From Candidatus Gastranaerophilales bacterium (lineage in GTDB: Bacteria > Cyanobacteriota > Vampirovibrionia > Gastranaerophilales > Gastranaerophilaceae): a stretch of DNA of 56,638 nt. Positions within the stretch are counted from its first letter, which is position 1, and every line of letters begins with the position of its first letter. Shown piece by piece: positions 1 through 56,638 of this stretch. The translations under genes and the position numbers were made by a program. The stretch lies in contig CALUYN010000011.1 in NCBI GenBank assembly GCA_944325025.1, positions 1 to 56,638 on the forward strand, read 5' to 3'. Under the pieces are notes generated by a model, which saw only the letters and a list, made by a program, of their open reading frames with translations, did no database searches and had not been told where the DNA came from.

Positions 1-22
1 ACTTCCGATAACATCTCTTATG
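1..22. repeat. Diverged terminal inverted repeat of a miniature element
   Basis: These 22 bases match 19 of 22 positions of the right terminal inverted repeat of the element at 21791-22147, in the same orientation. The window therefore appears to open on the end of a second, diverged copy that ends upstream of radA. Only this end is visible, so whether the rest of a copy lies outside the window cannot be seen. Confidence 0.55.
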
Positions 23-48
23 TTGCAAATATAAAATTATTTTTGTCG

Positions 49-54
49 TATAAT
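49..54 (+). promoter_or_regulatory. Probable -10 box for a leaderless radA mRNA
   Basis: TATAAT ends exactly six bases before the ATG at 61, so a normal +1 would be the A of the start codon. No Shine-Dalgarno sequence precedes that ATG. The -35 is not convincing (TTGCAA at 23-28 gives a 20-base spacer). The same arrangement recurs before prfB, nanE and the PadR gene. Confidence 0.5.
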
Positions 55-60
55 CATTAT

Positions 61-1428
61 ATGGCAAAAGTTAAATCAAAATGGGTTTGTACAGAATGCG
101 GGTATGAAACTGCAGGCTATTTGGGTAAATGTCCTGAATGCGGCGCCTGGGGAACTTTAACAGAAGAAGTTCAGTTCGCTGCAAAACAACATACGCAAGT
201 TCAAGATGAATTTATTAATAGAGAAAAACCGGAACTATTAAAAGATATTCATATTGGCGAAGAAGTCAGAGTTTCAACTAATATTTCGGAATTTGACAGA
301 ATTTTAGGCGGCGGGCTTGTTCAAGGTTCTCTTGTGTTGATTGCAGGTGATCCCGGTATAGGTAAATCAACTATTCTTTTGCAAACAAGCGGCGAACTCT
401 GTAAAAATAATAAAAAAGTTTTATATGTATCTGCAGAAGAAAGTGCAAGCCAGTTAAAACTTAGAGCTGACAGACTTTCTGTGAATTCTTCAAACCTTTA
501 TGTTTATCCTCAGACATTAATGGAGAATATTAAAACGCAGATAGAAGAAATACTTCCTGATATTGTTGTAATCGACAGTATTCAGGCAATATACTCTCAA
601 AATGTTGCAAGTTCTGCAGGCAGTGTTTCTCAAATCAGAGAATGTACAAACCTTTTAATGCATATTGCAAAATCTAAAAATATAACTGTTATTGTTATAG
701 GTCATGTGACAAAAGACGGTAATATCGCGGGACCTAAGGTTCTTGAACATATGGTTGATACTGTAATTTATTTTGAAGGCGACAAATATAAATCTTACAG
801 AATGCTCCGTGCTATGAAAAACCGTTTCGGCAACACGTCAGAAGTTGGAATTTTTGAAATGTGTGCGGATGGGTTAAAATGTGTTACAAATCCTAATGAA
901 CTTTTTTTGAATGAGCGTTCTCAAGTGTCTGTTCCCGGCAGCGCAATTGTTGTAACAAATGAGGGTACACGTCCTCTTTTAGTTGAAATTCAGGCGCTAG
1001 TTGGCACAACACCGTATCCGACTCCAAGACGGGTAGCAAATGGTGTTGATACAAGCAGAGTTTTGCAAATTCTTGCAGTTTTGGAAAAACGGGTCGGCTT
1101 AAATCTTTCCAAACAGGATGTTTATGTGAATGTAATGGGAGGAATTGATGTATCTGAACCGTCTGCGGATTTAGGCATTGCACTTGCAGTTGCCACATGC
1201 GCGCGTGACGTCGTTGTTGATCCGCAAACCGTTATAATAGGCGAAATAGGTTTGTCCGGCGAAATCCATCCGGTTAATAATATTGAAAAACGTTTAAATG
1301 AAGCTGTAATGACGGGATTTAAAAAGGCAATAATACCTTATGCAAACAGGATAGAAGATGAACGAATTGAAATAGTTCCTGTAAAACGTCTAATAGATGC
1401 GATTACAGCATGTGTTTCTGCTCAGTAG
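61..1428 (+). CDS. radA: DNA repair protein RadA (Sms)
   Basis: RadA is a cytoplasmic RecA-like ATPase that helps process recombination intermediates by promoting branch migration. The 455-residue product has the family layout: an N-terminal four-Cys zinc finger (C10, C13, C24, C27), a Walker A motif GDPGIGKST near residue 100, the RadA signature KNRFG near 250, and a C-terminal Lon-like domain. An in-frame TTG at 43 would add six residues, but ATG 61 is preferred because MAKVKSKWVCTECG is the usual start of the family and TATAAT overlaps the longer version. There is no ribosome binding site, which suggests a leaderless message. It is followed by the DUF559 repeat cluster. Confidence 0.96.
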   Translation: MAKVKSKWVCTECGYETAGYLGKCPECGAWGTLTEEVQFAAKQHTQVQDEFINREKPELLKDIHIGEEVRVSTNISEFDRILGGGLVQGSLVLIAGDPGIGKSTILLQTSGELCKNNKKVLYVSAEESASQLKLRADRLSVNSSNLYVYPQTLMENIKTQIEEILPDIVVIDSIQAIYSQNVASSAGSVSQIRECTNLLMHIAKSKNITVIVIGHVTKDGNIAGPKVLEHMVDTVIYFEGDKYKSYRMLRAMKNRFGNTSEVGIFEMCADGLKCVTNPNELFLNERSQVSVPGSAIVVTNEGTRPLLVEIQALVGTTPYPTPRRVANGVDTSRVLQILAVLEKRVGLNLSKQDVYVNVMGGIDVSEPSADLGIALAVATCARDVVVDPQTVIIGEIGLSGEIHPVNNIEKRLNEAVMTGFKKAIIPYANRIEDERIEIVPVKRLIDAITACVSAQ

Positions 1429-1430
1429 TT

Positions 1431-1481
1431 AAACATAACATCCCTTGTAAGGGAAAGGGAACTGCTGAAGCGGTGGATGTT
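1431..1481. repeat. Degenerate copy of the DUF559-associated double-hairpin repeat
   Basis: This starts directly after the radA stop codon and is a decayed version of the copy at 1501-1554. The order is the same (CATAAC, a TCCCTTGTAAGGGA hairpin, an ACTGC..GCGGT hairpin, GGTGGATG), but with several substitutions. It lies about 20 bases before the intact copy in the same orientation. Confidence 0.65.
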
Positions 1482-1508
1482 TTTTAGCACAATAGAATAT
1501 AAACATAA

Positions 1509-1553
1509 CCTCCCTTGTAAAGGGAGGGGTACCGCGCAAGCGGTGGAGGGATT
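1509..1553. repeat. 45-nt double-hairpin repeat, upstream copy
   Basis: The first hairpin is an 8-bp stem (CCTCCCTT/AAGGGAGG) around GTA. The second is ACCGC/GCGGT around GCAA, a GNRA-type tetraloop. The module ends with GGTGGAGGGATT, so its GGAGGG lies seven bases before the DUF559 ATG at 1555 and can serve as its Shine-Dalgarno sequence. It differs from the downstream copy (1946-1990) at a single base. Confidence 0.85.
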
Positions 1554-1554
1554 T

Positions 1555-1914
1555 ATGTATAATCATAACAAAAGTCTTACACCTTATGCAAAAGCTTTAA
1601 GAAAAAACATGACACCAGAAGAGCGCTGTTTGTGGTATAACTTTTTACGTCAATATAAAATTCGTTTTCTCCGTCAAAAAGTTATTAAAAATTATATTGT
1701 TGATTTTTATTGTTCAAAGGCATCATTGATTATTGAAATTGATGGCGGTCAGCATTATGAAGATAACGCAATATTAAATGACAGATTGCGGGATGAAGAA
1801 TTGAGCAAGCTCGGATATAAGGTTTTGAGATTTACTAATTTGGATATAAAAAATAATTTTGAGGGAGTTTGTTTTGTCATTGATAAAAATGTACAGGAAA
1901 GAATCCCCCTTTAA
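1555..1914 (+). CDS. DUF559 family endonuclease-like protein
   Basis: This 119-residue protein belongs to DUF559, a small branch of the PD-(D/E)XK nuclease fold related to the Vsr mismatch endonuclease. Its cellular role is not established. The visible core is RQKVIKNYIVDFYC, then IIEIDGGQHYED, then LGYKVLRFTN near the C-terminus; the Asp of VDFY and the Glu/Asp of EIDGGQH fit the catalytic positions. An N-terminal helix with MTPEERCLW is typical of the family. The reading frame is open from 1477, but the ATG at 1555 is chosen because it has the GGAGGG site supplied by the flanking repeat. Near-identical repeats flank the gene in the same orientation, which suggests that gene and repeat move or are maintained together. 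Confidence 0.88.
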   Translation: MYNHNKSLTPYAKALRKNMTPEERCLWYNFLRQYKIRFLRQKVIKNYIVDFYCSKASLIIEIDGGQHYEDNAILNDRLRDEELSKLGYKVLRFTNLDIKNNFEGVCFVIDKNVQERIPL

Positions 1915-1916
1915 TT

Positions 1917-1933
1917 CCCCCTTTACAAGGGGG
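1917..1933. terminator. Hairpin just after the DUF559 stop codon
   Basis: A perfect 7-bp stem (CCCCCTT/AAGGGGG) around TAC begins two bases after the stop codon. It resembles the first hairpin of the 45-nt repeat but is more C/G-pure. No U-tract follows, so it may be a repeat relic or an mRNA-stabilising hairpin rather than a true terminator. Confidence 0.4.
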
Positions 1934-1945
1934 ATAATATTTATA

Positions 1946-1990
1946 CCTCCCTTGTAAAGGGAGGGGAACCGCGCAAGCGGTGGAGGGATT
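1946..1990. repeat. 45-nt double-hairpin repeat, downstream copy
   Basis: This copy is identical to 1509-1553 except for one base between the two hairpins, and has the same orientation. Its last two bases overlap the 3' end of the convergent small membrane protein gene, so the repeat may have contributed that gene's stop region. Confidence 0.85.
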
Positions 1991-2327
1991 AACTATTTTT
2001 ATTTTTCGCAACGCCCGGTGCATCTTTTATAATAAACGGTCTTACAAAAGCGTATGTTCCGTAAAGTGACGATAAAAGCCCTGCAGCCATAGTGCCTTTA
2101 AAAAGTTTCGGATGCTTTGTTTTATTGACGAGTCCGCCTAAAGTTACAAGCGTTGTTCCTGCCATAATCCCCAGGTATCCTTTGAATATGGTTCTAGGCA
2201 CAACAATTGTATCTGTCATATCTGCTGAATTTTTTGTGCAGGAATGAAATTTTTCCAGGAATGTTTCTTTTTTATCTTGCCGAGTGCCGTTAAAATGTGT
2301 TAAGTTTGTGATTTTTGCTATTCTCAT
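1989..2327 (-). CDS. Small membrane protein with N-terminal FNG motif
   Basis: The product has 112 residues and no recognised family. It begins MRIAKITNLTHFNG, matching the N-terminal F-[KTN]-[GA] motif seen on several unrelated proteins in this window (F12-N13-G14). Two hydrophobic, Gly-rich segments at about 48-67 and 77-97 look like membrane helices. The gene starts twelve bases after the HTH regulator's stop codon, with AGGAAA as ribosome binding site in that gap, so the two form a likely operon. The 3' end runs into the downstream copy of the 45-nt repeat. Confidence 0.7.
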   Translation of the reverse strand: MRIAKITNLTHFNGTRQDKKETFLEKFHSCTKNSADMTDTIVVPRTIFKGYLGIMAGTTLVTLGGLVNKTKHPKLFKGTMAAGLLSSLYGTYAFVRPFIIKDAPGVAKNKNS

Positions 2328-2339
2328 TGCAGTTTTTTC

Positions 2340-2549
2340 CTAATCTTTGTCAGGTATATGCTCAAATATATCCTGAACTCTACAATTTAAAGCATTGCAC
2401 AATTTGTCTAAAGTTTCAAGTTCTATTGTTTTAGTTTTTTCATGATAAATTCTAAAGACTGTAACATGTGTTAATCCTGCTTCTCTTGCAACTTCAGCCA
2501 TGTTCATTCGTCTTCTGCCCATAATTTCAGATAATTTATTCTTAATCAT
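2340..2549 (-). CDS. XRE/Cro-type helix-turn-helix regulator
   Basis: This is a 69-residue single-domain DNA-binding protein. The sequence NMAEVAREAGLTHVTVFRIY forms the helix-turn-helix, and the following TIELETLDKLCNALNCRVQD is the usual second half of the XRE fold. It has no effector or peptidase domain, as in small phage- or plasmid-type Cro repressors and antitoxin-like regulators. It is divergent from the prepilin gene, with a 41-bp palindrome between them, and is followed by a small membrane protein. Targets are probably its own promoter and the prepilin promoter (inference from position). Confidence 0.85.
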   Translation of the reverse strand: MIKNKLSEIMGRRRMNMAEVAREAGLTHVTVFRIYHEKTKTIELETLDKLCNALNCRVQDIFEHIPDKD

Positions 2550-2588
2550 AAGAAATTTTTATCATTATAAGCCGGTTGTTGCAAAACG

Positions 2589-2629
2589 TATTATATATAT
2601 GTATAATAATATTATACATATATATAATA
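2589..2629. promoter_or_regulatory. Large AT palindrome, candidate operator with divergent promoters
   Basis: This is a perfect inverted repeat with 19-bp arms around the spacer AAT, made almost only of A and T. Each arm contains a TATAAT-like hexamer (plus strand at 2602-2607), so it can carry -10 boxes for both flanking genes. A Cro-type regulator is encoded on one side and a prepilin on the other. Confidence 0.55.
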
Positions 2630-2662
2630 TTATTTAACGATTATTTATAATAAGGAGGATTT

Positions 2663-3364
2663 ATGAAGAAAGCTTTCACTTTAGCAGAAGTTTTAATTAC
2701 ATTAGGTATTATCGGAGTTGTTGCTGCCATGACTTTGCCTGTTTTAATTAGTAAATACCGTGACAGACAGTATGTTGTTGGATTGAAAAAAGCCGTTGCT
2801 GTTATAGATAATGCGTACAGACTTGCTATTTATGAAAACGGAGGGAGCAATGATTTTGGCTATTTGGATGCTGAATATGTTCCTCTGCCTCCGGAAGAAG
2901 GTACAGGCGTTTATGATAAAAATGCAAGTCAAAATTCTGAAATCCTGTTACAGAAGTTTAGTAAACATCTTAAAATAATAAAAGACTGTGGCAAAGACAG
3001 AGGTGAGGAGTGTTTCCCAAAAACAATAAAATCTCCTTTTAGAGATAAAACCTGGGATCTTGTTACTATGCAGGGGAATGCAAGACGTTTTGTCGTTCTA
3101 AGTGACGGTATGAGCATAGGGCTGAATAAGTCTTTTGTATATATTGATGTAAACGGATTAAAAGGCCCGAATACTTTAGGTATTGATGTATTTCAGATTG
3201 CTCTTAATAATAATGGTATCGGATATTACGATGACGGTTCAGAAGGTACGTTAAAATGCTACACAAATGAATTTGCCTGTTCTGCATGGGTAATTATTAA
3301 TGACAATATTGATTATATTCACTGCTCTGATTTAAGTTGGAATGGAAAACATAAATGCAAATAA
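2663..3364 (+). CDS. Type IV prepilin-like protein
   Basis: The 233-residue product begins MKKAFTLAEVLITLGIIGVV, a type IV prepilin leader. The expected prepilin peptidase cut lies between A4 and F5, and Glu is at +5 of the mature protein. The hydrophobic N-terminal helix is followed by a globular domain with several Cys, mostly in the C-terminal half, that could form disulfides. It would be exported and assembled in a pilus or pseudopilus at the cell surface. Whether it is a major or minor subunit cannot be told, and no assembly genes (pilB, pilC, pilD) are nearby. GGAGG lies seven bases upstream of the ATG. The gene is divergent from the HTH regulator. Confidence 0.85.
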   Translation: MKKAFTLAEVLITLGIIGVVAAMTLPVLISKYRDRQYVVGLKKAVAVIDNAYRLAIYENGGSNDFGYLDAEYVPLPPEEGTGVYDKNASQNSEILLQKFSKHLKIIKDCGKDRGEECFPKTIKSPFRDKTWDLVTMQGNARRFVVLSDGMSIGLNKSFVYIDVNGLKGPNTLGIDVFQIALNNNGIGYYDDGSEGTLKCYTNEFACSAWVIINDNIDYIHCSDLSWNGKHKCK

Positions 3365-3401
3365 ATTAACTATTTTTTAATATTTAAAAGGTTATAACCA
3401 C

Positions 3402-3430
3402 TTGATTAGTTTTTTTGTTAATGATATAAA
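3402..3430 (+). promoter_or_regulatory. Probable sigma-70 type promoter of gap
   Basis: TTGATT (3402-3407) and TATAAA (3425-3430) are separated by 17 bases. The predicted start leaves a leader of about 30 bases containing AAAGGAAAC before the gap ATG. Confidence 0.55.
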
Positions 3431-3468
3431 AACCATGTGAGAGTTTTTATAAAAGAAAGGAAACACTT

Positions 3469-4473
3469 ATGGTAAATGTAGCAATTAACGGTTTTGGTAG
3501 AATTGGCCGTAATACTTTACGTGCAGCTATCAGAGAAGGTATTTTTGACAAAATTAATTATGTAGCAATCAACGACCCCGGTTTGAAACCTGCTGAAGCA
3601 GCTTTGTTATTCAAACACGATTCAGTTATGGGTAAATTTGATGGTACTGTTGAAGCTTATGAAGAAGGTATTATCGTAAACGGTAAAAAAATCAAATTCT
3701 TCGCAGAAAAAGATCCTGCTCAATTACCTTGGAAAGATTTAGGTGTAGAAGTTGTTGTTGAATCAACAGGTTTCTTCACAGATGCAACAAAAGCTCACGC
3801 TCACATTGATGCAGGCGCTAAAAAAGTTATTATTTCTGCTCCTGCAACAAATGAAGATATTACAATTGTTTTAGGTGTAAACGATAAAGAATACGATCCT
3901 GCAAAACACAATGTAATTTCTATGGCATCTTGCACAACTAACTGCTTGGCTCCTGTAGCTAAAGTTATCGATGAAAAATTCGGTATTGTAAAAGGTTTGA
4001 TGACAACTGTTCACTCTTACACAGGCGACCAAAGAATTTTGGATGCAGGTCACAAAGATCCTAGAAGAGCTAGAGCAGGTGCTTTGAACATTGTTCCTAC
4101 AAAAACAGGTGCTGCTAAAGCTGTTGCTCTTGTATTACCTCAATTGAAAGGTAAATTGGACGGTTTTGCAATGAGAGTTCCTACTCCTGACGTATCATTA
4201 GTAGACGTTGTATTTGAACTTTCTAAAGATGTTACTGTTGAAGAAGTTAATGCAGCATTAAAAGCAGGTGCTGACGGACACGTTCTTTGCTACACTGAAG
4301 AACCGTTAGTATCTTCTGACTACATCGGAACATCTCAATCATCAACTGTTGACGCTTTGTTAACTCGTGTAATGGGCGGCAATCAGGTTAAAATCATTTC
4401 TTGGTATGATAACGAAATGGGTTATTCTACAAGATTGGCTGAAACTACATTGATGGTTGCTTCAAAATTATAA
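3469..4473 (+). CDS. gap: Glyceraldehyde-3-phosphate dehydrogenase, type I
   Basis: GapA-type dehydrogenase of 334 residues, the usual length. It oxidises glyceraldehyde-3-phosphate to 1,3-bisphosphoglycerate in glycolysis. Visible are the Rossmann motif INGFGRIGR (6-14), Asp in VAINDPG that favours NAD over NADP, and the active-site Cys in ASCTTNCLAP near residue 152. The gene has its own promoter and terminator. It uses clearly more C-ending codons (AAC, GAC, TTC, CAC, TAC) than its neighbours, as expected for a highly expressed gene. Confidence 0.97.
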   Translation: MVNVAINGFGRIGRNTLRAAIREGIFDKINYVAINDPGLKPAEAALLFKHDSVMGKFDGTVEAYEEGIIVNGKKIKFFAEKDPAQLPWKDLGVEVVVESTGFFTDATKAHAHIDAGAKKVIISAPATNEDITIVLGVNDKEYDPAKHNVISMASCTTNCLAPVAKVIDEKFGIVKGLMTTVHSYTGDQRILDAGHKDPRRARAGALNIVPTKTGAAKAVALVLPQLKGKLDGFAMRVPTPDVSLVDVVFELSKDVTVEEVNAALKAGADGHVLCYTEEPLVSSDYIGTSQSSTVDALLTRVMGGNQVKIISWYDNEMGYSTRLAETTLMVASKL

Positions 4474-4490
4474 TTTGAAGTTTACAAATA

Positions 4491-4526
4491 AAAAAAGAGT
4501 CCTCTAGAAACGGGGACTCTTTTTTA
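4491..4526 (+). terminator. Intrinsic terminator of gap
   Basis: The core stem is GAGTCC (4497-4502) with GGACTC (4514-4519), extended by A/T pairs on each side and followed by a run of T. The loop is TCTAGAAACGG. Confidence 0.85.
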
Positions 4527-4590
4527 TTACTCAACCGGCTGATTGTAAAATTGTTAACTCCGAAAATAATTATTGTATGGAGGAAAAACA

Positions 4591-4782
4591 ATGCATATTT
4601 TAAAATTGATTACATTTATTTTAGTTATTATCGGTGCTTTAAACTGGGGGCTAGTAGGTATTTTTAATATTGACCTTGTGGCAATGATTTTTGGTGATAT
4701 GACATTATTATCCAGAATAGTTTATTCCCTTGTAGGGATAAGTGCAATTATATATGCAGTTCTGGCATACAAAGAACTATAA
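4591..4782 (+). CDS. DUF378 family small membrane protein
   Basis: The 63-residue protein has two predicted membrane helices. The sequence GALNWGLVGIFNIDLVA in the first half is the DUF378 (YuzA-like) hallmark, and LSRIVYSLVGISAI follows. The function of DUF378 is unknown. ATG 4591 is chosen because GGAGG lies seven bases upstream; an in-frame TTG at 4573 would begin before that site. It is convergent with the M16 peptidase gene, whose stop codon lies one base after this gene ends. Confidence 0.85.
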   Translation: MHILKLITFILVIIGALNWGLVGIFNIDLVAMIFGDMTLLSRIVYSLVGISAIIYAVLAYKEL

Positions 4783-4783
4783 A

Positions 4784-7594
4784 TTAGTCAGCCTGTAATG
4801 ATTTTAAGTAATTTTCGTTTGCTTTAAGCGTATTTTCTGTTGCAACAATTGAGTAAATCGGTTTGCCTGAAAAGACATAATTTGCTGTATTGTAAATATC
4901 ATCAACTGTAATAGAATCTATCATTTTGAGTGCTTCATTGTCACGTGAAATTCCGTACGGTGTGTTGAGGTTGTATAACAACCCGTCAGTTTGCGAACCA
5001 TGTGTATTATTCATATTTAAAATAGAATTTTTTAGATTTAATTTTGCGTTATTCAGTTCTTCTTCTGTTACTTTTTCGGTTTTAATCTTTTTGATATGTT
5101 TGTTAAAACCGTCGATTGATTTTTGTAAATTGTCATAGCTTATTTCATTAGTATCTTTATTTTCGGTGGTAGTGCCGATTTTTAGATAGAAAAGTCCTAT
5201 GTTATCGGTAATTTTAAAGTTTGAACGGACATGATATGCCAATTTTTGCTGTTCGCGCAGGTCATTAAACAATCTGGAAGATGCGTTGCCGCCGAGTATT
5301 GTATTTAAAAGTTCAAGACAGATATCATCTTTCAGGTTATTTCCTCTTCTGAATTTAAAAGCTTCAATGATTTCTGCCTGATTTTTATTGTCTATGTCCG
5401 TTAATACTTGTGTTTGTGTATTTGGAATGTATTTGTCAAGAAGTTCTTCCGGGCTATATACATTGAATTTTTTATAAGCGGCTATGCTATTGAACAGAGT
5501 ATCATTTAGTTCAGGCTTTTTGTTAAACGGTGCAGTAACTGCAATTGAGGCTTTTGAATTTGTCATAATAGAGTCATACAATCTTTTTACATCATCAAGA
5601 GTTAAGCTGTCCAATTCTTTTAAAAGCTCTGATTTTGATTTACCCTGAGGAAGATTTTTATAAATTTCAGTATCAAGTTTGTCAAATGCTGACTTTTCAG
5701 AAATAGAGATATTATCAATAATTCTTGATTTTACTTCGTTGAAAGTTTCTTGTGTAAATCTCGGGTTATCCAACAATTCCTTTATGGATTTAAGTGCTTT
5801 GTCCATATCTTCAGACGCAAATTTAGAATAAACTGTTACTGATTTGTTATTACTTTCAAAATTTGCATTTATACCTGATTTTTGAAGATCTTTATAGAAT
5901 TCTTCCTGATTTTTATTTAAAGTTCCCTCATTTAAAAGTTCATCCAATACAAGAACTGCTGCTAATTTATCTGTATTGTATCCTTCTGTTGAAAATTGCA
6001 TTTTGACATAGCAGTTGTCGGTTCTGCTGTTGTTGGTTACAATTTTAAAGTTGTTGTCCGGCATATTGTATTCTTTTACATTGCTTAAATCAATTGCTTC
6101 TTTTCTGCCGGTAAAAGATATACTTTTTGCATCGTTATAATTTTTGTTTATACTTTCAGCATTTGCAGATGATGGGTGAACAACTGTCACGGACGCTTTA
6201 TTTATATCAAGATATTTTTTTGCTGCATTAACAATATCATCAGCCGTCATTGACTTAATAATTTCCTGATAATTATTAAGGTAGGCTTCATTATTTTCTA
6301 AAAGGGCTGCTCCAATAGCATTGTTTGTTCTGAAAGAATGTTCAAATATAGATGAAAACTGGTTAAGCATACGTTTTTTTATAATCTGCATTTCATCATC
6401 TGAAGGCGGATTATTCGCGATATTTGCAACTTCATTAAATATTAGTTTCAGAACTTTTTCGGAATTTTCATCTGATGATTCTGCAATAAATATTAATGCT
6501 CTGCCGTCTTTCGGATTTGTGCTTATTTTTTCTTCTTCTGTATAAATAGATGCATTATACGGTTTTAACTTTTTGTTGATACGCGTGGTTGAGCCGCCGG
6601 ACAGTAGCTCCATTGCTGCTTCTGTGAAAATTAAGTCTTTAATATTTTGAGGTTCAGCACCGTTAAAGCCGACTGCGATATGCGAAGCTGTTGCTTTGTC
6701 TGATATAAAATCCTCTCTTACTGTTTTCTGAACAGGTACAAGTTTTTCAAAATTTCTTTGTCCTGATGGTTGTTTTTTAGATGTAAAGTATTTGGAAATT
6801 AATTTCATTGTTTCTTCTGGCTTTACATTTCCTGTGATAACCGTAACCATATTAGCCGGATAGTAGTTGTTGTTGTAGTAATTAACAACATCTTCGCGAG
6901 TTAAATTTGTTATGTTATCTGTTGTTCCGCCAATCATGTCTGTTGATGTGGTTTTAATTCCATATAAATTTTTAAGCATTTTATTAACAGCAAGATTTTC
7001 CGGATCAGATGTAATCATGTTGATTTCGGAGTTCACTATTCCCTTTTCTTTTTCAAGTTTGTCTGCGGCGAACAGTGGAGTTTCTAACATTGAGGCATGG
7101 ATTTTTATTTTATTTTCCAGATCCCCGTCATTTAAAAGGTTAGAACTTATATAATAATTGGTTTCTGCAAAGCCTGTTGATGCATTTGTTGAACCGCCCA
7201 TTTTATCAACCTGTTTGAAAAAATCTCCCTGTTCAAGCCCTTGCGAGCCGTTAAACAAATTATGCTCAATATAGTGGCTTATTCCGCGCAAGTTATCCGG
7301 TTCGTTCATTGAACCAGTATTAACATAAGTTCTTAAAACAGTTTCACCCTCCTGCGGAACAACAATTACTCTTTGACCGTTTGCAAGTTTGTAGCAATAG
7401 GCTTTTGTGTCGTAAGGGAAATTCATCTCGCCTGTTTTTGTATAGGCAATAGGAGTTTTTATTGCAAAATCAGGCTGTATATTTGATAATTGTTCAATTT
7501 GCGGATTTGTTTGAACTGTTTCGTTTCCCTTGAAAACCTGCTTGTTGCTGTATTGATAATTATTTACACTATTAATAGAATTTATTCTAACCAC
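4784..7594 (-). CDS. Two-halved M16 (insulinase-like) metallopeptidase with N-terminal FKG motif
   Basis: The 936-residue protein is built from two M16 units in tandem. The first half has the inverted zinc motif HYIEH (107-111) and a downstream Glu in KGIVNSEINM. The second half lacks HxxEH but keeps the M16C pattern SSRLFNDLREQQKLAYHV. M16 enzymes close a clamshell around peptide substrates. The start is GTG. The first 40 residues are an Asn/Ser/Gln-rich extension with VFKGN (F21-K22-G23), the motif shared with unrelated proteins here. No signal peptide is visible, although family members often act outside the cytoplasm. A shorter M16 protein lies at 34767-36095. Confidence 0.9.
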   Translation of the reverse strand: MVRINSINSVNNYQYSNKQVFKGNETVQTNPQIEQLSNIQPDFAIKTPIAYTKTGEMNFPYDTKAYCYKLANGQRVIVVPQEGETVLRTYVNTGSMNEPDNLRGISHYIEHNLFNGSQGLEQGDFFKQVDKMGGSTNASTGFAETNYYISSNLLNDGDLENKIKIHASMLETPLFAADKLEKEKGIVNSEINMITSDPENLAVNKMLKNLYGIKTTSTDMIGGTTDNITNLTREDVVNYYNNNYYPANMVTVITGNVKPEETMKLISKYFTSKKQPSGQRNFEKLVPVQKTVREDFISDKATASHIAVGFNGAEPQNIKDLIFTEAAMELLSGGSTTRINKKLKPYNASIYTEEEKISTNPKDGRALIFIAESSDENSEKVLKLIFNEVANIANNPPSDDEMQIIKKRMLNQFSSIFEHSFRTNNAIGAALLENNEAYLNNYQEIIKSMTADDIVNAAKKYLDINKASVTVVHPSSANAESINKNYNDAKSISFTGRKEAIDLSNVKEYNMPDNNFKIVTNNSRTDNCYVKMQFSTEGYNTDKLAAVLVLDELLNEGTLNKNQEEFYKDLQKSGINANFESNNKSVTVYSKFASEDMDKALKSIKELLDNPRFTQETFNEVKSRIIDNISISEKSAFDKLDTEIYKNLPQGKSKSELLKELDSLTLDDVKRLYDSIMTNSKASIAVTAPFNKKPELNDTLFNSIAAYKKFNVYSPEELLDKYIPNTQTQVLTDIDNKNQAEIIEAFKFRRGNNLKDDICLELLNTILGGNASSRLFNDLREQQKLAYHVRSNFKITDNIGLFYLKIGTTTENKDTNEISYDNLQKSIDGFNKHIKKIKTEKVTEEELNNAKLNLKNSILNMNNTHGSQTDGLLYNLNTPYGISRDNEALKMIDSITVDDIYNTANYVFSGKPIYSIVATENTLKANENYLKSLQAD

Positions 7595-7635
7595 ATTAAT
7601 ATAAAAACATGAACAAATAAAAAATTGCCTTTTTA

Positions 7636-8913
7636 TTATCTGAAAATGGTCTGTTCTCTGTCAGGCCCTACGCTTACGATTGAAATAGGAACTTCAAGAA
7701 GTTCTTCAAGACGTGCAAGATACTTTTTACAGTTTTCGGGCAATTTTTCATATTCTCTTATCCCCGAAATATCTTGCCCCCAACCTTTGTGAGTTTCGTA
7801 AACCGGTTCGAGATATTTATGGATAAATACATCTGTCGGATAGCTTGTATAAATTTTTCCGTCGCGTGTATCTTTGTAAGCCGTACATACTTTAATTTCA
7901 TCAAAAGTATCAAATACATCAATTTTTGTCAAAGCAATAGATGTCAAGCCGCCGACTAAAACAGCGTATTTCATAGTAACAGCATCAAACCATCCGCAGC
8001 GTCTAGGTCTGCCCGTTGTAACACCGTATTCGTGCCCAATTTCTCTTATTTTGCCGCCTGTTTCGTCTTTTAATTCTGTCACAAAAGGCCCTTCACCCAC
8101 ACGGGTTACATAAGCTTTTGCAACGCCGATTACTTCATCAATCATAGTAGGGCCGTAGCCTGAGCCGGTTGCTGCACCGCCGCCTATTGGATTTGACGAA
8201 GTTACAAAAGGATATGTACCGTAATCTATATCAAGCATTACACCCTGTGCGCCTTCAAAAAGGATTGCTTTTTTCTCGCGTTTAGCATCTTCAAGTTCTT
8301 TTTGCCAGTCAAAACATACATAAGGTTTGAAAATTTGGGCATATTTTTCACAAAGCGCGAGAATACAGTCTTTTGTATAAGGCTCAAGTCCGTAGACTTT
8401 TTCAAGAGTTTTGTTTTTTAAAGGCAGTATAATGTCCAGTTTTTCGTTTAATGCTTCAGGAGAATACAAATCCTGAACTTTAAGTCCTATTCTGGCCATT
8501 TTATCAGTGTATGTGGGGCCAATTCCTTTTTTAGTTGTGCCTATTTTCCCTTTGCCTGCCGTACTTTCAGAATACCCGTCAACTTCTGTATGATAAGGCA
8601 TTGTAATAGATGCAAGCGGATTGATTTTAAGATTTGAAACATCAATTCCTTCTTTAATAAGCCCTTGAATTTCCTGTTCAAAATATTCAGGCAAAATTAC
8701 AGTTCCGGCACCAATAAAGCATTTTTTCCCTTTGTATAGAATGCCGGATGGAATTAAATGAAATTTAAAAGTTTTGTTATGTGCAACAACTGTGTGTCCC
8801 GCGTTGCATCCGCCCTGATATCTTATTATTAAGTCAGCATCCTGTGCAAGTAAATCAGTAATCTTTGCTTTCCCTTCGTCGCCCCACTGCGCGCCTACTA
8901 CAACCTTATTCAT
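7636..8913 (-). CDS. purA: Adenylosuccinate synthetase
   Basis: PurA condenses IMP and aspartate, with GTP, to adenylosuccinate, the first step from IMP to AMP. The product has 425 residues, as usual. The GTP-binding start is GAQWGDEGKAK, in which the Gly usual after GDEGK is Ala. The switch region GCNAGHTVV, the IMP-binding GTTKKGIGP, and TTGRPRRCGW are present. The ribosome binding site is AAGGGAT. The gene lies 60 bases downstream of etfA on the same strand and may be cotranscribed with it, without obvious functional linkage. Confidence 0.97.
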   Translation of the reverse strand: MNKVVVGAQWGDEGKAKITDLLAQDADLIIRYQGGCNAGHTVVAHNKTFKFHLIPSGILYKGKKCFIGAGTVILPEYFEQEIQGLIKEGIDVSNLKINPLASITMPYHTEVDGYSESTAGKGKIGTTKKGIGPTYTDKMARIGLKVQDLYSPEALNEKLDIILPLKNKTLEKVYGLEPYTKDCILALCEKYAQIFKPYVCFDWQKELEDAKREKKAILFEGAQGVMLDIDYGTYPFVTSSNPIGGGAATGSGYGPTMIDEVIGVAKAYVTRVGEGPFVTELKDETGGKIREIGHEYGVTTGRPRRCGWFDAVTMKYAVLVGGLTSIALTKIDVFDTFDEIKVCTAYKDTRDGKIYTSYPTDVFIHKYLEPVYETHKGWGQDISGIREYEKLPENCKKYLARLEELLEVPISIVSVGPDREQTIFR

Positions 8914-8973
8914 ATCCCTTATCCTTTCATAAAGCTCTTTACTGATTTATTTTATCACAAACAGAATTTATTG

Positions 8974-9966
8974 TTATTTTGATTTAAAATTATTAGTAAG
9001 ATTAGGCAAAACTTCAAATACGTCCCCGACAAGACCGCAGTCGCATATATCAAATATCGGCGCTTTTTCATCTGTATTAATTGCAATAATTTTGTCACTG
9101 TCCTGCATTCCGACTATATGCTGAATAGCCCCTGAAATCCCGCAGGCTATATAGAGTTTTGGTGTAACTGTTTTTCCTGTCTGTCCGATTTGAATATCTG
9201 CAGGAGCAAGCCCCATCTCAACTGCACCTCGGCTAGCAGCAACACAAGCTCCAATGCTTTCTGCAAAGTTTTTTAGTAATTCAAATCCCGCTTCATTTTT
9301 CATTCCTTTGCCGCCGGCAACAATAATTTCTGCGCTGTCAAGTTCATTTATTGCGGTATTTACACCTTTTACAAATTCCACAAATTTAACTTTAGTTTCA
9401 ATATTATCTATATTTGGTTTGATATAAATAAATTTTGTATCTTTTACAATATTTTCAGGAGCCGGCTTAAACACTTTCGGACGTACAGTTGCCATTTGAG
9501 GCATTGTTTTGCATAAAATTGTAGCCATAAGTTTTCCGCCAAAGGTAGGACGTGTTGCAGCAAGCTGTCCCTTTTCGTTTATGTCAAGTCCTGTGCAATC
9601 AGCAGTTAAGCCTGTATGCAAAGATGAGGAAACCCTCGGTGCTAAATCACGCCCTTGAGTTGTCGCGCCGATAAGTACAATTTCAGGCTTTATTTCATTT
9701 ATAACATCAACTGCTATTTTTGAATACAATTCGGTTGAGTAATTTGCAAGCCTGTCATCTTCCGCAATATAAACGTAATCAAACCCCGAATTAATAAAAG
9801 CTTCCTTAAATTCTTCAGCTAATCCGGTTTTACAAATAAGCAGAGCAGAAACATCAGCATTATTAAGCTTTTTTGAAAGTTCCTGAGCCTTGTAGGCCAG
9901 TTCAAAAAGAACAGTGTGGAGAAAATTTTCTTTTGTAACTTCTGCATATAACATTATATTACTCAT
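8974..9966 (-). CDS. etfA: Electron transfer flavoprotein, alpha subunit
   Basis: EtfA of 330 residues. With EtfB it forms a heterodimer that carries electrons between flavoenzymes. The C-terminal FAD domain is unmistakable: SRGAVEMGLAPADIQIGQTG, then YIACGISGAIQH, then PIFDICDCGLVGD. The reading frame extends to 9981, but ATG 9966 (MSNIMLYAEV) is preferred because GGAGGAA lies before it; it overlaps the end of etfB by eight bases. No acyl-CoA dehydrogenase, FixC/FixX or lactate dehydrogenase gene is adjacent, so the partner oxidoreductase is not evident, unless it is the NfnA-like protein of the same cluster. Confidence 0.95.
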   Translation of the reverse strand: MSNIMLYAEVTKENFLHTVLFELAYKAQELSKKLNNADVSALLICKTGLAEEFKEAFINSGFDYVYIAEDDRLANYSTELYSKIAVDVINEIKPEIVLIGATTQGRDLAPRVSSSLHTGLTADCTGLDINEKGQLAATRPTFGGKLMATILCKTMPQMATVRPKVFKPAPENIVKDTKFIYIKPNIDNIETKVKFVEFVKGVNTAINELDSAEIIVAGGKGMKNEAGFELLKNFAESIGACVAASRGAVEMGLAPADIQIGQTGKTVTPKLYIACGISGAIQHIVGMQDSDKIIAINTDEKAPIFDICDCGLVGDVFEVLPNLTNNFKSK

Positions 9967-10744
9967 AGGAAATTCCTCCAAACTCTTTTATTTTTATTGC
10001 AAGTTCAGAACAATCTTTGCAAATTGCGCATTCTCCTCTGTTGTGTTCTGGACGGAAGGCTTTGCTTACAAACGTCGGAGAGCCTTTAATCCCTGTTTCT
10101 TCTGGTGTAAGCCCTATATCTTCCATTGAATAATTCAAGATTTCAGCATTTTTTGCTTTTATAAAGCCGTTAATTTTTGGTCTTGTTGTTTCATCAATCC
10201 CCTTTAAAACACAAACAAGAGCAGGTAGCTCAACTTTGAGTGTTTCAAGTCCTTCTTCAATTTCTCTGACTGCACAAACACTGCCATTATTACATTCTTT
10301 TAATTCTTTTACGAAAGTTATTTGAGGAATACCTAACTGATTTGCAATTCCAGGGCCTGTTTGCGCTGTATCACCGTCAATTGCAAACTGTCCGCAAAGA
10401 ATTAAATTAAAATCCTGCAATTTTGTTTTAATAGCTGCTGCTAAAGTTTTACTTGTTGCATATGTATCCGCGCCTGCAAATTTTTTATCCGAAATTAAGA
10501 CGCCTTTATCACATCCTAGAGCTATTGCCTGACGCAGCATTGTTTCAGCCTGCAAAGGCCCCATTGTCAAAACTGTTATTTCAACATCCGGAATAGTTCT
10601 TTTTAATTTTAGAGCTTCTTCAATAGCATATACATCAAAGGGGTTGATAATACTTTCTACCCCTTCCCTTTGTATAGTGTTATTTTCAGTCCATTTGATA
10701 TCAGTAGTATCAGGAACCTGTTTTATGCAGACTATAATTTTCAT
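9959..10744 (-). CDS. etfB: Electron transfer flavoprotein, beta subunit
   Basis: EtfB of 261 residues, starting MKIIVCIKQVPDT as in the family. The loop AIDGDTAQTGPGIA resembles the DGDTAQxGP pattern of clostridial, electron-bifurcating EtfB proteins rather than the DDDSNQ type of mitochondrial ETF. Bifurcation is therefore plausible but not proven. AAGG lies six bases before the ATG. The gene order on this strand is NfnA-like gene, 4-Cys small gene, etfB, etfA, with gaps of about ten bases or an overlap, so this is one operon. Confidence 0.95.
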   Translation of the reverse strand: MKIIVCIKQVPDTTDIKWTENNTIQREGVESIINPFDVYAIEEALKLKRTIPDVEITVLTMGPLQAETMLRQAIALGCDKGVLISDKKFAGADTYATSKTLAAAIKTKLQDFNLILCGQFAIDGDTAQTGPGIANQLGIPQITFVKELKECNNGSVCAVREIEEGLETLKVELPALVCVLKGIDETTRPKINGFIKAKNAEILNYSMEDIGLTPEETGIKGSPTFVSKAFRPEHNRGECAICKDCSELAIKIKEFGGISYE

Positions 10745-10752
10745 AAAAAACC

Positions 10753-10935
10753 TTATCTGTGAAGTTTTGAAGCTTTTTGTCTGGCAGTTGTTTCAAGCAA
10801 AGCATTGTAAGCTAACATATACATTGAGCATTTCCTAACACTTGGGACAAACCAGGCACAGCTTTCAAGCGTACATACTTTATCAATGTCTGACCCTGCA
10901 CTCATTAGAGGGCAATATGGAATATCTTTAGCCAT
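10753..10935 (-). CDS. Small four-Cys protein in the etf operon
   Basis: The 60-residue protein is not assigned to a named family here. Its Cys residues (C8, C21, C26, C36) and the conserved-looking stretch YCPLMSAGSD...CTLESCAWF suggest a metal or iron-sulfur site. AGGAG lies seven bases before the ATG. It sits nine bases after the NfnA-like gene and eight bases before etfB, so it is coexpressed with the flavoproteins and may be an accessory or electron-transfer subunit (inference from position and Cys content). No membrane helix or signal peptide is seen. Confidence 0.75.
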   Translation of the reverse strand: MAKDIPYCPLMSAGSDIDKVCTLESCAWFVPSVRKCSMYMLAYNALLETTARQKASKLHR

Positions 10936-10944
10936 AATTTTCTC

Positions 10945-11787
10945 CTATTTGTTGACTGATTGTTTTAACAAGTTACAATTTTCGTCGCGTTTTCTTTCCT
11001 GATCTTTGTAAATTTTAGTTCTGTTGATTACTTCATCAAAATCAATTTTATGAGCATCAAAATCAGGGCCGTCTACACAGGCAAATTTTGTTTCTCCGCC
11101 TACGGTAATTCTGCATGCGCCGCACATTCCAGTGCCATCAACCATGATAGGATTCATGCTCGCTTCAGTATAAATTCCTTTATCACGTGTTAAATCCGCC
11201 ACTGCTCTCATCATTGGCATAGGTCCGACGGCTATTGCATAGTCTACTTTTTCCTGACTCATAATTCTTTCAAGTACCTGTGTAACAAAACCTTTTTCGC
11301 CAAGGGTTCCGTCATCTGTAGTTATAAAAAGTTCCGTACAGGCATTTTTCATCTTGTCCTGCCAGAAGATTAAATCTTTTGTTCTTGCCCCCATAATCAT
11401 GTACACTTTGTTGCCGGCTTCTTTAAAAGCTTTAGCAATCAAGTAACATGGGGCAGCGCCATATCCGCCTGCAAGACATACTACAGTTCCGTATTTTTTT
11501 ATATGGGTAGGCTGTCCCAATGGGCCGACAATATCATGAATTTCATCGCCTGCATTTAAAGCCGCAAGCTGTTTTGTGGAGTAACCTACAGCCATAAAAA
11601 CAAGGGTTAAAGCTCCTGTTTCTTTGTTAACATCCGCGATAGTAAGCGGAACTCGTTCACTGTTTTTCGTTGCTCTGAATATTATAAACTGGCCTGCCTT
11701 AGCGTTTCTGACTACATAGGGTGCGTCTACTGTAATTTCAAACTGGTTCGGGCAGAGTTCTTTTTTTGATAAAATTTTGTATCCCAT
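10945..11787 (-). CDS. NfnA-like FAD/NAD(P) and 2Fe-2S reductase subunit
   Basis: The 280-residue product resembles the small subunit of NADH-dependent ferredoxin:NADP oxidoreductase and related sulfide or dihydroorotate dehydrogenase subunits (NfnA/SudB/PyrK group). It has a ferredoxin-reductase FAD domain (RVPLTIAD at about 48-55), an NAD-binding CLAGGYGAAPCYLIAK, and a C-terminal cluster motif GTGMCGACR..C that would bind 2Fe-2S. Its usual partner NfnB (GltD-like) is not in the window. The frame begins at 11793, but the ATG at 11787 has better spacing to AAAGAG. It leads the etfBA operon, which raises the possibility of a combined electron-transfer complex. Confidence 0.85.
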   Translation of the reverse strand: MGYKILSKKELCPNQFEITVDAPYVVRNAKAGQFIIFRATKNSERVPLTIADVNKETGALTLVFMAVGYSTKQLAALNAGDEIHDIVGPLGQPTHIKKYGTVVCLAGGYGAAPCYLIAKAFKEAGNKVYMIMGARTKDLIFWQDKMKNACTELFITTDDGTLGEKGFVTQVLERIMSQEKVDYAIAVGPMPMMRAVADLTRDKGIYTEASMNPIMVDGTGMCGACRITVGGETKFACVDGPDFDAHKIDFDEVINRTKIYKDQERKRDENCNLLKQSVNK

Positions 11788-11853
11788 ACTCATCTCTTTC
11801 TTATATATCTGAATTATACACTAAAAAATGAAAGAGGACAAGAATTTTTTAAT

Positions 11854-12906
11854 TTATCTTATTCTAACAGGATAGTCCTTTTTTATTTGCCATCCGTCAA
11901 ACATAATCAACAAGGCGCAAGTATTTGTTAATCCGACATTATTAGCCGGATTGCAATGTTTTACCATTTTTTCTCTGTCGTTATAGGCGTATCCTTCAGT
12001 ATATTCATCATTGTCATTATTGGTACCGAAAAAACCGGCAGGATAGAAATTTCCCATTCCAGAAGATCTCATGGAACTATTTTTTACTTCATAGTCAAGG
12101 AAGAAATAAAATAAATCAACACCGTCTTTATTAGGGCCTCTTAATCCATTTATGTCGCAAAATGTGTGTATTTGTTGTGTATTTCTGAAAAAGCATATTG
12201 TTCCGTCACTAAGTAAAATTTTCAGGTAAGTATTATTAAGTGTTGAATTTGGATACTCGATGTCAGCAGGGAATTCTGCTCCGTTTAAATAAGGTACAAG
12301 AGCTGTTTTAAACCAGTTAATTGTTGCTTGACCAACAATATCGTTATAGGGTATTGATGTCCAGGTATCATTTGCTTTGGAAAGATTAACAGCTTGATTC
12401 ATAGTTGAATAGAGCTTTTGAAGCTGTGATACAGTTTGTTTTTTCTTGTAATTGCTAACTAATGACGGTATGGTTAATGAGGCAACAACACCGATAATTC
12501 CGAGGGTGATGAGGACCTCAGCCAAGGTAAATGCGGCTCGTTTTTTTAGTGAAGGGTGAAGAGTGAAGCGTGAAGAGGATATTTTAACTTCCCTCCCTCG
12601 TGGGAGGGATTGAGGGAGAGGGTTCGTGTTATCCAGAATGTCTGATTGACCTCCGTGCTTCAGCATCTCACTATTTTGCGATTGCGGATCAGCTTTTCTG
12701 TCGGCAATGACGGAAACAGGTGCTTGTTCAGAAGAATAGACGACCGGATGGCAGGAAGGCAGGCTAAAATTAGATGCAAAGATGCAAGGATGCATAGAGG
12801 CAAAGCTATTATCAATAATAAATTTTGTCCATGTTTTACCTAAATAGCTATAAACGAAAATAGCCTGACCTCCTGACCTCTTGACATCCGGCCTTCCGTC
12901 TAGCAA
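11854..12906 (-). CDS. Type IV prepilin-like protein behind a poly-C tract
   Basis: The recognisable part is a prepilin: KKRAAFTLAEVLITLGIIGV (Phe codon at 12531-12529), then a globular domain of about 200 residues ending in HCNPANNVGLTNTCALL. In front is an open frame of about 125 codons with low-complexity, repeat-derived DNA (GTGAAG-type repeats at 12551-12575, GCATC-type repeats near 12780). The frame has only a TTG start at 12906. An ATG with a good AGGAG site lies at 12977, separated by a run of ten C. At this length the ATG frame stops at TAG after 17 codons; with eight or eleven C it would read through into the pilin. The gene may be phase-variable, a sequencing slip, or started elsewhere. 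Confidence 0.7.
   Translation of the reverse strand: MLDGRPDVKRSGGQAIFVYSYLGKTWTKFIIDNSFASMHPCIFASNFSLPSCHPVVYSSEQAPVSVIADRKADPQSQNSEMLKHGGQSDILDNTNPLPQSLPRGREVKISSSRFTLHPSLKKRAAFTLAEVLITLGIIGVVASLTIPSLVSNYKKKQTVSQLQKLYSTMNQAVNLSKANDTWTSIPYNDIVGQATINWFKTALVPYLNGAEFPADIEYPNSTLNNTYLKILLSDGTICFFRNTQQIHTFCDINGLRGPNKDGVDLFYFFLDYEVKNSSMRSSGMGNFYPAGFFGTNNDNDEYTEGYAYNDREKMVKHCNPANNVGLTNTCALLIMFDGWQIKKDYPVRIR
12591..12608. repeat. CCCTCCC/GGGAGGG hairpin inside the pilin leader region
   Basis: A 7-bp stem around TCGT resembles the first hairpin of the 45-nt repeat near 1.5 kb. It is followed at about 12640-12665 by a degenerate version of the GTCA-stem-CTTGT-stem-TCT hairpin found at three other sites. 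The N-terminal extension of this pilin frame is therefore built largely from dispersed repeats. Confidence 0.55.
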
Positions 12907-12942
12907 TTTAGCTGCATCAATTTCTATCGTGTGCGCGCTTTC

Positions 12943-12952
12943 GGGGGGGGGG
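12943..12952. repeat. Homopolymer of ten G (ten C on the coding strand)
   Basis: The run lies 25 bases after the first base of the ATG at 12977 on the minus strand. Distance arithmetic (71 bases from that ATG to the pilin frame's TTG at 12906) shows that gaining one C or losing two would join the two frames. Such tracts slip at high frequency in phase-variable surface genes. They are also prone to sequencing error. Confidence 0.75.
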
Positions 12953-12974
12953 CAATTTTCAGCTTCTTATCTTC

Positions 12975-12991
12975 CATAATAAAACTCCTCT
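12975..12991 (-). promoter_or_regulatory. Start codon with strong ribosome binding site upstream of the poly-C tract
   Basis: AGGAG stands eight bases before ATG 12977 on the minus strand. It is the only well-placed Shine-Dalgarno and ATG pair upstream of the pilin frame. This supports translation entering the poly-C tract from here, encoding MEDKKLKIA before the prolines. Confidence 0.55.
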
Positions 12992-13047
12992 TAATTTACC
13001 TCGACACTTTTATTATTTATGCTTTTTTTATATTTGTCAAGTAGCAA

Positions 13048-13076
13048 AAAAAGAAGCCCTTTTGGGGCTTTTTTAT
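13048..13076 (-). terminator. Intrinsic terminator after the 98-residue gene
   Basis: AAGCCC (13054-13059) pairs with GGGCTT (13065-13070), extended by A/T pairs. It has A-runs on one side and T-runs on the other, so it can work in both directions. It separates the small gene at 13121-13417 from the pilin gene downstream. Confidence 0.8.
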
Positions 13077-13120
13077 ATATATACAAAGTAGAATTAGTTA
13101 TTTTGTGTTTGCTTTGAAAA

Positions 13121-13417
13121 TTAAAAATGCATATCAAAAGATGAAGGCATACCGTTTACTTTTTCATCTTCCATTCGCATTGCAGAACCAATTGTAAAAC
13201 TTTCTGCATACAATTTGTTTATTTTATAATTAATATCCCCTGTGAATACTTCTTCGTTTTCCTCTAAAAATTTGAAAAGCGGTTCTGTCGGAGATTTTAC
13301 AATATTGCCTAAGGTATCTCCTGCTTGTTTTAGAGTTCTTTCACCTATTTCCGGAACTTTTACATTCATCCCGAATGGTTTATATGGTCTATTAAATGAT
13401 GCTCCTGTGTCTGCCAT
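13121..13417 (-). CDS. Small protein of unknown function
   Basis: The 98-residue product has no recognised family. It is soluble-looking, with no signal peptide or membrane helix. The N-terminus MADTGASFNRPYKPFGMNVK contains PFGMN, a possible loose variant of the F-x-G motif on other proteins here, but without the preceding Asn/Ser-rich stretch. AAGGAT lies upstream of the ATG. The gene stands alone between a terminator and the HNH gene at 13510-14910. Confidence 0.65.
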   Translation of the reverse strand: MADTGASFNRPYKPFGMNVKVPEIGERTLKQAGDTLGNIVKSPTEPLFKFLEENEEVFTGDINYKINKLYAESFTIGSAMRMEDEKVNGMPSSFDMHF

Positions 13418-13509
13418 ATTTTTATATCCTTATTAACTACATTTAGTTAATCGGCAGATTTGTATAAAAAATTTAATTATTTATTATGAATTTTTACAAT
13501 TGTTAATAA

Positions 13510-14910
13510 TTATTTTTTACGGCGTTTTGTTACTTTAACCCCTAGTTTACTTGGTTCAATATTCCTTCCGCTTTCATTGAAAAATGTCTTAACCATTTCT
13601 ACTGCTTTTTTGATAGGGATATTGCCGCTGTATGCTTCTTCAAAAATTTCTTTAAAATAAGTTTTTTGATTTTTAATATCAAATTGTTTTATAAATTCAA
13701 CAAGACTGTTGTTTGAACGCGTGTTATTATCATCTGCGCAGGCAAGTGCAAAATTCCCTAAATCATTAGAGCCGCCGAGGGATTTTGGATGTATATGCTC
13801 TATTGTTACAATAGAAGGCCTTAAAACGTTATATCCGATTGCATCTGATGCAGATAGTTCATGTTTTGTAATGAAGGCATTAACGCTTGTTCTTGAAGTA
13901 GGGAGTTTGTCAACTATTGCATTTATTTTTGCCCTGAGCTGTTCATTGGGCATTCCTGTCAGTGTTTCGTTTAAATCGTATTTAAATGCTTTGTTACTGA
14001 ATTTTATTTTAACCGGGCGCTGTTCTAGTGTGTTGATTGCAATATCACATAGATACAAAATATCTTTTCTGTTAAGAATTTCACCGTACTGTCTGATTTT
14101 ATTTATTATGATTAGCTGTAAATCTTTTTTTGTTAAACTTTTTTTATTAACGTCGCGGGTTTCTGTTATTTGTAATATTTTATCAATAAATTTTGGAGTC
14201 AAAGGCTCTTTTTCTTTTTTAAATAAAGGGTGTGTAAGAGGTTCTGTGAGCTGTGCTATTTTTCTTGCCATATATTCATCTTTTATAGTGACTCCTATAC
14301 GTGACATTTTATATTTAAATTCTTTTCCGCTGAATTCACTCGGAATATAAACTTTTTCTTCTAGCCTTAGTCTTGAAACTCTCAGCAATTCTTTAAATTT
14401 TGTTTTATATCCGTGCGGCATTTCACTTGCGAGCGCAGATAGCTCCTTGAATATTGGTTTTTGTTCTTCAAGTAATTCTTTATTTGCTTTCGGATACATT
14501 ATTTTTATGGCTTCGGATAATCTTATGTCAGGCTTATCAAATGCCAGAATAGCAACGCGTTTTACAAATTCTTTTTCTGTAGGATGGAGATATTCAATAT
14601 AATTAAACATTTCCTGTACAAACTTTTTTATGGAACCGGAAAATATCCCGCTGCTTTTTAACCGGTTTACAATCTTATCACTCAATAGAGGTCTTCCGCA
14701 GTAAATGCAGTGTATTTTTCTCTGATATGCAAGATTGCGAAATGCGGATGCACTGTTAATAGCAGTAAATGACGGCTGGCTTTTGACAAAAATATCGCCA
14801 GTATTGTGAAAGTTGTTTACAGGATACCTGTAAACAGAATAATCATACTGATTATTCTTATTTACTCCTAAAGGCTTTATAAAATTATTTAGAACAGATG
14901 CAATCCTCAT
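13510..14910 (-). CDS. CxxC plus HNH nuclease-like protein with N-terminal motif
   Basis: The 466-residue product has a CIYC zinc-ribbon-like pair (C68, C71), a long helical middle, and a C-terminal HNH core: EHIHPKSLGGSNDLGNFALA (from E371) followed by CADDNN. HNH proteins of this type cut or nick DNA, but the target is unknown. The frame begins at ATG 14925. ATG 14910 is preferred because the product then begins MRIASVLNN and reaches PSFTA (F48-T49-A50), the N-terminal motif shared with other proteins here, and a -10-like TATTTT ends six bases upstream. Neither ATG has a ribosome binding site. It lies 50 bases downstream of a paralogue of the same architecture. Confidence 0.8.
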   Translation of the reverse strand: MRIASVLNNFIKPLGVNKNNQYDYSVYRYPVNNFHNTGDIFVKSQPSFTAINSASAFRNLAYQRKIHCIYCGRPLLSDKIVNRLKSSGIFSGSIKKFVQEMFNYIEYLHPTEKEFVKRVAILAFDKPDIRLSEAIKIMYPKANKELLEEQKPIFKELSALASEMPHGYKTKFKELLRVSRLRLEEKVYIPSEFSGKEFKYKMSRIGVTIKDEYMARKIAQLTEPLTHPLFKKEKEPLTPKFIDKILQITETRDVNKKSLTKKDLQLIIINKIRQYGEILNRKDILYLCDIAINTLEQRPVKIKFSNKAFKYDLNETLTGMPNEQLRAKINAIVDKLPTSRTSVNAFITKHELSASDAIGYNVLRPSIVTIEHIHPKSLGGSNDLGNFALACADDNNTRSNNSLVEFIKQFDIKNQKTYFKEIFEEAYSGNIPIKKAVEMVKTFFNESGRNIEPSKLGVKVTKRRKK

Positions 14911-14960
14911 AGGGTAAAAATACATCTGATTAAAAATTTTTGCTAGTTTATTAAAAAATG

Positions 14961-15929
14961 TTACGTAAAATACAGCTGCGAAATATCAAGATCAATGTAC
15001 CTATCTGATAGCCAGTATAAAACTTCTCTTAAATTTTCAATATATTCTTTGTTGCATATGCCTTTTTTACATAAAGAAATCAATTTGTCAGCCTGAATTT
15101 GAGCGTTCTTTGGCATATAAGGATTTTCTTCTATTTGTATTGGTATAGGGTAGTGATGACGCGAATTATTACAATAAGTGCATTCTAATGCAAAATTAAG
15201 CGAGTTGCTCAGCCCATGCATACATTTAGGGGTAAGATGTTCAAAAGTTCCAACTGACGGATGTATAAGGTTTAGTGCTATAATCTCAGGTCTTTTTCTG
15301 GCATTTTTTACAACAAAAGCACATACCTCATCGCTTGAACGCGGTAATCTGCGTGCAATTTTTATAATCTCTTCTTTAATTGATTTGTTTTCTAGATTTC
15401 TGATTATATTTTTTAATTTATGGACAAAAATTCGTCTGGAAAATGGTTTGTGCGGTTCGGGGTCAAAAATTATATCGTTGGTTTTAATCATAAGCTTTCT
15501 AAGTTGTCTTGCCATTTTTTTAGGAAGTATTCGTCTATAAAAGCTGATCTTATTAAATATAGAACTTTGAATTTTTACCAGAGCAAGTTCATGTATATCT
15601 TTTTTCATTAATAGAAGTTCTTGAAAATTTTTATCAGGATATTTTGTAGACATTGTTTTAAACATATTAAACACCTGTCTTTCAACAGGATGCATAATAT
15701 TTTCAAACGGTTCAAGGAGTTTTATGGCTTCAGATGCCTTTTGGCAAAGTTCTTTTCTTCCGCTTAAATACATATAAATATCCGGATGCAGCATTTCTTT
15801 GCCGCAGCACAGGCATGGTATGCGGTAATTAAAGAGGTTTTTTAACTCCTTTCTTGTAAGGGGAATTTGGGGTAGTTCATTTTCAAATGTCTTTTTAGTT
15901 TTTTTTAATTTCTTCTCCATACGTACCAT
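14961..15929 (-). CDS. CxxC plus HNH nuclease-like protein, diverged paralogue
   Basis: The 322-residue product has the same order as its neighbour: a CLCC pair (C39, C42), a segment with IMHPVERQVF corresponding to LHPTEKEFVK of the neighbour, and a C-terminal EHLTPKCMHGLSNSLNFALE (from E230) with CTYCNN. The second HNH Asn/His positions have partly changed (NNSRHH), so catalysis is uncertain. It lacks the Asn-rich motif-bearing N-terminus. A TTG at 15944 is in frame but sits directly after a TATAAT box (15950-15945), so a start at ATG 15929 or 15920 is more likely. There is no Shine-Dalgarno sequence. The gene follows tsaB by 41 bases. Confidence 0.75.
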   Translation of the reverse strand: MVRMEKKLKKTKKTFENELPQIPLTRKELKNLFNYRIPCLCCGKEMLHPDIYMYLSGRKELCQKASEAIKLLEPFENIMHPVERQVFNMFKTMSTKYPDKNFQELLLMKKDIHELALVKIQSSIFNKISFYRRILPKKMARQLRKLMIKTNDIIFDPEPHKPFSRRIFVHKLKNIIRNLENKSIKEEIIKIARRLPRSSDEVCAFVVKNARKRPEIIALNLIHPSVGTFEHLTPKCMHGLSNSLNFALECTYCNNSRHHYPIPIQIEENPYMPKNAQIQADKLISLCKKGICNKEYIENLREVLYWLSDRYIDLDISQLYFT

Positions 15930-15970
15930 CAGGATTTTGTTCAATTATATTATTCCCGATTTTAAATATT

Positions 15971-16576
15971 TTATACACCTGGAGGCGGTTGAATATATAG
16001 AGGCTTTAATTTTCTCCAGTTTCCTTCATCATCTTTTTGCTCTGCAAGTTCTGCAAGAATTTCTCCGAGCGGATAAGAGTTTTCCTGATATGAAGTTCCG
16101 CCAAGAACCGGTTTTAATTTGTCATCTGTAATAACAGTATATTCTCCTGATGATATAATATTTTTGACTTCTTCTAATGGGACTGCTCCCTTAATTTCTC
16201 CGCTATAATAAAGGTATGCGCAGTTTTTTCTTGCATCTAGCGCAACAAGCGGATTGTTATCGGAAATTTTTGAAAGAATTTCAAGTGATGATACCCCAAC
16301 AGCACGGCAGTTGAGCTGCTGTGACATAACACGGGCAACAGTCACACAGGCTCTTATTCCTGTAAAACTGCCGGGACCTATGTTTACCCCGATTAAATCA
16401 ACATCTTGCGGTTTAATATTATTTTCGCTCATAATCTCCTGTAAAGTTGAGATTAAAAAAGCTGAATGGTATTTGTTGTCTTTGTTTTCAACAATCCGTG
16501 AAGAAAGTATTTTCCCATCTTTTTTTATTACTGCGTACATTTTGTCAAGACAGGTATCAAAAGCCAGTGTAATCAT
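15971..16576 (-). CDS. tsaB: tRNA threonylcarbamoyladenosine biosynthesis protein TsaB
   Basis: TsaB (YeaZ) is the inactive-kinase-fold partner of TsaD and TsaE in making t6A37 on ANN-decoding tRNAs. The 201-residue product shows the ASKHA-fold start ITLAFDTCLDKMYAV and the family signature NIGPGSFTGIRACVTVAR. Its start overlaps the tsaE stop codon by four bases (ATGA), so the two are translationally coupled. tsaD is not in the window. Confidence 0.95.
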   Translation of the reverse strand: MITLAFDTCLDKMYAVIKKDGKILSSRIVENKDNKYHSAFLISTLQEIMSENNIKPQDVDLIGVNIGPGSFTGIRACVTVARVMSQQLNCRAVGVSSLEILSKISDNNPLVALDARKNCAYLYYSGEIKGAVPLEEVKNIISSGEYTVITDDKLKPVLGGTSYQENSYPLGEILAELAEQKDDEGNWRKLKPLYIQPPPGV

Positions 16577-17034
16577 TTTTCTAATCCCTCTATTATTTCA
16601 TCTTTTCCGCAGGAGATAAATTCATAAATTCTTGATTCGTCATCTGAGTATGTAACATTAATTTTTAAATGGTTAAAAGGTGCTTCATTTTGATTAAATT
16701 CCGCCCATTCAACGAATGTAACCTGTTTCCCTTCAGAATATTCCCGCAGTTCATCATAAATTGTTTTTATCCCCTCATTTTCAAGCCTGTAAAGGTCAAA
16801 GTGGTAAATCGGAATTGAACCCGTGTGGTATTCATTTAAGATTACAAAACTCGGGCTTGTAACTTTTTCTTTTACATCAAGCGCATCTGCGACAAGTTTT
16901 ACAAATGCTGTTTTGCCTGCTCCTATTTCTCCGTAAAGGTTTATAAAACACCCGTCTTTAATCAGTTCGGCAAATTTATAAGCCAGTTGTTTTGTATCTT
17001 CAAGAGTTTTGCATACTTTTTTATAGCTTTTCAT
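16573..17034 (-). CDS. tsaE: tRNA threonylcarbamoyladenosine biosynthesis ATPase TsaE
   Basis: TsaE of 153 residues, the small P-loop ATPase that drives the TsaBD complex. Visible are the Walker A motif GEIGAGKTAFVK near residue 35, TSPSFVILNEY, YHFDLYRLE and the C-terminal VEWAE. It starts three bases after the GGDEF gene's stop codon and overlaps tsaB, forming an operon yebC, GGDEF, tsaE, tsaB. Confidence 0.96.
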   Translation of the reverse strand: MKSYKKVCKTLEDTKQLAYKFAELIKDGCFINLYGEIGAGKTAFVKLVADALDVKEKVTSPSFVILNEYHTGSIPIYHFDLYRLENEGIKTIYDELREYSEGKQVTFVEWAEFNQNEAPFNHLKINVTYSDDESRIYEFISCGKDEIIEGLEK

Positions 17035-17037
17035 TTT

Positions 17038-18339
17038 CTATTCCTTTGTCACTACCCTATTGCGTCCGCTGTTTTTGGCTTCATATAAAGCTTTATCCGC
17101 TTTTTCAATAAGATCTTCTTCGCTTTCTTCAGGTTTGTATTGATGAACTCCAAGACTAATTGTAACATTAATATTTTGTTTTTTTAAATCAGGATTGATT
17201 TTAGAAATATCAATTTTAGTTTGTTCAATAGCTTTTCTAAGTCTTTCTGCGACCATTGAAGCTTCATCAAGTTTTGTAAACGGAAGCAGGATAACAAACT
17301 CTTCTCCGCCATACCTTCCTGCAACGTCATAATCCCGCAACTGCAGTTTGATAGTTCTGGCAACAGTTTTTAAAACCAAATCTCCCGCAGCATGTCCGTA
17401 TGTATCGTTGATATTTTTGAAAAAGTCAATATCAATCATAACTGCGCAGAGATTTCTATTTTGTCTTTTTGCGCTAGAAACTTCTTGCTTTATGCGTTCT
17501 TCTAATTGATGCCTGTTATAGAAGCCGGTGAGAGCATCAAGGGTAGCATGTTTTAGAATTTCTGCATAAACATTTGCTCTGTTTATTGTTGTTGCCGCTT
17601 GTTTTGAAAGCTGCTCAAGATATTCAATTTCCTTGTCGCTTAATACGCTGTCTGTCCCTTTGGTTACTATGCAGCCAAGTAATTTATGTTCGCTTATTAA
17701 AGGAAACAGCCCTATCTTTCTGTCAGGAGTCAGAATATATTCAGAGTCATTGTTTAAACATTTGATTAGCTCAAATATTTTTTCATCCTTACAAGCTGAT
17801 GGCCAAACAAGTTTATTATCAATAAAAATGTATACCAGATGGTCAGATACAAATTTGTCTATCATTTCGCCGATAATCGGAACAATATAACCTGTTTCGT
17901 ACTGGGTTTCAATGATTTTAGCAATATTTTTCATTGAATCGTGAAAATCTATGTTTTTCTGCATTCTTTCACTCAGGATAATATTTTGAATTTTTAACGA
18001 TATGCAAAATATTGAAAGTTCTAGAAATTCCAACAAACGGCTGTGGAGTTTTTCCGAAAATTCAAGCATACCTATTACCTGCCCGTTGTTAAAGAGGGCA
18101 TAATAAGAAAAGTTTCCTGCCGTTATATATTTTTTATCTCCGAGGTTTTTAAAAATGTTGTTCAACTCTTTTGATTTAATGAACATCCAGCTTTTTGAAA
18201 AATCTCTTAAAGAATCCGTTGTAGAGTCATAAATATATATTGCGTTGAGCGGAAAAACTTCCTCAAGCACATTTACGATGCTTTGAATATTCGATGCGCT
18301 GTTAAGAAATTTAAATATTTGTCTGAGATTATCAATCAT
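17038..18339 (-). CDS. GAF-GGDEF diguanylate cyclase
   Basis: The 433-residue product should make cyclic di-GMP from two GTP. The N-terminal half holds one or two GAF-like sensory regions (second one roughly residues 150-260). The C-terminal GGDEF domain begins near 265 and contains RYGGEEFVILLP. The inhibitory I-site is present: RDYD followed by exactly five residues before GGEEF, so product feedback is likely. No membrane helices are evident. It lies one base after yebC and three bases before tsaE, and is probably expressed as part of this housekeeping operon. Confidence 0.93.
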   Translation of the reverse strand: MIDNLRQIFKFLNSASNIQSIVNVLEEVFPLNAIYIYDSTTDSLRDFSKSWMFIKSKELNNIFKNLGDKKYITAGNFSYYALFNNGQVIGMLEFSEKLHSRLLEFLELSIFCISLKIQNIILSERMQKNIDFHDSMKNIAKIIETQYETGYIVPIIGEMIDKFVSDHLVYIFIDNKLVWPSACKDEKIFELIKCLNNDSEYILTPDRKIGLFPLISEHKLLGCIVTKGTDSVLSDKEIEYLEQLSKQAATTINRANVYAEILKHATLDALTGFYNRHQLEERIKQEVSSAKRQNRNLCAVMIDIDFFKNINDTYGHAAGDLVLKTVARTIKLQLRDYDVAGRYGGEEFVILLPFTKLDEASMVAERLRKAIEQTKIDISKINPDLKKQNINVTISLGVHQYKPEESEEDLIEKADKALYEAKNSGRNRVVTKE

Positions 18340-18340
18340 A

Positions 18341-19090
18341 TTAATTTTCTAATTTTTGTAAAATATCATCGGGGATGTCACAGTTTGCATAAACATTTTG
18401 AACGTCATCATGTTCTTCCAGTTTATCTAAGAGTTTCAAAATCTGGTCTGCAGTTTTTTCATCGGTGATTTCAACTGTGTTTTGCGGAATTCTTACAAGT
18501 TCTGCAGATTGCGCTTTAAAACCTTCTTTTTCCAAACCTTCGACAACTGATTGAAAACTTCCCGGAGTTGTTAAAACTTTATAAGTGTCGTCTTCTTCTG
18601 TGACATCAAGTGCATCAAGATTAATTGCAGCTTCAAAAAGTTTATCAAAATCAACGTTTTCATCAAAAGTTATAACTCCGCGCTGATCAAACATCCAGCC
18701 GACACAGCCTGTAGCTCCCAGACTTCCGTTGTATTTTGTGAAAAAACTTCTTATATCGCCTGCAGTTCTGTTTCTGTTATCGGTCATGGCTTCTACAACA
18801 ACAGCAACGCCGCCTGCTGCATAACCTTCATAGATAAGTTCTTCGTAGTTTTCAGATGCTCCTGCACCTGCTCCTTTTTCTATGGCGCGTTTAATGTTGT
18901 CGTTCGGAAGTCCTGCTGCTTTTGCTTTTTCAATTGCAGTTCTTAATCTGAAGTTCCCTGCAGGATCAGGCCCGCCAAGTCTTGCAGATACTATTAATTC
19001 TCTTGAATATTTCTGAAACACAACTGCACGCTGCGAATCTACTTTTGCTTTTTTATGTTTAATGGTTGACCATTTTGAGTGTCCTGACAT
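18341..19090 (-). CDS. yebC: YebC/PmpR family protein
   Basis: The 249-residue product is a full-length YebC-family protein (TACO1 group) with the signature MSGHSKWSTIKHKKAKVDSQ and RTAIEKAKAAGLPNDNIKRA. Members have been described as DNA-binding regulators and, more recently, as ribosome-associated factors that relieve translational stalling. The sequence does not decide which. It is first in a minus-strand operon and divergent from glyS. Confidence 0.95.
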   Translation of the reverse strand: MSGHSKWSTIKHKKAKVDSQRAVVFQKYSRELIVSARLGGPDPAGNFRLRTAIEKAKAAGLPNDNIKRAIEKGAGAGASENYEELIYEGYAAGGVAVVVEAMTDNRNRTAGDIRSFFTKYNGSLGATGCVGWMFDQRGVITFDENVDFDKLFEAAINLDALDVTEEDDTYKVLTTPGSFQSVVEGLEKEGFKAQSAELVRIPQNTVEITDEKTADQILKLLDKLEEHDDVQNVYANCDIPDDILQKLEN

Positions 19091-19167
19091 AAGTTTATAC
19101 CTCTTTCTGTTGTTTTAATTTAAGTTTAGCATAAAAATATATAAGTAACTATTTAATTAATGCGCAC

Positions 19168-19195
19168 TTTACATTCTGCTTTGACAAATTATAAT
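19168..19195 (+). promoter_or_regulatory. Probable promoter of glyS
   Basis: TTTACA (19168-19173) and TATAAT (19190-19195) are separated by 16 bases. The predicted transcript has a leader of about 30 bases with AAAGGACAG before the glyS ATG. Confidence 0.5.
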
Positions 19196-19230
19196 TGTTG
19201 TAAGGGAAAAAGATATAAAAAGGACAGAGA

Positions 19231-21276
19231 ATGAGTAAATATTTATTGGAAGTCGGATGTGAAGAATTACCTTATAAGTTTATCCCATCTGCAATTCAAC
19301 AATTGAAATCAGGTTTTGAAAACTTTTTAAATTCAAATAAAGTAGAATTTGAAGATGTTAAAGTATATGCGACACCAAGACGTCTTGCCGTTATTGTGTC
19401 AGGTCTGGATAAAGAAAGCAAAGACGAAGTAAAAATTGTAAAAGGCCCTATTAAAAAAGTTGCTTACGATGAGCAGGGCAATTTAACAAAGGCCGGTGAA
19501 GGTTTTTGCCGCAAAAACGGCCTTAATCCAGAAGATTTGTACATAGAAGATGACTATATTCACGCCAAAGTGACTATTAAAGGAAAATCTATAGTTGAAC
19601 TGTTGCAGGAAAATGTTCCGTCAATTGTATTGAAACTTCAAGGTTCGCATTTTATGCGATGGGCTGACAATGATGAAAAATTCTCCCGTCCGATAAGATG
19701 GATTGTTTCTATTCTTGACAGAGATGAAGTTAAAATAAAAATTATTGATAAGGAATCTTCTAACGTTACTCGCGGACATAGATTTGCTCAGCAGAATGTT
19801 TATATTAATAATCCTGATGACTATGTTGAAATTATGCGCAACTGCTGTGTAATTGTTGATCAGGATGAACGTAAACAAAGAATTATCGATAAAGCGCGTG
19901 AAGAAGCTGATAAACTTGGTGCAACGCCTTATTATACAGATGATTTGCTAGAAGAAGTTACATTTATTACAGAATATCCTGTGCCTGCGGTATGTGAATT
20001 TTCTGAGGAATATTTGAAACTCCCTGAAGAACTTGTTGTCACTGTTATGGCTGTTCACCAAAGATATTTTGCACTGTATAAAGACGGTAAACTAATTAAC
20101 AAATTTATAACAATGACAAATTATATCGGCGACGAGTTTGAAAATATTAAAGCGGGTAATGTCCGCGTTATAAAAGCCCGTCTTGATGATGCTGTATTTT
20201 TCTTTAATGAAGATACTAAAAAGCCTCTGGCTGATTATGTCGAAGATTTAAAAGGTATCACCTTCCAAAAAGGCATGGGAACAATGTATGACAAGGCTCA
20301 AAGACTTGTTATGCTGTCAAAACTTATTGCAGGCAATGACCCTATGATTGAACGTACAGCGCTGCTTGCAAAAGCTGATTTGACAACAAGTCTTGTGTTT
20401 GAATTTACTGAACTGCAAGGATTTATTGGCGCTGATTATGCAAGAGTTTCAGGGGAGCCAGAATGCGTTTGTGAAGGTATAAAGGAACACTATTTCCCTC
20501 TTAATGCTGACAGTGAAATTGCAAAAACTAAAGAAGGCCAAATTGTTGGTATAGCAGATAAGATAGATAATATCTGTGCTGTATTTGCAGAAGGGAAAAA
20601 ACCGACCGGTTCATCAGACCCGTTAGGTGTACGTCGTGCTGCTCTTGGTATTATAAGAACAATTCTTGCAAATAATTTGAAGATTGATTTAACACAGCTA
20701 ATCAACGAAACACTATTATTGCTTCCGGTTGCAGGTGAAGGCAAAAATGTTTTAGATAAAGTTAAAAACTTCGCAGGTTCTTGTACTGACAGACTTTCAG
20801 GTAAAGTTACAGATGAAATTTATGAATTTTTTATTCAAAGATTGATAATTTTCTTGTCTGACAAATATCCTAAAAATGTTTTGGAAGCTTGTGCTGCAAA
20901 TGCCAATCCGCTTGTTGATCTGACAGATTACGTAAAACGTGTTGAAGTTGTATCAAAACTCAATTCTCCCGCAATGTTGGAAAGCGCTAACAGAGTATTG
21001 AGAATATTGAAAGAAGATTCTAAAAAGCAGGTTAACAAAAGTCTTTTCAAAGAACCTGCGGAAGCCATGCTTTTGGAACAAATTAATACTTTGACCGATG
21101 ATATGGATTATGAAGCTTATTTAAAACAGCTTGAAGAAATAAATCCGTCGGTTGAAAAATTCTTTAATGATGTTCTTGTCATGGACAAAGATGAAAATGT
21201 TAAAGAAAACAGACTGGCACTTTTAACTCTTTTAAAATCTAAATATAACCGCCTTGCGGATTTTAGCAAATTATAA
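19231..21276 (+). CDS. glyS: Glycyl-tRNA synthetase beta subunit
   Basis: GlyS of 681 residues, the tRNA-recognising half of the bacterial alpha2-beta2 glycyl-tRNA synthetase. It begins MSKYLLEVGCEELPYKFI, and contains FLRW-like FMRWADNDEKFSRPIRWI, the HD-like segment AVHQRYFAL, KADLTTSLVFEFTELQG and SSDPLGVRRAALG, all typical. The catalytic alpha subunit gene glyQ, often adjacent, is not in this window, so the subunits appear to be unlinked here. Confidence 0.96.
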   Translation: MSKYLLEVGCEELPYKFIPSAIQQLKSGFENFLNSNKVEFEDVKVYATPRRLAVIVSGLDKESKDEVKIVKGPIKKVAYDEQGNLTKAGEGFCRKNGLNPEDLYIEDDYIHAKVTIKGKSIVELLQENVPSIVLKLQGSHFMRWADNDEKFSRPIRWIVSILDRDEVKIKIIDKESSNVTRGHRFAQQNVYINNPDDYVEIMRNCCVIVDQDERKQRIIDKAREEADKLGATPYYTDDLLEEVTFITEYPVPAVCEFSEEYLKLPEELVVTVMAVHQRYFALYKDGKLINKFITMTNYIGDEFENIKAGNVRVIKARLDDAVFFFNEDTKKPLADYVEDLKGITFQKGMGTMYDKAQRLVMLSKLIAGNDPMIERTALLAKADLTTSLVFEFTELQGFIGADYARVSGEPECVCEGIKEHYFPLNADSEIAKTKEGQIVGIADKIDNICAVFAEGKKPTGSSDPLGVRRAALGIIRTILANNLKIDLTQLINETLLLLPVAGEGKNVLDKVKNFAGSCTDRLSGKVTDEIYEFFIQRLIIFLSDKYPKNVLEACAANANPLVDLTDYVKRVEVVSKLNSPAMLESANRVLRILKEDSKKQVNKSLFKEPAEAMLLEQINTLTDDMDYEAYLKQLEEINPSVEKFFNDVLVMDKDENVKENRLALLTLLKSKYNRLADFSKL

Positions 21277-21388
21277 AGAATTGTAAACAATCTTTGTAAA
21301 AAAGTAAATTATTTTTTTCAGGATACTTTAAAATAATACAAAGAAGGTAATTCAATTTTTAACAATAAATTATGGTAGGAGTCAACAA

Positions 21389-21703
21389 ATGCTAAACCGA
21401 TTTAAAAATTTAAAGATTGTGAAAACTTTAAAGCAGCAGCTTAGTCCGAAATTGCGTTGGTTAAATTTCATGAATCACAATATTGATAAATCATCTCCAG
21501 ATTATGTAAGGTTGATTAGCGGAGTTGACGAATTAAAATCAAGTTCTGACGAACGTAAGCTGGAAGCAATGGTCAGAGAACAACTCAAAGAAGAATTTCC
21601 GAATATCGAGAATATGAAATCTTATGAGCTTCTTGTAGATGCGGTAATCCACAATTACAAGAAAAAACAGCTTCAAGCTATGGATGAGCAAGAAAATAAT
21701 TAA
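21389..21703 (+). CDS. Small Lys-rich protein of unknown function
   Basis: The 104-residue product is not recognised. It is predicted helical and charged, with a basic N-terminus (MLNRFKNLKIVKTLKQQ) and a C-terminal helix ending NYKKKQLQAMDEQENN. It has no signal peptide or membrane helix. A TAGGAG ribosome binding site precedes the ATG, and a strong terminator follows about 25 bases after the stop codon, which supports a real single-gene transcript. Confidence 0.7.
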   Translation: MLNRFKNLKIVKTLKQQLSPKLRWLNFMNHNIDKSSPDYVRLISGVDELKSSSDERKLEAMVREQLKEEFPNIENMKSYELLVDAVIHNYKKKQLQAMDEQENN

Positions 21704-21731
21704 TAACTCATCAAAAATTAATAAAAGATAG

Positions 21732-21759
21732 CACCCGATGGCGGGTGTTATTTTTTTTA
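21732..21759 (+). terminator. Intrinsic terminator
   Basis: CACCCG (21732-21737) pairs with CGGGTG (21742-21747) around ATGG, with a G-T pair extending the stem. TTATTTTTTTT follows. Confidence 0.85.
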
Positions 21760-21790
21760 TAAGTTTTTATTATTTTAATGTGTACATTGA

Positions 21791-22147
21791 CATAAGATGT
21801 GTTATTGGAAGTCAAGCAATCTACTAAAGACAGCTTGTTGGTACTTTCTTGTACCGACAAGAAAGTACCGCAAAGAAGCTCCCGGCAGTCACTCCGTTCA
21901 CAAATCAATTGTAATTGCTCAACTCAAGCCGGCTAAACTCGCTTATAAGTCACCCTGAACTTGTTTCAGGGTCTAATTAATTTTTCGCTCAGACAATAGC
22001 CGGCTTTGTCGTTGTTTCGCAAACATTGATTGCTCACTACGTTAAATGCCGGATTATTTTTTATTTTACGTGCGCTTTAGCGCGCCGTAAAGAACTTATC
22101 GCCTTATAGTCCTAACGTCTTATCGACTTCCAATAACACATCTTATG
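21791..22147. mobile_element. 357-bp miniature element with 23-bp perfect terminal inverted repeats
   Basis: Positions 21791-21813 are the exact reverse complement of 22125-22147. There is no coding potential inside. The interior has a 13-bp-stem hairpin (GGTACTTTCTTGT / ACAAGAAAGTACC around ACCG, near 21840-21869) and one copy of the CTTGT-loop hairpin at 21949-21974. No clear target-site duplication is seen. The right end supplies bases just before the gene at 22163, and a diverged matching end lies at 1-22 before radA. This fits a MITE-like element moved by a transposase encoded elsewhere; no transposase is in the window. Confidence 0.75.
21949..21974. repeat. Conserved-loop hairpin repeat, copy 1
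   Basis: This 26-nt unit has the order GTCA, stem half, loop CTTGT, stem half, TCT. The stem here is ACCCTGAA/TTCAGGGT. Copies at 34119 and 54570 have the same frame and loop with different, still perfectly paired stems. Confidence 0.8.
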
Positions 22148-22162
22148 CAGAAAGGAGTAAAT

Positions 22163-22396
22163 ATGACAACAATAATTGGTGTGGCATTGGAAAATCGTCT
22201 TGAAACATCTCTTGAATTCCAAAAAATTGTGACAGATTTTGGCTGTGAAATTAGAACACGTATCGGTTTGCATGCTTCAAAAGAAGAGGTTTGCCTTAAT
22301 AGAGGTATAGTGCTTCTTGAAGTCACCGGAGAGGCAGAACTTTTGAAATTGGAACTTTCAAAACACTGGCAAATTCAGGTTATGGAATTTGAATAA
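22163..22396 (+). CDS. ACT-like small protein, possibly of the iron-only hydrogenase regulator type (TM1266-like)
   Basis: The 77-residue single-domain protein has an alternating beta-alpha pattern (TTIIGVALEN, FGCEIRTRIGLH, NRGIVLLEVTG) resembling the ACT-like TM1266 family, often annotated as iron-only hydrogenase system regulator or NikR-C-like. The match is by pattern only. The reading frame is open from an ATG at 22145 inside the repeat end; ATG 22163 is chosen because AAAGGAG lies seven bases upstream. No hydrogenase gene is in the window. The gene begins 16 bases after the end of the miniature element. Confidence 0.5.
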   Translation: MTTIIGVALENRLETSLEFQKIVTDFGCEIRTRIGLHASKEEVCLNRGIVLLEVTGEAELLKLELSKHWQIQVMEFE

Positions 22397-22473
22397 TAAC
22401 TTTTGTAAACTATTTAAATTTTAAATAGCAAAAATTTTTTTCAGGGTGTTTCATAATGAAGGGAACTAACCAA

Positions 22474-24015
22474 ATGATAACGCCCGTAAATGCTTTACAG
22501 TCTAATTTACTATTTAAGGCAATTCAAACAAAATTGCCGGACGGTAAAACAGAAGCTAATCAGCAGGTGAGGACAAGCATTTTTTATATAAACGATTTTC
22601 ACGGGAAATCAATAAATGTTGAAAGAACAATAACCGCATCACGAGCTTTTGACCATTTTGAGCCTTCACAGCCGACTGATAAATTAAAATTTTCATCGGG
22701 TGATATTCAGCTTGGAGAACCTGTTGAGGCAAATAAAGTCATGGTTGAAGCGCAAAATATAATGGGTATCATGGCATCTGCTATGGGCAACCATGAATTT
22801 GATATGCAAGATCATATATCTGAGCTTATTCCGCATATGGGATATAAAATGCTTGCCTGCAATATTAATATTAAACCTGATAACCCGCTTTATAAAAAAG
22901 TTGAAAAATCTTATATTCAGGAAATTAATGGGCACAAGTACGGTGTAATCGGCATAAGCCCTGTTGATTTGTTCTCAAGAATAAAGTACGGCAAGATTTT
23001 TCAAGAGTTGAATGTTGACGGGATTGAAAATACAATAAAAGATGTTCAATCAGAAGTTGACAATTTGAAAAAGCAGGGGGTAAATAAAATAATCCTTTTA
23101 TCCCATATCGGCTTTGGTTATGATCAAAGGATTGCACGGGAAACAGAAGGTATTGATATAATTCTTGGCGGGCATTCGCATAACCTTGTTGAAGATGTAA
23201 AGCCTGAATATAATTTATTGTATTCAAAAGCCGGCGAACCTGTGGTCATAACTCAGGCAGGACGTGACGGCCGATATTTTGGAATTTTGAATGTTGAGTT
23301 TAACCCTAAAGGTATTTTAACTAAAATTCAAAATAACGTGACAAGTACCAGAGGTTTTAAACGTAATGTGCCGGCAAGACATGTGTTTGAACAGATAGTT
23401 GGAAAACCTCGTGTTGTAGGACAAATTAAATCAGCCCCTCCGCCTTTGGTTAATGATTCTATTGAACCGAGCGGTCATGCAAACTTTATGTGCGACTGTA
23501 TGAGAGAGGAACTCGGAACAGATATTGCATTGTTTGGTTCTGCAACAATACGCGGATATTTTGAATCAGGAAACCTTGATACAAGATGGCTTGAAGATAT
23601 ATCTCCGTTTAAAAATAAAATGGTAGTAACTGATTATTCGGAAAAGCAAATAGTTGATGCATTAAGGGTTTCTGCGCGTTCAATGGTAAATACAAATAAT
23701 AAACCGGGAATTCTTCACGTTTCAGGATTAAAATATACAATATCAAAGGACGGGCAGTTAAGAAGTGCGTCTTTTATTGATAAAAACGGAAAAGAAACTA
23801 CTATTGATATTAACAATCCCAGAACAGATAAGTTTTATAAAACAGCTTTGACAGATTACTATTGTCAGGGACATGACGGTTTTACAATGCTGAAAAATTA
23901 TGATAACGCTATAAAATACGATTTTGATATAACAAAGTGTATTGAAAATTACTTTAAAAAACACACAGGATCTGTTGAAATAAAAGATGACGGCAGAATA
24001 AAAATTGTTGATTAA
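22474..24015 (+). CDS. 5'-nucleotidase / UshA-like metallophosphoesterase with N-terminal FKA motif
   Basis: The 513-residue product has the calcineurin-like phosphoesterase core with metal motifs NDFHG, SAMGNHEFDMQ, LLSHIGFG and GGHSHN, followed by a 5'-nucleotidase C-terminal domain (NFMCDCMREELGTDIALFG, then GFTMLKNYD). Such enzymes hydrolyse nucleotides or related phosphoesters, usually in the periplasm or at the cell surface. Here no signal peptide is visible. Instead the protein opens MITPVNALQSNLLFKA, with F14-K15-A16 matching the shared N-terminal motif. ATG 22456 is also in frame, but the ATG at 22474 has AAGGGA at suitable spacing. A strong terminator overlaps the stop codon. Confidence 0.85.
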   Translation: MITPVNALQSNLLFKAIQTKLPDGKTEANQQVRTSIFYINDFHGKSINVERTITASRAFDHFEPSQPTDKLKFSSGDIQLGEPVEANKVMVEAQNIMGIMASAMGNHEFDMQDHISELIPHMGYKMLACNINIKPDNPLYKKVEKSYIQEINGHKYGVIGISPVDLFSRIKYGKIFQELNVDGIENTIKDVQSEVDNLKKQGVNKIILLSHIGFGYDQRIARETEGIDIILGGHSHNLVEDVKPEYNLLYSKAGEPVVITQAGRDGRYFGILNVEFNPKGILTKIQNNVTSTRGFKRNVPARHVFEQIVGKPRVVGQIKSAPPPLVNDSIEPSGHANFMCDCMREELGTDIALFGSATIRGYFESGNLDTRWLEDISPFKNKMVVTDYSEKQIVDALRVSARSMVNTNNKPGILHVSGLKYTISKDGQLRSASFIDKNGKETTIDINNPRTDKFYKTALTDYYCQGHDGFTMLKNYDNAIKYDFDITKCIENYFKKHTGSVEIKDDGRIKIVD

Positions 24016-24044
24016 AGAAGCGCCTTTTTAATAGGCGCTTCTTT
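24014..24044. terminator. Bidirectional terminator between convergent genes
   Basis: A 12-bp perfect stem (AAAGAAGCGCCT with AGGCGCTTCTTT) surrounds a 7-base loop, with T-rich sequence on both strands. It overlaps the stop codons of the 5'-nucleotidase gene and the convergent membrane protein gene. Confidence 0.8.
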
Positions 24045-24804
24045 CTAACATCATAGGTCTAAGTTTTTCTTTATAAACCTGTACAAGACAATAATACCAT
24101 ACTAACTGGGCAACACATCCTAAGTATCCGCCGAGTAATCCGCCTACATAAGCAGGAATATTAGTGTCAGCATAACCTGCAATACCTAAAATGAGTCCTA
24201 CAAGAAAGCTCGGAACCATTGATAAAATCCCTACAGGGATAAACAACAACCCGAGTAATGCTAGAATTCCAATAGTAGGACCTATAAATTTAAACGGCAA
24301 AGTTATGTTAAATAACCCTTTTGCATCAAAGTTTTCACAATAAGCAACAAATATAAATGATAAGAATACAGCCATACATAAAAATAATATTCCGAGTACA
24401 ATACCTATAAACATAGATATTGCCGTCCCAACTGCAACTATCCCGATCATGATACTCAAATATATAATCCATACAATAACTAAGGGCAGAGCCTTTAAAA
24501 ATATTCCGATTGGCGCCATATCAAAGTCAGGGAGTAAATTTTCTTCTGTTTCAAAGAATGCTTTATGCATAAATTTATAGGTATATCCTCCAAGATAAAT
24601 CCCTATTACAATAGCACCGGCTATCGCCCAGAAAAACATTGACATATCCGGCGGCATTGTTTTAGCCTGTTTAAAATTTTCAAAATAGATTGAAATTACA
24701 GACATTAACCCAGTTAAAGCAAACAAAGAAATATTTTTTAGCAGAGCATCTGGCCCTGAAAAAATTTTTCTGTAACCATCAGTAATAAGTTGTACAGCGT
24801 TCAT
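24028..24804 (-). CDS. DUF4013-like multi-pass membrane protein (third of three)
   Basis: The 258-residue protein has about six hydrophobic helices. The segment AYCENFDAKGLFNITLPFKF matches AYAENLETKGLFNIALIFKF of the first protein in this triplet, which shows that they are paralogues. This pattern fits the DUF4013 group, whose function is unknown. Its start overlaps the preceding gene's stop codon by four bases. The three genes form one minus-strand operon with no other genes. Confidence 0.75.
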   Translation of the reverse strand: MNAVQLITDGYRKIFSGPDALLKNISLFALTGLMSVISIYFENFKQAKTMPPDMSMFFWAIAGAIVIGIYLGGYTYKFMHKAFFETEENLLPDFDMAPIGIFLKALPLVIVWIIYLSIMIGIVAVGTAISMFIGIVLGILFLCMAVFLSFIFVAYCENFDAKGLFNITLPFKFIGPTIGILALLGLLFIPVGILSMVPSFLVGLILGIAGYADTNIPAYVGGLLGGYLGCVAQLVWYYCLVQVYKEKLRPMMLERSAY

Positions 24805-25538
24805 TTTACCTCTCTTTCATACGTTTTTATTACTTCATAATCCCAAATTAAAGTACCTATTGTTAGTGTGTAGACCATTAATATTCCAGTCATATAAGTT
24901 GCAATAGCTTTTATGGCATATTCTCCTGATGAAATCACGAGTCCGATTTCTGTTAAATTCCCTTTATAAACAAGCGCCATGATAAATCCTATTGCAAAAA
25001 ATATACAAAATATAGATGTATATGTAGTTGCATAGGCAAGAATTATAATCCAGATTCGTTTTAAGAAAAGCAATATATAATCAGAAATTTTAAAATTTTT
25101 GAACAATATATTCCAATCCTTGTCAGCAAAATTGTAAGAAAATCCGGCTTGCAGCATTGTTAAAGGTACGGCAAGGAAAGCTTCAATGCAGAATGCCAGA
25201 TGTTGATAGTGCGGGGCAAAGAGTGACACCATAGAAAGAGGAATACATACAATAAAAACAATAAACGGAATTTTGTTTCGCAAAAGTTTTATTGAGCGTA
25301 AATCCACATCGGGAATTTCGCGTTCTTTCATAAAAAGTATTTCATACCCCGTAAGAAACAATGTATAGATAATTGAAACAATCGCAAGTATATATTTCCA
25401 AATAATATCGGTTTCACCTAATGCAATGTACCCCTGCAGCAAACCGACCATACCGCAAATAGAAAATAATGTAATCTGTCTTGGAAAAGCTTCTTTACTT
25501 GCAAAAAGGTTAACAAATCCTTCACACATTTTCGCCAT
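24801..25538 (-). CDS. Multi-pass membrane protein (second of three)
   Basis: The 245-residue protein has about six predicted membrane helices. It is clearly more diverged than its two neighbours and lacks the AENLETKGLFNI stretch, but keeps a similar length, the order of helices and an N-terminal amphipathic segment (GFVNLFASKEAFPRQITLF). The frame begins at ATG 25538, seventeen bases inside the preceding gene; ATG 25529 is an alternative. Function unknown. Confidence 0.7.
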   Translation of the reverse strand: MAKMCEGFVNLFASKEAFPRQITLFSICGMVGLLQGYIALGETDIIWKYILAIVSIIYTLFLTGYEILFMKEREIPDVDLRSIKLLRNKIPFIVFIVCIPLSMVSLFAPHYQHLAFCIEAFLAVPLTMLQAGFSYNFADKDWNILFKNFKISDYILLFLKRIWIIILAYATTYTSIFCIFFAIGFIMALVYKGNLTEIGLVISSGEYAIKAIATYMTGILMVYTLTIGTLIWDYEVIKTYEREVK

Positions 25539-26307
25539 TAATATCTTCCTTTCCGCTCAATAACGGTTTAATTTTTTCGTTATAGGTGTCAATTAAGGAG
25601 TAAGGGTAAGCATAATACCAGGTTATAATCATAAAATATGACGCTAAAGTTATTATAACAAAATCTAATACATAATACTCTCCGCTTATATAACCCATTG
25701 TGTCAATTCCAGTTATTGCTGCAGCAGCATATAGCAGAATACATACAAGCAGCGCAAGAAGTGTAACCAGAATAAACAAGCAAAGTTTAATTAATGTTTC
25801 TTTAAACGCAGGTTTTATGAATTTAAATATTAATGCTATATTAAATAGTCCTTTGGTTTCTAAATTTTCAGCATAAGCTAAATAGATGTAGTACACAAAT
25901 ATTGCAACAAAAGCAGTTATTACAAGGATTGTAATTGGAAAAATTATAGTATTAATCAAGGTAATATAAATTACAACGGATGTTATAACAACTGCTGCTG
26001 CATAAATAGCCCAAACTATATCAAGTCTGAGCATTCCCCAGAAAATTTTGGGTTTAATCTCTTTAAAATTCGGGATTACTCCGCAATTAATATTATTTAG
26101 AGCGTTATGCAGAAATTGCAGGCTGTGCGCGCCTACAAAAAAACTAAAAAGTATATCAAAAATATTCTGGGTGTGATTGTGAGGTTTGCCGGCAGCTATA
26201 TCAAGCAGCATAGAACTTATTGTCCATACAAGAGCAATGATAAAAAGCCCTATATGTATTTTTTTATTTTCATATATTTTTTTGTAACAGTCTACTATTC
26301 CTGCCAT
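25522..26307 (-). CDS. DUF4013-like multi-pass membrane protein (first of three)
   Basis: The 261-residue protein has about six predicted membrane helices and starts MAGIVDCYKKIYENKKIHIG. The segment AYAENLETKGLFNIALIFKF is shared with the third gene of the operon. The ribosome binding site GGAGAGA precedes the ATG. It is divergent from prfB with about 85 bases between them. No enzymatic motif is visible. The triplication suggests a hetero-oligomeric membrane assembly or recent gene duplication. Confidence 0.75.
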   Translation of the reverse strand: MAGIVDCYKKIYENKKIHIGLFIIALVWTISSMLLDIAAGKPHNHTQNIFDILFSFFVGAHSLQFLHNALNNINCGVIPNFKEIKPKIFWGMLRLDIVWAIYAAAVVITSVVIYITLINTIIFPITILVITAFVAIFVYYIYLAYAENLETKGLFNIALIFKFIKPAFKETLIKLCLFILVTLLALLVCILLYAAAAITGIDTMGYISGEYYVLDFVIITLASYFMIITWYYAYPYSLIDTYNEKIKPLLSGKEDINGENV

Positions 26308-26379
26308 TTTCTCTCTCCACTTTTATTTAGTTTATTATAGCAGTTTTTTGTACAATTGCAAGAATGTATTTTTTTATAG

Positions 26380-26385
26380 TAAAAT
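26380..26385 (+). promoter_or_regulatory. Probable -10 box for a leaderless prfB mRNA
   Basis: TAAAAT ends exactly six bases before the prfB ATG at 26392. No Shine-Dalgarno sequence precedes that ATG. This is the same spacing as at radA, nanE and the PadR gene. Confidence 0.4.
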
Positions 26386-26391
26386 TGGTTT

Positions 26392-27478
26392 ATGGAAACA
26401 GAAATTAAACAGCAGATTAATAATTTAAAATCACGTTTTAATAAAATAAAGGAGTGTCTTTGACACTGCTAAACTGAAAAGCGAACTTTCAACTCTTGAG
26501 GAGGAGCTTCAAAGTCCTGATGTTTGGGCGGATCAAAAAAAAGCGTCTGATTTAGGCGCTCAAGTGCGTTCAATAAAGGATAATCTAGAGTTTCTTGATA
26601 AATGGCAGAATGTCTTGGATGATTCTGAGGTTGCACTTGATATTGGAGATGCTGAGCTTATAAATGAAAGTGTTGGAAAATTAAATGAAATGGAGCGCGC
26701 CTGTGACTCGTTTGAAGTAAAACAGATGTTGAGCGGGGAATACGATGACGCTGATGCGATTTTAACAATAAATGCGGGAGCCGGCGGGACAGATGCACAG
26801 GATTGGGCAAGTCTGCTTCTCAGAATGTATACACGCTGGGCAGAAAGCAAAGGATGGAAGGTTGAACTTCTGGACAAGCTTGACGGTGAAGAGGCCGGAA
26901 TAAAATCTGCAACCATAAAAATTACGGGTAAGTTCGCATTCGGCTATGCCAAAGCAGAAAAAGGAGTGCACAGGCTTGTGAGAATTTCTCCTTTTAATGC
27001 TAACGGAAAAAGACAGACAAGTTTTGCCTCTGTTGAAGTTACTCCGATTATTGAAGATTTTGAAAAAACAATAACAATTCCGCCGGAAGAGCTTGAAATT
27101 GATACGATGCGTTCAGGCGGTGCGGGCGGTCAAAATGTTAACAAAGTAGAAACAGCCGTCAGAATTTTGCATAAACCGACAGGTATTGTAGTAAAGTGCC
27201 AGCAGGAACGTTCTCAGCTTCAAAATAAAGAAAATGCAATGCAAATTCTTGCATCAAAACTCCTTGCAATTCGTCAGGAAGAGCATGAGAAAAAACTTGC
27301 ACAATTGAAAGGTGAAAGTGCTGATATAAATTTCGGCTCACAAATAAGATCTTATGTTTTCCATCCATATAAAATGGTTAAAGACCATAGGACAGGTTTT
27401 GAATCCGGCAATGTTGACGCTGTCATGGATGGTGAACTTGACGGTTTTATTGAAAGCTATTTAAGAAATATGAAATAA
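26392..27478 (+). CDS. prfB: Peptide chain release factor 2, with programmed +1 frameshift
   Basis: RF2 terminates translation at UGA and UAA. The first 23 codons run from ATG 26392 to CTT, then hit TGA at 26461-26463. Shifting by one base continues at GAC 26462 through 338 further codons, giving 361 residues, the normal RF2 length. The recoding site is classical: AAGGAG, three bases, CTT TGA C. Downstream are the stop-recognition motif SPF ([11 protein letters not shown]) and the catalytic GGQ in [14 protein letters not shown]. Reading only the second frame would start at a GTG at 26564 and lose the N-terminal helices. Confidence 0.95.
26451..26464 (+). promoter_or_regulatory. RF2 autoregulatory +1 frameshift site
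   Basis: The elements are an internal Shine-Dalgarno-like GGAG (26451-26454, within AAGGAG), CTT (26458-26460), the in-frame TGA (26461-26463) and the following C. When RF2 is scarce, the ribosome pauses at UGA and slips to the +1 frame, raising RF2 synthesis. This is a well-established mechanism and confirms UGA as a stop codon in this organism. Confidence 0.93.
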
Positions 27479-27542
27479 AAACGCAATTTTTTTATAAAAA
27501 AATACTTTATATAAGAGTAGATAGAAGGTTTAAGGTATATTT

Positions 27543-28445
27543 GTGTCTGTAAATCAAGTTTCATTATCTGCTCAAAATCATTATATAAATAAACAGCAGC
27601 CTGTAGAAAAAGAACAAAATTCTTCTGTTGATAGTATTTTGGAACCAGTTGAACAGACTGTTGTAAGCAGCGTTGCGCCCGCAAGACGTATAGCCGGTAT
27701 CCCTGATATGCTTAAAAGCGGTGATACCATCGGAGCTGCGGGAATTGCTGCTTTAACTCTGATTAATCTTCCTGAAGACTGCAGGGATTTAAAAGCTGCA
27801 TACAATCATTCTGCTTGTGCTTTAACAAGAAAAAATATTCCTAAAGCTTATGATTACAAAAAATTTCAGCATGATTTTTCTTTTTTCAGGGGCACTTTAT
27901 TACATGAAGGAATGAAAAAAGTAAAATCAGAGCGCGGAAAAAGGATTGTTGGCAAATTATACAGCGCAGATAAAACTCTTTATAATACAAAATTTGGGAA
28001 ATGGGTGCAGAAAATTTTAGGAATAGAAAACGGTGCGCCATCAGCTTCTGCAGTAAAAGATTTATGGGGCAGGATGCTTCCAGTGCGCTCAATAAATGTA
28101 AAAAATGATTTTCTTGGACTAAAAGAACTTACCGGACGCGCTTTAAAACGTACGACAGTTTTGGGACTTGCATTTATGGGACTTTTGGAACTTCCAAAAA
28201 TTATAAAATCTTTGAAAAAAGGTGATAATGCAAAAGAAAAATCTAAATCTTTTGCTATTCAGACAGGTAAATCCTCGCTTAATGTCTTAAGTGTAAGTGC
28301 CGGCATGGGATATCTCGGTGCACTGGGTGCAAAACACGGCGGAGCATTAGGTTCTTTAGTTGGAATGGGTTTGGGTGCTATTGCCGGTGCTGCAGCCTCA
28401 TCCGGTATTCAAAAAGGATTGCACAAAATAAAAGATAAAGATTAG
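27543..28445 (+). CDS. Membrane-associated protein of unknown function with Gly-rich C-terminus
   Basis: The 300-residue product starts at GTG with AAGG upstream. Its N-terminus, MSVNQVSLSAQNHYINKQQ, is polar and Asn/Gln-rich like the motif-bearing proteins, but no F-[KTN]-[GA] is present. A helical middle is followed by hydrophobic segments near 205-220 and, at the C-terminus, a Gly/Ala-rich stretch (SVSAGMGYLGALGAKHGG, then SLVGMGLGAIAGAAASS) suited to membrane packing. No family recognised. It is convergent with the PHP gene and overlaps it by four bases. Confidence 0.7.
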   Translation: MSVNQVSLSAQNHYINKQQPVEKEQNSSVDSILEPVEQTVVSSVAPARRIAGIPDMLKSGDTIGAAGIAALTLINLPEDCRDLKAAYNHSACALTRKNIPKAYDYKKFQHDFSFFRGTLLHEGMKKVKSERGKRIVGKLYSADKTLYNTKFGKWVQKILGIENGAPSASAVKDLWGRMLPVRSINVKNDFLGLKELTGRALKRTTVLGLAFMGLLELPKIIKSLKKGDNAKEKSKSFAIQTGKSSLNVLSVSAGMGYLGALGAKHGGALGSLVGMGLGAIAGAAASSGIQKGLHKIKDKD

Positions 28446-29050
28446 TTGAGATCTTTTTTATGTAAATCAGTTCCGCCTGTTTTTATAAGGTTATATTTAT
28501 CTGCTATTTTTTCAACAGTTTCTGCTTTATGAAATTTTATAATTCCTCTGTGTCTTTCATACGGGTAATAAACTTCTAGCCCGTCAAGACCGTATGAAAT
28601 GAGTTTTTTTACAAATCTTTCAAGGTTTATTGCCCAACAGCATGCAGGGTGTGCAAGAACAGCAATCCCGCCTGCACTATGAATTGCATTTATAAGCTTT
28701 TTTATATCTCTTTTTGCAAAAATTCTTACTATATCAAGTTCAGTTTCCTTTTTTGATTTTGCGCAGAAAGATAAAAGCTCTTCTCTGTTAATATCAATTC
28801 CGTATGCAAGAAGGTGCATAAAGACATATCCGCACCATACATCAAATTCAACAGCAGTCATAAGAATTTCGTCTTTAACAAATTTATGTGCTTCAATTGT
28901 GTTATGGTCGCATATTGCTATTTTTTTATATCCCTTTTCTTTTGCCTGATTGAGAATATCAACGGCGTCTGCTTCCCCGTCTGAAAATTTTGTGTGTATG
29001 TGTAAATTTACTTTTTTATTTATATAATCTTCTTTTGTGTAATTTTCCAT
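28442..29050 (-). CDS. PHP-domain metal-dependent phosphoesterase
   Basis: The 202-residue product has the PHP motifs NLHIHTKFSDGE, ICDHNTIEAH, AVLAHPA and the C-terminal GGTDLHKK, which bind the metal cluster. Stand-alone PHP proteins of this kind hydrolyse phosphoesters such as nucleotides or short oligonucleotides; the substrate is not evident. The frame is open from a TTG at 29074, but that codon directly abuts a TATAAT box, so ATG 29050 (MENYTKED) is preferred, with a very short leader and no Shine-Dalgarno sequence. Confidence 0.85.
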   Translation of the reverse strand: MENYTKEDYINKKVNLHIHTKFSDGEADAVDILNQAKEKGYKKIAICDHNTIEAHKFVKDEILMTAVEFDVWCGYVFMHLLAYGIDINREELLSFCAKSKKETELDIVRIFAKRDIKKLINAIHSAGGIAVLAHPACCWAINLERFVKKLISYGLDGLEVYYPYERHRGIIKFHKAETVEKIADKYNLIKTGGTDLHKKDLN

Positions 29051-29096
29051 ATTTGTAATAAAATTATTATACAATAAAATTTTTTATAGGAGAGAT

Positions 29097-30086
29097 ATGG
29101 CAAAAGAAGATAAAAGTGTTTGGCTTATATTTTTTGAGGGGATAAAAATTTATGCATTAAATATTCATAAATTCCTTTTATACATGGTATTTCCTGTTTT
29201 GGGGCAGTTAATTGGTCTGGTTATGATTTTTGGGCTGACTTACTGGTATACTCAAAATTATCAAAATCTCGCAGTAAAATATACACCTTTGAATGATTTT
29301 TCTACGATGCTTACAGTTGTTGTAATAACAGTAATTCCGGGACTTCTAATATTTATGAGAGCATTCTGGGATTATCTTGTAGCTTACGGTTCTATAAACT
29401 CTATGACAGAAGGTTATTTAAATACCGGCAGAGTGTATGACTTTAGAGCGCATAATGAAGTTGTCACAAACAGAACATTTTCTTACATTATTTTGTGGCT
29501 ATTGTTCGGTATTTTTACTCTTCTTGCAATAATACCGGTGTTCTGGATAATAGGGGCTGTATTTTTTATTTACTTTATACTTATTTTTCAGGTATTTACA
29601 TTTGAACAAGGCCTTTCTCCTGTAGGTTATTTTAAAAGAAGTATGAGCCTTATTAAGGGTAAATTTGCAAGAACTTTTTTATTAATGATTTTACTCGGTA
29701 TTTTTACCTATTATTTTTTACCGGCAGGTTTATCCGTGATATTTGATTATTTGAACCTAACCGGATTTTTGGCAAAAGGGTTTGAAAGTTGGGCGTTTAC
29801 TCTGCCTCTTGAACCTCTTGAAAGATTTAATATAACACCGGCTTTAATAGGCAGCGAATTGGTAAAAGAACTGGTATTTGTAATTGTTGTCGGGTTTACT
29901 TTACCGGTAAGAAGTATATGTTGGACTTTGTGGTATAGAAATCTTTCTGATAATAATTCAAATGAAATTATTGAGAAAAAAAGGAAATCTTCTAAAAAAG
30001 CTTCTGCTAAAACTTTTAAGATTGAAAAAAGAGGAATTGACCCTGAAATTATTAGACGGGCAAGACTTGAAGATGATGAGTATTAA
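29097..30086 (+). CDS. Multi-pass membrane protein of unknown function
   Basis: The 329-residue product has about five membrane helices and a basic C-terminal tail (KKRKSSKKASAKTFK). The stretch FTFEQGLSPVGYFKRSMSLI, before a helix, resembles the ENLETKGLFNI arrangement of the DUF4013-like triplet at 24-26 kb, so a distant relation is possible. AGGAG lies close before the ATG. It is followed two bases later by the zinc-ribbon gene and then rph, suggesting one operon. Function unknown. Confidence 0.75.
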   Translation: MAKEDKSVWLIFFEGIKIYALNIHKFLLYMVFPVLGQLIGLVMIFGLTYWYTQNYQNLAVKYTPLNDFSTMLTVVVITVIPGLLIFMRAFWDYLVAYGSINSMTEGYLNTGRVYDFRAHNEVVTNRTFSYIILWLLFGIFTLLAIIPVFWIIGAVFFIYFILIFQVFTFEQGLSPVGYFKRSMSLIKGKFARTFLLMILLGIFTYYFLPAGLSVIFDYLNLTGFLAKGFESWAFTLPLEPLERFNITPALIGSELVKELVFVIVVGFTLPVRSICWTLWYRNLSDNNSNEIIEKKRKSSKKASAKTFKIEKRGIDPEIIRRARLEDDEY

Positions 30087-30088
30087 AA

Positions 30089-30304
30089 ATGTTTATTTGT
30101 AAGAATTGCAAATCAATAGATAAATTTGAACTAATGTTTTCTCCTGACTACCGCGGAGAAAAAAGTTTCAAGCAGGAATACAACAAAGACGGCGATATAG
30201 AAATAACTGTAGATGGATACAAATTTATCCCGGATTTGCAGTTTATGAATGACCATGCAGTATGCAGATACTGCGGGCAAATTTATATGTGGGATTACGA
30301 ATAA
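30089..30304 (+). CDS. Small zinc-ribbon-like protein
   Basis: The 71-residue product has two Cys pairs, CKNC at 4-7 and CRYC near residue 59, the layout of a treble-clef or rubredoxin-like metal site. The middle contains GDIEITVDGYKFIPDLQFMN. No family name can be assigned. It begins two bases after the preceding membrane protein gene and ends twelve bases before rph, so it is probably cotranscribed with both. Confidence 0.75.
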   Translation: MFICKNCKSIDKFELMFSPDYRGEKSFKQEYNKDGDIEITVDGYKFIPDLQFMNDHAVCRYCGQIYMWDYE

Positions 30305-30316
30305 GAAGGGAAAAAA

Positions 30317-31021
30317 ATGAAAAGAGAAGGACGAAAAAATAACGAAACCCGTGAAATAAAATTTATTAAAGATTATACAAAACACGCATTAGGTTCAGTA
30401 CTTGTAGAATTTGGCGATACAAGAGTTTTAACAACAGCATCCGTAGAAGAAGGCAAGCCAAAATGGATGGAAAAAGATGATCCCAGAGGTTGGCTGACAG
30501 CAGAATATTCTCTTTTGCCTTCCGCTCCAAATACAAGATGCCAGAGAGAAAGAACGAAAATTTCAGGGAGAACTCAGGAAATTCAGCGTCTTATCGGAAG
30601 AAGTCTTAGAGCTTGTATTAATTTAGAAAAAATTCCTGATTTGACTATAACAATTGACGCAGATGTGCTTCAAGCTGACGGCGGAACCAGAACTGCGAGC
30701 ATCTGCGGCGGTTTTCTTGCCTTGAAACTCGCTGTTGAAAAACTCCTTAAAAACGGAACATTGAAAGAAAATCCCATAATTGAGCCTGTTGCTGCAATAT
30801 CTGCAGGCATAGTTGATGGAGAAGTTCGACTTGATTTGGATTATGAAGAGGATTCGCACGCTCAGGTTGACAGCAATGTCGTTTTAACAAAAAGCGGAAA
30901 AATTATAGAATTTCAAACAACTGCGGAAGGCGAACCGTATGAAAAAGCTCAAATGCTTGAAATATTTAACGTAGCAGAGCAAGGTATAAAAAAAATAGTT
31001 GATATGTACGATTTAATTTAG
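30317..31021 (+). CDS. rph: Ribonuclease PH
   Basis: RNase PH of 234 residues trims the 3' ends of tRNA precursors by phosphorolysis and forms a hexameric ring. It has MKREGRKNNETREIKFIKDY at the N-terminus, the RNA-binding SGRTQEIQRLIGRSLRA, and the catalytic DADVLQADGGTRTASI and LDLDYEEDSHAQVDSN segments. It lacks a fused RdgB domain. AAGGG lies just before the ATG. Confidence 0.96.
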   Translation: MKREGRKNNETREIKFIKDYTKHALGSVLVEFGDTRVLTTASVEEGKPKWMEKDDPRGWLTAEYSLLPSAPNTRCQRERTKISGRTQEIQRLIGRSLRACINLEKIPDLTITIDADVLQADGGTRTASICGGFLALKLAVEKLLKNGTLKENPIIEPVAAISAGIVDGEVRLDLDYEEDSHAQVDSNVVLTKSGKIIEFQTTAEGEPYEKAQMLEIFNVAEQGIKKIVDMYDLI

Positions 31022-31057
31022 TATAATAATTTTTGTAGAAAAAAAGGAGAGTGTATT

Positions 31058-31384
31058 ATGAAGAAATTGTTAATTGCATCACTGGTTTTGGTTATGACAG
31101 GAGCTGCAGCTGTTTATGCAGCAGATTCTGAACCTTCAACTTATACCGAAAGATTTATCCAGAAACACACCCAGAAAATAGTTGACAAAGAAAAAGAATT
31201 ACAGCAGCAGCAAAAAGCAAGAGAAGAAGCTATGGAAAAACAACGCCAGGAACGTCTTGAAAGACAAGAAGCTTTCCAAAAGAAATTAGAAGCAGACAAA
31301 AAAGCCCGTGAAGATGCTCAAAAAGCAAGGCAGCAAAAATTTGAAAAGAAAAAACAGTTGTGGAATGAGTTAATCTCAGAATAA
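31058..31384 (+). CDS. Secreted Lys/Gln/Glu-rich coiled-coil protein, twin 1
   Basis: The 108-residue product has a clear Sec signal peptide (MKKLLIASLVLVMTGAAAVY, cut after AYA-like residues near 22). The mature part is almost entirely a charged helix rich in Lys, Gln, Glu and Arg, probably a coiled coil. AAGGAGAG precedes the ATG and a TATAAT box lies at about 31021. The next gene encodes a shorter-repeat relative of the same design, 24 bases downstream. It probably acts in the periplasm or envelope; function unknown. Confidence 0.8.
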   Translation: MKKLLIASLVLVMTGAAAVYAADSEPSTYTERFIQKHTQKIVDKEKELQQQQKAREEAMEKQRQERLERQEAFQKKLEADKKAREDAQKARQQKFEKKKQLWNELISE

Positions 31385-31408
31385 GAAAGTTTTGAAAGCG
31401 AGGTTTCT

Positions 31409-31732
31409 ATGAAGAAAAAGTTAGCAGCCCTTATGGCAGTAGCAGTGTTGAGTATGTCTTCTGTTTATGCGGCAGAAGCACAGGGACCTGTATCAAGATG
31501 GCTTGATAATCTGACAAGCAAAGTTGCCAGAAAAGAACAATCTGCGTACCAAAAACAGCAGGCTAAACAGCAAAAACTTGCAGAAAAGAAGAAAAAAAGA
31601 GAACAAAAGCTTGCAAAGAAAAGAGCTAAAGCAAGACAAAAACAGCTAGAAAGACAAAAAAAAGCTCAGGAACAACAGAAAAAAGTTCAAAAGAAAAGAT
31701 CATTATTGAAAGAATTGTTCTCAGATGATTAA
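31409..31732 (+). CDS. Secreted Lys/Gln-rich coiled-coil protein, twin 2
   Basis: The 107-residue product has a signal peptide (MKKKLAALMAVAVLSMSSVY, cut after VYA). The mature part starts with GPVSRWLDNLTSKVARKEQ and then becomes a long basic helix of KKK/KQQ/KAR repeats ending LLKELFSDD. It parallels the upstream gene product (both end in an xLxELxS/D segment), which suggests tandem duplication. A terminator follows directly. The strong positive charge suggests binding to an anionic envelope polymer or nucleic acid (inference). Confidence 0.8.
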   Translation: MKKKLAALMAVAVLSMSSVYAAEAQGPVSRWLDNLTSKVARKEQSAYQKQQAKQQKLAEKKKKREQKLAKKRAKARQKQLERQKKAQEQQKKVQKKRSLLKELFSDD

Positions 31733-31740
31733 GTAATAAG

Positions 31741-31767
31741 AAAGATGTCTTTTTAGACATCTTTTTT
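31741..31767 (+). terminator. Intrinsic terminator after the twin secreted protein genes
   Basis: AAAGATGTC (31741-31749) pairs with GACATCTTT (31756-31764) around TTTTTA, and a T-run follows. Confidence 0.85.
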
Positions 31768-31769
31768 AT

Positions 31770-31798
31770 TTGTATAAAAAATTTCTCTGTGCTAAAAT
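31770..31798 (+). promoter_or_regulatory. Probable promoter of ilvB
   Basis: TTGTAT (31770-31775) and TAAAAT (31793-31798) are separated by 17 bases. The leader to the ilvB ATG is about 20 bases and contains GGAG. Confidence 0.5.
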
Positions 31799-31822
31799 CC
31801 ATTTATAAAAAATGGAGCTCTT

Positions 31823-33463
31823 ATGCAAACATTGAACAAAACTCTTACTGGTGCTCAAATACTTGTTGAAACATTAAAAAAAATGGGTGTGGATACTATT
31901 TTTGGTTATCCCGGCGGAATTGTGCTGAGTGTATATGACGAACTCTTTAAGCAAAATGATATAAAACACTACCTCGTCCGCCATGAGCAGGCAGCTGTTC
32001 ACGCTGCAGAAGGTTATGCAAGAGTATCCGGCAAGTGCGGGGTTGTTCTTGTAACATCAGGCCCGGGGGCAACTAATACTGTTACAGGTATTGCAGATGC
32101 ATATCTTGACGGTACTCCTCTTCTTGTTTTAACTGGTCAAGTTATGGCTGATTTGTTGCATCAGGATGCTTTTCAAGAAGTTGATATTTTAAGTATTACA
32201 AAATCCTGTACAAAGAAAAATTATCAGGTAAAGGATGTAAAAAATCTTGAGCGAACTTTAACAGAAGCGTTTAAAACTGCAATGTCTGACAGACAGGGGC
32301 CTGTTCTTGTTGATATAACAAAGAATGTTTTTACAGAAACTGATGAATTTGATACTGATATTTGTTATGATTTGGATAAGAATTCTGAATATTCATCTAA
32401 TGATGTTAAAGAGACTTTGGGTGCTTTGTGCAGTGCCGAGCGTCCTTTAATTATAGCCGGCGGCGGGGTAATTCAGGCAAATGCTTCTGAACAATTAATT
32501 GAGTTTGCTCATCTTTTAAATATCCCTGTTGTGTGTTCAATGATGGGACTTGGAGGTTTTCCCGCAGATGATGAAAATTATGCCGGTATGATTGGGATTT
32601 TTGGCCACGCTTCGGCAAATAAAGCCTTAAAAGAGAGCGATCTTGTTTTTGCTGTCGGGACAAGATTTAATGATAGGATAAGATGTTGTTTTGCGAAAGA
32701 TGATTTGTCTAAAAAACTTATTCACCTTGACATAAGCAAAAAAGAAATCTCAAGAGTAATTCCTGCCGCAATTGAACTTGCAGGGGATGCGAAAGAAATT
32801 CTATCTATAATGATTGATAGTTATAAAAAGCGAAATTATAATGCTTCGACAAATCATAGTTGGTGTAATTATTTGCATGAATTAAAAAAACACAACCCAT
32901 CTCCTGTAAAAAAATCCGATAAACTTCATTCGTTTGAAGTTATGCAGGAAATTCAAAATTGTCTGGAGGGTAAAAATCCTGTTATCTCGACTGAAGTCGG
33001 ACAGCATCAGGTCTGGGCTGCAAGATATTTAAAATTTAATCAGCCGCGTAAATTTTTAACCTCCGGCGGACTTGGCACAATGGGATTTGGTTTGCCTGCG
33101 GCAATCGGTGCATCTGTTGCATTGGGCGGACAGCCTGTTGTCTGCATAGCAGGCGACGGTTCCTTTCAGATGAATATGCAGGAATTGGCTGTGTGCAGGG
33201 ATTACAATATACCTGTTAAAGTTTTCATAATTAATAACGGTTATCTTGGTATGGTAAGGCAATTTCAGGAAAAAATATGCGATGAAAGGTATTTTGCAAC
33301 AAAAATTTCAAGTCCTGATTATATAAAGCTTGCTGAAAGCTACGGGATAAAGTGCATAAGGGTTGAAAAATTTGAGGATATAAAACCTGCTGTTGAACAG
33401 GCGTATAATTGTCAAGAACCGTTTATTGTCGACTTTGTTGTTGAACCAATGGAAATATTATAA
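31823..33463 (+). CDS. ilvB: Acetolactate synthase, large subunit
   Basis: This ThDP-dependent enzyme of 546 residues condenses pyruvate with pyruvate or 2-ketobutyrate in valine, leucine and isoleucine synthesis. Visible are the N-terminal FGYPGGIVLSVYDEL and the catalytic Glu region HEQAAVHAAEGYAR, the FAD-type middle domain, and the ThDP motif GDGSFQMNMQELAVCRDYNI ending in NNGYLGMVRQ. Those motifs favour the biosynthetic type. The regulatory subunit gene ilvN is not adjacent. The next gene starts only eleven bases later. Confidence 0.95.
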   Translation: MQTLNKTLTGAQILVETLKKMGVDTIFGYPGGIVLSVYDELFKQNDIKHYLVRHEQAAVHAAEGYARVSGKCGVVLVTSGPGATNTVTGIADAYLDGTPLLVLTGQVMADLLHQDAFQEVDILSITKSCTKKNYQVKDVKNLERTLTEAFKTAMSDRQGPVLVDITKNVFTETDEFDTDICYDLDKNSEYSSNDVKETLGALCSAERPLIIAGGGVIQANASEQLIEFAHLLNIPVVCSMMGLGGFPADDENYAGMIGIFGHASANKALKESDLVFAVGTRFNDRIRCCFAKDDLSKKLIHLDISKKEISRVIPAAIELAGDAKEILSIMIDSYKKRNYNASTNHSWCNYLHELKKHNPSPVKKSDKLHSFEVMQEIQNCLEGKNPVISTEVGQHQVWAARYLKFNQPRKFLTSGGLGTMGFGLPAAIGASVALGGQPVVCIAGDGSFQMNMQELAVCRDYNIPVKVFIINNGYLGMVRQFQEKICDERYFATKISSPDYIKLAESYGIKCIRVEKFEDIKPAVEQAYNCQEPFIVDFVVEPMEIL

Positions 33464-33474
33464 GTGTAATTATT

Positions 33475-34101
33475 ATGATTGGAAAACAAAGAAAATTAAT
33501 TTTATTTGGAATATATTTAATTGTTCTGCTTTTTGCAGTTTCAAAATATACAATTAATCTTGTTGAAAAATCTGCGATAACCTCGTTTAAAAAGTTGTAT
33601 TCTTCTTACTCTCAAGCTTTGAATATGACTGTGTATGAAATGGGCGGTGAAACAGGATGTTATTACACTTCTGATAAATCTTTAAAAAGTGATTTCTCAG
33701 GCTGTAACAGATTTTATAAAACATTTGCAACTAATTTAAACGTTAGAAAATATTGTAAAAATAATGCGTTAAAAGAAGGTTGTGTCCCTATTTATAAGAA
33801 ATATGCTGTTACCCCATCCTGTGCCGGCTTTTCTGAGAGTATGTTCAACAGATTTAATCAAGTTTTTGTTATGGAAGATAAGTCTAATATTGTCGTTTTT
33901 AATCTGCCGGCAAACGTCCAAAAACCTATGTTCGCAGTGGATAGTAACGGAAATTTATTCCCGAATAAAAGCGGTCATGACTTATTCAGTTTTGTTATAA
34001 TGAGAGGGAAATCAGGAAACTATTATTTTCATACAAATGTAACATATTGTCTGCCAGTAGAAAAAGATGGAATTCATATACTGCAGGATATTTATAAGTA
34101 A
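33475..34101 (+). CDS. Pilin-like globular protein on a plain membrane anchor
   Basis: The 208-residue product lacks the prepilin FTLAEV leader. It has an N-terminal hydrophobic helix (LILFGIYLIVLLFAVSKY) and then a region, SFKKLYSSYSQALNMTVYEM with GGETGCYY, that closely resembles the start of the globular domain of the type IV pilins of this group. Several Cys pairs follow. It is best read as a former prepilin whose leader was replaced by an ordinary signal-anchor, or a non-polymerising pilus accessory. No ribosome binding site is evident; it lies eleven bases after ilvB. Confidence 0.65.
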   Translation: MIGKQRKLILFGIYLIVLLFAVSKYTINLVEKSAITSFKKLYSSYSQALNMTVYEMGGETGCYYTSDKSLKSDFSGCNRFYKTFATNLNVRKYCKNNALKEGCVPIYKKYAVTPSCAGFSESMFNRFNQVFVMEDKSNIVVFNLPANVQKPMFAVDSNGNLFPNKSGHDLFSFVIMRGKSGNYYFHTNVTYCLPVEKDGIHILQDIYK

Positions 34102-34118
34102 AAAGGGAGGGGAATTCT

Positions 34119-34144
34119 GTCATGCTGAACTTGTTTCAGCATCT
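34119..34144. repeat. Conserved-loop hairpin repeat, copy 2
   Basis: GTCA, stem ATGCTGAA/TTCAGCAT around loop CTTGT, then TCT. It follows a fragment AAAGGGAGGGGAA that matches part of the 45-nt repeat at 1509. It lies between convergent genes. Confidence 0.8.
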
Positions 34145-34165
34145 CACAACAGTTAGACAGCGAAA

Positions 34166-34765
34166 CTAATCCATCTGCGAATATACTCTTTTAATCTCTT
34201 GAATATCCTGCCACATAAGCCATTTGGGGCTTCCTTTTTCTCTAGAGTCGTTCCGTAAAAGGTATGACGGATGGAAAATCGGCATCATCTTAGACATGTA
34301 AGGCCCTTCAAACCATTTACCTCTGAGTTTCGTAATCCCTTGTGTTGTTTCAATAAAAGAGTGTACGGCGACACGCCCGCAAAGAAGAATTATACGCGGT
34401 TTTAGAATTTCTATTTGTGCATCAAGATATTCGCGGCAGGCAGCCTTTTCTTCCGGAAGAGGGTCGCGGTTGTCAGGCGGACGGCATTTTAGTGTATTGC
34501 ATATATAAACATCTTTTTGTCTTGATAAGCCCACTGACGCAAATATTTTATCCAAAAGCTGTCCTGCTTTCCCGACAAAAGGCTCTCCTTTTTGATCTTC
34601 ATAGTACCCGGGAGCTTCGCCGATTAGCATAAGTTTGTGATTTGGCAGACCGCCTGAAAAAACAATATTTGTACGGGTTTTGCCGAGCGGACATTTCTTG
34701 CAGGAAAGGCATTTTTCTCTGACTTTTTCAAGTTGTTCAATTTCGGTTGTAGTTGCTTCCTGCAT
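34166..34765 (-). CDS. Uracil-DNA glycosylase, family 4 (iron-sulfur type)
   Basis: The 199-residue product removes uracil from DNA. Visible are the N-terminal cluster ligands CLSCKKCPLG, the active-site motif GEAPGYYEDQKGEPFVGKAG, the second pair of ligands in CNTLKCRPP and KAACREYL, and the C-terminal HPSYLLRN. These four Cys hold the 4Fe-4S cluster of family 4 enzymes. It follows the M16 peptidase gene with one base between them. Confidence 0.93.
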   Translation of the reverse strand: MQEATTTEIEQLEKVREKCLSCKKCPLGKTRTNIVFSGGLPNHKLMLIGEAPGYYEDQKGEPFVGKAGQLLDKIFASVGLSRQKDVYICNTLKCRPPDNRDPLPEEKAACREYLDAQIEILKPRIILLCGRVAVHSFIETTQGITKLRGKWFEGPYMSKMMPIFHPSYLLRNDSREKGSPKWLMWQDIQEIKRVYSQMD

Positions 34766-34766
34766 A

Positions 34767-36095
34767 TTAATATTCCGGTTCTAATATTGAGATAACGGCG
34801 TTATTAAGATTTAGATATTTTCTGATTGTGTTTTCCAAATCGTCTACTGTTATTGCTTCAACGGCTTTCAGGTAGTTTTCAATAAGTTTCAAATCTTCGC
34901 AAACTGTCATATAGTATCCGATTGTTTCTCCTATTTCAGATACGGTTTCTGCAGCGTAAGCAAAGCGTGATTTTGTCTTTTTCTTTGCTTTTCCGAGTTC
35001 TTCTTCTGTTATTTTGTTTGTTAAAAGATTTTCTATTTCTTTTTTTACAAGTTCTATTGCCTTATCCCGTTTTTCCGGTTTGAAGTTTGCCTGAACAAAG
35101 AAATTGTTGCCGTCTTTAAACTGATAATGCTCTGCATTTGCCATATTAAAAATCGGCTCAGGCTGTTTTTCAATTAAATTTTGATATAATCTTGAACTTG
35201 TGCTTTCACCTAAAATTATGCTTATAATATCAAGTTCTATGTTTTCTTTAAGTTGGTTAGCTTTTGGGCCTAAAAATCCTACCATAAGATAAGATGTATT
35301 TGATTTGCCTTGATTTTCAACAACAATTGTATGATCTGTCGGAGTGTCAATCTCATTAACTCTTTTAGGAGTATTTTCTCTGCCTTTGAAATCGAACTCT
35401 TTTTCAACTTTTTCTAGGATTTTTTCTTTGTCAAAATCTCCGACAATAATTGTTGTCATATTTTCGGGTGTATAGAATGTTTTGTAATAATTCATTATTT
35501 CATCGCGTGTAACACGTGAAATTATTTCAGGTGTACCTATAACATCGCGTTTGTACGGATGTTTTTTGTACATATTAAAGTTGCATGCATTGTAAACTTT
35601 TGTCCAGTTTTGGTCTTTGCGCATTCTGATTTCTTCTATTACAACGTGGCGTTCGCGCTTGTCAGTAACTTTCGGGTTGTTAAGGTCAAACGGAGCGCCT
35701 ATTTCATCTTCCGGCAAAACCGGATCAAGCATCATATCTGCATGAAGTTCTATTGCAAGGTTTAAATCGCAATCTTGAGGCCCTTTGGGCAGAGTTACAT
35801 AGTAGAATGTATAATCTTTCCAGGTTGCGGCATTTACTATTGCCCCTTTCGCTTCAAGAGTTTTGTCAAAGTATCCTGCTTTATGCTTATGTGTACCTTT
35901 AAACATCAAGTGTTCCAAAAAGTGAGAAATCCCGTTATTTGTATCATCTTCATTTATTGAACCTGTTTTGACCCATGTGCTGACATTTACAAGTTCGCCT
36001 TCTTTATGTGCAATTACAATTTTATGTCCGTTCTCTCTTTCGTAAATCTCTACATCTTCTGTAAGGTACGGATATTTGACAGTAGTTTTTTTCAT
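34767..36095 (-). CDS. M16 family zinc metallopeptidase, single-unit type
   Basis: The 442-residue product is of the processing-peptidase/PqqL type with one M16A and one M16C domain. The zinc motif HFLEH lies in NGISHFLEHLMFKGT, and the distal Glu in HVVIEEIRM. The C-terminal half has SSRLYQNLIEKQ. No signal peptide is seen. Unlike the larger M16 protein at 4784-7594 it has no Asn-rich N-terminal extension, and its FKGT belongs to the catalytic domain, not to the shared N-terminal motif. GGGAG precedes the ATG. Confidence 0.93.
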   Translation of the reverse strand: MKKTTVKYPYLTEDVEIYERENGHKIVIAHKEGELVNVSTWVKTGSINEDDTNNGISHFLEHLMFKGTHKHKAGYFDKTLEAKGAIVNAATWKDYTFYYVTLPKGPQDCDLNLAIELHADMMLDPVLPEDEIGAPFDLNNPKVTDKRERHVVIEEIRMRKDQNWTKVYNACNFNMYKKHPYKRDVIGTPEIISRVTRDEIMNYYKTFYTPENMTTIIVGDFDKEKILEKVEKEFDFKGRENTPKRVNEIDTPTDHTIVVENQGKSNTSYLMVGFLGPKANQLKENIELDIISIILGESTSSRLYQNLIEKQPEPIFNMANAEHYQFKDGNNFFVQANFKPEKRDKAIELVKKEIENLLTNKITEEELGKAKKKTKSRFAYAAETVSEIGETIGYYMTVCEDLKLIENYLKAVEAITVDDLENTIRKYLNLNNAVISILEPEY

Positions 36096-36155
36096 TTTTT
36101 CTCCCTTGAATATAATTCTTTGTATTTATTATAACTCAAATAAAAATTTTTAATG

Positions 36156-36161
36156 TATAAT
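36156..36161 (+). promoter_or_regulatory. Probable -10 box for a leaderless nanE mRNA
   Basis: TATAAT ends six bases before ATG 36168, so +1 would fall on the start codon. It is preceded by TG. No convincing -35 hexamer or ribosome binding site is seen. Confidence 0.5.
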
Positions 36162-36167
36162 ACTTTT

Positions 36168-36851
36168 ATGAATATAATCAATCGTTTAAAGGGTAAGGTT
36201 GTTGTATCGTGTCAGGCAATGCCGTCTGAACCTTTGTATCTTGAAAAATGCATGGTCGCAATGATGAAATCCGTTGTAAAAGGCGGAGCGGGCGGTTTGC
36301 GTGTCGCAGGTGTCAGAGATGTAAAAAATGCCAAACATCTTTTTGATATTCCTGTTATTGGAATTACTAAACCTGATATAATTCCTTCAAACTGGCAGGA
36401 AATTGTTTATATAACTCCTACTTTAAAGGAAGTTATTGAACTTGTTGAAGCAGGTGCTGATATTATAGCATTTGACGGAACAATGAGGGAAAGACCAAAT
36501 GGCGCAAAGCTTGAGGAACTTATTAAATATGTAAGAATTAATAATCGTGTTTCTATGGCAGATATTTCGACTCTAGAAGAAGGCTTAAATGCAGAAAAAC
36601 TCGGAGCAAATATTCTCTCAACAACACTTTCAGGCTATACACAGTTTTCTCAAAACCGCGGTTCTGGACCTGATTTTGAACTTTTAAAAGAACTTGTTGA
36701 TAATGTCGATATTCCTGTAGTTCTTGAAGGCCGTATCTGGGAGCCTGAAGAAGTTGATAAAGCATTTGAAATCGGGGCTCACTGTGTTGTTATTGGATCT
36801 GCCATAACAAGACCGCAGTTGATTACTAAAAGATTTGTACAGAGAGGGTGA
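36168..36851 (+). CDS. nanE: N-acylmannosamine-6-phosphate 2-epimerase
   Basis: NanE of 227 residues converts ManNAc-6-phosphate to GlcNAc-6-phosphate in amino-sugar catabolism. Typical segments are VVSCQAMPSEPLY, GAGGLRVAGVRDV, ADIIAFDGTMRERP, TLSGYTQFS and VVLEGRIWEPEEV. The frame is open from an ATG at 36153, but that overlaps the TATAAT box, so ATG 36168 is chosen. It is followed four bases later by a ROK kinase gene, the usual partner for phosphorylating ManNAc. nanA (sialate lyase) is not in the window. Confidence 0.93.
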   Translation: MNIINRLKGKVVVSCQAMPSEPLYLEKCMVAMMKSVVKGGAGGLRVAGVRDVKNAKHLFDIPVIGITKPDIIPSNWQEIVYITPTLKEVIELVEAGADIIAFDGTMRERPNGAKLEELIKYVRINNRVSMADISTLEEGLNAEKLGANILSTTLSGYTQFSQNRGSGPDFELLKELVDNVDIPVVLEGRIWEPEEVDKAFEIGAHCVVIGSAITRPQLITKRFVQRG

Positions 36852-36855
36852 GATT

Positions 36856-37728
36856 ATGTCTTTAAAATGTGCGCTTGCAATTGATGTCGGCGGAACAAAG
36901 ATTTATAACTCAATAGTTAATGAAAAGGGAGAAATTATATCAGAAGTGGAAAAACACTCTACTCCCAAAACTTTTAATGAAATAAAAGCTCTTTTTGAAG
37001 AAATTATTGCGAAATATGAACGTCAGGTAGATGTTATTGCCTTTTCTACATGCGGTGCTGTAAATAACGGTAATGACAGAATTTTAGGATCAACCGGCAA
37101 TATCGCAAAAGAATATCCTTCAATGGATTTTAAGAGTTTGAGCAAAAAGCCTGTTTTTGTTGAAAATGATGCAAATGCTGCTGCTTGGGCTGAACATATA
37201 ATTGGTTCGTCAAAGGGAATGCCTTATTCTGTTATGCTTACTCTCGGTACTGGAGTCGGGGGCGGAATTATTCTTGATAATAAACTTTATAAAGGCAAAA
37301 ACGGTGCGGCAGGCGAGATGCATTTTAAAATGCGAACTGATAAACACAGAAAATGCACCTGCGGCAGTTACGACTGTTTTGAGGCTTACGCGTCCGGTAC
37401 AGGGTTGAAAAAGACTGCTGAAGAAATATCCGGCGATCCTGATATTACAACTTATGATGTAATAGAAAATAAAGACAGGCCTTTGATGAAAAAAATTCTT
37501 GAAAAGTGGCAGAATGATATTTTAGAAGGAATAATAGGGTTAGCAAATATTTTTGACCCTGATTGTGTTGTTCTTTCAGGTTCTATGGCAGAATTTGTTG
37601 ATATTGAATATCTCGAAACACAGGCAAATAAAGAAATCGTTACAACTCCATTTAAGGTTGTGAAGGCATCAGCGGGAAACTATTCCGGGATGATAGGCGC
37701 CGCACTTTTAGCTCTGGGGGTAAAATAG
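36856..37728 (+). CDS. ROK family sugar kinase, probable N-acetylmannosamine kinase
   Basis: The 290-residue product has the ASKHA phosphate-binding start AIDVGGTKIYNSIV, the catalytic Asp in VENDANAAAWAE, the ATP motif TLGTGVGGGIIL, and the ROK zinc site CTCGSYDCFEAYASG. Its position directly after nanE favours N-acetylmannosamine as substrate (NanK), although glucose-type ROK kinases look alike. ATG 36856 has GAGGGTGAG upstream; an in-frame upstream start at 36835 lies inside nanE. Confidence 0.9.
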   Translation: MSLKCALAIDVGGTKIYNSIVNEKGEIISEVEKHSTPKTFNEIKALFEEIIAKYERQVDVIAFSTCGAVNNGNDRILGSTGNIAKEYPSMDFKSLSKKPVFVENDANAAAWAEHIIGSSKGMPYSVMLTLGTGVGGGIILDNKLYKGKNGAAGEMHFKMRTDKHRKCTCGSYDCFEAYASGTGLKKTAEEISGDPDITTYDVIENKDRPLMKKILEKWQNDILEGIIGLANIFDPDCVVLSGSMAEFVDIEYLETQANKEIVTTPFKVVKASAGNYSGMIGAALLALGVK

Positions 37729-37730
37729 CC

Positions 37731-37949
37731 GTGGGTAAGTCTAAAAAGAGGATTATTAATAAAGGAAAAAATCAACAGTTTGCTAATCTTACACGTGAAG
37801 AAGCTGTTAAGACTGTTGCAAAGCATCTTAAATCAGACTGTAAAGAAGCTTATTCTTTAATAACTCTTTTCGGGCTTACAGCAGAAGAAATTCTAGAAGC
37901 CGGTGCAAGCTATGAAGATGTAAAGGGAATGGAAAATATTTTAGGATGA
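37731..37949 (+). CDS. Small basic protein of unknown function
   Basis: The 72-residue product starts at GTG two bases after the ROK kinase gene. A very basic N-terminus (MGKSKKRIINKGKNQ) is followed by a helical domain (LTREEAVKTVAKHL, then YSLITLFGLTAEEILEAG) resembling a small helical DNA- or protein-binding fold. Its stop codon overlaps the next gene's start by four bases. Function unknown, but it is clearly part of the operon. Confidence 0.7.
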   Translation: MGKSKKRIINKGKNQQFANLTREEAVKTVAKHLKSDCKEAYSLITLFGLTAEEILEAGASYEDVKGMENILG

Positions 37950-38818
37950 TTAAAACTGTTTTATTCTGGCTTGAGAATTCAAGAATTTTTTCTCTGCCTA
38001 TGACGTTGTTGTCCTGGCTTGTGATTTTTGTGTATTCTTTGAAAGATGGCGGTAATGTATTGAACGGTATTATTGCATTAATTGGTATTGCCTTTGCGCA
38101 TCTGGCTACAAATTTATTTGATGATTATGTTGATTATAAAAAACTTACTGATAATTCACAAAAATGTAAGTGTGCTTATATAAAGGATGGCAAAGCCGCT
38201 TTAAAAGATGTTTTGACAGTTGTTGTAATTTATTGTGCAGCAGCCTCTATTGCAGGATTTTTTCTCCTTTTGAGATGCGGTTTGCCTGTTTTGTGGCTCG
38301 GGCTGGTTGGCGCTATTATTACTTTGCTTTATGCAAAACTTTCGCAGAAAGGATTGAGCGAAATCGCTGTGGGAATAGCTTTTGGGCCTTTGCTTTTTGA
38401 AGGCGTTTATTTTGTGATGACAGATAAATTTTCATTTGTTGTTTTTATAATGTCGCTTGCTGTTGTTATGTTTACAGTCGGGCTTTTGTATGTTCACACA
38501 CTGCTTGACTTTGAAGGCGATATGGCATCTCATAAAAAAACTCTTGTCTGCCGCATTGGAAGCAAAAGAAAGGCCTTAAAAGGTGTTTTTATAGTTTACG
38601 GGTTGGGGTATTTATTTACGCTGCTTCTTGCTTTTATGTTGAAAAATTATTTTATTTTAGTCACATTTGCTCTTGTCCCGTTTGTATTTGATATTTATAA
38701 CTCCTTAAAAACCTTTACTTGCGGCGAAGATACAAAGGAATTTTACTTCAGGCTTTTAAAAGCAAGAAATTTAATGGTGTATTTTTCTTTATTAATTACA
38801 CTATTTCTACTATTTTAA
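37946..38818 (+). CDS. UbiA-family prenyltransferase (MenA-like)
   Basis: The 290-residue membrane protein has about eight helices and the two Asp-rich motifs of the UbiA superfamily: NLFDDYVDYKK in the first half and LLDFEGDMASHKKT in the second. These bind prenyl diphosphate through Mg. The order and spacing resemble MenA, which prenylates dihydroxynaphthoate for menaquinone. No other quinone genes are nearby, so the acceptor is unproven. It overlaps the preceding small gene by four bases and precedes lysA by 45 bases. Confidence 0.8.
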   Translation: MIKTVLFWLENSRIFSLPMTLLSWLVIFVYSLKDGGNVLNGIIALIGIAFAHLATNLFDDYVDYKKLTDNSQKCKCAYIKDGKAALKDVLTVVVIYCAAASIAGFFLLLRCGLPVLWLGLVGAIITLLYAKLSQKGLSEIAVGIAFGPLLFEGVYFVMTDKFSFVVFIMSLAVVMFTVGLLYVHTLLDFEGDMASHKKTLVCRIGSKRKALKGVFIVYGLGYLFTLLLAFMLKNYFILVTFALVPFVFDIYNSLKTFTCGEDTKEFYFRLLKARNLMVYFSLLITLFLLF

Positions 38819-38863
38819 TTTTAAATTAATTATGTTATCCTATAAATATAAGAAGGGACATCA

Positions 38864-40192
38864 ATGGATAGCACAAATCAGTCTTTAAAACCGCTTACAG
38901 TAAAAGTTAATGAAGCCGGTAATCTTGAAATCGGCGGATGCGATATGGTAAAACTGGTTGAAAAATACGGCACGCCTTTATACGTGATTGATGAAACAAC
39001 TTTAAAAACTGTATGCTCCGATTACAAAAAAGCTTTCAAAATGTATCCGAAAGTTAATATGATGTTTGCATCAAAGGCTTTATGCACAATGGCAACTTCA
39101 AAGCTTCTTTTTGATGAAGGCTTCGGGTTTGATGTTGTGTCTGCGGGCGAAATTTATACTGTTTATAAAGCCGGTGTTGATATGGCAAAGGTGCTTTTTA
39201 ATGGTAATAATAAATCTTTTGATGAATTAACGCTAGCAATTGAACTGGGTGTTGGAAGAATTTCCGTTGATAACTTTTTTGAACTCTCGCTGTTAAATGA
39301 AATTGCAAAAAGTAATAATAAAGTTGTTGATATTCTTCTCAGAATTACCCCGGGAATTGAATGCCATACGCACGAATATATTCAAACAGGCCATCTTGAT
39401 TCAAAGTTCGGGTTTGATTTGACTCAGATTGATGAAGCAGTCGAATTGATTTTAAATGAATATACAAATCTCAAACTACACGGGCTTCATGCTCATATTG
39501 GCTCTCAAATTTTTGAAACATCTGTTTACGGTGATGAAATTGAAATCCTTGTAAAAGAAATTGCGCGGCTTGATGAAAAATTCGGGTTGAAATTAGATGA
39601 AATTAATATAGGCGGCGGCTTAGGCGTGAAATATACCGAAGCAGATTGTCCTCCATCTGTACATACAGTTGCCCGGATTGTTATAAATAGATTAAATGAA
39701 TGCATAAAAAAATATGATATTCAGCCTCCGGCTTTGTTTATCGAACCCGGAAGAAGTATAATTTCCACAGCAGGTGTGACTTTATACACTGTCGGAAGCT
39801 CTAAGCAGGTTCCAAAAGGTAAAAAATACGTAGCAATAGATGGAGGAATGGCTGATAATCCAAGACCATCAATGTATCAGGCAAAATATTTTGCAGAAAT
39901 TGCTAATAAAAAAGATAATTTATCTTCAAATATAGTTACAATTGCAGGCAGATTTTGCGAGTCAGGCGATATTTTAATAAAAGATATAAAACTCCCTGAA
40001 CTTGAAGAAGGCGATATTCTCTGCGTATACAACACAGGGGCATATAATTACTCTATGGCATCAAATTACAATCGAGTGCAAAAACCTGCTATGGTACTTG
40101 TAAATAATTCACAATCTGATATGATAGTTAAGAGAGAAGATCTTGATGATTTGATATCTCATGATGTAATTCCGGATAGGTTGAAAAAGTAG
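38864..40192 (+). CDS. lysA: Diaminopimelate decarboxylase
   Basis: LysA of 442 residues is a PLP enzyme that converts meso-diaminopimelate to lysine. The PLP lysine lies in MMFASKALC, and the Gly-rich phosphate loop is INIGGGLGVKY. HAHIGSQI, FIEPGRSI and GRFCESGDIL (active-site Cys) are also present, as is GAYNYSMASNYN. AAGGG lies before the ATG. The next gene starts at the base following the stop codon. Confidence 0.96.
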   Translation: MDSTNQSLKPLTVKVNEAGNLEIGGCDMVKLVEKYGTPLYVIDETTLKTVCSDYKKAFKMYPKVNMMFASKALCTMATSKLLFDEGFGFDVVSAGEIYTVYKAGVDMAKVLFNGNNKSFDELTLAIELGVGRISVDNFFELSLLNEIAKSNNKVVDILLRITPGIECHTHEYIQTGHLDSKFGFDLTQIDEAVELILNEYTNLKLHGLHAHIGSQIFETSVYGDEIEILVKEIARLDEKFGLKLDEINIGGGLGVKYTEADCPPSVHTVARIVINRLNECIKKYDIQPPALFIEPGRSIISTAGVTLYTVGSSKQVPKGKKYVAIDGGMADNPRPSMYQAKYFAEIANKKDNLSSNIVTIAGRFCESGDILIKDIKLPELEEGDILCVYNTGAYNYSMASNYNRVQKPAMVLVNNSQSDMIVKREDLDDLISHDVIPDRLKK

Positions 40193-41089
40193 ATGGTAAA
40201 TGATATTTTTGCATACATTTTAAAATATATAACTAGTCTGGAGCTGACTTTTAACTGGGTAGATTTTCTTCAGATAGCTTTTCTCGCTGCTGTTTTGTTA
40301 TTTTTATACAGAAAATTTATCAGGAACACATCATCTGAAAAATTTGTAAAAGGACTTTTAATTCTAGTTTGTGTCTGGGTTATCAGTGAAATCTTGCTGA
40401 GAATAGATTTAAAAATTATTGGAATGTTCTTGAAAGCTATTGTCACACTGGTTTCATTAAGCTTAATTGTTATATTCCAACCGGAATTAAGACGTTTTCT
40501 CGGTTTTTTAGGACAGGTTGATTTTGTCAGCAAATTATTTAATTCAAATAATAATTCCAAAGAACAAAAAATTGATGTTGTTAAAGAACTTATTGAAAGT
40601 GTGAAATTCCTGTCTAAATCACATACAGGTGCATTGATTGTTTTCCAGAGCGATTTGAGCAACACTTATACTGATGTCGGTACAATTTTGAATGCAGATT
40701 TGTCTACAGAACTGATATTAACTATATTTCATCCGAATACTCCTTTGCACGACGGTGCAGTTGTTATCAACGGGGATAAAATAATATCAGCCGGTGTGCT
40801 ATTGCCTTTAACAGAGGATCCAAAATTGAGTTGGAAGTATGGAACCCGGCACAGAGCTGCTATTGGAATGTCAGAAGTAAGCGATGCTGCCTGTCTTGTC
40901 GTTTCTGAAGAAACAGGTGATGTTTCAATTGCAATTGACGGGAGTTTGAAAAAGTATGAAGACCTTGTTACTTTAAAATCCGATTTGGAAAATATTCTAG
41001 GTTACAAAGAACAAGCAGAAGAAGATAAAAAAACAATATTTAAAATAAATAATTTTATGACAATAAAGAAAACGCCTGATAAAAAATAA
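40193..41089 (+). CDS. cdaA: Diadenylate cyclase CdaA
   Basis: The 298-residue membrane enzyme makes cyclic di-AMP from two ATP. It has three N-terminal membrane helices (about 24-38, 52-70, 76-94) and a DAC domain with the motifs LHDGAVVING (DGA at 187-189) and GTRHRAAIG (217-221). It directly abuts lysA, linking cell-wall amino-acid supply with this second messenger, which often controls osmolyte transport and wall homeostasis. The degrading enzyme PgpH is encoded at 47.4-49.6 kb. Confidence 0.95.
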   Translation: MVNDIFAYILKYITSLELTFNWVDFLQIAFLAAVLLFLYRKFIRNTSSEKFVKGLLILVCVWVISEILLRIDLKIIGMFLKAIVTLVSLSLIVIFQPELRRFLGFLGQVDFVSKLFNSNNNSKEQKIDVVKELIESVKFLSKSHTGALIVFQSDLSNTYTDVGTILNADLSTELILTIFHPNTPLHDGAVVINGDKIISAGVLLPLTEDPKLSWKYGTRHRAAIGMSEVSDAACLVVSEETGDVSIAIDGSLKKYEDLVTLKSDLENILGYKEQAEEDKKTIFKINNFMTIKKTPDKK

Positions 41090-41103
41090 AGAAAGTAAGA
41101 GTT

Positions 41104-41976
41104 ATGCCAGAGAGAAAGTTAACCAAAAAAGAATTATTTTTTTCTATATTAAATAAATTGTTTTTTTTGACAGTCGGGCCTTTTATCGCGGCATTTGCAT
41201 TGGAAGTATTTCTTGTCCCAAACAATATTATTGACGGCGGTATTGTCGGCATATCAATTATTGTCAGTTATTTGACAAAAATTAATTTAGGTTTATTGAT
41301 TTTTGTTATAAATATTCCGTTTTTTCTTCTTGCATTTAATAAAATCGGGAAAAAATTTGTACTGCAGACATTTTATGCAATTGGAATGCTGTCTTTAGCA
41401 TTAAACATTTTTACAACGCATCATTTGCCAACAACTGATGATTTACTTTTATGTACTGTTTTCGGCGGTATAATTCTTGGAACCGGAGTCGGTCTTGTTT
41501 TAAAAAATGAGGGCTCACTTGACGGTACGGAAATTATGTCTTTGGTTCTGTCAAAAAAATTCGGCTTTTCTGTTGGTGAATGGATAATGTTGTTTAATGT
41601 GTTTATTTATGGCGCAGCAGGGCTTGTTTTTGGGTGGAACAGAGCTATGTATGCGGTATTAACTTATTTTATTGCTTTTAGAATTATAGATGTTGTTCTT
41701 GAAGGTCTAAATTCTGCAAAATCAATAGAGGTAATAAGTGACAAGGCTGAAGAAATCGGTCAGGAGCTTATTGAAAAACTTGATATAAGTGTAACATATT
41801 TACACGGTGTCGGAGGATATTCAGGTACTCAAAAAACTATTATTTACTGCGTAGTTTCAAGACTTGAACTTGCTAAAATGAAAGAAATAATAAAAAATAT
41901 TGATACAAACGCATTTATTACTATAGTTGATGTTCATGAAGCTTACGGCGGAAGAATAAGAGGAAGGCAAAGATAA
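41104..41976 (+). CDS. YitT family membrane protein (DUF161/DUF2179)
   Basis: The 290-residue protein has five or six membrane helices in the first two thirds with the family signature VPNNIIDGGIVGISII and KNEGSLDGTEIMSL. The C-terminal DUF2179 domain contains ISVTYLHGVGGYSGTQK and DVHEAYGGRIRGRQ. The family is common in Firmicutes and its transported substrate is not established. It lies 14 bases downstream of cdaA, ending the operon that begins at nanE. Confidence 0.9.
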   Translation: MPERKLTKKELFFSILNKLFFLTVGPFIAAFALEVFLVPNNIIDGGIVGISIIVSYLTKINLGLLIFVINIPFFLLAFNKIGKKFVLQTFYAIGMLSLALNIFTTHHLPTTDDLLLCTVFGGIILGTGVGLVLKNEGSLDGTEIMSLVLSKKFGFSVGEWIMLFNVFIYGAAGLVFGWNRAMYAVLTYFIAFRIIDVVLEGLNSAKSIEVISDKAEEIGQELIEKLDISVTYLHGVGGYSGTQKTIIYCVVSRLELAKMKEIIKNIDTNAFITIVDVHEAYGGRIRGRQR

Positions 41977-41997
41977 TAAGAACAATAATTTACATAA

Positions 41998-42026
41998 TGG
42001 ACAATTGTTTCAGAATGTTGTATTAT
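41998..42026 (+). promoter_or_regulatory. Probable promoter of the 115-residue protein gene
   Basis: TGGACA (41998-42003) and TATTAT (42021-42026) are separated by 17 bases. The leader has GAGGATT before ATG 42057. Confidence 0.5.
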
Positions 42027-42056
42027 TAAAATAATATTGTTGAAGAGGATTTAAAA

Positions 42057-42404
42057 ATGGCAAAAAATATTGATACAGTACCAATAGAAGTTTGTATATT
42101 AACAGCTGATCATGACATAAAAGGAGTGGTTCACGTTTCTAAATATACAAATACAAACAGAGAATTAACTGATTTGTTAAATGATAGAGAGCGCAGATTT
42201 CTTGCAGTGACAAATGCAGAAATATATCCTCGAAATTCAAACCAGTCTCCGAGAAAATATAATTTCCTTGAAATTCATATGGATTACGTTTTAATGGTTC
42301 ATCCTTCTTCGCAGGCTGTGTTCCAGGAATCTGGCAGAACTCAGGAGGATATATCAAGGTTCAGAGAACTCAGATTAAAATTAAATCAAACTAAACCATT
42401 TTAG
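42057..42404 (+). CDS. Conserved protein of unknown function, DUF6812-like
   Basis: The 115-residue soluble protein has a beta-rich pattern, EVCILTADHDIKGVVHVSKY, then RRFLAVTNAEIYP and NFLEIHMDYVLMVHPSS. This resembles small PilZ- or Sm-like proteins of the type annotated DUF6812, but the match is by impression only. It is a single-gene unit with its own promoter and a strong terminator. Confidence 0.7.
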   Translation: MAKNIDTVPIEVCILTADHDIKGVVHVSKYTNTNRELTDLLNDRERRFLAVTNAEIYPRNSNQSPRKYNFLEIHMDYVLMVHPSSQAVFQESGRTQEDISRFRELRLKLNQTKPF

Positions 42405-42420
42405 TATAATTTTTAATAAT

Positions 42421-42452
42421 AAAAAATCCGCAATTGATTTTGCGGATTTTTT
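42421..42452. terminator. Bidirectional intrinsic terminator
   Basis: A 13-bp perfect stem (AAAAAATCCGCAA with TTGCGGATTTTTT) surrounds a 6-base loop, between two convergent genes. Confidence 0.9.
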
Positions 42453-42463
42453 ATTTTGTGTTT

Positions 42464-43189
42464 TTACTTTTTATATTTTGACAGAAGATTTGAATTGTGA
42501 GGAACATCTTGTGATTTTATTTCTTCTTTATGTTCTTCAATTTTGTTATCATCTTCATGTTTGTCATCGTCGTCTTTTTCTACTTTGTTTTCTGCATTTT
42601 TACTATCAAATTTAGCATCCATTTTGTTTTTAACTTTTTGAGCAAGCGGTGTAGCAATAAATGGAACGATTACACGTTTTGCAAGAATTGTTGCCGCTGC
42701 AAGTTCAGTTATAAATTTGAAAGTATCAAGGCAGTCTTTTCTTATTTTATCATATTCTTTTCTTAAAGAAAGTTTTCTAGAAACGGTTTCACCTGCTTCT
42801 CTTTGTTGTTTTCTTATTTGCGTAGCAATTGATTTGAATATTTGTCCGCCTTTATCAAATGATTTTTGGAAAAGTTTGTTGAACAGTGGTTCATTAAGTT
42901 TTCTCATTCCAAAGAATAAACCAAGTTGTGCAACAATCATTAATATACCATTTGTTAAGTCAAGAGCTGCAACGAATTTTCTTTTATCTTCAGGTATTTT
43001 CTCGTTGTTTAAACTTTGATTAACATACATATAACATCCGATACCGTCTTTCCCGACAACTGATGCTATTGTTGAATAAGCAATTGCTTTTTCCGGATCT
43101 TTTTTAAAGAAATTGCAGCATTTTTGCACCGGTTTAAAGTTTGTAATACCGCCTATGATTTTAGAGCTTACAGAGCCGACAGAAGCCAT
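42464..43189 (-). CDS. Membrane protein with acidic tail, partner of the gene before it
   Basis: The 241-residue product has probable membrane segments near 90-115 and 165-185 and a strongly charged C-terminal tail of about 45 residues (KDDDDKHEDDNKIEEHKEEI). The N-terminus MASVGSVSSKIIGGITNFKP is Ser/Gly-rich with NFKP, perhaps a variant of the shared motif. Its ATG overlaps the preceding gene's TAA by one base (TAATG), so the two are translationally coupled. No family recognised. Confidence 0.7.
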   Translation of the reverse strand: MASVGSVSSKIIGGITNFKPVQKCCNFFKKDPEKAIAYSTIASVVGKDGIGCYMYVNQSLNNEKIPEDKRKFVAALDLTNGILMIVAQLGLFFGMRKLNEPLFNKLFQKSFDKGGQIFKSIATQIRKQQREAGETVSRKLSLRKEYDKIRKDCLDTFKFITELAAATILAKRVIVPFIATPLAQKVKNKMDAKFDSKNAENKVEKDDDDKHEDDNKIEEHKEEIKSQDVPHNSNLLSKYKK

Positions 43190-44637
43190 TAGTCGTCACC
43201 TCCGTTCTTAACTTTCTGGGCATCATCTTTTTTCTTTCCTGAAAGTTTAGGGAAGCAAAGATCCATAAATCTCGGATATACCCAGTTTAGAGCAGTACAA
43301 GTTATCGGTAGTGTGATACAGAGGCCAATTGCGATTTTCGAAATTTGGTTAAAGCCTTTATATCTTTTTTCAATAACTTTTTTGTAGCCTTTTGTTATAT
43401 CTTTATATATTTTTTTCATTAAATCTTCGACATTTGTTTGGAAAGTTGCTGTTTCTTGGAATTTTTTATCAAGTCTGAAGTTTGTATTATCATAGTGACA
43501 AAATTCTGCAACTTTATTTATTGTTGATTTAATTGTATTTTCTGTAGCACTATTAACATCTTTTATTTTACTTGCTTCTAAGTTCGCAATTATTTTATCT
43601 AGTTCTTTATTGGTAGCTTGCATAGCTTTCAAATAATTTTCAGGAGTAAAGTTGCCGTTGCAAGCTTTTCTTACAGTTTCAATACGTTCAAGAGTCCGCT
43701 GACATCTGCTGGCCCTGAGATTTTCAGGAGCATTTATAATTTCTTCAAGAATAGTTTTTACATCTTGATTATCAGTATTTAAACTTGCTTTTTTCAGCTT
43801 TTCAGCAATCTCATTTCCTGATTCTGGAAGCTCTTTAAATAATTCTTTGAATACGTCTTCATTTTCTACAAGTATTTGGGCGCGTTGTTTATAGAATTTA
43901 AGACCTTCGTCGCTAGTTTTTAGATTTTTTGCATCTTCTATATAAGAATCGATTGTATCGTTAACAATTTCGGCTGTTGTTTTATTCTCAACTATGCGTT
44001 CGCCAATTTTGATTTTCCCTGTCTGTCTTAAGTTTTCTGCAGTTTGTCCAATCTGCATCTGTAATTTTTCATTTACACGTTTATCAAGTTCTTGCTTAAA
44101 TGCCTCTTTGTTTTCAAATTTAAGCCCTTCTTTTTTCATTTCTTTTTTGACTTGTTTTTCAACATAAGATTGTTTGCTTAATGTACTTTGATCTAAGCTT
44201 ATCCATAAATTTTTAGCATATTTGGGATTATTAAATAGTATTTCCAAACCTTTATCTATAGGTTTTAATATACTTGTTTGGATCAAAACTGCCAAAACTG
44301 CTGAAACAGGCTGCCTCATTGCTGTGTATTTTTTTGTATTTTCTACATCTTCTTTTTGTTCTTTTGTGGCATCTTTAGGAGCTTTAACAAACGGGTTGTA
44401 AGCGATAAATATAGGTGCAACCGCCCCTGTACCTAAAGCTGTTATTAATATACCGCCGAGCTCTCCTTTTAACCATTTAAATTTTTCCATTACTTTAATT
44501 GCTGTTTTATTAGGCAATTGTTCCATAATTTCTTTGTTAATGTTCATGCCGGTAAAATTGGGTGTTCCACCGGAATTTCGACTGTTTAATGGCAGTCTTT
44601 GCGCAGAATAATTTTGTTTAATTGTTTCGACTTTCAT
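43189..44637 (-). CDS. Large helical membrane protein with N-terminal FTG motif
   Basis: The 482-residue product opens with an Asn/Ser/Gln-rich stretch ending in TPNFTGMNI (F28-T29-G30), the shared N-terminal motif. A hydrophobic segment (GGILITALGTGAVAPIFIAY) lies near 57-76, and another (ISKIAIGLCITLPITCTALN) near the C-terminus. Between them are about 330 residues of charged, largely alpha-helical sequence, probably coiled coil. It is first in a two-gene operon with the smaller membrane protein. No known family; the coupled pair is probably a complex (inference). Confidence 0.75.
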   Translation of the reverse strand: MKVETIKQNYSAQRLPLNSRNSGGTPNFTGMNINKEIMEQLPNKTAIKVMEKFKWLKGELGGILITALGTGAVAPIFIAYNPFVKAPKDATKEQKEDVENTKKYTAMRQPVSAVLAVLIQTSILKPIDKGLEILFNNPKYAKNLWISLDQSTLSKQSYVEKQVKKEMKKEGLKFENKEAFKQELDKRVNEKLQMQIGQTAENLRQTGKIKIGERIVENKTTAEIVNDTIDSYIEDAKNLKTSDEGLKFYKQRAQILVENEDVFKELFKELPESGNEIAEKLKKASLNTDNQDVKTILEEIINAPENLRASRCQRTLERIETVRKACNGNFTPENYLKAMQATNKELDKIIANLEASKIKDVNSATENTIKSTINKVAEFCHYDNTNFRLDKKFQETATFQTNVEDLMKKIYKDITKGYKKVIEKRYKGFNQISKIAIGLCITLPITCTALNWVYPRFMDLCFPKLSGKKKDDAQKVKNGGDD

Positions 44638-44717
44638 TTTACTACCTACACATCAATATGAAATCTTCTTCTATATATATAGAGGACTAAACATAATAAA
44701 AATTGCTAGTCATGCAC

Positions 44718-46352
44718 TTAATTATTAAGTTTTGTGAATTTTATTATAGTCCAGCTTCCTTTCTGTTCTACTCGTGTCAAAGTAAGGTTTTTGCTCATCT
44801 CAAAGAATGTTTTGTTTTTAAGGTATGAGAATACAAGAAATAACAATGGCTGTTTGTTATATAGCGTTTCATTTTGTGCTATTTTAACCATTGCCTGCGG
44901 GTTAATAAAAGAAACGCTGTTCAAAATTATTACAGCAACACTTTGTCCATTGTTTAAGTTATCAAAAATCTGCTGCTTGAGTTTGCTTTCGAAATAAGGG
45001 TTGTTGTAGTTTGCGAAAGTATTTTGGTATATGTTTTTACCATCTGTTAATACATCACGATAACTATTATTGTTTGATAAATATTCTGGGAAATTCTCTT
45101 TATTAATCGTTATAACTCTGTAATCAGAAAAATTAAAGTATTTTGAAAATCTATTTGGGGCATAATATTGAAGCAATATTATATCATCTTTTTGCAAGTC
45201 TGCATTATATAACAAATCTGCGGCTAATTTATGTCCTTCAGCTCTGCGCATCTTAGGGGCAGAATTTGGAGCTTTTATAATATACCAGAGTGATAGCAGT
45301 GAATAAACTATAATTAGCGTAGTTTTCAATCCTTTTTTATTAATGGAAGCCAGTCCTGAGCATGCCAAAAATATTAATATCGGGTATATTTCAATTGAAT
45401 ATTTTGTAATAAATACGAGCTTGCCGCATATAGAAGCCGCAGCAAGAACAATTGTGGTAAACAATGCTACGCTGAATAGCTGCAGGTTTAATTTATCTTT
45501 TATTAGAGATTTTATTATACAAAATATCGCTATTAATGACGGGATAAACATGTATAATGCCAATTTCGGCATGTAAAACAGATTATCCGGTGCATTGGTA
45601 AGGTTGGTTAATACCGGAGAAAAATAGTCCGTAAATAAAAATCCGATTTTCGATAAGGAAAAATGCCCCCACCATTGAGAAAATGACTGTGTTGTAAATA
45701 TTTTTATTACGAGCGGAGCTAACATTAACCCTGCGGCTGTAATGCAAAGCCACATTATTTTTATAGTTTTTTTAAAGCGGCTGTATAAGTTTACACTTAA
45801 AAATATTAAATTGAAGAAAACAAATACAAAACCTATTGTATGGGTAAAAAGGATTAAAAAGTTAAATAATGCACACAAAATAAAGTTTTTTTTAAGAGGT
45901 TCTTTTATTGTTCTAATTGTATAGAGAAGAGTTAAAGCAGAAAATAAAAACAGTATTGAATACAACCTTACTTCCTGTGAATAGTATATTAAAAATGAGC
46001 TTATTGCCGCAAATCCTGCGCAATAACAGCCTGTCATTTTATTTTTTTCTAGCCCTGCAAGATACATTACAGGTATTGAGATAACTCCTGGCAGCACAGA
46101 TGTAAGCCTTAATAAAATATCACTTTGCCCGAAAACAGCCATAAAGAACTTTAAGTACAGATAGTAAAACGGCATGTGGCACTGTGATTTTACTCCATTT
46201 ATAAAGCCGTTGAACAGCGGAGTCGCAGAAATCATGTAGCTGACATACTCATCATTCCAAAGTCCGTCAGGTTTGTTGATGCAGATTAGTCTTAATACAA
46301 GACCGAGAATCGTTATCCCTAATATCCAATAGTGTTTTTTCACGATTGTCAA
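44718..46352 (-). CDS. GT39-type integral membrane glycosyltransferase
   Basis: The 544-residue protein has about ten to twelve membrane helices. The first loop carries DGLWNDEYVSYM, the acidic motif of GT39/ArnT-like enzymes, which transfer sugars from polyprenyl-phosphate donors to proteins or lipids outside the membrane. QCHMPFYYLYLKFF and YSQEVRLYSILF also fit the family. The extracytoplasmic C-terminal domain starts near 365. The start is uncertain: TTG 46352 is five bases after GAGGG, while GTG 46343 is also possible. It is divergent from a GT2 enzyme that may supply its lipid-linked sugar. Confidence 0.85.
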   Translation of the reverse strand: MTIVKKHYWILGITILGLVLRLICINKPDGLWNDEYVSYMISATPLFNGFINGVKSQCHMPFYYLYLKFFMAVFGQSDILLRLTSVLPGVISIPVMYLAGLEKNKMTGCYCAGFAAISSFLIYYSQEVRLYSILFLFSALTLLYTIRTIKEPLKKNFILCALFNFLILFTHTIGFVFVFFNLIFLSVNLYSRFKKTIKIMWLCITAAGLMLAPLVIKIFTTQSFSQWWGHFSLSKIGFLFTDYFSPVLTNLTNAPDNLFYMPKLALYMFIPSLIAIFCIIKSLIKDKLNLQLFSVALFTTIVLAAASICGKLVFITKYSIEIYPILIFLACSGLASINKKGLKTTLIIVYSLLSLWYIIKAPNSAPKMRRAEGHKLAADLLYNADLQKDDIILLQYYAPNRFSKYFNFSDYRVITINKENFPEYLSNNNSYRDVLTDGKNIYQNTFANYNNPYFESKLKQQIFDNLNNGQSVAVIILNSVSFINPQAMVKIAQNETLYNKQPLLFLVFSYLKNKTFFEMSKNLTLTRVEQKGSWTIIKFTKLNN

Positions 46353-46402
46353 AATCCCTCTTTAATTATATAATAAAAAGAAAAATTTAAAAGAGGATAG
46401 TT

Positions 46403-47347
46403 ATGAAATTAGTTATTCAAATTCCTTGTTATAACGAAGAAGAAGCTTTACCAATAACATTAAAGGCTTTGCCTGAACGTATTGAAGGAATTGATGAAAT
46501 AGAAGTATTAATAATCGATGACGGTTCAACTGACAATACATTGGAAGTTGCAAAAAAATACGGTGTTACAAATTTTGTTGAAATGGGGCATAACAGCGGT
46601 CTTGCCAGAGCTTTTTTAGCCGGTATAAAAAAATCTCTTGAACTTGGTGCTGATATAATTGTCAATACTGATGCAGATAACCAGTACTGTGCAGATAATA
46701 TTAAAGATATTGTAAAACCGATTTTAGATAAACAGGCGGATATAGTTATAGGTTCGCGTCCTGTTTCCAAAATTGAACATTTTTCTTTGATGAAAAAATT
46801 CCTTCAAAAACTTGGCTCGTGGGTTATGCGGATAATCAGTTCCACTTCTGTTGAGGATGCACCTAGCGGTTTTAGAGCATTTTCAAGAAATGCTGCACTT
46901 CAATTAAACATATTTGACAATTACACCTATACTCTTGAAACTATTATTCAGGCAAAAGCCAAAGGGCTGCAGCTTGTCTGCGTGCCTGTAAATGTTAATC
47001 CCGATTTAAGAAAGTCAAAGCTTGTGAAGAATATGTTTGATTATATAAGACGTTCAATTTTTACGATGCTCAGAATGTTTATTATATATCGTCCTTTTAG
47101 GTTTTTTACAATTCTTGCAGGTTTTTTCTTTATTCCCGGTGTTCTTCTGGCTCTGCGCTTTTTATGGTTTTATTTTTGCGGAGATGGAAGTGGGCATGTT
47201 CAGTCTTTAATATTCTCTGCAATTCTCATAATTATAAGTGTTCAAATAGGGGTAATAGCAGTGCTTTCTGAACTTTTTTCAATTAACAGGAAAATTCTTG
47301 AAGATATTCAAAAACGCCTGAAAATGCAAGACTTGAAAAAATTTTAG
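46403..47347 (+). CDS. GT2 family glycosyltransferase, polyprenyl-phosphate sugar synthase type
   Basis: The 314-residue product has a GT-A catalytic domain with IPCYNEEEALP, IIDDGSTDNT, NTDADNQYCADN and EDAPSGFRAFSR, then two C-terminal membrane helices (about 233-256 and 270-290). Enzymes of this build make dolichol- or undecaprenyl-phosphate-linked mannose or glucose, the donor used by GT39 enzymes such as the one encoded divergently next to it. GAGGA precedes the ATG. Confidence 0.9.
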   Translation: MKLVIQIPCYNEEEALPITLKALPERIEGIDEIEVLIIDDGSTDNTLEVAKKYGVTNFVEMGHNSGLARAFLAGIKKSLELGADIIVNTDADNQYCADNIKDIVKPILDKQADIVIGSRPVSKIEHFSLMKKFLQKLGSWVMRIISSTSVEDAPSGFRAFSRNAALQLNIFDNYTYTLETIIQAKAKGLQLVCVPVNVNPDLRKSKLVKNMFDYIRRSIFTMLRMFIIYRPFRFFTILAGFFFIPGVLLALRFLWFYFCGDGSGHVQSLIFSAILIIISVQIGVIAVLSELFSINRKILEDIQKRLKMQDLKKF

Positions 47348-47396
47348 GACGTTATAAAATGTATAGAGATTATTTATAAATAAGGTATTTTTATAT

Positions 47397-49610
47397 ATGG
47401 CAAAATTGGAATTTATTTCAAAAATTAAAGATTGTTTAACATCAGCGCAGACATTAAAAATATTTTCATTTTTTATGTTTACGATAGTTTTGACAGCTAT
47501 AATTGCTTCTCAAAATTTCTTTTTTCAAAATATTATTGAAAATGGGATAAGCAAGCGAGATATTATTGCTCAAAAGACTTTAATTGTAGAGGATGTAAAG
47601 CGTACAGAACAACATAAAAAAGAAGTCGCTCAAAAAATAGATCCTATAATGGCTCCTGCAGAAGATGATTTTATAAAAGGAAATTTACAGACCCTTCAGA
47701 CTTCTATAATGCAAATAAGGCGCAAAGATGTTGATGTATCTGTAAAAAAAGAAGAAATCGGAATTTTATTTGACCTTTCTGATAATTCAAAACGTGATTT
47801 TGTCATAAACTACCTTTTGAAAGCAGATGACAACAGTCTTCATGAAGTTTTTGACAAATCCTCATTGATTTTAACGAATATTTTAAATGCAGGTATAACA
47901 GAAAAAGACTATGAAAAAGATAATATAGATAAACTTATATTGAATAATCTTGTATCAAATGTGTCACGTCGTCAGGTTTCAGTTATAACTGCGCTTTTGG
48001 AGCAGGTAATTGTGCCTAATCTTGTTGTAGATGAATTTGCAACAGAAATTGCACGAAAAAATGCACAAAATTCTGTTAAACCATATGAAGTTGTTTTCCA
48101 AAAAGGGGATAAAATCCTTTTTGAAGGTGAACCTGTTACACGTCTAAAAAGAGATGCTCTTCGCCAGGCAGGGTATAATGTATATGAGCTTAACTGGCAG
48201 GGGCTGGCTGCAATTTATATAATTGTATTTATTGCTACAGCTCTATTCCTGGGATTTATGAAATTCTTTGAAAAGGATTATTTGGAGCCCAGATATCTTT
48301 CTTTATCTGCGGTTTTGTCATTATTGCTTGCTTTGATAGGGGTAATGCTGCCGGTTGGATTTTCTCCGTATGTTTTGCCTGTACCTGCTTTTTTAATGTT
48401 AATGTCTATATTTACAAATCCTAGAGTTGCACTTGTAGCTTCTGTTATGATGCTCTCTGTAATGGCTGTCGGCTATCAGTATAATATACAGTTTATTGTT
48501 ACTTTTATTATGCTTACAATCTTCTCTGTAATTTTGATGTCACAGATAAAGTATGCAAAACGTGTTGATTTGATAAAAATCGGGTTTAATATATCAATTG
48601 CAGGTATTATAATTGTACTGAGCATTTACATACTTGAAAAATGTTTGATTGATGTTGATAATGTATTAATATTTAAGGACATTTCTCTCATATTTCTAAA
48701 TGGAGTATTAAGTTCTATTATAACTTTAGGTTCTCTGCCGTTATTTGAAAGTACATTTAAAATTATTACTTCATACGGTCTTGCAGAACTAGGAGATCAT
48801 AATCAAAAGCTTTTAAAGCGGCTGCAGATAGATGCTCCCGGAACTTATCACCACAGCTTGATGGTTTCTAATCTTTGTGAAGCCGCAGCAGAAGCTATCG
48901 GTGCTGACCCTATTCTTGCGCGTGTCGGTGCATTATATCATGATATCGGAAAGCTTAAAAGACCTTTATTTTTTGTGGAAAACCAGTCTTATTTTTTGAT
49001 TGAAAATCCGCATAACAAATTTACTCCGAGAATAAGTAAAATGATTATCACTGCGCACCCTAAAGATGGTATAGAGATTGCAAAAGAATATCATCTGCCT
49101 CAAGTTATTCAAAATTTCATATTACAGCATCATGGCGAAGGACTTGCAAGTTATTTTTATAATCAGGCCGTGAAAGAAGAAGGCGTTGAAAACGTTAAGG
49201 AAGAACAGTTCAGATACACAGGTCCAAAACCAAATACTAAAGAAACTGCAATATTAATGATTGCTGATGCCGTTGAATCAGCAGTAAGATCATTAAAAAA
49301 TCCTACACCGGAAGAAATTGAAGGAATGATTAATAAGATTATTGTTGAAAGGCTGAATGACGGGCAGTTGTCTGACAGCCCGCTGACCTTGAAAGATATT
49401 AAAACAATAGCTTCGACATTTTCTCGAATTCTGCGCGGTATGCAGCATAACAGAATTAAATACCAGGAAAATCTCGCAGAGGAACTTCAAAAACAAAAAA
49501 TTAATATGCCTGCAAAGCTTGATGAAGATTTGGAAAACAAAATTAAACAGCTTGAAGGTGAAAAGAAACCGGAAGTATCTCAAAAATCGGATGAGGATAA
49601 AAATGCCTGA
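47397..49610 (+). CDS. pgpH: Cyclic di-AMP phosphodiesterase PgpH (7TMR-HD)
   Basis: The 737-residue product has one N-terminal membrane helix, a large extracytoplasmic 7TMR-HDED domain (about 50-255), seven membrane helices (about 265-460) and a cytoplasmic HD domain. The HD motifs are PGTYHHSLMVSNL, LYHDIGK with HD at 515-516, and the later QHHGEG. PgpH hydrolyses c-di-AMP to pApA and balances CdaA, encoded 6 kb away. The charged C-terminal tail overlaps the ybeY start. The ATG at 47397 is followed by GCAAAATTG; no clear ribosome binding site is seen. Confidence 0.94.
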   Translation: MAKLEFISKIKDCLTSAQTLKIFSFFMFTIVLTAIIASQNFFFQNIIENGISKRDIIAQKTLIVEDVKRTEQHKKEVAQKIDPIMAPAEDDFIKGNLQTLQTSIMQIRRKDVDVSVKKEEIGILFDLSDNSKRDFVINYLLKADDNSLHEVFDKSSLILTNILNAGITEKDYEKDNIDKLILNNLVSNVSRRQVSVITALLEQVIVPNLVVDEFATEIARKNAQNSVKPYEVVFQKGDKILFEGEPVTRLKRDALRQAGYNVYELNWQGLAAIYIIVFIATALFLGFMKFFEKDYLEPRYLSLSAVLSLLLALIGVMLPVGFSPYVLPVPAFLMLMSIFTNPRVALVASVMMLSVMAVGYQYNIQFIVTFIMLTIFSVILMSQIKYAKRVDLIKIGFNISIAGIIIVLSIYILEKCLIDVDNVLIFKDISLIFLNGVLSSIITLGSLPLFESTFKIITSYGLAELGDHNQKLLKRLQIDAPGTYHHSLMVSNLCEAAAEAIGADPILARVGALYHDIGKLKRPLFFVENQSYFLIENPHNKFTPRISKMIITAHPKDGIEIAKEYHLPQVIQNFILQHHGEGLASYFYNQAVKEEGVENVKEEQFRYTGPKPNTKETAILMIADAVESAVRSLKNPTPEEIEGMINKIIVERLNDGQLSDSPLTLKDIKTIASTFSRILRGMQHNRIKYQENLAEELQKQKINMPAKLDEDLENKIKQLEGEKKPEVSQKSDEDKNA

Positions 49611-50109
49611 TTTTAATATTTTTAGTGAAAATATTTACAGTGTCTGGGAAGTTGACGAAAAAGAATTTATTGATAAAGCACGCGATATTTTGAAATTTTA
49701 CCTTTCATTGCCTGATGTATATGCAAAATGCTGCTTAAACGGCTTTGACTATGATACTGTATCATTTGACTTCCTTTACTGTGACAGCAAAAAAACTCAT
49801 CAAATAAACAAAGAATATAGAAATAAAGATTATCCGGCAGATATAATTACTTTTGCAATTTTTGCTGACAGTGAAGATAAATTTGTTTTTGACGGAGAAA
49901 TAAACCTTGGCGAAGTAATAATTGCGCTTGATAAAGTTATTGAAGAAGCCTCAAAAAAGAATGTGACAAAAGAATTTGAACTTGCTTTTTTGATAAGTCA
50001 TGGTATATTGCATTTGTTGGGATTTGACCACCAAACAGAAGAAGATTATAATTTTGTTATAGATTTACAAAACAAGGCACTGGAAAGTATAGGATATGAC
50101 AAAGTTTAA
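49603..50109 (+). CDS. ybeY: Endoribonuclease YbeY
   Basis: YbeY of 168 residues is a metal-dependent RNase needed for 16S rRNA maturation and ribosome quality control. The zinc motif is SHGILHLLGFDHQTEED, with three His in the H3xH5xH pattern. NKEYRNKDYPADIITFAI and GEINLGEVII are also characteristic. ATG 49603 has GAGGAT upstream and overlaps the end of pgpH by eight bases; the longer open frame from 49519 is only overlap. The pgpH-ybeY-dgkA order is also known from Firmicutes. Confidence 0.95.
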   Translation: MPDFNIFSENIYSVWEVDEKEFIDKARDILKFYLSLPDVYAKCCLNGFDYDTVSFDFLYCDSKKTHQINKEYRNKDYPADIITFAIFADSEDKFVFDGEINLGEVIIALDKVIEEASKKNVTKEFELAFLISHGILHLLGFDHQTEEDYNFVIDLQNKALESIGYDKV

Positions 50110-50476
50110 GCAGCAGGGATTTTCAAACACATTCAAAAACGCCAGAAAAGGGATGCGTCTTGTGTTGAAATCTGAAATTAATATTAGAGTCCATTTTTGT
50201 ATTGCAATGGCAGTCCTTGCGCTTGCAATAGTTTTGGACTTTAGTATTGAGCGGATGTGTATTTTGCTTTTAACCATTGCTTTTGTAATTGTGACAGAAA
50301 TGCTTAATTCTGCTGTGGAATTTTCACTTGACGCTGTATTTCATAACAAGTATTCAAAACTTGTAGGTATGGCAAAAGATATTTCAGCAGGTGCTGTAAT
50401 GTTTGCATCAGTTGTAGCAATAGTTGTCGGTGTTTTGCTTTTTGGTTCGGCTCTGTTGGATATAATTTCCCATTAA
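50096..50476 (+). CDS. dgkA: Diacylglycerol/undecaprenol kinase, DgkA family
   Basis: The 126-residue membrane enzyme has three predicted helices and the catalytic signature VTEMLNSAVEFSLDAV. The family phosphorylates undecaprenol or diacylglycerol for lipid carrier and phospholipid recycling. The start ATG lies inside the end of ybeY (14-base overlap), so translation is coupled. Together with pgpH and ybeY it forms one transcription unit. Confidence 0.93.
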   Translation: MTKFKQQGFSNTFKNARKGMRLVLKSEINIRVHFCIAMAVLALAIVLDFSIERMCILLLTIAFVIVTEMLNSAVEFSLDAVFHNKYSKLVGMAKDISAGAVMFASVVAIVVGVLLFGSALLDIISH

Positions 50477-50490
50477 GAGTTATTTTGTGA

Positions 50491-50496
50491 TATATT
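50491..50496 (+). promoter_or_regulatory. Probable -10 box for a leaderless PadR gene mRNA
   Basis: TATATT ends six bases before ATG 50503, the same geometry as at radA, prfB and nanE. No Shine-Dalgarno sequence is present. Confidence 0.4.
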
Positions 50497-50502
50497 TATT
50501 AT

Positions 50503-51027
50503 ATGACAGAACTTCTAATTTTGTATGTTTTATTAAAACGCGATTTGACTATGTATGCTGTGCAAAAGCATATTGAAGATATTTTTGCACCTTATACAAA
50601 GCCGAGTTTCGGGGCACTAAATCCTGCATTAAAGCGTTTGGTTGAAAAAGAATATCTTTCAGCAAGAAAAATGCTTTCAGACGGCGGGAAATTATCTGTG
50701 TATTATTCGATTACAAACAAAGGGAAGAACGAGTTAATTCGTTTAATATTGGAAGATTTGAGTGATAACCCGCTCCAGTTTTATTCAAACGCAAGGGTAA
50801 AAATCGGCTGTGCTGATGTTTTGTCTGCGGATGAGAGGAAACGGCTTTTTTTCTCAATAAAGGCTCGTGCTATGAAATTTAAAACTGAGGCGCAGATTAT
50901 TTTGAATGATGAATATAAACATACAAATTTTTATCAGAAAATTGTTCTTGATAATACTATATGTGACTTTTCAAATTTTATAACAATAGTTGAAGGATTG
51001 GAAAAAGACAATGCCGGCAATAGTTAG
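50503..51027 (+). CDS. PadR family transcriptional regulator
   Basis: The 174-residue product has the winged-helix start typical of PadR (LLILYVLLKRDLTMYAVQKH), then FGALNPALKRLVEKEYLSA and YSITNKGKNELIRLI, followed by a helical C-terminal half used for dimerisation. PadR proteins are often repressors responding to small molecules or stress. Its likely targets are itself and the coupled DUF512 gene, whose start overlaps this gene's end (inference from position). Confidence 0.9.
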   Translation: MTELLILYVLLKRDLTMYAVQKHIEDIFAPYTKPSFGALNPALKRLVEKEYLSARKMLSDGGKLSVYYSITNKGKNELIRLILEDLSDNPLQFYSNARVKIGCADVLSADERKRLFFSIKARAMKFKTEAQIILNDEYKHTNFYQKIVLDNTICDFSNFITIVEGLEKDNAGNS

Positions 51028-52279
51028 CGAAGTTTTGAAAGGCTCAATTGCCGAGGAATTGGAAATTCAGCCTAAAGACGAAATCATATCAATAGATAGT
51101 ACAAAAATGTCTGATATGATTGATTATAATTTCCTTTGTAAATCGGAATTATTGACTCTTGAAGTGAAAAAAGCTAATGGTGAAACAGAAGTTATAGAAA
51201 TCGAAAAAGATTTTGATGAAGATTTGGGTATTGTCTTTGAAAGTGCAGTATTTGACAGAGTGAAACCTTGCTTAAATCATTGCATATTTTGTTTTGTTGA
51301 TCAGCAGCCAAAAGGATTGAGAGATACTTTGTATGTAAAAGATGATGATTACAGGCTCTCTTATCTTCAAGGAACTTATATTACGTTGACAAATCTTACA
51401 GAACAGGACAAAGAAAGAATAAAAAGAATGCATTTAGGGCCTTTTTACGTATCTGTTCATACGACAAATCCTGAATTGCGTGTTAAAATGCTAAGAAATC
51501 CAAATGCGGGAAAAGCTCTTGAGAATTTAGACTGGTTTCGTAGAAATAAAATTCCGTTTCATGCTCAAATCGTTCTTTGTCCCGGTTATAACGACGGAAA
51601 AGAGTTAGAAAGAACGCTTTCAGATTTAGCAAAATTAAAAACAACAGTTCTTTCAACTGCCATTGTTCCTGTAGGAGTGACGCAATTCAGGAAAGAGGGT
51701 TTAAAACGTGTTGATAAAAAATGCGCTGAACAGACAATTGATATCGCCTCAAAATACAAGCGTGTCTGCTGCTCGGATGAATTTTTCCTGCTTGCTGAAC
51801 GTGATATCCCGCCGGCAAATTATTACGGGAATTATGCACAGCTTGAGGATGGCGTTGGAGCTTTAAGACTTCTTCTTGATGATTTTAAATCAAGAAAACT
51901 TCCTAGAAAATTAACAAAACCATTAAAGCTATCTTTTGCAACTAGCTACGCGGCAGAATATGCTATTAATAGAGTTGCTAAAGAATTGAATAAAATTAAA
52001 AATTTGTCGGTCAGTGTTAATCCCGTTAAATCTGAATACTGGGGGGATGATATTACTGTTGCCGGTCTTATTACAACCGATGATTTAATAAGGACAGTAA
52101 AAGATTTGGATACTGACCTTGTTATAATTCCTTCTGTAATGTTACGTCCTTATTCCGAGGATTTTCTGGACGGAAAAAATTTAGATTATGTAAAAGAATG
52201 TACTAAAAAAGAGTTTTTTGTGGTAAAAAACATATATTCAATGGAAGAAATTGCAGAATATTTAAAAAGCCTCTCATAA
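51011..52279 (+). CDS. DUF512 family radical-SAM-like Fe-S protein
   Basis: The 422-residue product has a PDZ-like N-terminal domain (VSEVLKGSIAEELEIQPKDE), a Cys triplet CLNHCIFC (CxxxCxxC spacing, as in radical SAM enzymes) followed by FVDQQPKGLRDTLYVKDDDY, and the DUF512 domain toward the C-terminus. The family is widespread in Cyanobacteria and Firmicutes, often annotated as an FeS-containing oxidoreductase of unknown function. ATG 51011 is chosen over an upstream in-frame TTG at 50990. The start overlaps the PadR gene by 17 bases. A strong terminator follows. Confidence 0.88.
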   Translation: MPAIVSEVLKGSIAEELEIQPKDEIISIDSTKMSDMIDYNFLCKSELLTLEVKKANGETEVIEIEKDFDEDLGIVFESAVFDRVKPCLNHCIFCFVDQQPKGLRDTLYVKDDDYRLSYLQGTYITLTNLTEQDKERIKRMHLGPFYVSVHTTNPELRVKMLRNPNAGKALENLDWFRRNKIPFHAQIVLCPGYNDGKELERTLSDLAKLKTTVLSTAIVPVGVTQFRKEGLKRVDKKCAEQTIDIASKYKRVCCSDEFFLLAERDIPPANYYGNYAQLEDGVGALRLLLDDFKSRKLPRKLTKPLKLSFATSYAAEYAINRVAKELNKIKNLSVSVNPVKSEYWGDDITVAGLITTDDLIRTVKDLDTDLVIIPSVMLRPYSEDFLDGKNLDYVKECTKKEFFVVKNIYSMEEIAEYLKSLS

Positions 52280-52292
52280 GAGAGGCTTTTTA
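52264..52292. terminator. Intrinsic terminator between convergent genes
   Basis: A 12-bp perfect stem (AAAAAGCCTCTC with GAGAGGCTTTTT) surrounds ATAA. It overlaps the DUF512 gene's stop codon and lies five bases before the convergent glnA stop. Confidence 0.9.
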
Positions 52293-52296
52293 ATAA

Positions 52297-53661
52297 TTAA
52301 TATCTTTCCAAATATCTGTCGATTTCCCATTGAGAAACGTAAGTCCTGAATGAATCCCATTCTTTTTTCTTAGAAGTTAAAAATTCATTAAAGATATGTT
52401 CACCGAGTGCTGCTCTTGAAACAAGTGATTTGTCAAAATAATCAAGAGCTTCGGCAAGGCTTCCCGGAAGAGCATCAATTCTCTGTTTTTTACGTTCCTT
52501 TGTAGTTAATTTGTAAATGTTGCTTTCAACCGGAGCCGGCGGATCGATTTTGTTTCTAACACCGTCAAGACAGGATTCAAGAATTGCTGCAAATGCTAAA
52601 TATGGGTTGCAGGCAGGGTCCGGTGAGCGAAGCTCTACTCTGGTTGAGCTTCCGCGTTTTGCGGGAACCCTTAAAAGAGCACTTCTGTTAGCTAACGACC
52701 AGGCAAGATAAACAGGAGCCTCATAGCCCGGTACAAGACGTTTAAAGCTGTTTACAGTCGGATTTAATACTGCAGTTATGCTTTTTACGTGTTTCAGCAT
52801 TCCGCCGATAGAGTATTTTGCAATATCTGACAATTGATATTCTGCTTTTTCATCATAAAATGCATTTTTGCCGTCTTTGAACAGTGAAATATTACAGTGC
52901 ATGCCGGAACCATTTATACCGTAAATCGGTTTAGGCATAAACGTTGCATGCAGATTGTGTTTTGCTGCAATTGCTTTTACCGCAATTTTAAATGTTGCAA
53001 CATTGTCAGCTGCGGTCAAAACATCCGCGTATCTAAAGTCAACTTCATGCTGACCGTCTGCAACTTCGTGGTGTGATGCTTCAATGTCAAAACCCATTTC
53101 CTGTAATGTCAGAACAATATCTGATCTTACATCTTCACCTAAATCTTCAGGCCCTACATCGTAATAACCTGCGCTGTCCTGCGTTGTTGTTGTTACATTG
53201 CCGTCTTTGTCTTTAGAAAACAGGAAGAATTCGGCTTCTGGCCCGATGTTCATGGAAAATCCCATTTTTTCGGCTTCCTTCATAATTCTTTTTAAGTTGC
53301 ATCTCGGGCAGCCTTCAAACGGTGTTCCGTCAGCATTATATATGTCACAAATCAGTCTTGCGGAATGCATTCCGTCTTTTTCTCTCCATGGAAGAAGTTG
53401 GAAAGAATTTTTGTCCGGAAAAAAGAACATATCAGATGTTTCAATACTTCTAAATCCCTTAATAGATGAACCGTCAAGCATAATTTCGTTATTCAAAACT
53501 TTTTCAATGTGCTGTGACGGCACTGTCATATTTTTAACCTGACCGTTCAAGTCAACAAACTGTAATTTGATAAATTTAATATTATACTCTTTGATATACC
53601 CCTTAATATCATCTTCGCTAAACTGCCTGTTATCCAGACGGGTGTGGGAAAATTCTTTCAT
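52297..53661 (-). CDS. glnA: Glutamine synthetase, type I
   Basis: GlnA of 454 residues makes glutamine from glutamate, ammonia and ATP. Motifs include LDGSSIKGF, the metal-binding GPEAEFFLF, ASHHEVADGQHEVDFRY, the ATP loop KPIYGINGSGMHCNISLF, and RVPAKRGSSTRVELRSPDP. The length and C-terminal region (IYKLTTKERKKQRIDALP) fit the short GSI-alpha type, without the adenylylation-site consensus of enterobacterial GlnA. ATG 53661 has AGGAAAGAGG upstream; the frame extends to 53691 without another good start. Confidence 0.95.
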   Translation of the reverse strand: MKEFSHTRLDNRQFSEDDIKGYIKEYNIKFIKLQFVDLNGQVKNMTVPSQHIEKVLNNEIMLDGSSIKGFRSIETSDMFFFPDKNSFQLLPWREKDGMHSARLICDIYNADGTPFEGCPRCNLKRIMKEAEKMGFSMNIGPEAEFFLFSKDKDGNVTTTTQDSAGYYDVGPEDLGEDVRSDIVLTLQEMGFDIEASHHEVADGQHEVDFRYADVLTAADNVATFKIAVKAIAAKHNLHATFMPKPIYGINGSGMHCNISLFKDGKNAFYDEKAEYQLSDIAKYSIGGMLKHVKSITAVLNPTVNSFKRLVPGYEAPVYLAWSLANRSALLRVPAKRGSSTRVELRSPDPACNPYLAFAAILESCLDGVRNKIDPPAPVESNIYKLTTKERKKQRIDALPGSLAEALDYFDKSLVSRAALGEHIFNEFLTSKKKEWDSFRTYVSQWEIDRYLERY

Positions 53662-53691
53662 ACAAACCTCTTTCCTTAACACTGTATACAA

Positions 53692-53965
53692 ATTTAAATT
53701 ATCTTTCTATTACAATACTTTTTATGCAAAAGGTCAAGTATTTTATGTATAAAGATTAAATAAAGAAAAAAGAAAAATTATCGTGAATTTGGATGTTTTT
53801 CTAAAAATAGTGTTAAATATATGAATTTTTCGGGTATATATTAATTGGAAACAGGGATATTAAGTTTAGAGAATTAAAAACACGCATTTTCTGAAACAGT
53901 TTACAACCGGCGGTTTAAAGATATTTGTAAAGAAATGTAACGAAATAAATAAGATATAGCAATTA
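53692..53965. other. AT-rich stretch upstream of glnA without recognised genes
   Basis: About 270 bases of very AT-rich DNA with no supported reading frame, expected to hold the glnA promoter. A TATACT hexamer lies near its right end, on the plus strand, pointing to the possible small RNA that follows. Nothing else stands out. Confidence 0.4.
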
Positions 53966-53984
53966 TATACTCAAAAAATACTTT

Positions 53985-54153
53985 ATTAATATGTAAGCAA
54001 TAAACAATAAACATTATGAGGAATTAAATAAACACGAGACATAAACTACACACTAACTATTTACACTACCTACTACACACTAACCTTCTACACACACGAG
54101 GAATTACGTAAAAAGAATTCCGAACTCTATCTTTCAGATAGGGTTTTTTTTTT
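53985..54153 (+). ncRNA. Possible small RNA with a 59-nt G-free segment and terminator
   Basis: The segment has no supported reading frame. From 54039 to 54097 the plus strand contains no G at all and is mainly A and C. ACTACACACTAAC occurs twice exactly (54045-54057 and 54072-54084). The G-free part is bracketed by two copies of GAGGAATTA (54018-54026 and 54098-54106). A terminator (9-bp stem plus ten T) ends it. This looks like an unstructured RNA with repeated pairing motifs. The 5' end is a guess, and no known RNA family was matched. Confidence 0.4.
54124..54153 (+). terminator. Intrinsic terminator of the possible small RNA
   Basis: ACTCTATCT (54124-54132) pairs with AGATAGGGT (54136-54144), with one T-G pair, around TTC. 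Ten T follow. No protein-coding gene lies within several hundred bases upstream on this strand, so it marks a non-coding transcript. Confidence 0.8.
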
Positions 54154-54660
54154 AGGACGAGCAGAGGCAGGAGAAATACTATGTATTTCGACAGTCGAAC
54201 AAGCATAAGCGAAAATCGCATTTTTCGCTTTGATTGTGAGCGGTGCCGTTTAATGCGAGTCCGTTGTGCTACGCACGTAGGTACAACTAGTGCCGCTCGA
54301 CCCGCGACTTAGATGTTGTGAAAAACTTGTACAATCAAAACTAAAAAAGGAGCGTGCTGCTCGATCCGCTATAATTCCCCTCTTTTGGGAGAGGGAGTAA
54401 ATGAAAGTCTTCCTTCCATTATTAGGGAAGAATAAGAGGAGGGGTAACAATTACTACCCACCCCAGTCCGTCATAATCAGGGAGGGTGTTCATGCAACTC
54501 ACTTCTTAAAAGATGATAAATTAAGCGAGAAGGTATTAATCAAAAGACAGACAATCCGTCTGGTGCCATGTCATTGCGCACTTGTTGCGCAATCTCTTTA
54601 CCGTTCAGACAGTACCCGTTTTTTGGGGGTATTGTTTCGTTAAGCAGTAATTATTAAAAC
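54154..54660. repeat. Structured, comparatively GC-rich intergenic repeat cluster
   Basis: About 500 bases with no supported gene. It contains a 9-bp-stem hairpin at 54207-54230 (AAGCGAAAA/TTTTCGCTT), an imperfect nested fold from GAGCGG (54239-54244) to CCGCTC (54294-54299), purine- and pyrimidine-rich runs like CCCCTCTTTTGGGAGAGGGA near 54377, and the CTTGT-loop hairpin at 54570-54595. Its base composition differs from the flanking DNA. It looks like an accumulation of dispersed repeats. Confidence 0.5.
54570..54595. repeat. Conserved-loop hairpin repeat, copy 3
   Basis: GTCA, stem ATTGCGCA/TGCGCAAT around loop CTTGT, then TCT. Flanks, loop and length equal those of copies 1 and 2, while the paired stem bases are different. 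Confidence 0.8.
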
Positions 54661-54759
54661 TATTATGTAATAAATTGTAAAGGTAGATTTGAAAATAGCA
54701 AATTTTTTTATTTTCCTGTTTTAATAAAAATATAGGGTTAAAACGTAGAAAGGTATATT

Positions 54760-55848
54760 GTGATAAATTCGGTATCTCCTGTTAATGTAAATAAAGTTGC
54801 ATTTAAAGCTGAAATTCCCGAGCACAAATTAGAAGAAAAAGAATCTGAAAAACAGAGCAGTAAGAGCTGGATGCTCTGGACAGGTTTGGCTGCTCTTGGT
54901 GCTGTAGGTATTTATCTGGCTACAAGAGGGAAAAAAGGTTCTGAAACTGTTGAAAAAACTTCCGAAGCAGGACAAAATATTGCAGCTTCAGCATCAGAGG
55001 CTGTTAAAGATCAAGCTGCAAAAGTTTTGGATAAACTGCCTTCAAGAAAAGAAGTTTTGGAATCTTTAGGTGTAAAACTTAACGATGAAAAACTTTTAAC
55101 TGTTATGAAAAAAGGTGCTGATGGAAAAGAAGTTGAACAGCTTTATACCGGCACTCATTCATATACGGCAAGAAATGGTGTAAATATTGAAGAATATGTT
55201 GAAGATGGCATTGTTCGAGCCAGAACTATGTCTACTCAAAAAACTATAGACAATCCTGTTATAAAAAATTATGAATATTATCATGGACAAAATCTAAGAG
55301 GAATTAAAACTTTTAAAGATAATAGAAGGGCAGTAACATTTACTTTAAAAAATCAAAAAGCATTACAGGATTTGCGTGCATCTTTAAAATATACGCCTAA
55401 AACAGAAGCAGAAATTAAAGCGTTAAATGAGCGCGGTATTAAATATGAAGTTGTTGAAGAAATTACAAATTTCGGACACCATGGTGACAGGAAAAATCTG
55501 AAAGAAATTTATACTTATCCGGAAAATTATCCTATCAAGACAAAAGAAGTATATTATGGTGACAGGCATTGGACTTCTAACGAAGGAAAAGAAATCACAT
55601 TGACATTTAGGGAGCCCCAGCAGACATGGAAGCCTCATTACAAAGCAGATGGTTATAAGCTTGATATCAGAAATCATGGGTTTACATCAGAGCTTTTGGG
55701 CGGATATAATTTAGAAAGATTTGAAAATTTATATGATACGAGTGTTATACCATTTGATAGTAAGGCTGAGGCATATAAAGAAATTATGGAAGTTTTGAAT
55801 GAAGAATATTCAACAGATGCTCTTAAGCTAATTCGATATGGTAAATAA
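54760..55848 (+). CDS. Single-pass membrane protein with N-terminal FKA motif
   Basis: The 362-residue product starts at GTG with GAAAGG upstream. It opens MINSVSPVNVNKVAFKAEIP, with F15-K16-A17 matching the shared N-terminal motif. A charged linker leads to one membrane helix (SWMLWTGLAALGAVGIYLAT, about 37-56), then an Ala/Glu/Lys-rich helical stretch and a mixed alpha/beta domain of about 250 residues with many Tyr (for example ISDKAE-free, YYGDRHWTSNEG near 268). No known family. A hairpin with a short T-run follows. Confidence 0.72.
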   Translation: MINSVSPVNVNKVAFKAEIPEHKLEEKESEKQSSKSWMLWTGLAALGAVGIYLATRGKKGSETVEKTSEAGQNIAASASEAVKDQAAKVLDKLPSRKEVLESLGVKLNDEKLLTVMKKGADGKEVEQLYTGTHSYTARNGVNIEEYVEDGIVRARTMSTQKTIDNPVIKNYEYYHGQNLRGIKTFKDNRRAVTFTLKNQKALQDLRASLKYTPKTEAEIKALNERGIKYEVVEEITNFGHHGDRKNLKEIYTYPENYPIKTKEVYYGDRHWTSNEGKEITLTFREPQQTWKPHYKADGYKLDIRNHGFTSELLGGYNLERFENLYDTSVIPFDSKAEAYKEIMEVLNEEYSTDALKLIRYGK

Positions 55849-55862
55849 TTTTAATTACAAAG

Positions 55863-55893
55863 ATGCAGATGGTGTGATAAGTCTGCATTTTTG
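55863..55893 (+). terminator. Probable terminator after the tagged membrane protein
   Basis: ATGCAGA (55863-55869) pairs with TCTGCAT (55882-55888) around a 12-base loop, followed by a short T-run. It lies between convergent genes. Confidence 0.5.
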
Positions 55894-55909
55894 TGTAAAT
55901 ATATTTTAT

Positions 55910-56638
55910 CTATATAATTGGCGGAAAGACCATATCAATATATTTTTGGTAATCTTCAGGTTCAAAAAATCCGACCGAAAATTCAGCACAATTATAACCA
56001 AGCTGCTGGGCTTCCGGCACTTCTATCGGCGGCCCCGCCGGAGTTGAACGGGACGGGTTTTTAGGGTTGGAAATAACGCCTGTGCTTCTCAAAAGTGTTA
56101 TAAGTAGCGACTTTTCTTTTACTTCATATTCTGTTAAACCTTTTGTTATAACCCCAAATCCTTGAGCGCCGACGAATCTTTGCATCGGAGCAAAGTTTGT
56201 TTTAACTTCAATACCTCTCACTTTTGGCAGGTGTTTTCGCATATCATAGTCAGGGGCAAATTCTCTGCGGATAATTGCGTTCAAATCTTCCGAAAAAGTT
56301 TCAGTTACAGGTGATTTCAGGTTAAATTTTACCTGCCATAGTTTGTTTTTAAGCTTGTTGTCCCATTCTATTTTAAAGTTTACAAGTTTGCCTTGAACTG
56401 CCACCTGCACATCAAAAAAGCTTGTTTTTATAATGTTATTTTTGAAAGAATATACTTCTGCTTTTTCTCCTTTGTCATCTTCAACAGCACCGAAATTGTA
56501 TGTGTCTCCTTCGTCTTTAAAGCGTACAAATTCCATTTCAACATGACCAATACGAATTTTGCCGTTTTTTACTTCAAAATTAATTTCAGGTTTTAAGGCA
56601 GGCGCATATTTTAGGGTATAAATATCTGTAAAATCTTC
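55910..56638 (-). CDS. Alpha-mannosidase, glycoside hydrolase family 38, C-terminal part
   Basis: The reading frame is open to the window edge, so the gene starts beyond it; 242 residues are visible. The recognisable parts are the beta-sandwich segment VKNGKIRIGHVE, then YDMRKHLPKVRGIEVKTNF, and the family signature LLRSTG followed by TPAGPPIEVPEAQQLG, found near the end of GH38 enzymes. GH38 proteins remove alpha-linked mannose from glycans. The catalytic N-terminal domain is outside the window, so activity cannot be judged. An ATG at 56536 is internal, not the real start. Confidence 0.85.
   Translation of the reverse strand, partial: EDFTDIYTLKYAPALKPEINFEVKNGKIRIGHVEMEFVRFKDEGDTYNFGAVEDDKGEKAEVYSFKNNIIKTSFFDVQVAVQGKLVNFKIEWDNKLKNKLWQVKFNLKSPVTETFSEDLNAIIRREFAPDYDMRKHLPKVRGIEVKTNFAPMQRFVGAQGFGVITKGLTEYEVKEKSLLITLLRSTGVISNPKNPSRSTPAGPPIEVPEAQQLGYNCAEFSVGFFEPEDYQKYIDMVFPPII

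Follow-up and report, generated by a model that had tools for sequence, protein, structure and literature searches.

Six proteins encoded in the window, a 56,638-nucleotide stretch of Gastranaerophilales DNA, differ in their bodies and begin with polar residues followed by a short F-[KTN]-[GA] motif, which raises the question of whether unrelated proteins of this lineage share an N-terminal signal and what it might do. The motif lies in all six where an earlier note had placed it, and both the coordinates and the residue number of the Phe were confirmed: F12 in a small membrane protein (1989-2327), F21 in an M16 peptidase, F48 in an HNH protein (counted from the start at 14910), F14 in a 5′-nucleotidase-like protein (start 22474), F28 in the protein at 43189-44637, and F15 in the protein at 54760-55848. 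The expectation that F[KTN][GA] is commoner at N-termini than composition predicts was not borne out. Of 373 called proteins, 27 have it at residues 8-57, compared with 97 of 1660 internal windows (21.8 expected) and 20.9 ± 4.4 in shuffled N-termini, and no enrichment was seen in a larger set from the same genome (27/721, p = 0.67) or among proteins of relatives (9/354, p = 0.79). Conditioning the test on a polar leader yielded weak signals. The motif as written, lacking N-terminal enrichment in any set, was dropped as a statistical feature.

Unrelated families share a polar leader that closes in a conserved F-box

What the families do share is a longer architecture, and it is real: a polar Asn/Gln/Ser/Pro-rich leader, often starting M-x-[VI]-x-x-[VI], that closes near the folded body in an F-box with the consensus [PVTQI]-[SANT]-F-[KTGRQ]-[GSNA]. 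Relative frequencies are raised for Asn (~2.5-fold), Gln (~2.4-fold), Ser (~1.8-fold) and Pro (~1.7-fold) and lowered for Leu (0.5-fold), Asp (0.5-fold) and Glu (0.4-fold), and the two proteins that were modelled are predicted to be disordered up to the F-box. The evidence that carries this conclusion is conservation among diverged orthologues. The F-box was kept in 27 of 29 leaders of a membrane protein family (L014), in 27 of 28 leaders of the 43189-44637 family and in 26 of 32 M16 leaders, in each case above all 5000 shuffles; the HNH family was weaker (16/25, with shuffles reaching 19). The Phe itself is invariant in the L014 family (29/29). The distance from the F-box to the conserved core that follows is 10-13 residues for 24 of 27 leaders of the L014 family and 16-20 residues for 21 of 26 M16 leaders. 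Chance is rejected by this conservation for the L014, 43189-44637 and M16 families, and it still holds as an account of single proteins.

These counts refer to leader sets from which sequences over 70% similar, or lacking a recognisable core, had been left out, reducing the L014 family from 30 to 29, the helical family of the window from 30 to 28, HNH from 29 to 25, M16 from 63 to 32 and 5′-nucleotidase from 29 to 27. Except for M16, every set contains the own-genome protein from which its family was found. The core rule shortened one HNH and one L014-family leader, both of which were counted as misses, and the L014 family was recounted on leaders only because a first count had mixed in a conserved stretch of the body. 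Among homologue pairs in the sample, 6 were usable and 4 of these had F-x-[GAS]. The near-invariant Phe in an alignment of 41 hand-picked unrelated proteins is a selection effect and was given no weight as evidence.

Returning to the window, the earlier note's claim that one motif unites all six proteins holds in part, with two clearly in, two probably in, one explained by chance and one possible. The M16 peptidase (4784..7594, minus strand; Pfam PF00675/PF05193) carries a leader of 23 residues ending in VFKG (7526..7594, minus strand) that begins at a GTG; in most of the close relatives inspected there is no in-frame ATG, GTG or TTG upstream. The helical membrane protein (43189..44637, minus strand), which is hydrophobic around residues 60 and 432 and has matches in 39 of 60 genomes from the window's family, has a leader of 30 residues ending in NFTG (44548..44637, minus strand). 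Its F28 falls in the class of at least 90% conservation among 28 aligned homologues. In the predicted structure residues 1-31 have pLDDT below 50 and the first helix begins at residue 33. Pfam matches to this protein were weak and all below the curated cut-off, and searches with both modelled proteins, by Foldseek for this one, returned no solved fold at E ≤ 0.001.

The two probable members are the HNH endonuclease-like protein and the single-TM protein. The former (13510..14910, minus strand; Pfam PF01844) has a leader of 50 residues ending in PSFTA (14761..14910, minus strand), and five of the nine misses in its family are paralogues without such a leader. The latter has a leader of 17 residues ending in AFKA (54760..54810, plus strand) and matches in 4 of 60 genomes, its own included; the one distant homologue whose leader was examined (L154) keeps PAFKG, and PAFKG is also present in a similarly built protein (L009:10950-11948). 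The small membrane protein 1989-2327 has a possible leader (MRIAKITNLTHFNG; 2286..2327, minus strand) with a fitting start, and its sole homologue in the sample shows just FIS at the N-terminus, with no clear F-box. The FKA of the 5′-nucleotidase (22474..22521, plus strand) lies outside the signal and was rejected as chance, the F-box occurring in 4 of 27 orthologues compared with a shuffle mean of 3.4; its relatives have a common start like MI[TN]P[VI] in place of an F-box. None of the six proteins matched the type IV prepilin domain N_methyl (PF07963) at E ≤ 0.001, a domain found in the window at 2663-3364.

A strict F-box pattern is enriched at N-termini within the lineage

A strict F-box pattern, [PVTQI][SANT]F[KTGRQS][GSNA], occurs in 31 of 818 N-termini of the own genome compared with 27 of 3009 internal windows (p = 6.6e-8), and in 22 of 727 N-termini of relatives compared with 31 of 2705 internal windows (p = 6e-4), so that scanning N-termini was negative for the motif as first written and positive for its refined form. 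This pattern was one of four tried together and was shaped on families also present in its test samples. Of the other three, one reached p < 0.05 in the own genome and two did so in relatives, leaving two of the four unenriched in the own genome (p = 0.19 and 0.18) and one in relatives (p = 0.12). A first refined rule, fitted by eye in the own genome, gave 15/721 there against 9/3200 at internal Met (p = 2e-6) and a trend in four further genera (4/373, p = 0.12), and a bipartite rule gave 14/818 in the own genome and 5/354 (p = 1.3e-3) and 8/373 (p = 8e-5) in further samples. The samples are non-random, the own stretches being mostly larger contigs and those of relatives being contigs with an earlier search match, and genes were called by a simple ORF caller that included some false ORFs.

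The suggestion that the signal is specific to this lineage is at most tentative: the strict F-box is not enriched in the sample of other orders (5/344, p = 0.28), but looser descriptions are. In those orders slight enrichment was found for the first refined rule (3/344 vs 1/1387, p = 0.03), and enrichment also for the bipartite rule (2/344 vs 0/1347, p = 0.04), a looser leader rule (6/344, p = 0.006) and another loose leader rule (11/344 vs 8/1347 internal, p = 3e-4).

The lineage encodes a type III-type export gate

A FliP-type gate is present in 40 of 40 relatives, as a single copy in 25 of 25 genomes of the window's genus, and in 8 of 8 other sampled genera of its family (f1), which we take to be Gastranaerophilaceae. 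In sister families the gate gene exists alongside flagellar genes. Other families of the order have two gate copies in 13 of 15 genomes, and in one family (f2) no FliP was found in 15 genomes. Compared with a sister family, the gate of the window's family is 77% identical to the second copy and 48% identical to the flagellar FliP, and judged by sequence it is distinct from the latter. The gate protein scores above the cut-off of the flagellar equivalog TIGR01103 (fliP) and below that of TIGR01102 (yscR, SctR) in NCBIfam; it also exceeds the cut-off of NF009438 (EscR/YscR/HrcR), as does a flagellar FliP. An FlhA-type protein accompanies the gate in 40 of 40 relatives and an ATPase C-domain in 39 of 40. 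Each of the 40 has an FlhA match to the C-terminal half alone, represented in the own genome by a stand-alone C-domain protein of 492 aa. The own genome further encodes FliF-, FliE- and FliH-like proteins over Pfam cut-offs, the first also containing the flagellar M-ring C-domain PF08345, and FliN-, FliO-, FliQ- and FliR-like proteins below the curated NCBIfam cut-offs. An NFNG leader gene adjoins the gate cassette at all three loci read in the family, which come from one genus; in the sister family (2 loci, one genus) it is absent from that position.

Discussion

The polar leader with its F-box is probably a sorting tag. The proposal that the N-terminus serves sorting, anchoring or processing fits the F-box kept in diverged leaders and the predicted disorder, if not the motif as it was first written. 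Our tentative first choice, on circumstantial grounds, is that the leader directs export through a second, flagellar-type type III apparatus. According to this mechanism the window's family places a modular disordered leader, built from an Ile/Val start, a polar linker that varies freely in length and an F-box close to the folded body, on many unrelated soluble proteins and proteins with one or two TM segments. A receptor would bind the leader by recognising the Phe together with the small residue at +2 from it, and the leader would act as an N-terminal secretion or chaperone-binding signal, so that tagged proteins would exit the cell without a Sec peptide. Consistent with export are the conservation of the F-box in three families, with a Phe that is invariant or at least 90% conserved in two of them, the gate gene in every family genome searched, and the NFNG leader gene beside the gate cassette in one genus. 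Among 72 proteins found by a loose leader rule, 19 have one or two TM segments and none has more, and an M16 paralogue (L002) has, judged by eye, a Sec-like signal peptide instead of the leader. By a crude rule, Sec-type starts (basic, then hydrophobic) occur in 1.4% of the 72 compared with 15.7% of 1473 other proteins, a contrast in part built in by the polar rule. Several observations argue against export. The shortage of polytopic proteins loses significance when the controls have N-termini of equal polarity (p = 0.09), tagged genes form 5 adjacent pairs, no excess over chance (p = 0.2), and the gate protein passes the cut-off of the flagellar FliP equivalog and not that of SctR, with the broader EscR/YscR/HrcR model accepting both it and a flagellar FliP. 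The gate extends to other orders of the class, in whose sample the strict F-box is unenriched. A small sister-family sample having the gate contained the strict F-box in 1 of 76 proteins, and the NFNG gene does not adjoin the cassette there. We regard it as doubtful that the flagellum was lost and a second dedicated type III exporter kept, with the leader as its address label and the stand-alone FlhA C-domain as its soluble receptor.

In the samples at hand the F-box does not appear to track the gate across orders, which would suit a tag that works inside the cell. The F-box would then dock to a hub in the cytosol or membrane, such as a scaffold, condensate or compartment, where the proteins gather with no export, and this is a serious if still tentative alternative. 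Some carriers resemble cytosolic enzymes, namely a glycosyltransferase (L223:15277) and an S-adenosylmethionine decarboxylase (L076:15502), and others are AAA proteins and a GH77-like protein (start box only); the domain scan covered 41 proteins picked partly by eye. Carriers with one or two TM segments and a polar linker bearing a single aromatic-glycine box would also suit a docking tag, but the carriers also include several nuclease-, peptidase- or phospholipase-like proteins. It is unlikely that the F-box marks a site where a protease cuts near F-x-G and frees the leader: its position near the border of leader and body would suit cleavage, but conservation of the start points to a reading of the leader as a whole. 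Chance hits of a permissive pattern, favoured by the original motif, the 5′-nucleotidase and the two unenriched refined patterns, are very improbable given that three families conserve the F-box and that its strict form is enriched at N-termini. A constraint on the 5′ mRNA or start codon, with A-rich codons yielding Asn, Gln, Ser and Lys, would fit the polar composition and the loose rules enriched in other orders but has very little probability, since it explains neither the Phe kept across diverged leaders nor the excess of the strict F-box at N-termini.

For the export reading, type III systems are the closest parallel. Type III N-termini have a described bias, rich in Asn, Ser, Gln and Pro and poor in Leu and acidic residues, which the leader composition resembles. 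To our knowledge, classical type III N-terminal signals have no conserved motif. Like the signals and chaperone-binding segments of injectisome and flagellar systems, the leader is a polar N-terminus on unrelated proteins without a Sec peptide, predicted to be disordered in the two proteins modelled, in a genome that encodes a type III-type gate; unlike them it closes in a conserved F-box, and export is here a proposal from sequence. Organelle transit peptides with a Phe motif are likewise polar N-terminal extensions of unrelated proteins in which a Phe is essential, a likeness by description; no organelle is known in this lineage. In Chlamydia trachomatis, type III secretion is reported to export glycogen enzymes (PMC4829429), so that normally cytosolic carbohydrate enzymes can be substrates, as the glycosyltransferase with an F-box leader might be here; that case concerns another phylum. 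Partial flagellar gene sets are reported for Gastranaerophilales in PMC4040986. They come from the same order and may or may not be the genes found here, whose FliP is closest to the separate second copy of the sister families and not to the flagellar one. A literature search found no description of the leader or of a type III system in this lineage: four papers retrieved with the lineage name and 'type III secretion' (PMC7203096, PMC7018530, PMC11319675, PMC9868349) fell outside this scope, and 'type III' is absent from the main text of PMC4040986, PMC5877343 and PMC4451040.

If the leader is an export signal, these bacteria own a secreted protein set, and a working exporter is encoded by genes that may have been taken for remnants of a flagellum. 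The leader would give a first handle on which unknown proteins of this gut lineage are co-sorted, and it is carried by perhaps two to three percent of proteins (31/818, against a background of ~0.9%).

A polar N-terminal leader ending in a phenylalanine box

The earlier note held that six otherwise unrelated proteins of the window (a membrane protein at 1989-2327, M16 at 4784-7594, HNH at 13510-14910, a 5'-nucleotidase at 22474-24015, a helical protein at 43189-44637 and a protein at 54760-55848) share F-[KTN]-[GA] near their N-termini, and all six stretches were located at the residues it gave. As a literal motif, to be dropped if no more frequent than composition predicts, the proposal did not survive: F[KTN][GA] occurs at 27/373 N-termini vs 97/1660 internal windows and 20.9 ± 4.4 in shuffled sequences, and larger sets likewise showed no N-terminal excess (27/721, p=0.67; 9/354, p=0.79). 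When many N-termini were read, a recurrent architecture was noticed, in which a polar leader, often opening with a start box M-x-[VI]-x-x-[VI], ends in a Phe signature, the F-box. We consider it very probable that this leader is real.

Conservation was assessed in five families, with matched genomes counted in the Gastranaerophilaceae and the best 30 or so loci of each taken for leader analysis. Matches were present in 117/117 family genomes for M16 (paralogues included), 60/60 for the 5'-nucleotidase, 54/60 for HNH, 39/60 for the helical protein, and 56/60 for a membrane protein encoded elsewhere in the genome (L014:233-2164). Leaders were trimmed at the conserved core, near-duplicates were left out, and the box was scored as F-x-[GASN], x excluding D, E, P, L, F, W, M and Y, against 5000 shuffles. 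Conservation is strong in three families: 27/29 leaders in the L014 family (shuffles mean 11.6, sd 2.6, max 21), 27/28 in the helical family (mean 9.9, sd 2.4, max 19) and 26/32 in M16 (mean 8.6, sd 2.4, max 18). In whole-protein alignments the Phe is invariant in the L014 family (29/29), and F28 of the helical window protein is conserved at 90% or more in 28 sequences. For HNH the result is suggestive (16/25; mean 11.4, sd 2.1, max 19); its nine misses comprise five paralogues lacking such a leader, three leaders ending F-G-I by eye, and one shortened by the core rule. The 5'-nucleotidase was rejected as an F-box carrier, its 4/27 leaders lying near the shuffles (mean 3.4, sd 1.4, max 8). Conservation between orthologues thus bears out the earlier note for the helical and M16 proteins, partly for HNH, and not for the 5'-nucleotidase.

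Anatomy and frequency of the leader

The commonest letters in 96 leaders are P/V/T/Q/I at -2, S/A/N/T at -1, K/T/G/R/Q at +1 and G/S/N/A at +2 around the Phe. N, Q, S and P are high and E, G, D and L low, in a set where a few L014-family segments extend into the body. Across pattern-matching proteins of three families, V or I occupies position 3 in 59/69 and position 6 in 54/69; M16 (29/32) and the 5'-nucleotidase (24/27) satisfy only a looser start rule. In the L014 family the start-to-F distance varies, with F at 14-50, and the F-to-core distance is near constant (10-13 residues in 24/27). AlphaFold models give pLDDT <50 at residues 1-31 in the helical protein, whose first helix starts at 33, and at residues 1-34 in the L014 protein, whose first helix starts at 37, so the F-box lies at the border between leader and body. 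Neither model matched a solved fold at E<=0.001.

The refined F-box, [PVTQI][SANT]F[KTGRQS][GSNA], was counted in the N-terminal 62 residues vs internal windows; other patterns were also tried. In the window's own genome (1.76 Mb, 43 contigs) it occurs at 31/818 N-termini vs 27/3009 internal windows (p=6.6e-8) and at 7/573 C-termini, and in relatives at 22/727 vs 31/2705 (p=6e-4); in other orders no significant excess was seen (5/344 vs 12/1296, p=0.28). Requiring F-box, start box and polar linker together gave 14/818, 5/354 and 8/373 in the family, and 2/344 vs 0/1347 internal starts in other orders (p=0.04). Because looser leader rules are enriched in other orders too (6/344, p=0.006; 11/344 vs 8/1347, p=3e-4), confinement of the leader to the family is unproven.

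Carrier proteins

A Pfam scan of 41 hand-picked candidates returned 24 families, with HNH in three and single cases including M16, RNase_T exonuclease, amidohydrolase, TatD-like, acyltransferase and S-adenosylmethionine decarboxylase; AAA, PLD and glycosyltransferase proteins also carry leaders. Among 72 leader proteins picked by a loose rule that admits false positives, 19 contain one or two TM segments and none contains three or more. Relative to 455 controls with polar N-termini, significance is reached for the one-or-two-segment count (p=0.003) and not for the absence of proteins with at least three (p=0.09). At window 13510-15944 two HNH-type paralogues lie side by side, only the first with a leader, and one relative has 11 HNH matches. 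In another genus, four adjacent genes fitting the combined rule (L220:6816-13881) encode an AAA ATPase, an RNase_T exonuclease, a PLD protein and an uncharacterised protein.

A candidate export apparatus

A FliP-type gate protein is present in 40/40 relatives, as one copy in 25/25 genomes of the window's genus and two in 13/15 from the order's other families. The class-wide sample has one copy in 19/19 family genomes, eight of them from other genera; there FliP is absent from 15/15 genomes of family f2, 2/2 of family f7 and three others. In a sister family, one copy is encoded in the same operon as FlhA (NCBIfam names both), with fliQ-, fliR- and flhB-like genes between them by eye, and the second sits in a separate cassette; the own-genome gate shares 77% identity with the cassette copy and 48% with the operon copy. 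FlhA-type matches occur in 40/40 relatives, each with an additional match to the C-terminal half only, and an ATPase C-domain in 39/40. FliN-, FliO-, FliQ- and FliR-like genes, all under NCBIfam cut-offs, sit with the gate, and FliH-, FliF- and FliE-like genes on contig C8 exceed Pfam cut-offs. Since equivalog models class the gate as flagellar-type, we name this a second export apparatus of flagellar type rather than an injectisome. Incomplete flagellar gene sets in six out of nine genomes from the order were interpreted as non-functional in earlier work (PMC4040986).

Several own-genome loci have further features. A 492-aa protein on contig C26 (L250:3110-4588) comprises the FlhA C-terminal domain only (Pfam positions 321-655 of 657), resembling the C-terminal-half matches in each of the 40 relatives. 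The gate cassette on contig C16 (L234:14014-17650) encodes a FliQ-like protein with a long C-terminal tail (162 aa), together with a FliN/SctQ-like protein whose tail is acidic. On contig C8, the stretch with the FliF/FliE/FliH-like genes also holds two proteins with similar starts, MGLVNSQIR.. and MGMAASQAR.. (L039:11459-14350); neither has a Pfam match, and they are possible structural parts of the exporter.

Type III signals have a composition like that of the leaders. A gene whose leader ends in NFNG lies next to the gate cassette in three loci, all of one genus, and does not in two loci of one sister genus. In the own genome, the FlhA C-domain gene has beside it or close by a membrane protein with a leader-like start (SFNG) and a GH77-like protein with the start box. 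Cytosolic-looking enzymes can be type III substrates in Chlamydia (PMC4829429). Against a link, the gate is more widely distributed than the box, and strict hits number 1/76 proteins in a sister-family sample. Weighing these, we are confident of the leader and tentatively favour, at less than even odds, the reading that it is an export signal for the candidate type III-type apparatus.

Pilin-like and repeat-bearing ORFs

Segments resembling type IV pilins, with KKAFTLAEVLITLGIIGVVA or a similar sequence, occur at window 2663-3364, by an N_methyl match, and 11854-12906, by eye. The ORFs at window 11854-12906, L023:18327-19193 and L040:16607 have long N-terminal extensions, which in the first two are similar repeats (SLPSCHP.., SLPSCPPS..); these repeat-like extensions are perhaps translated intergenic repeats.
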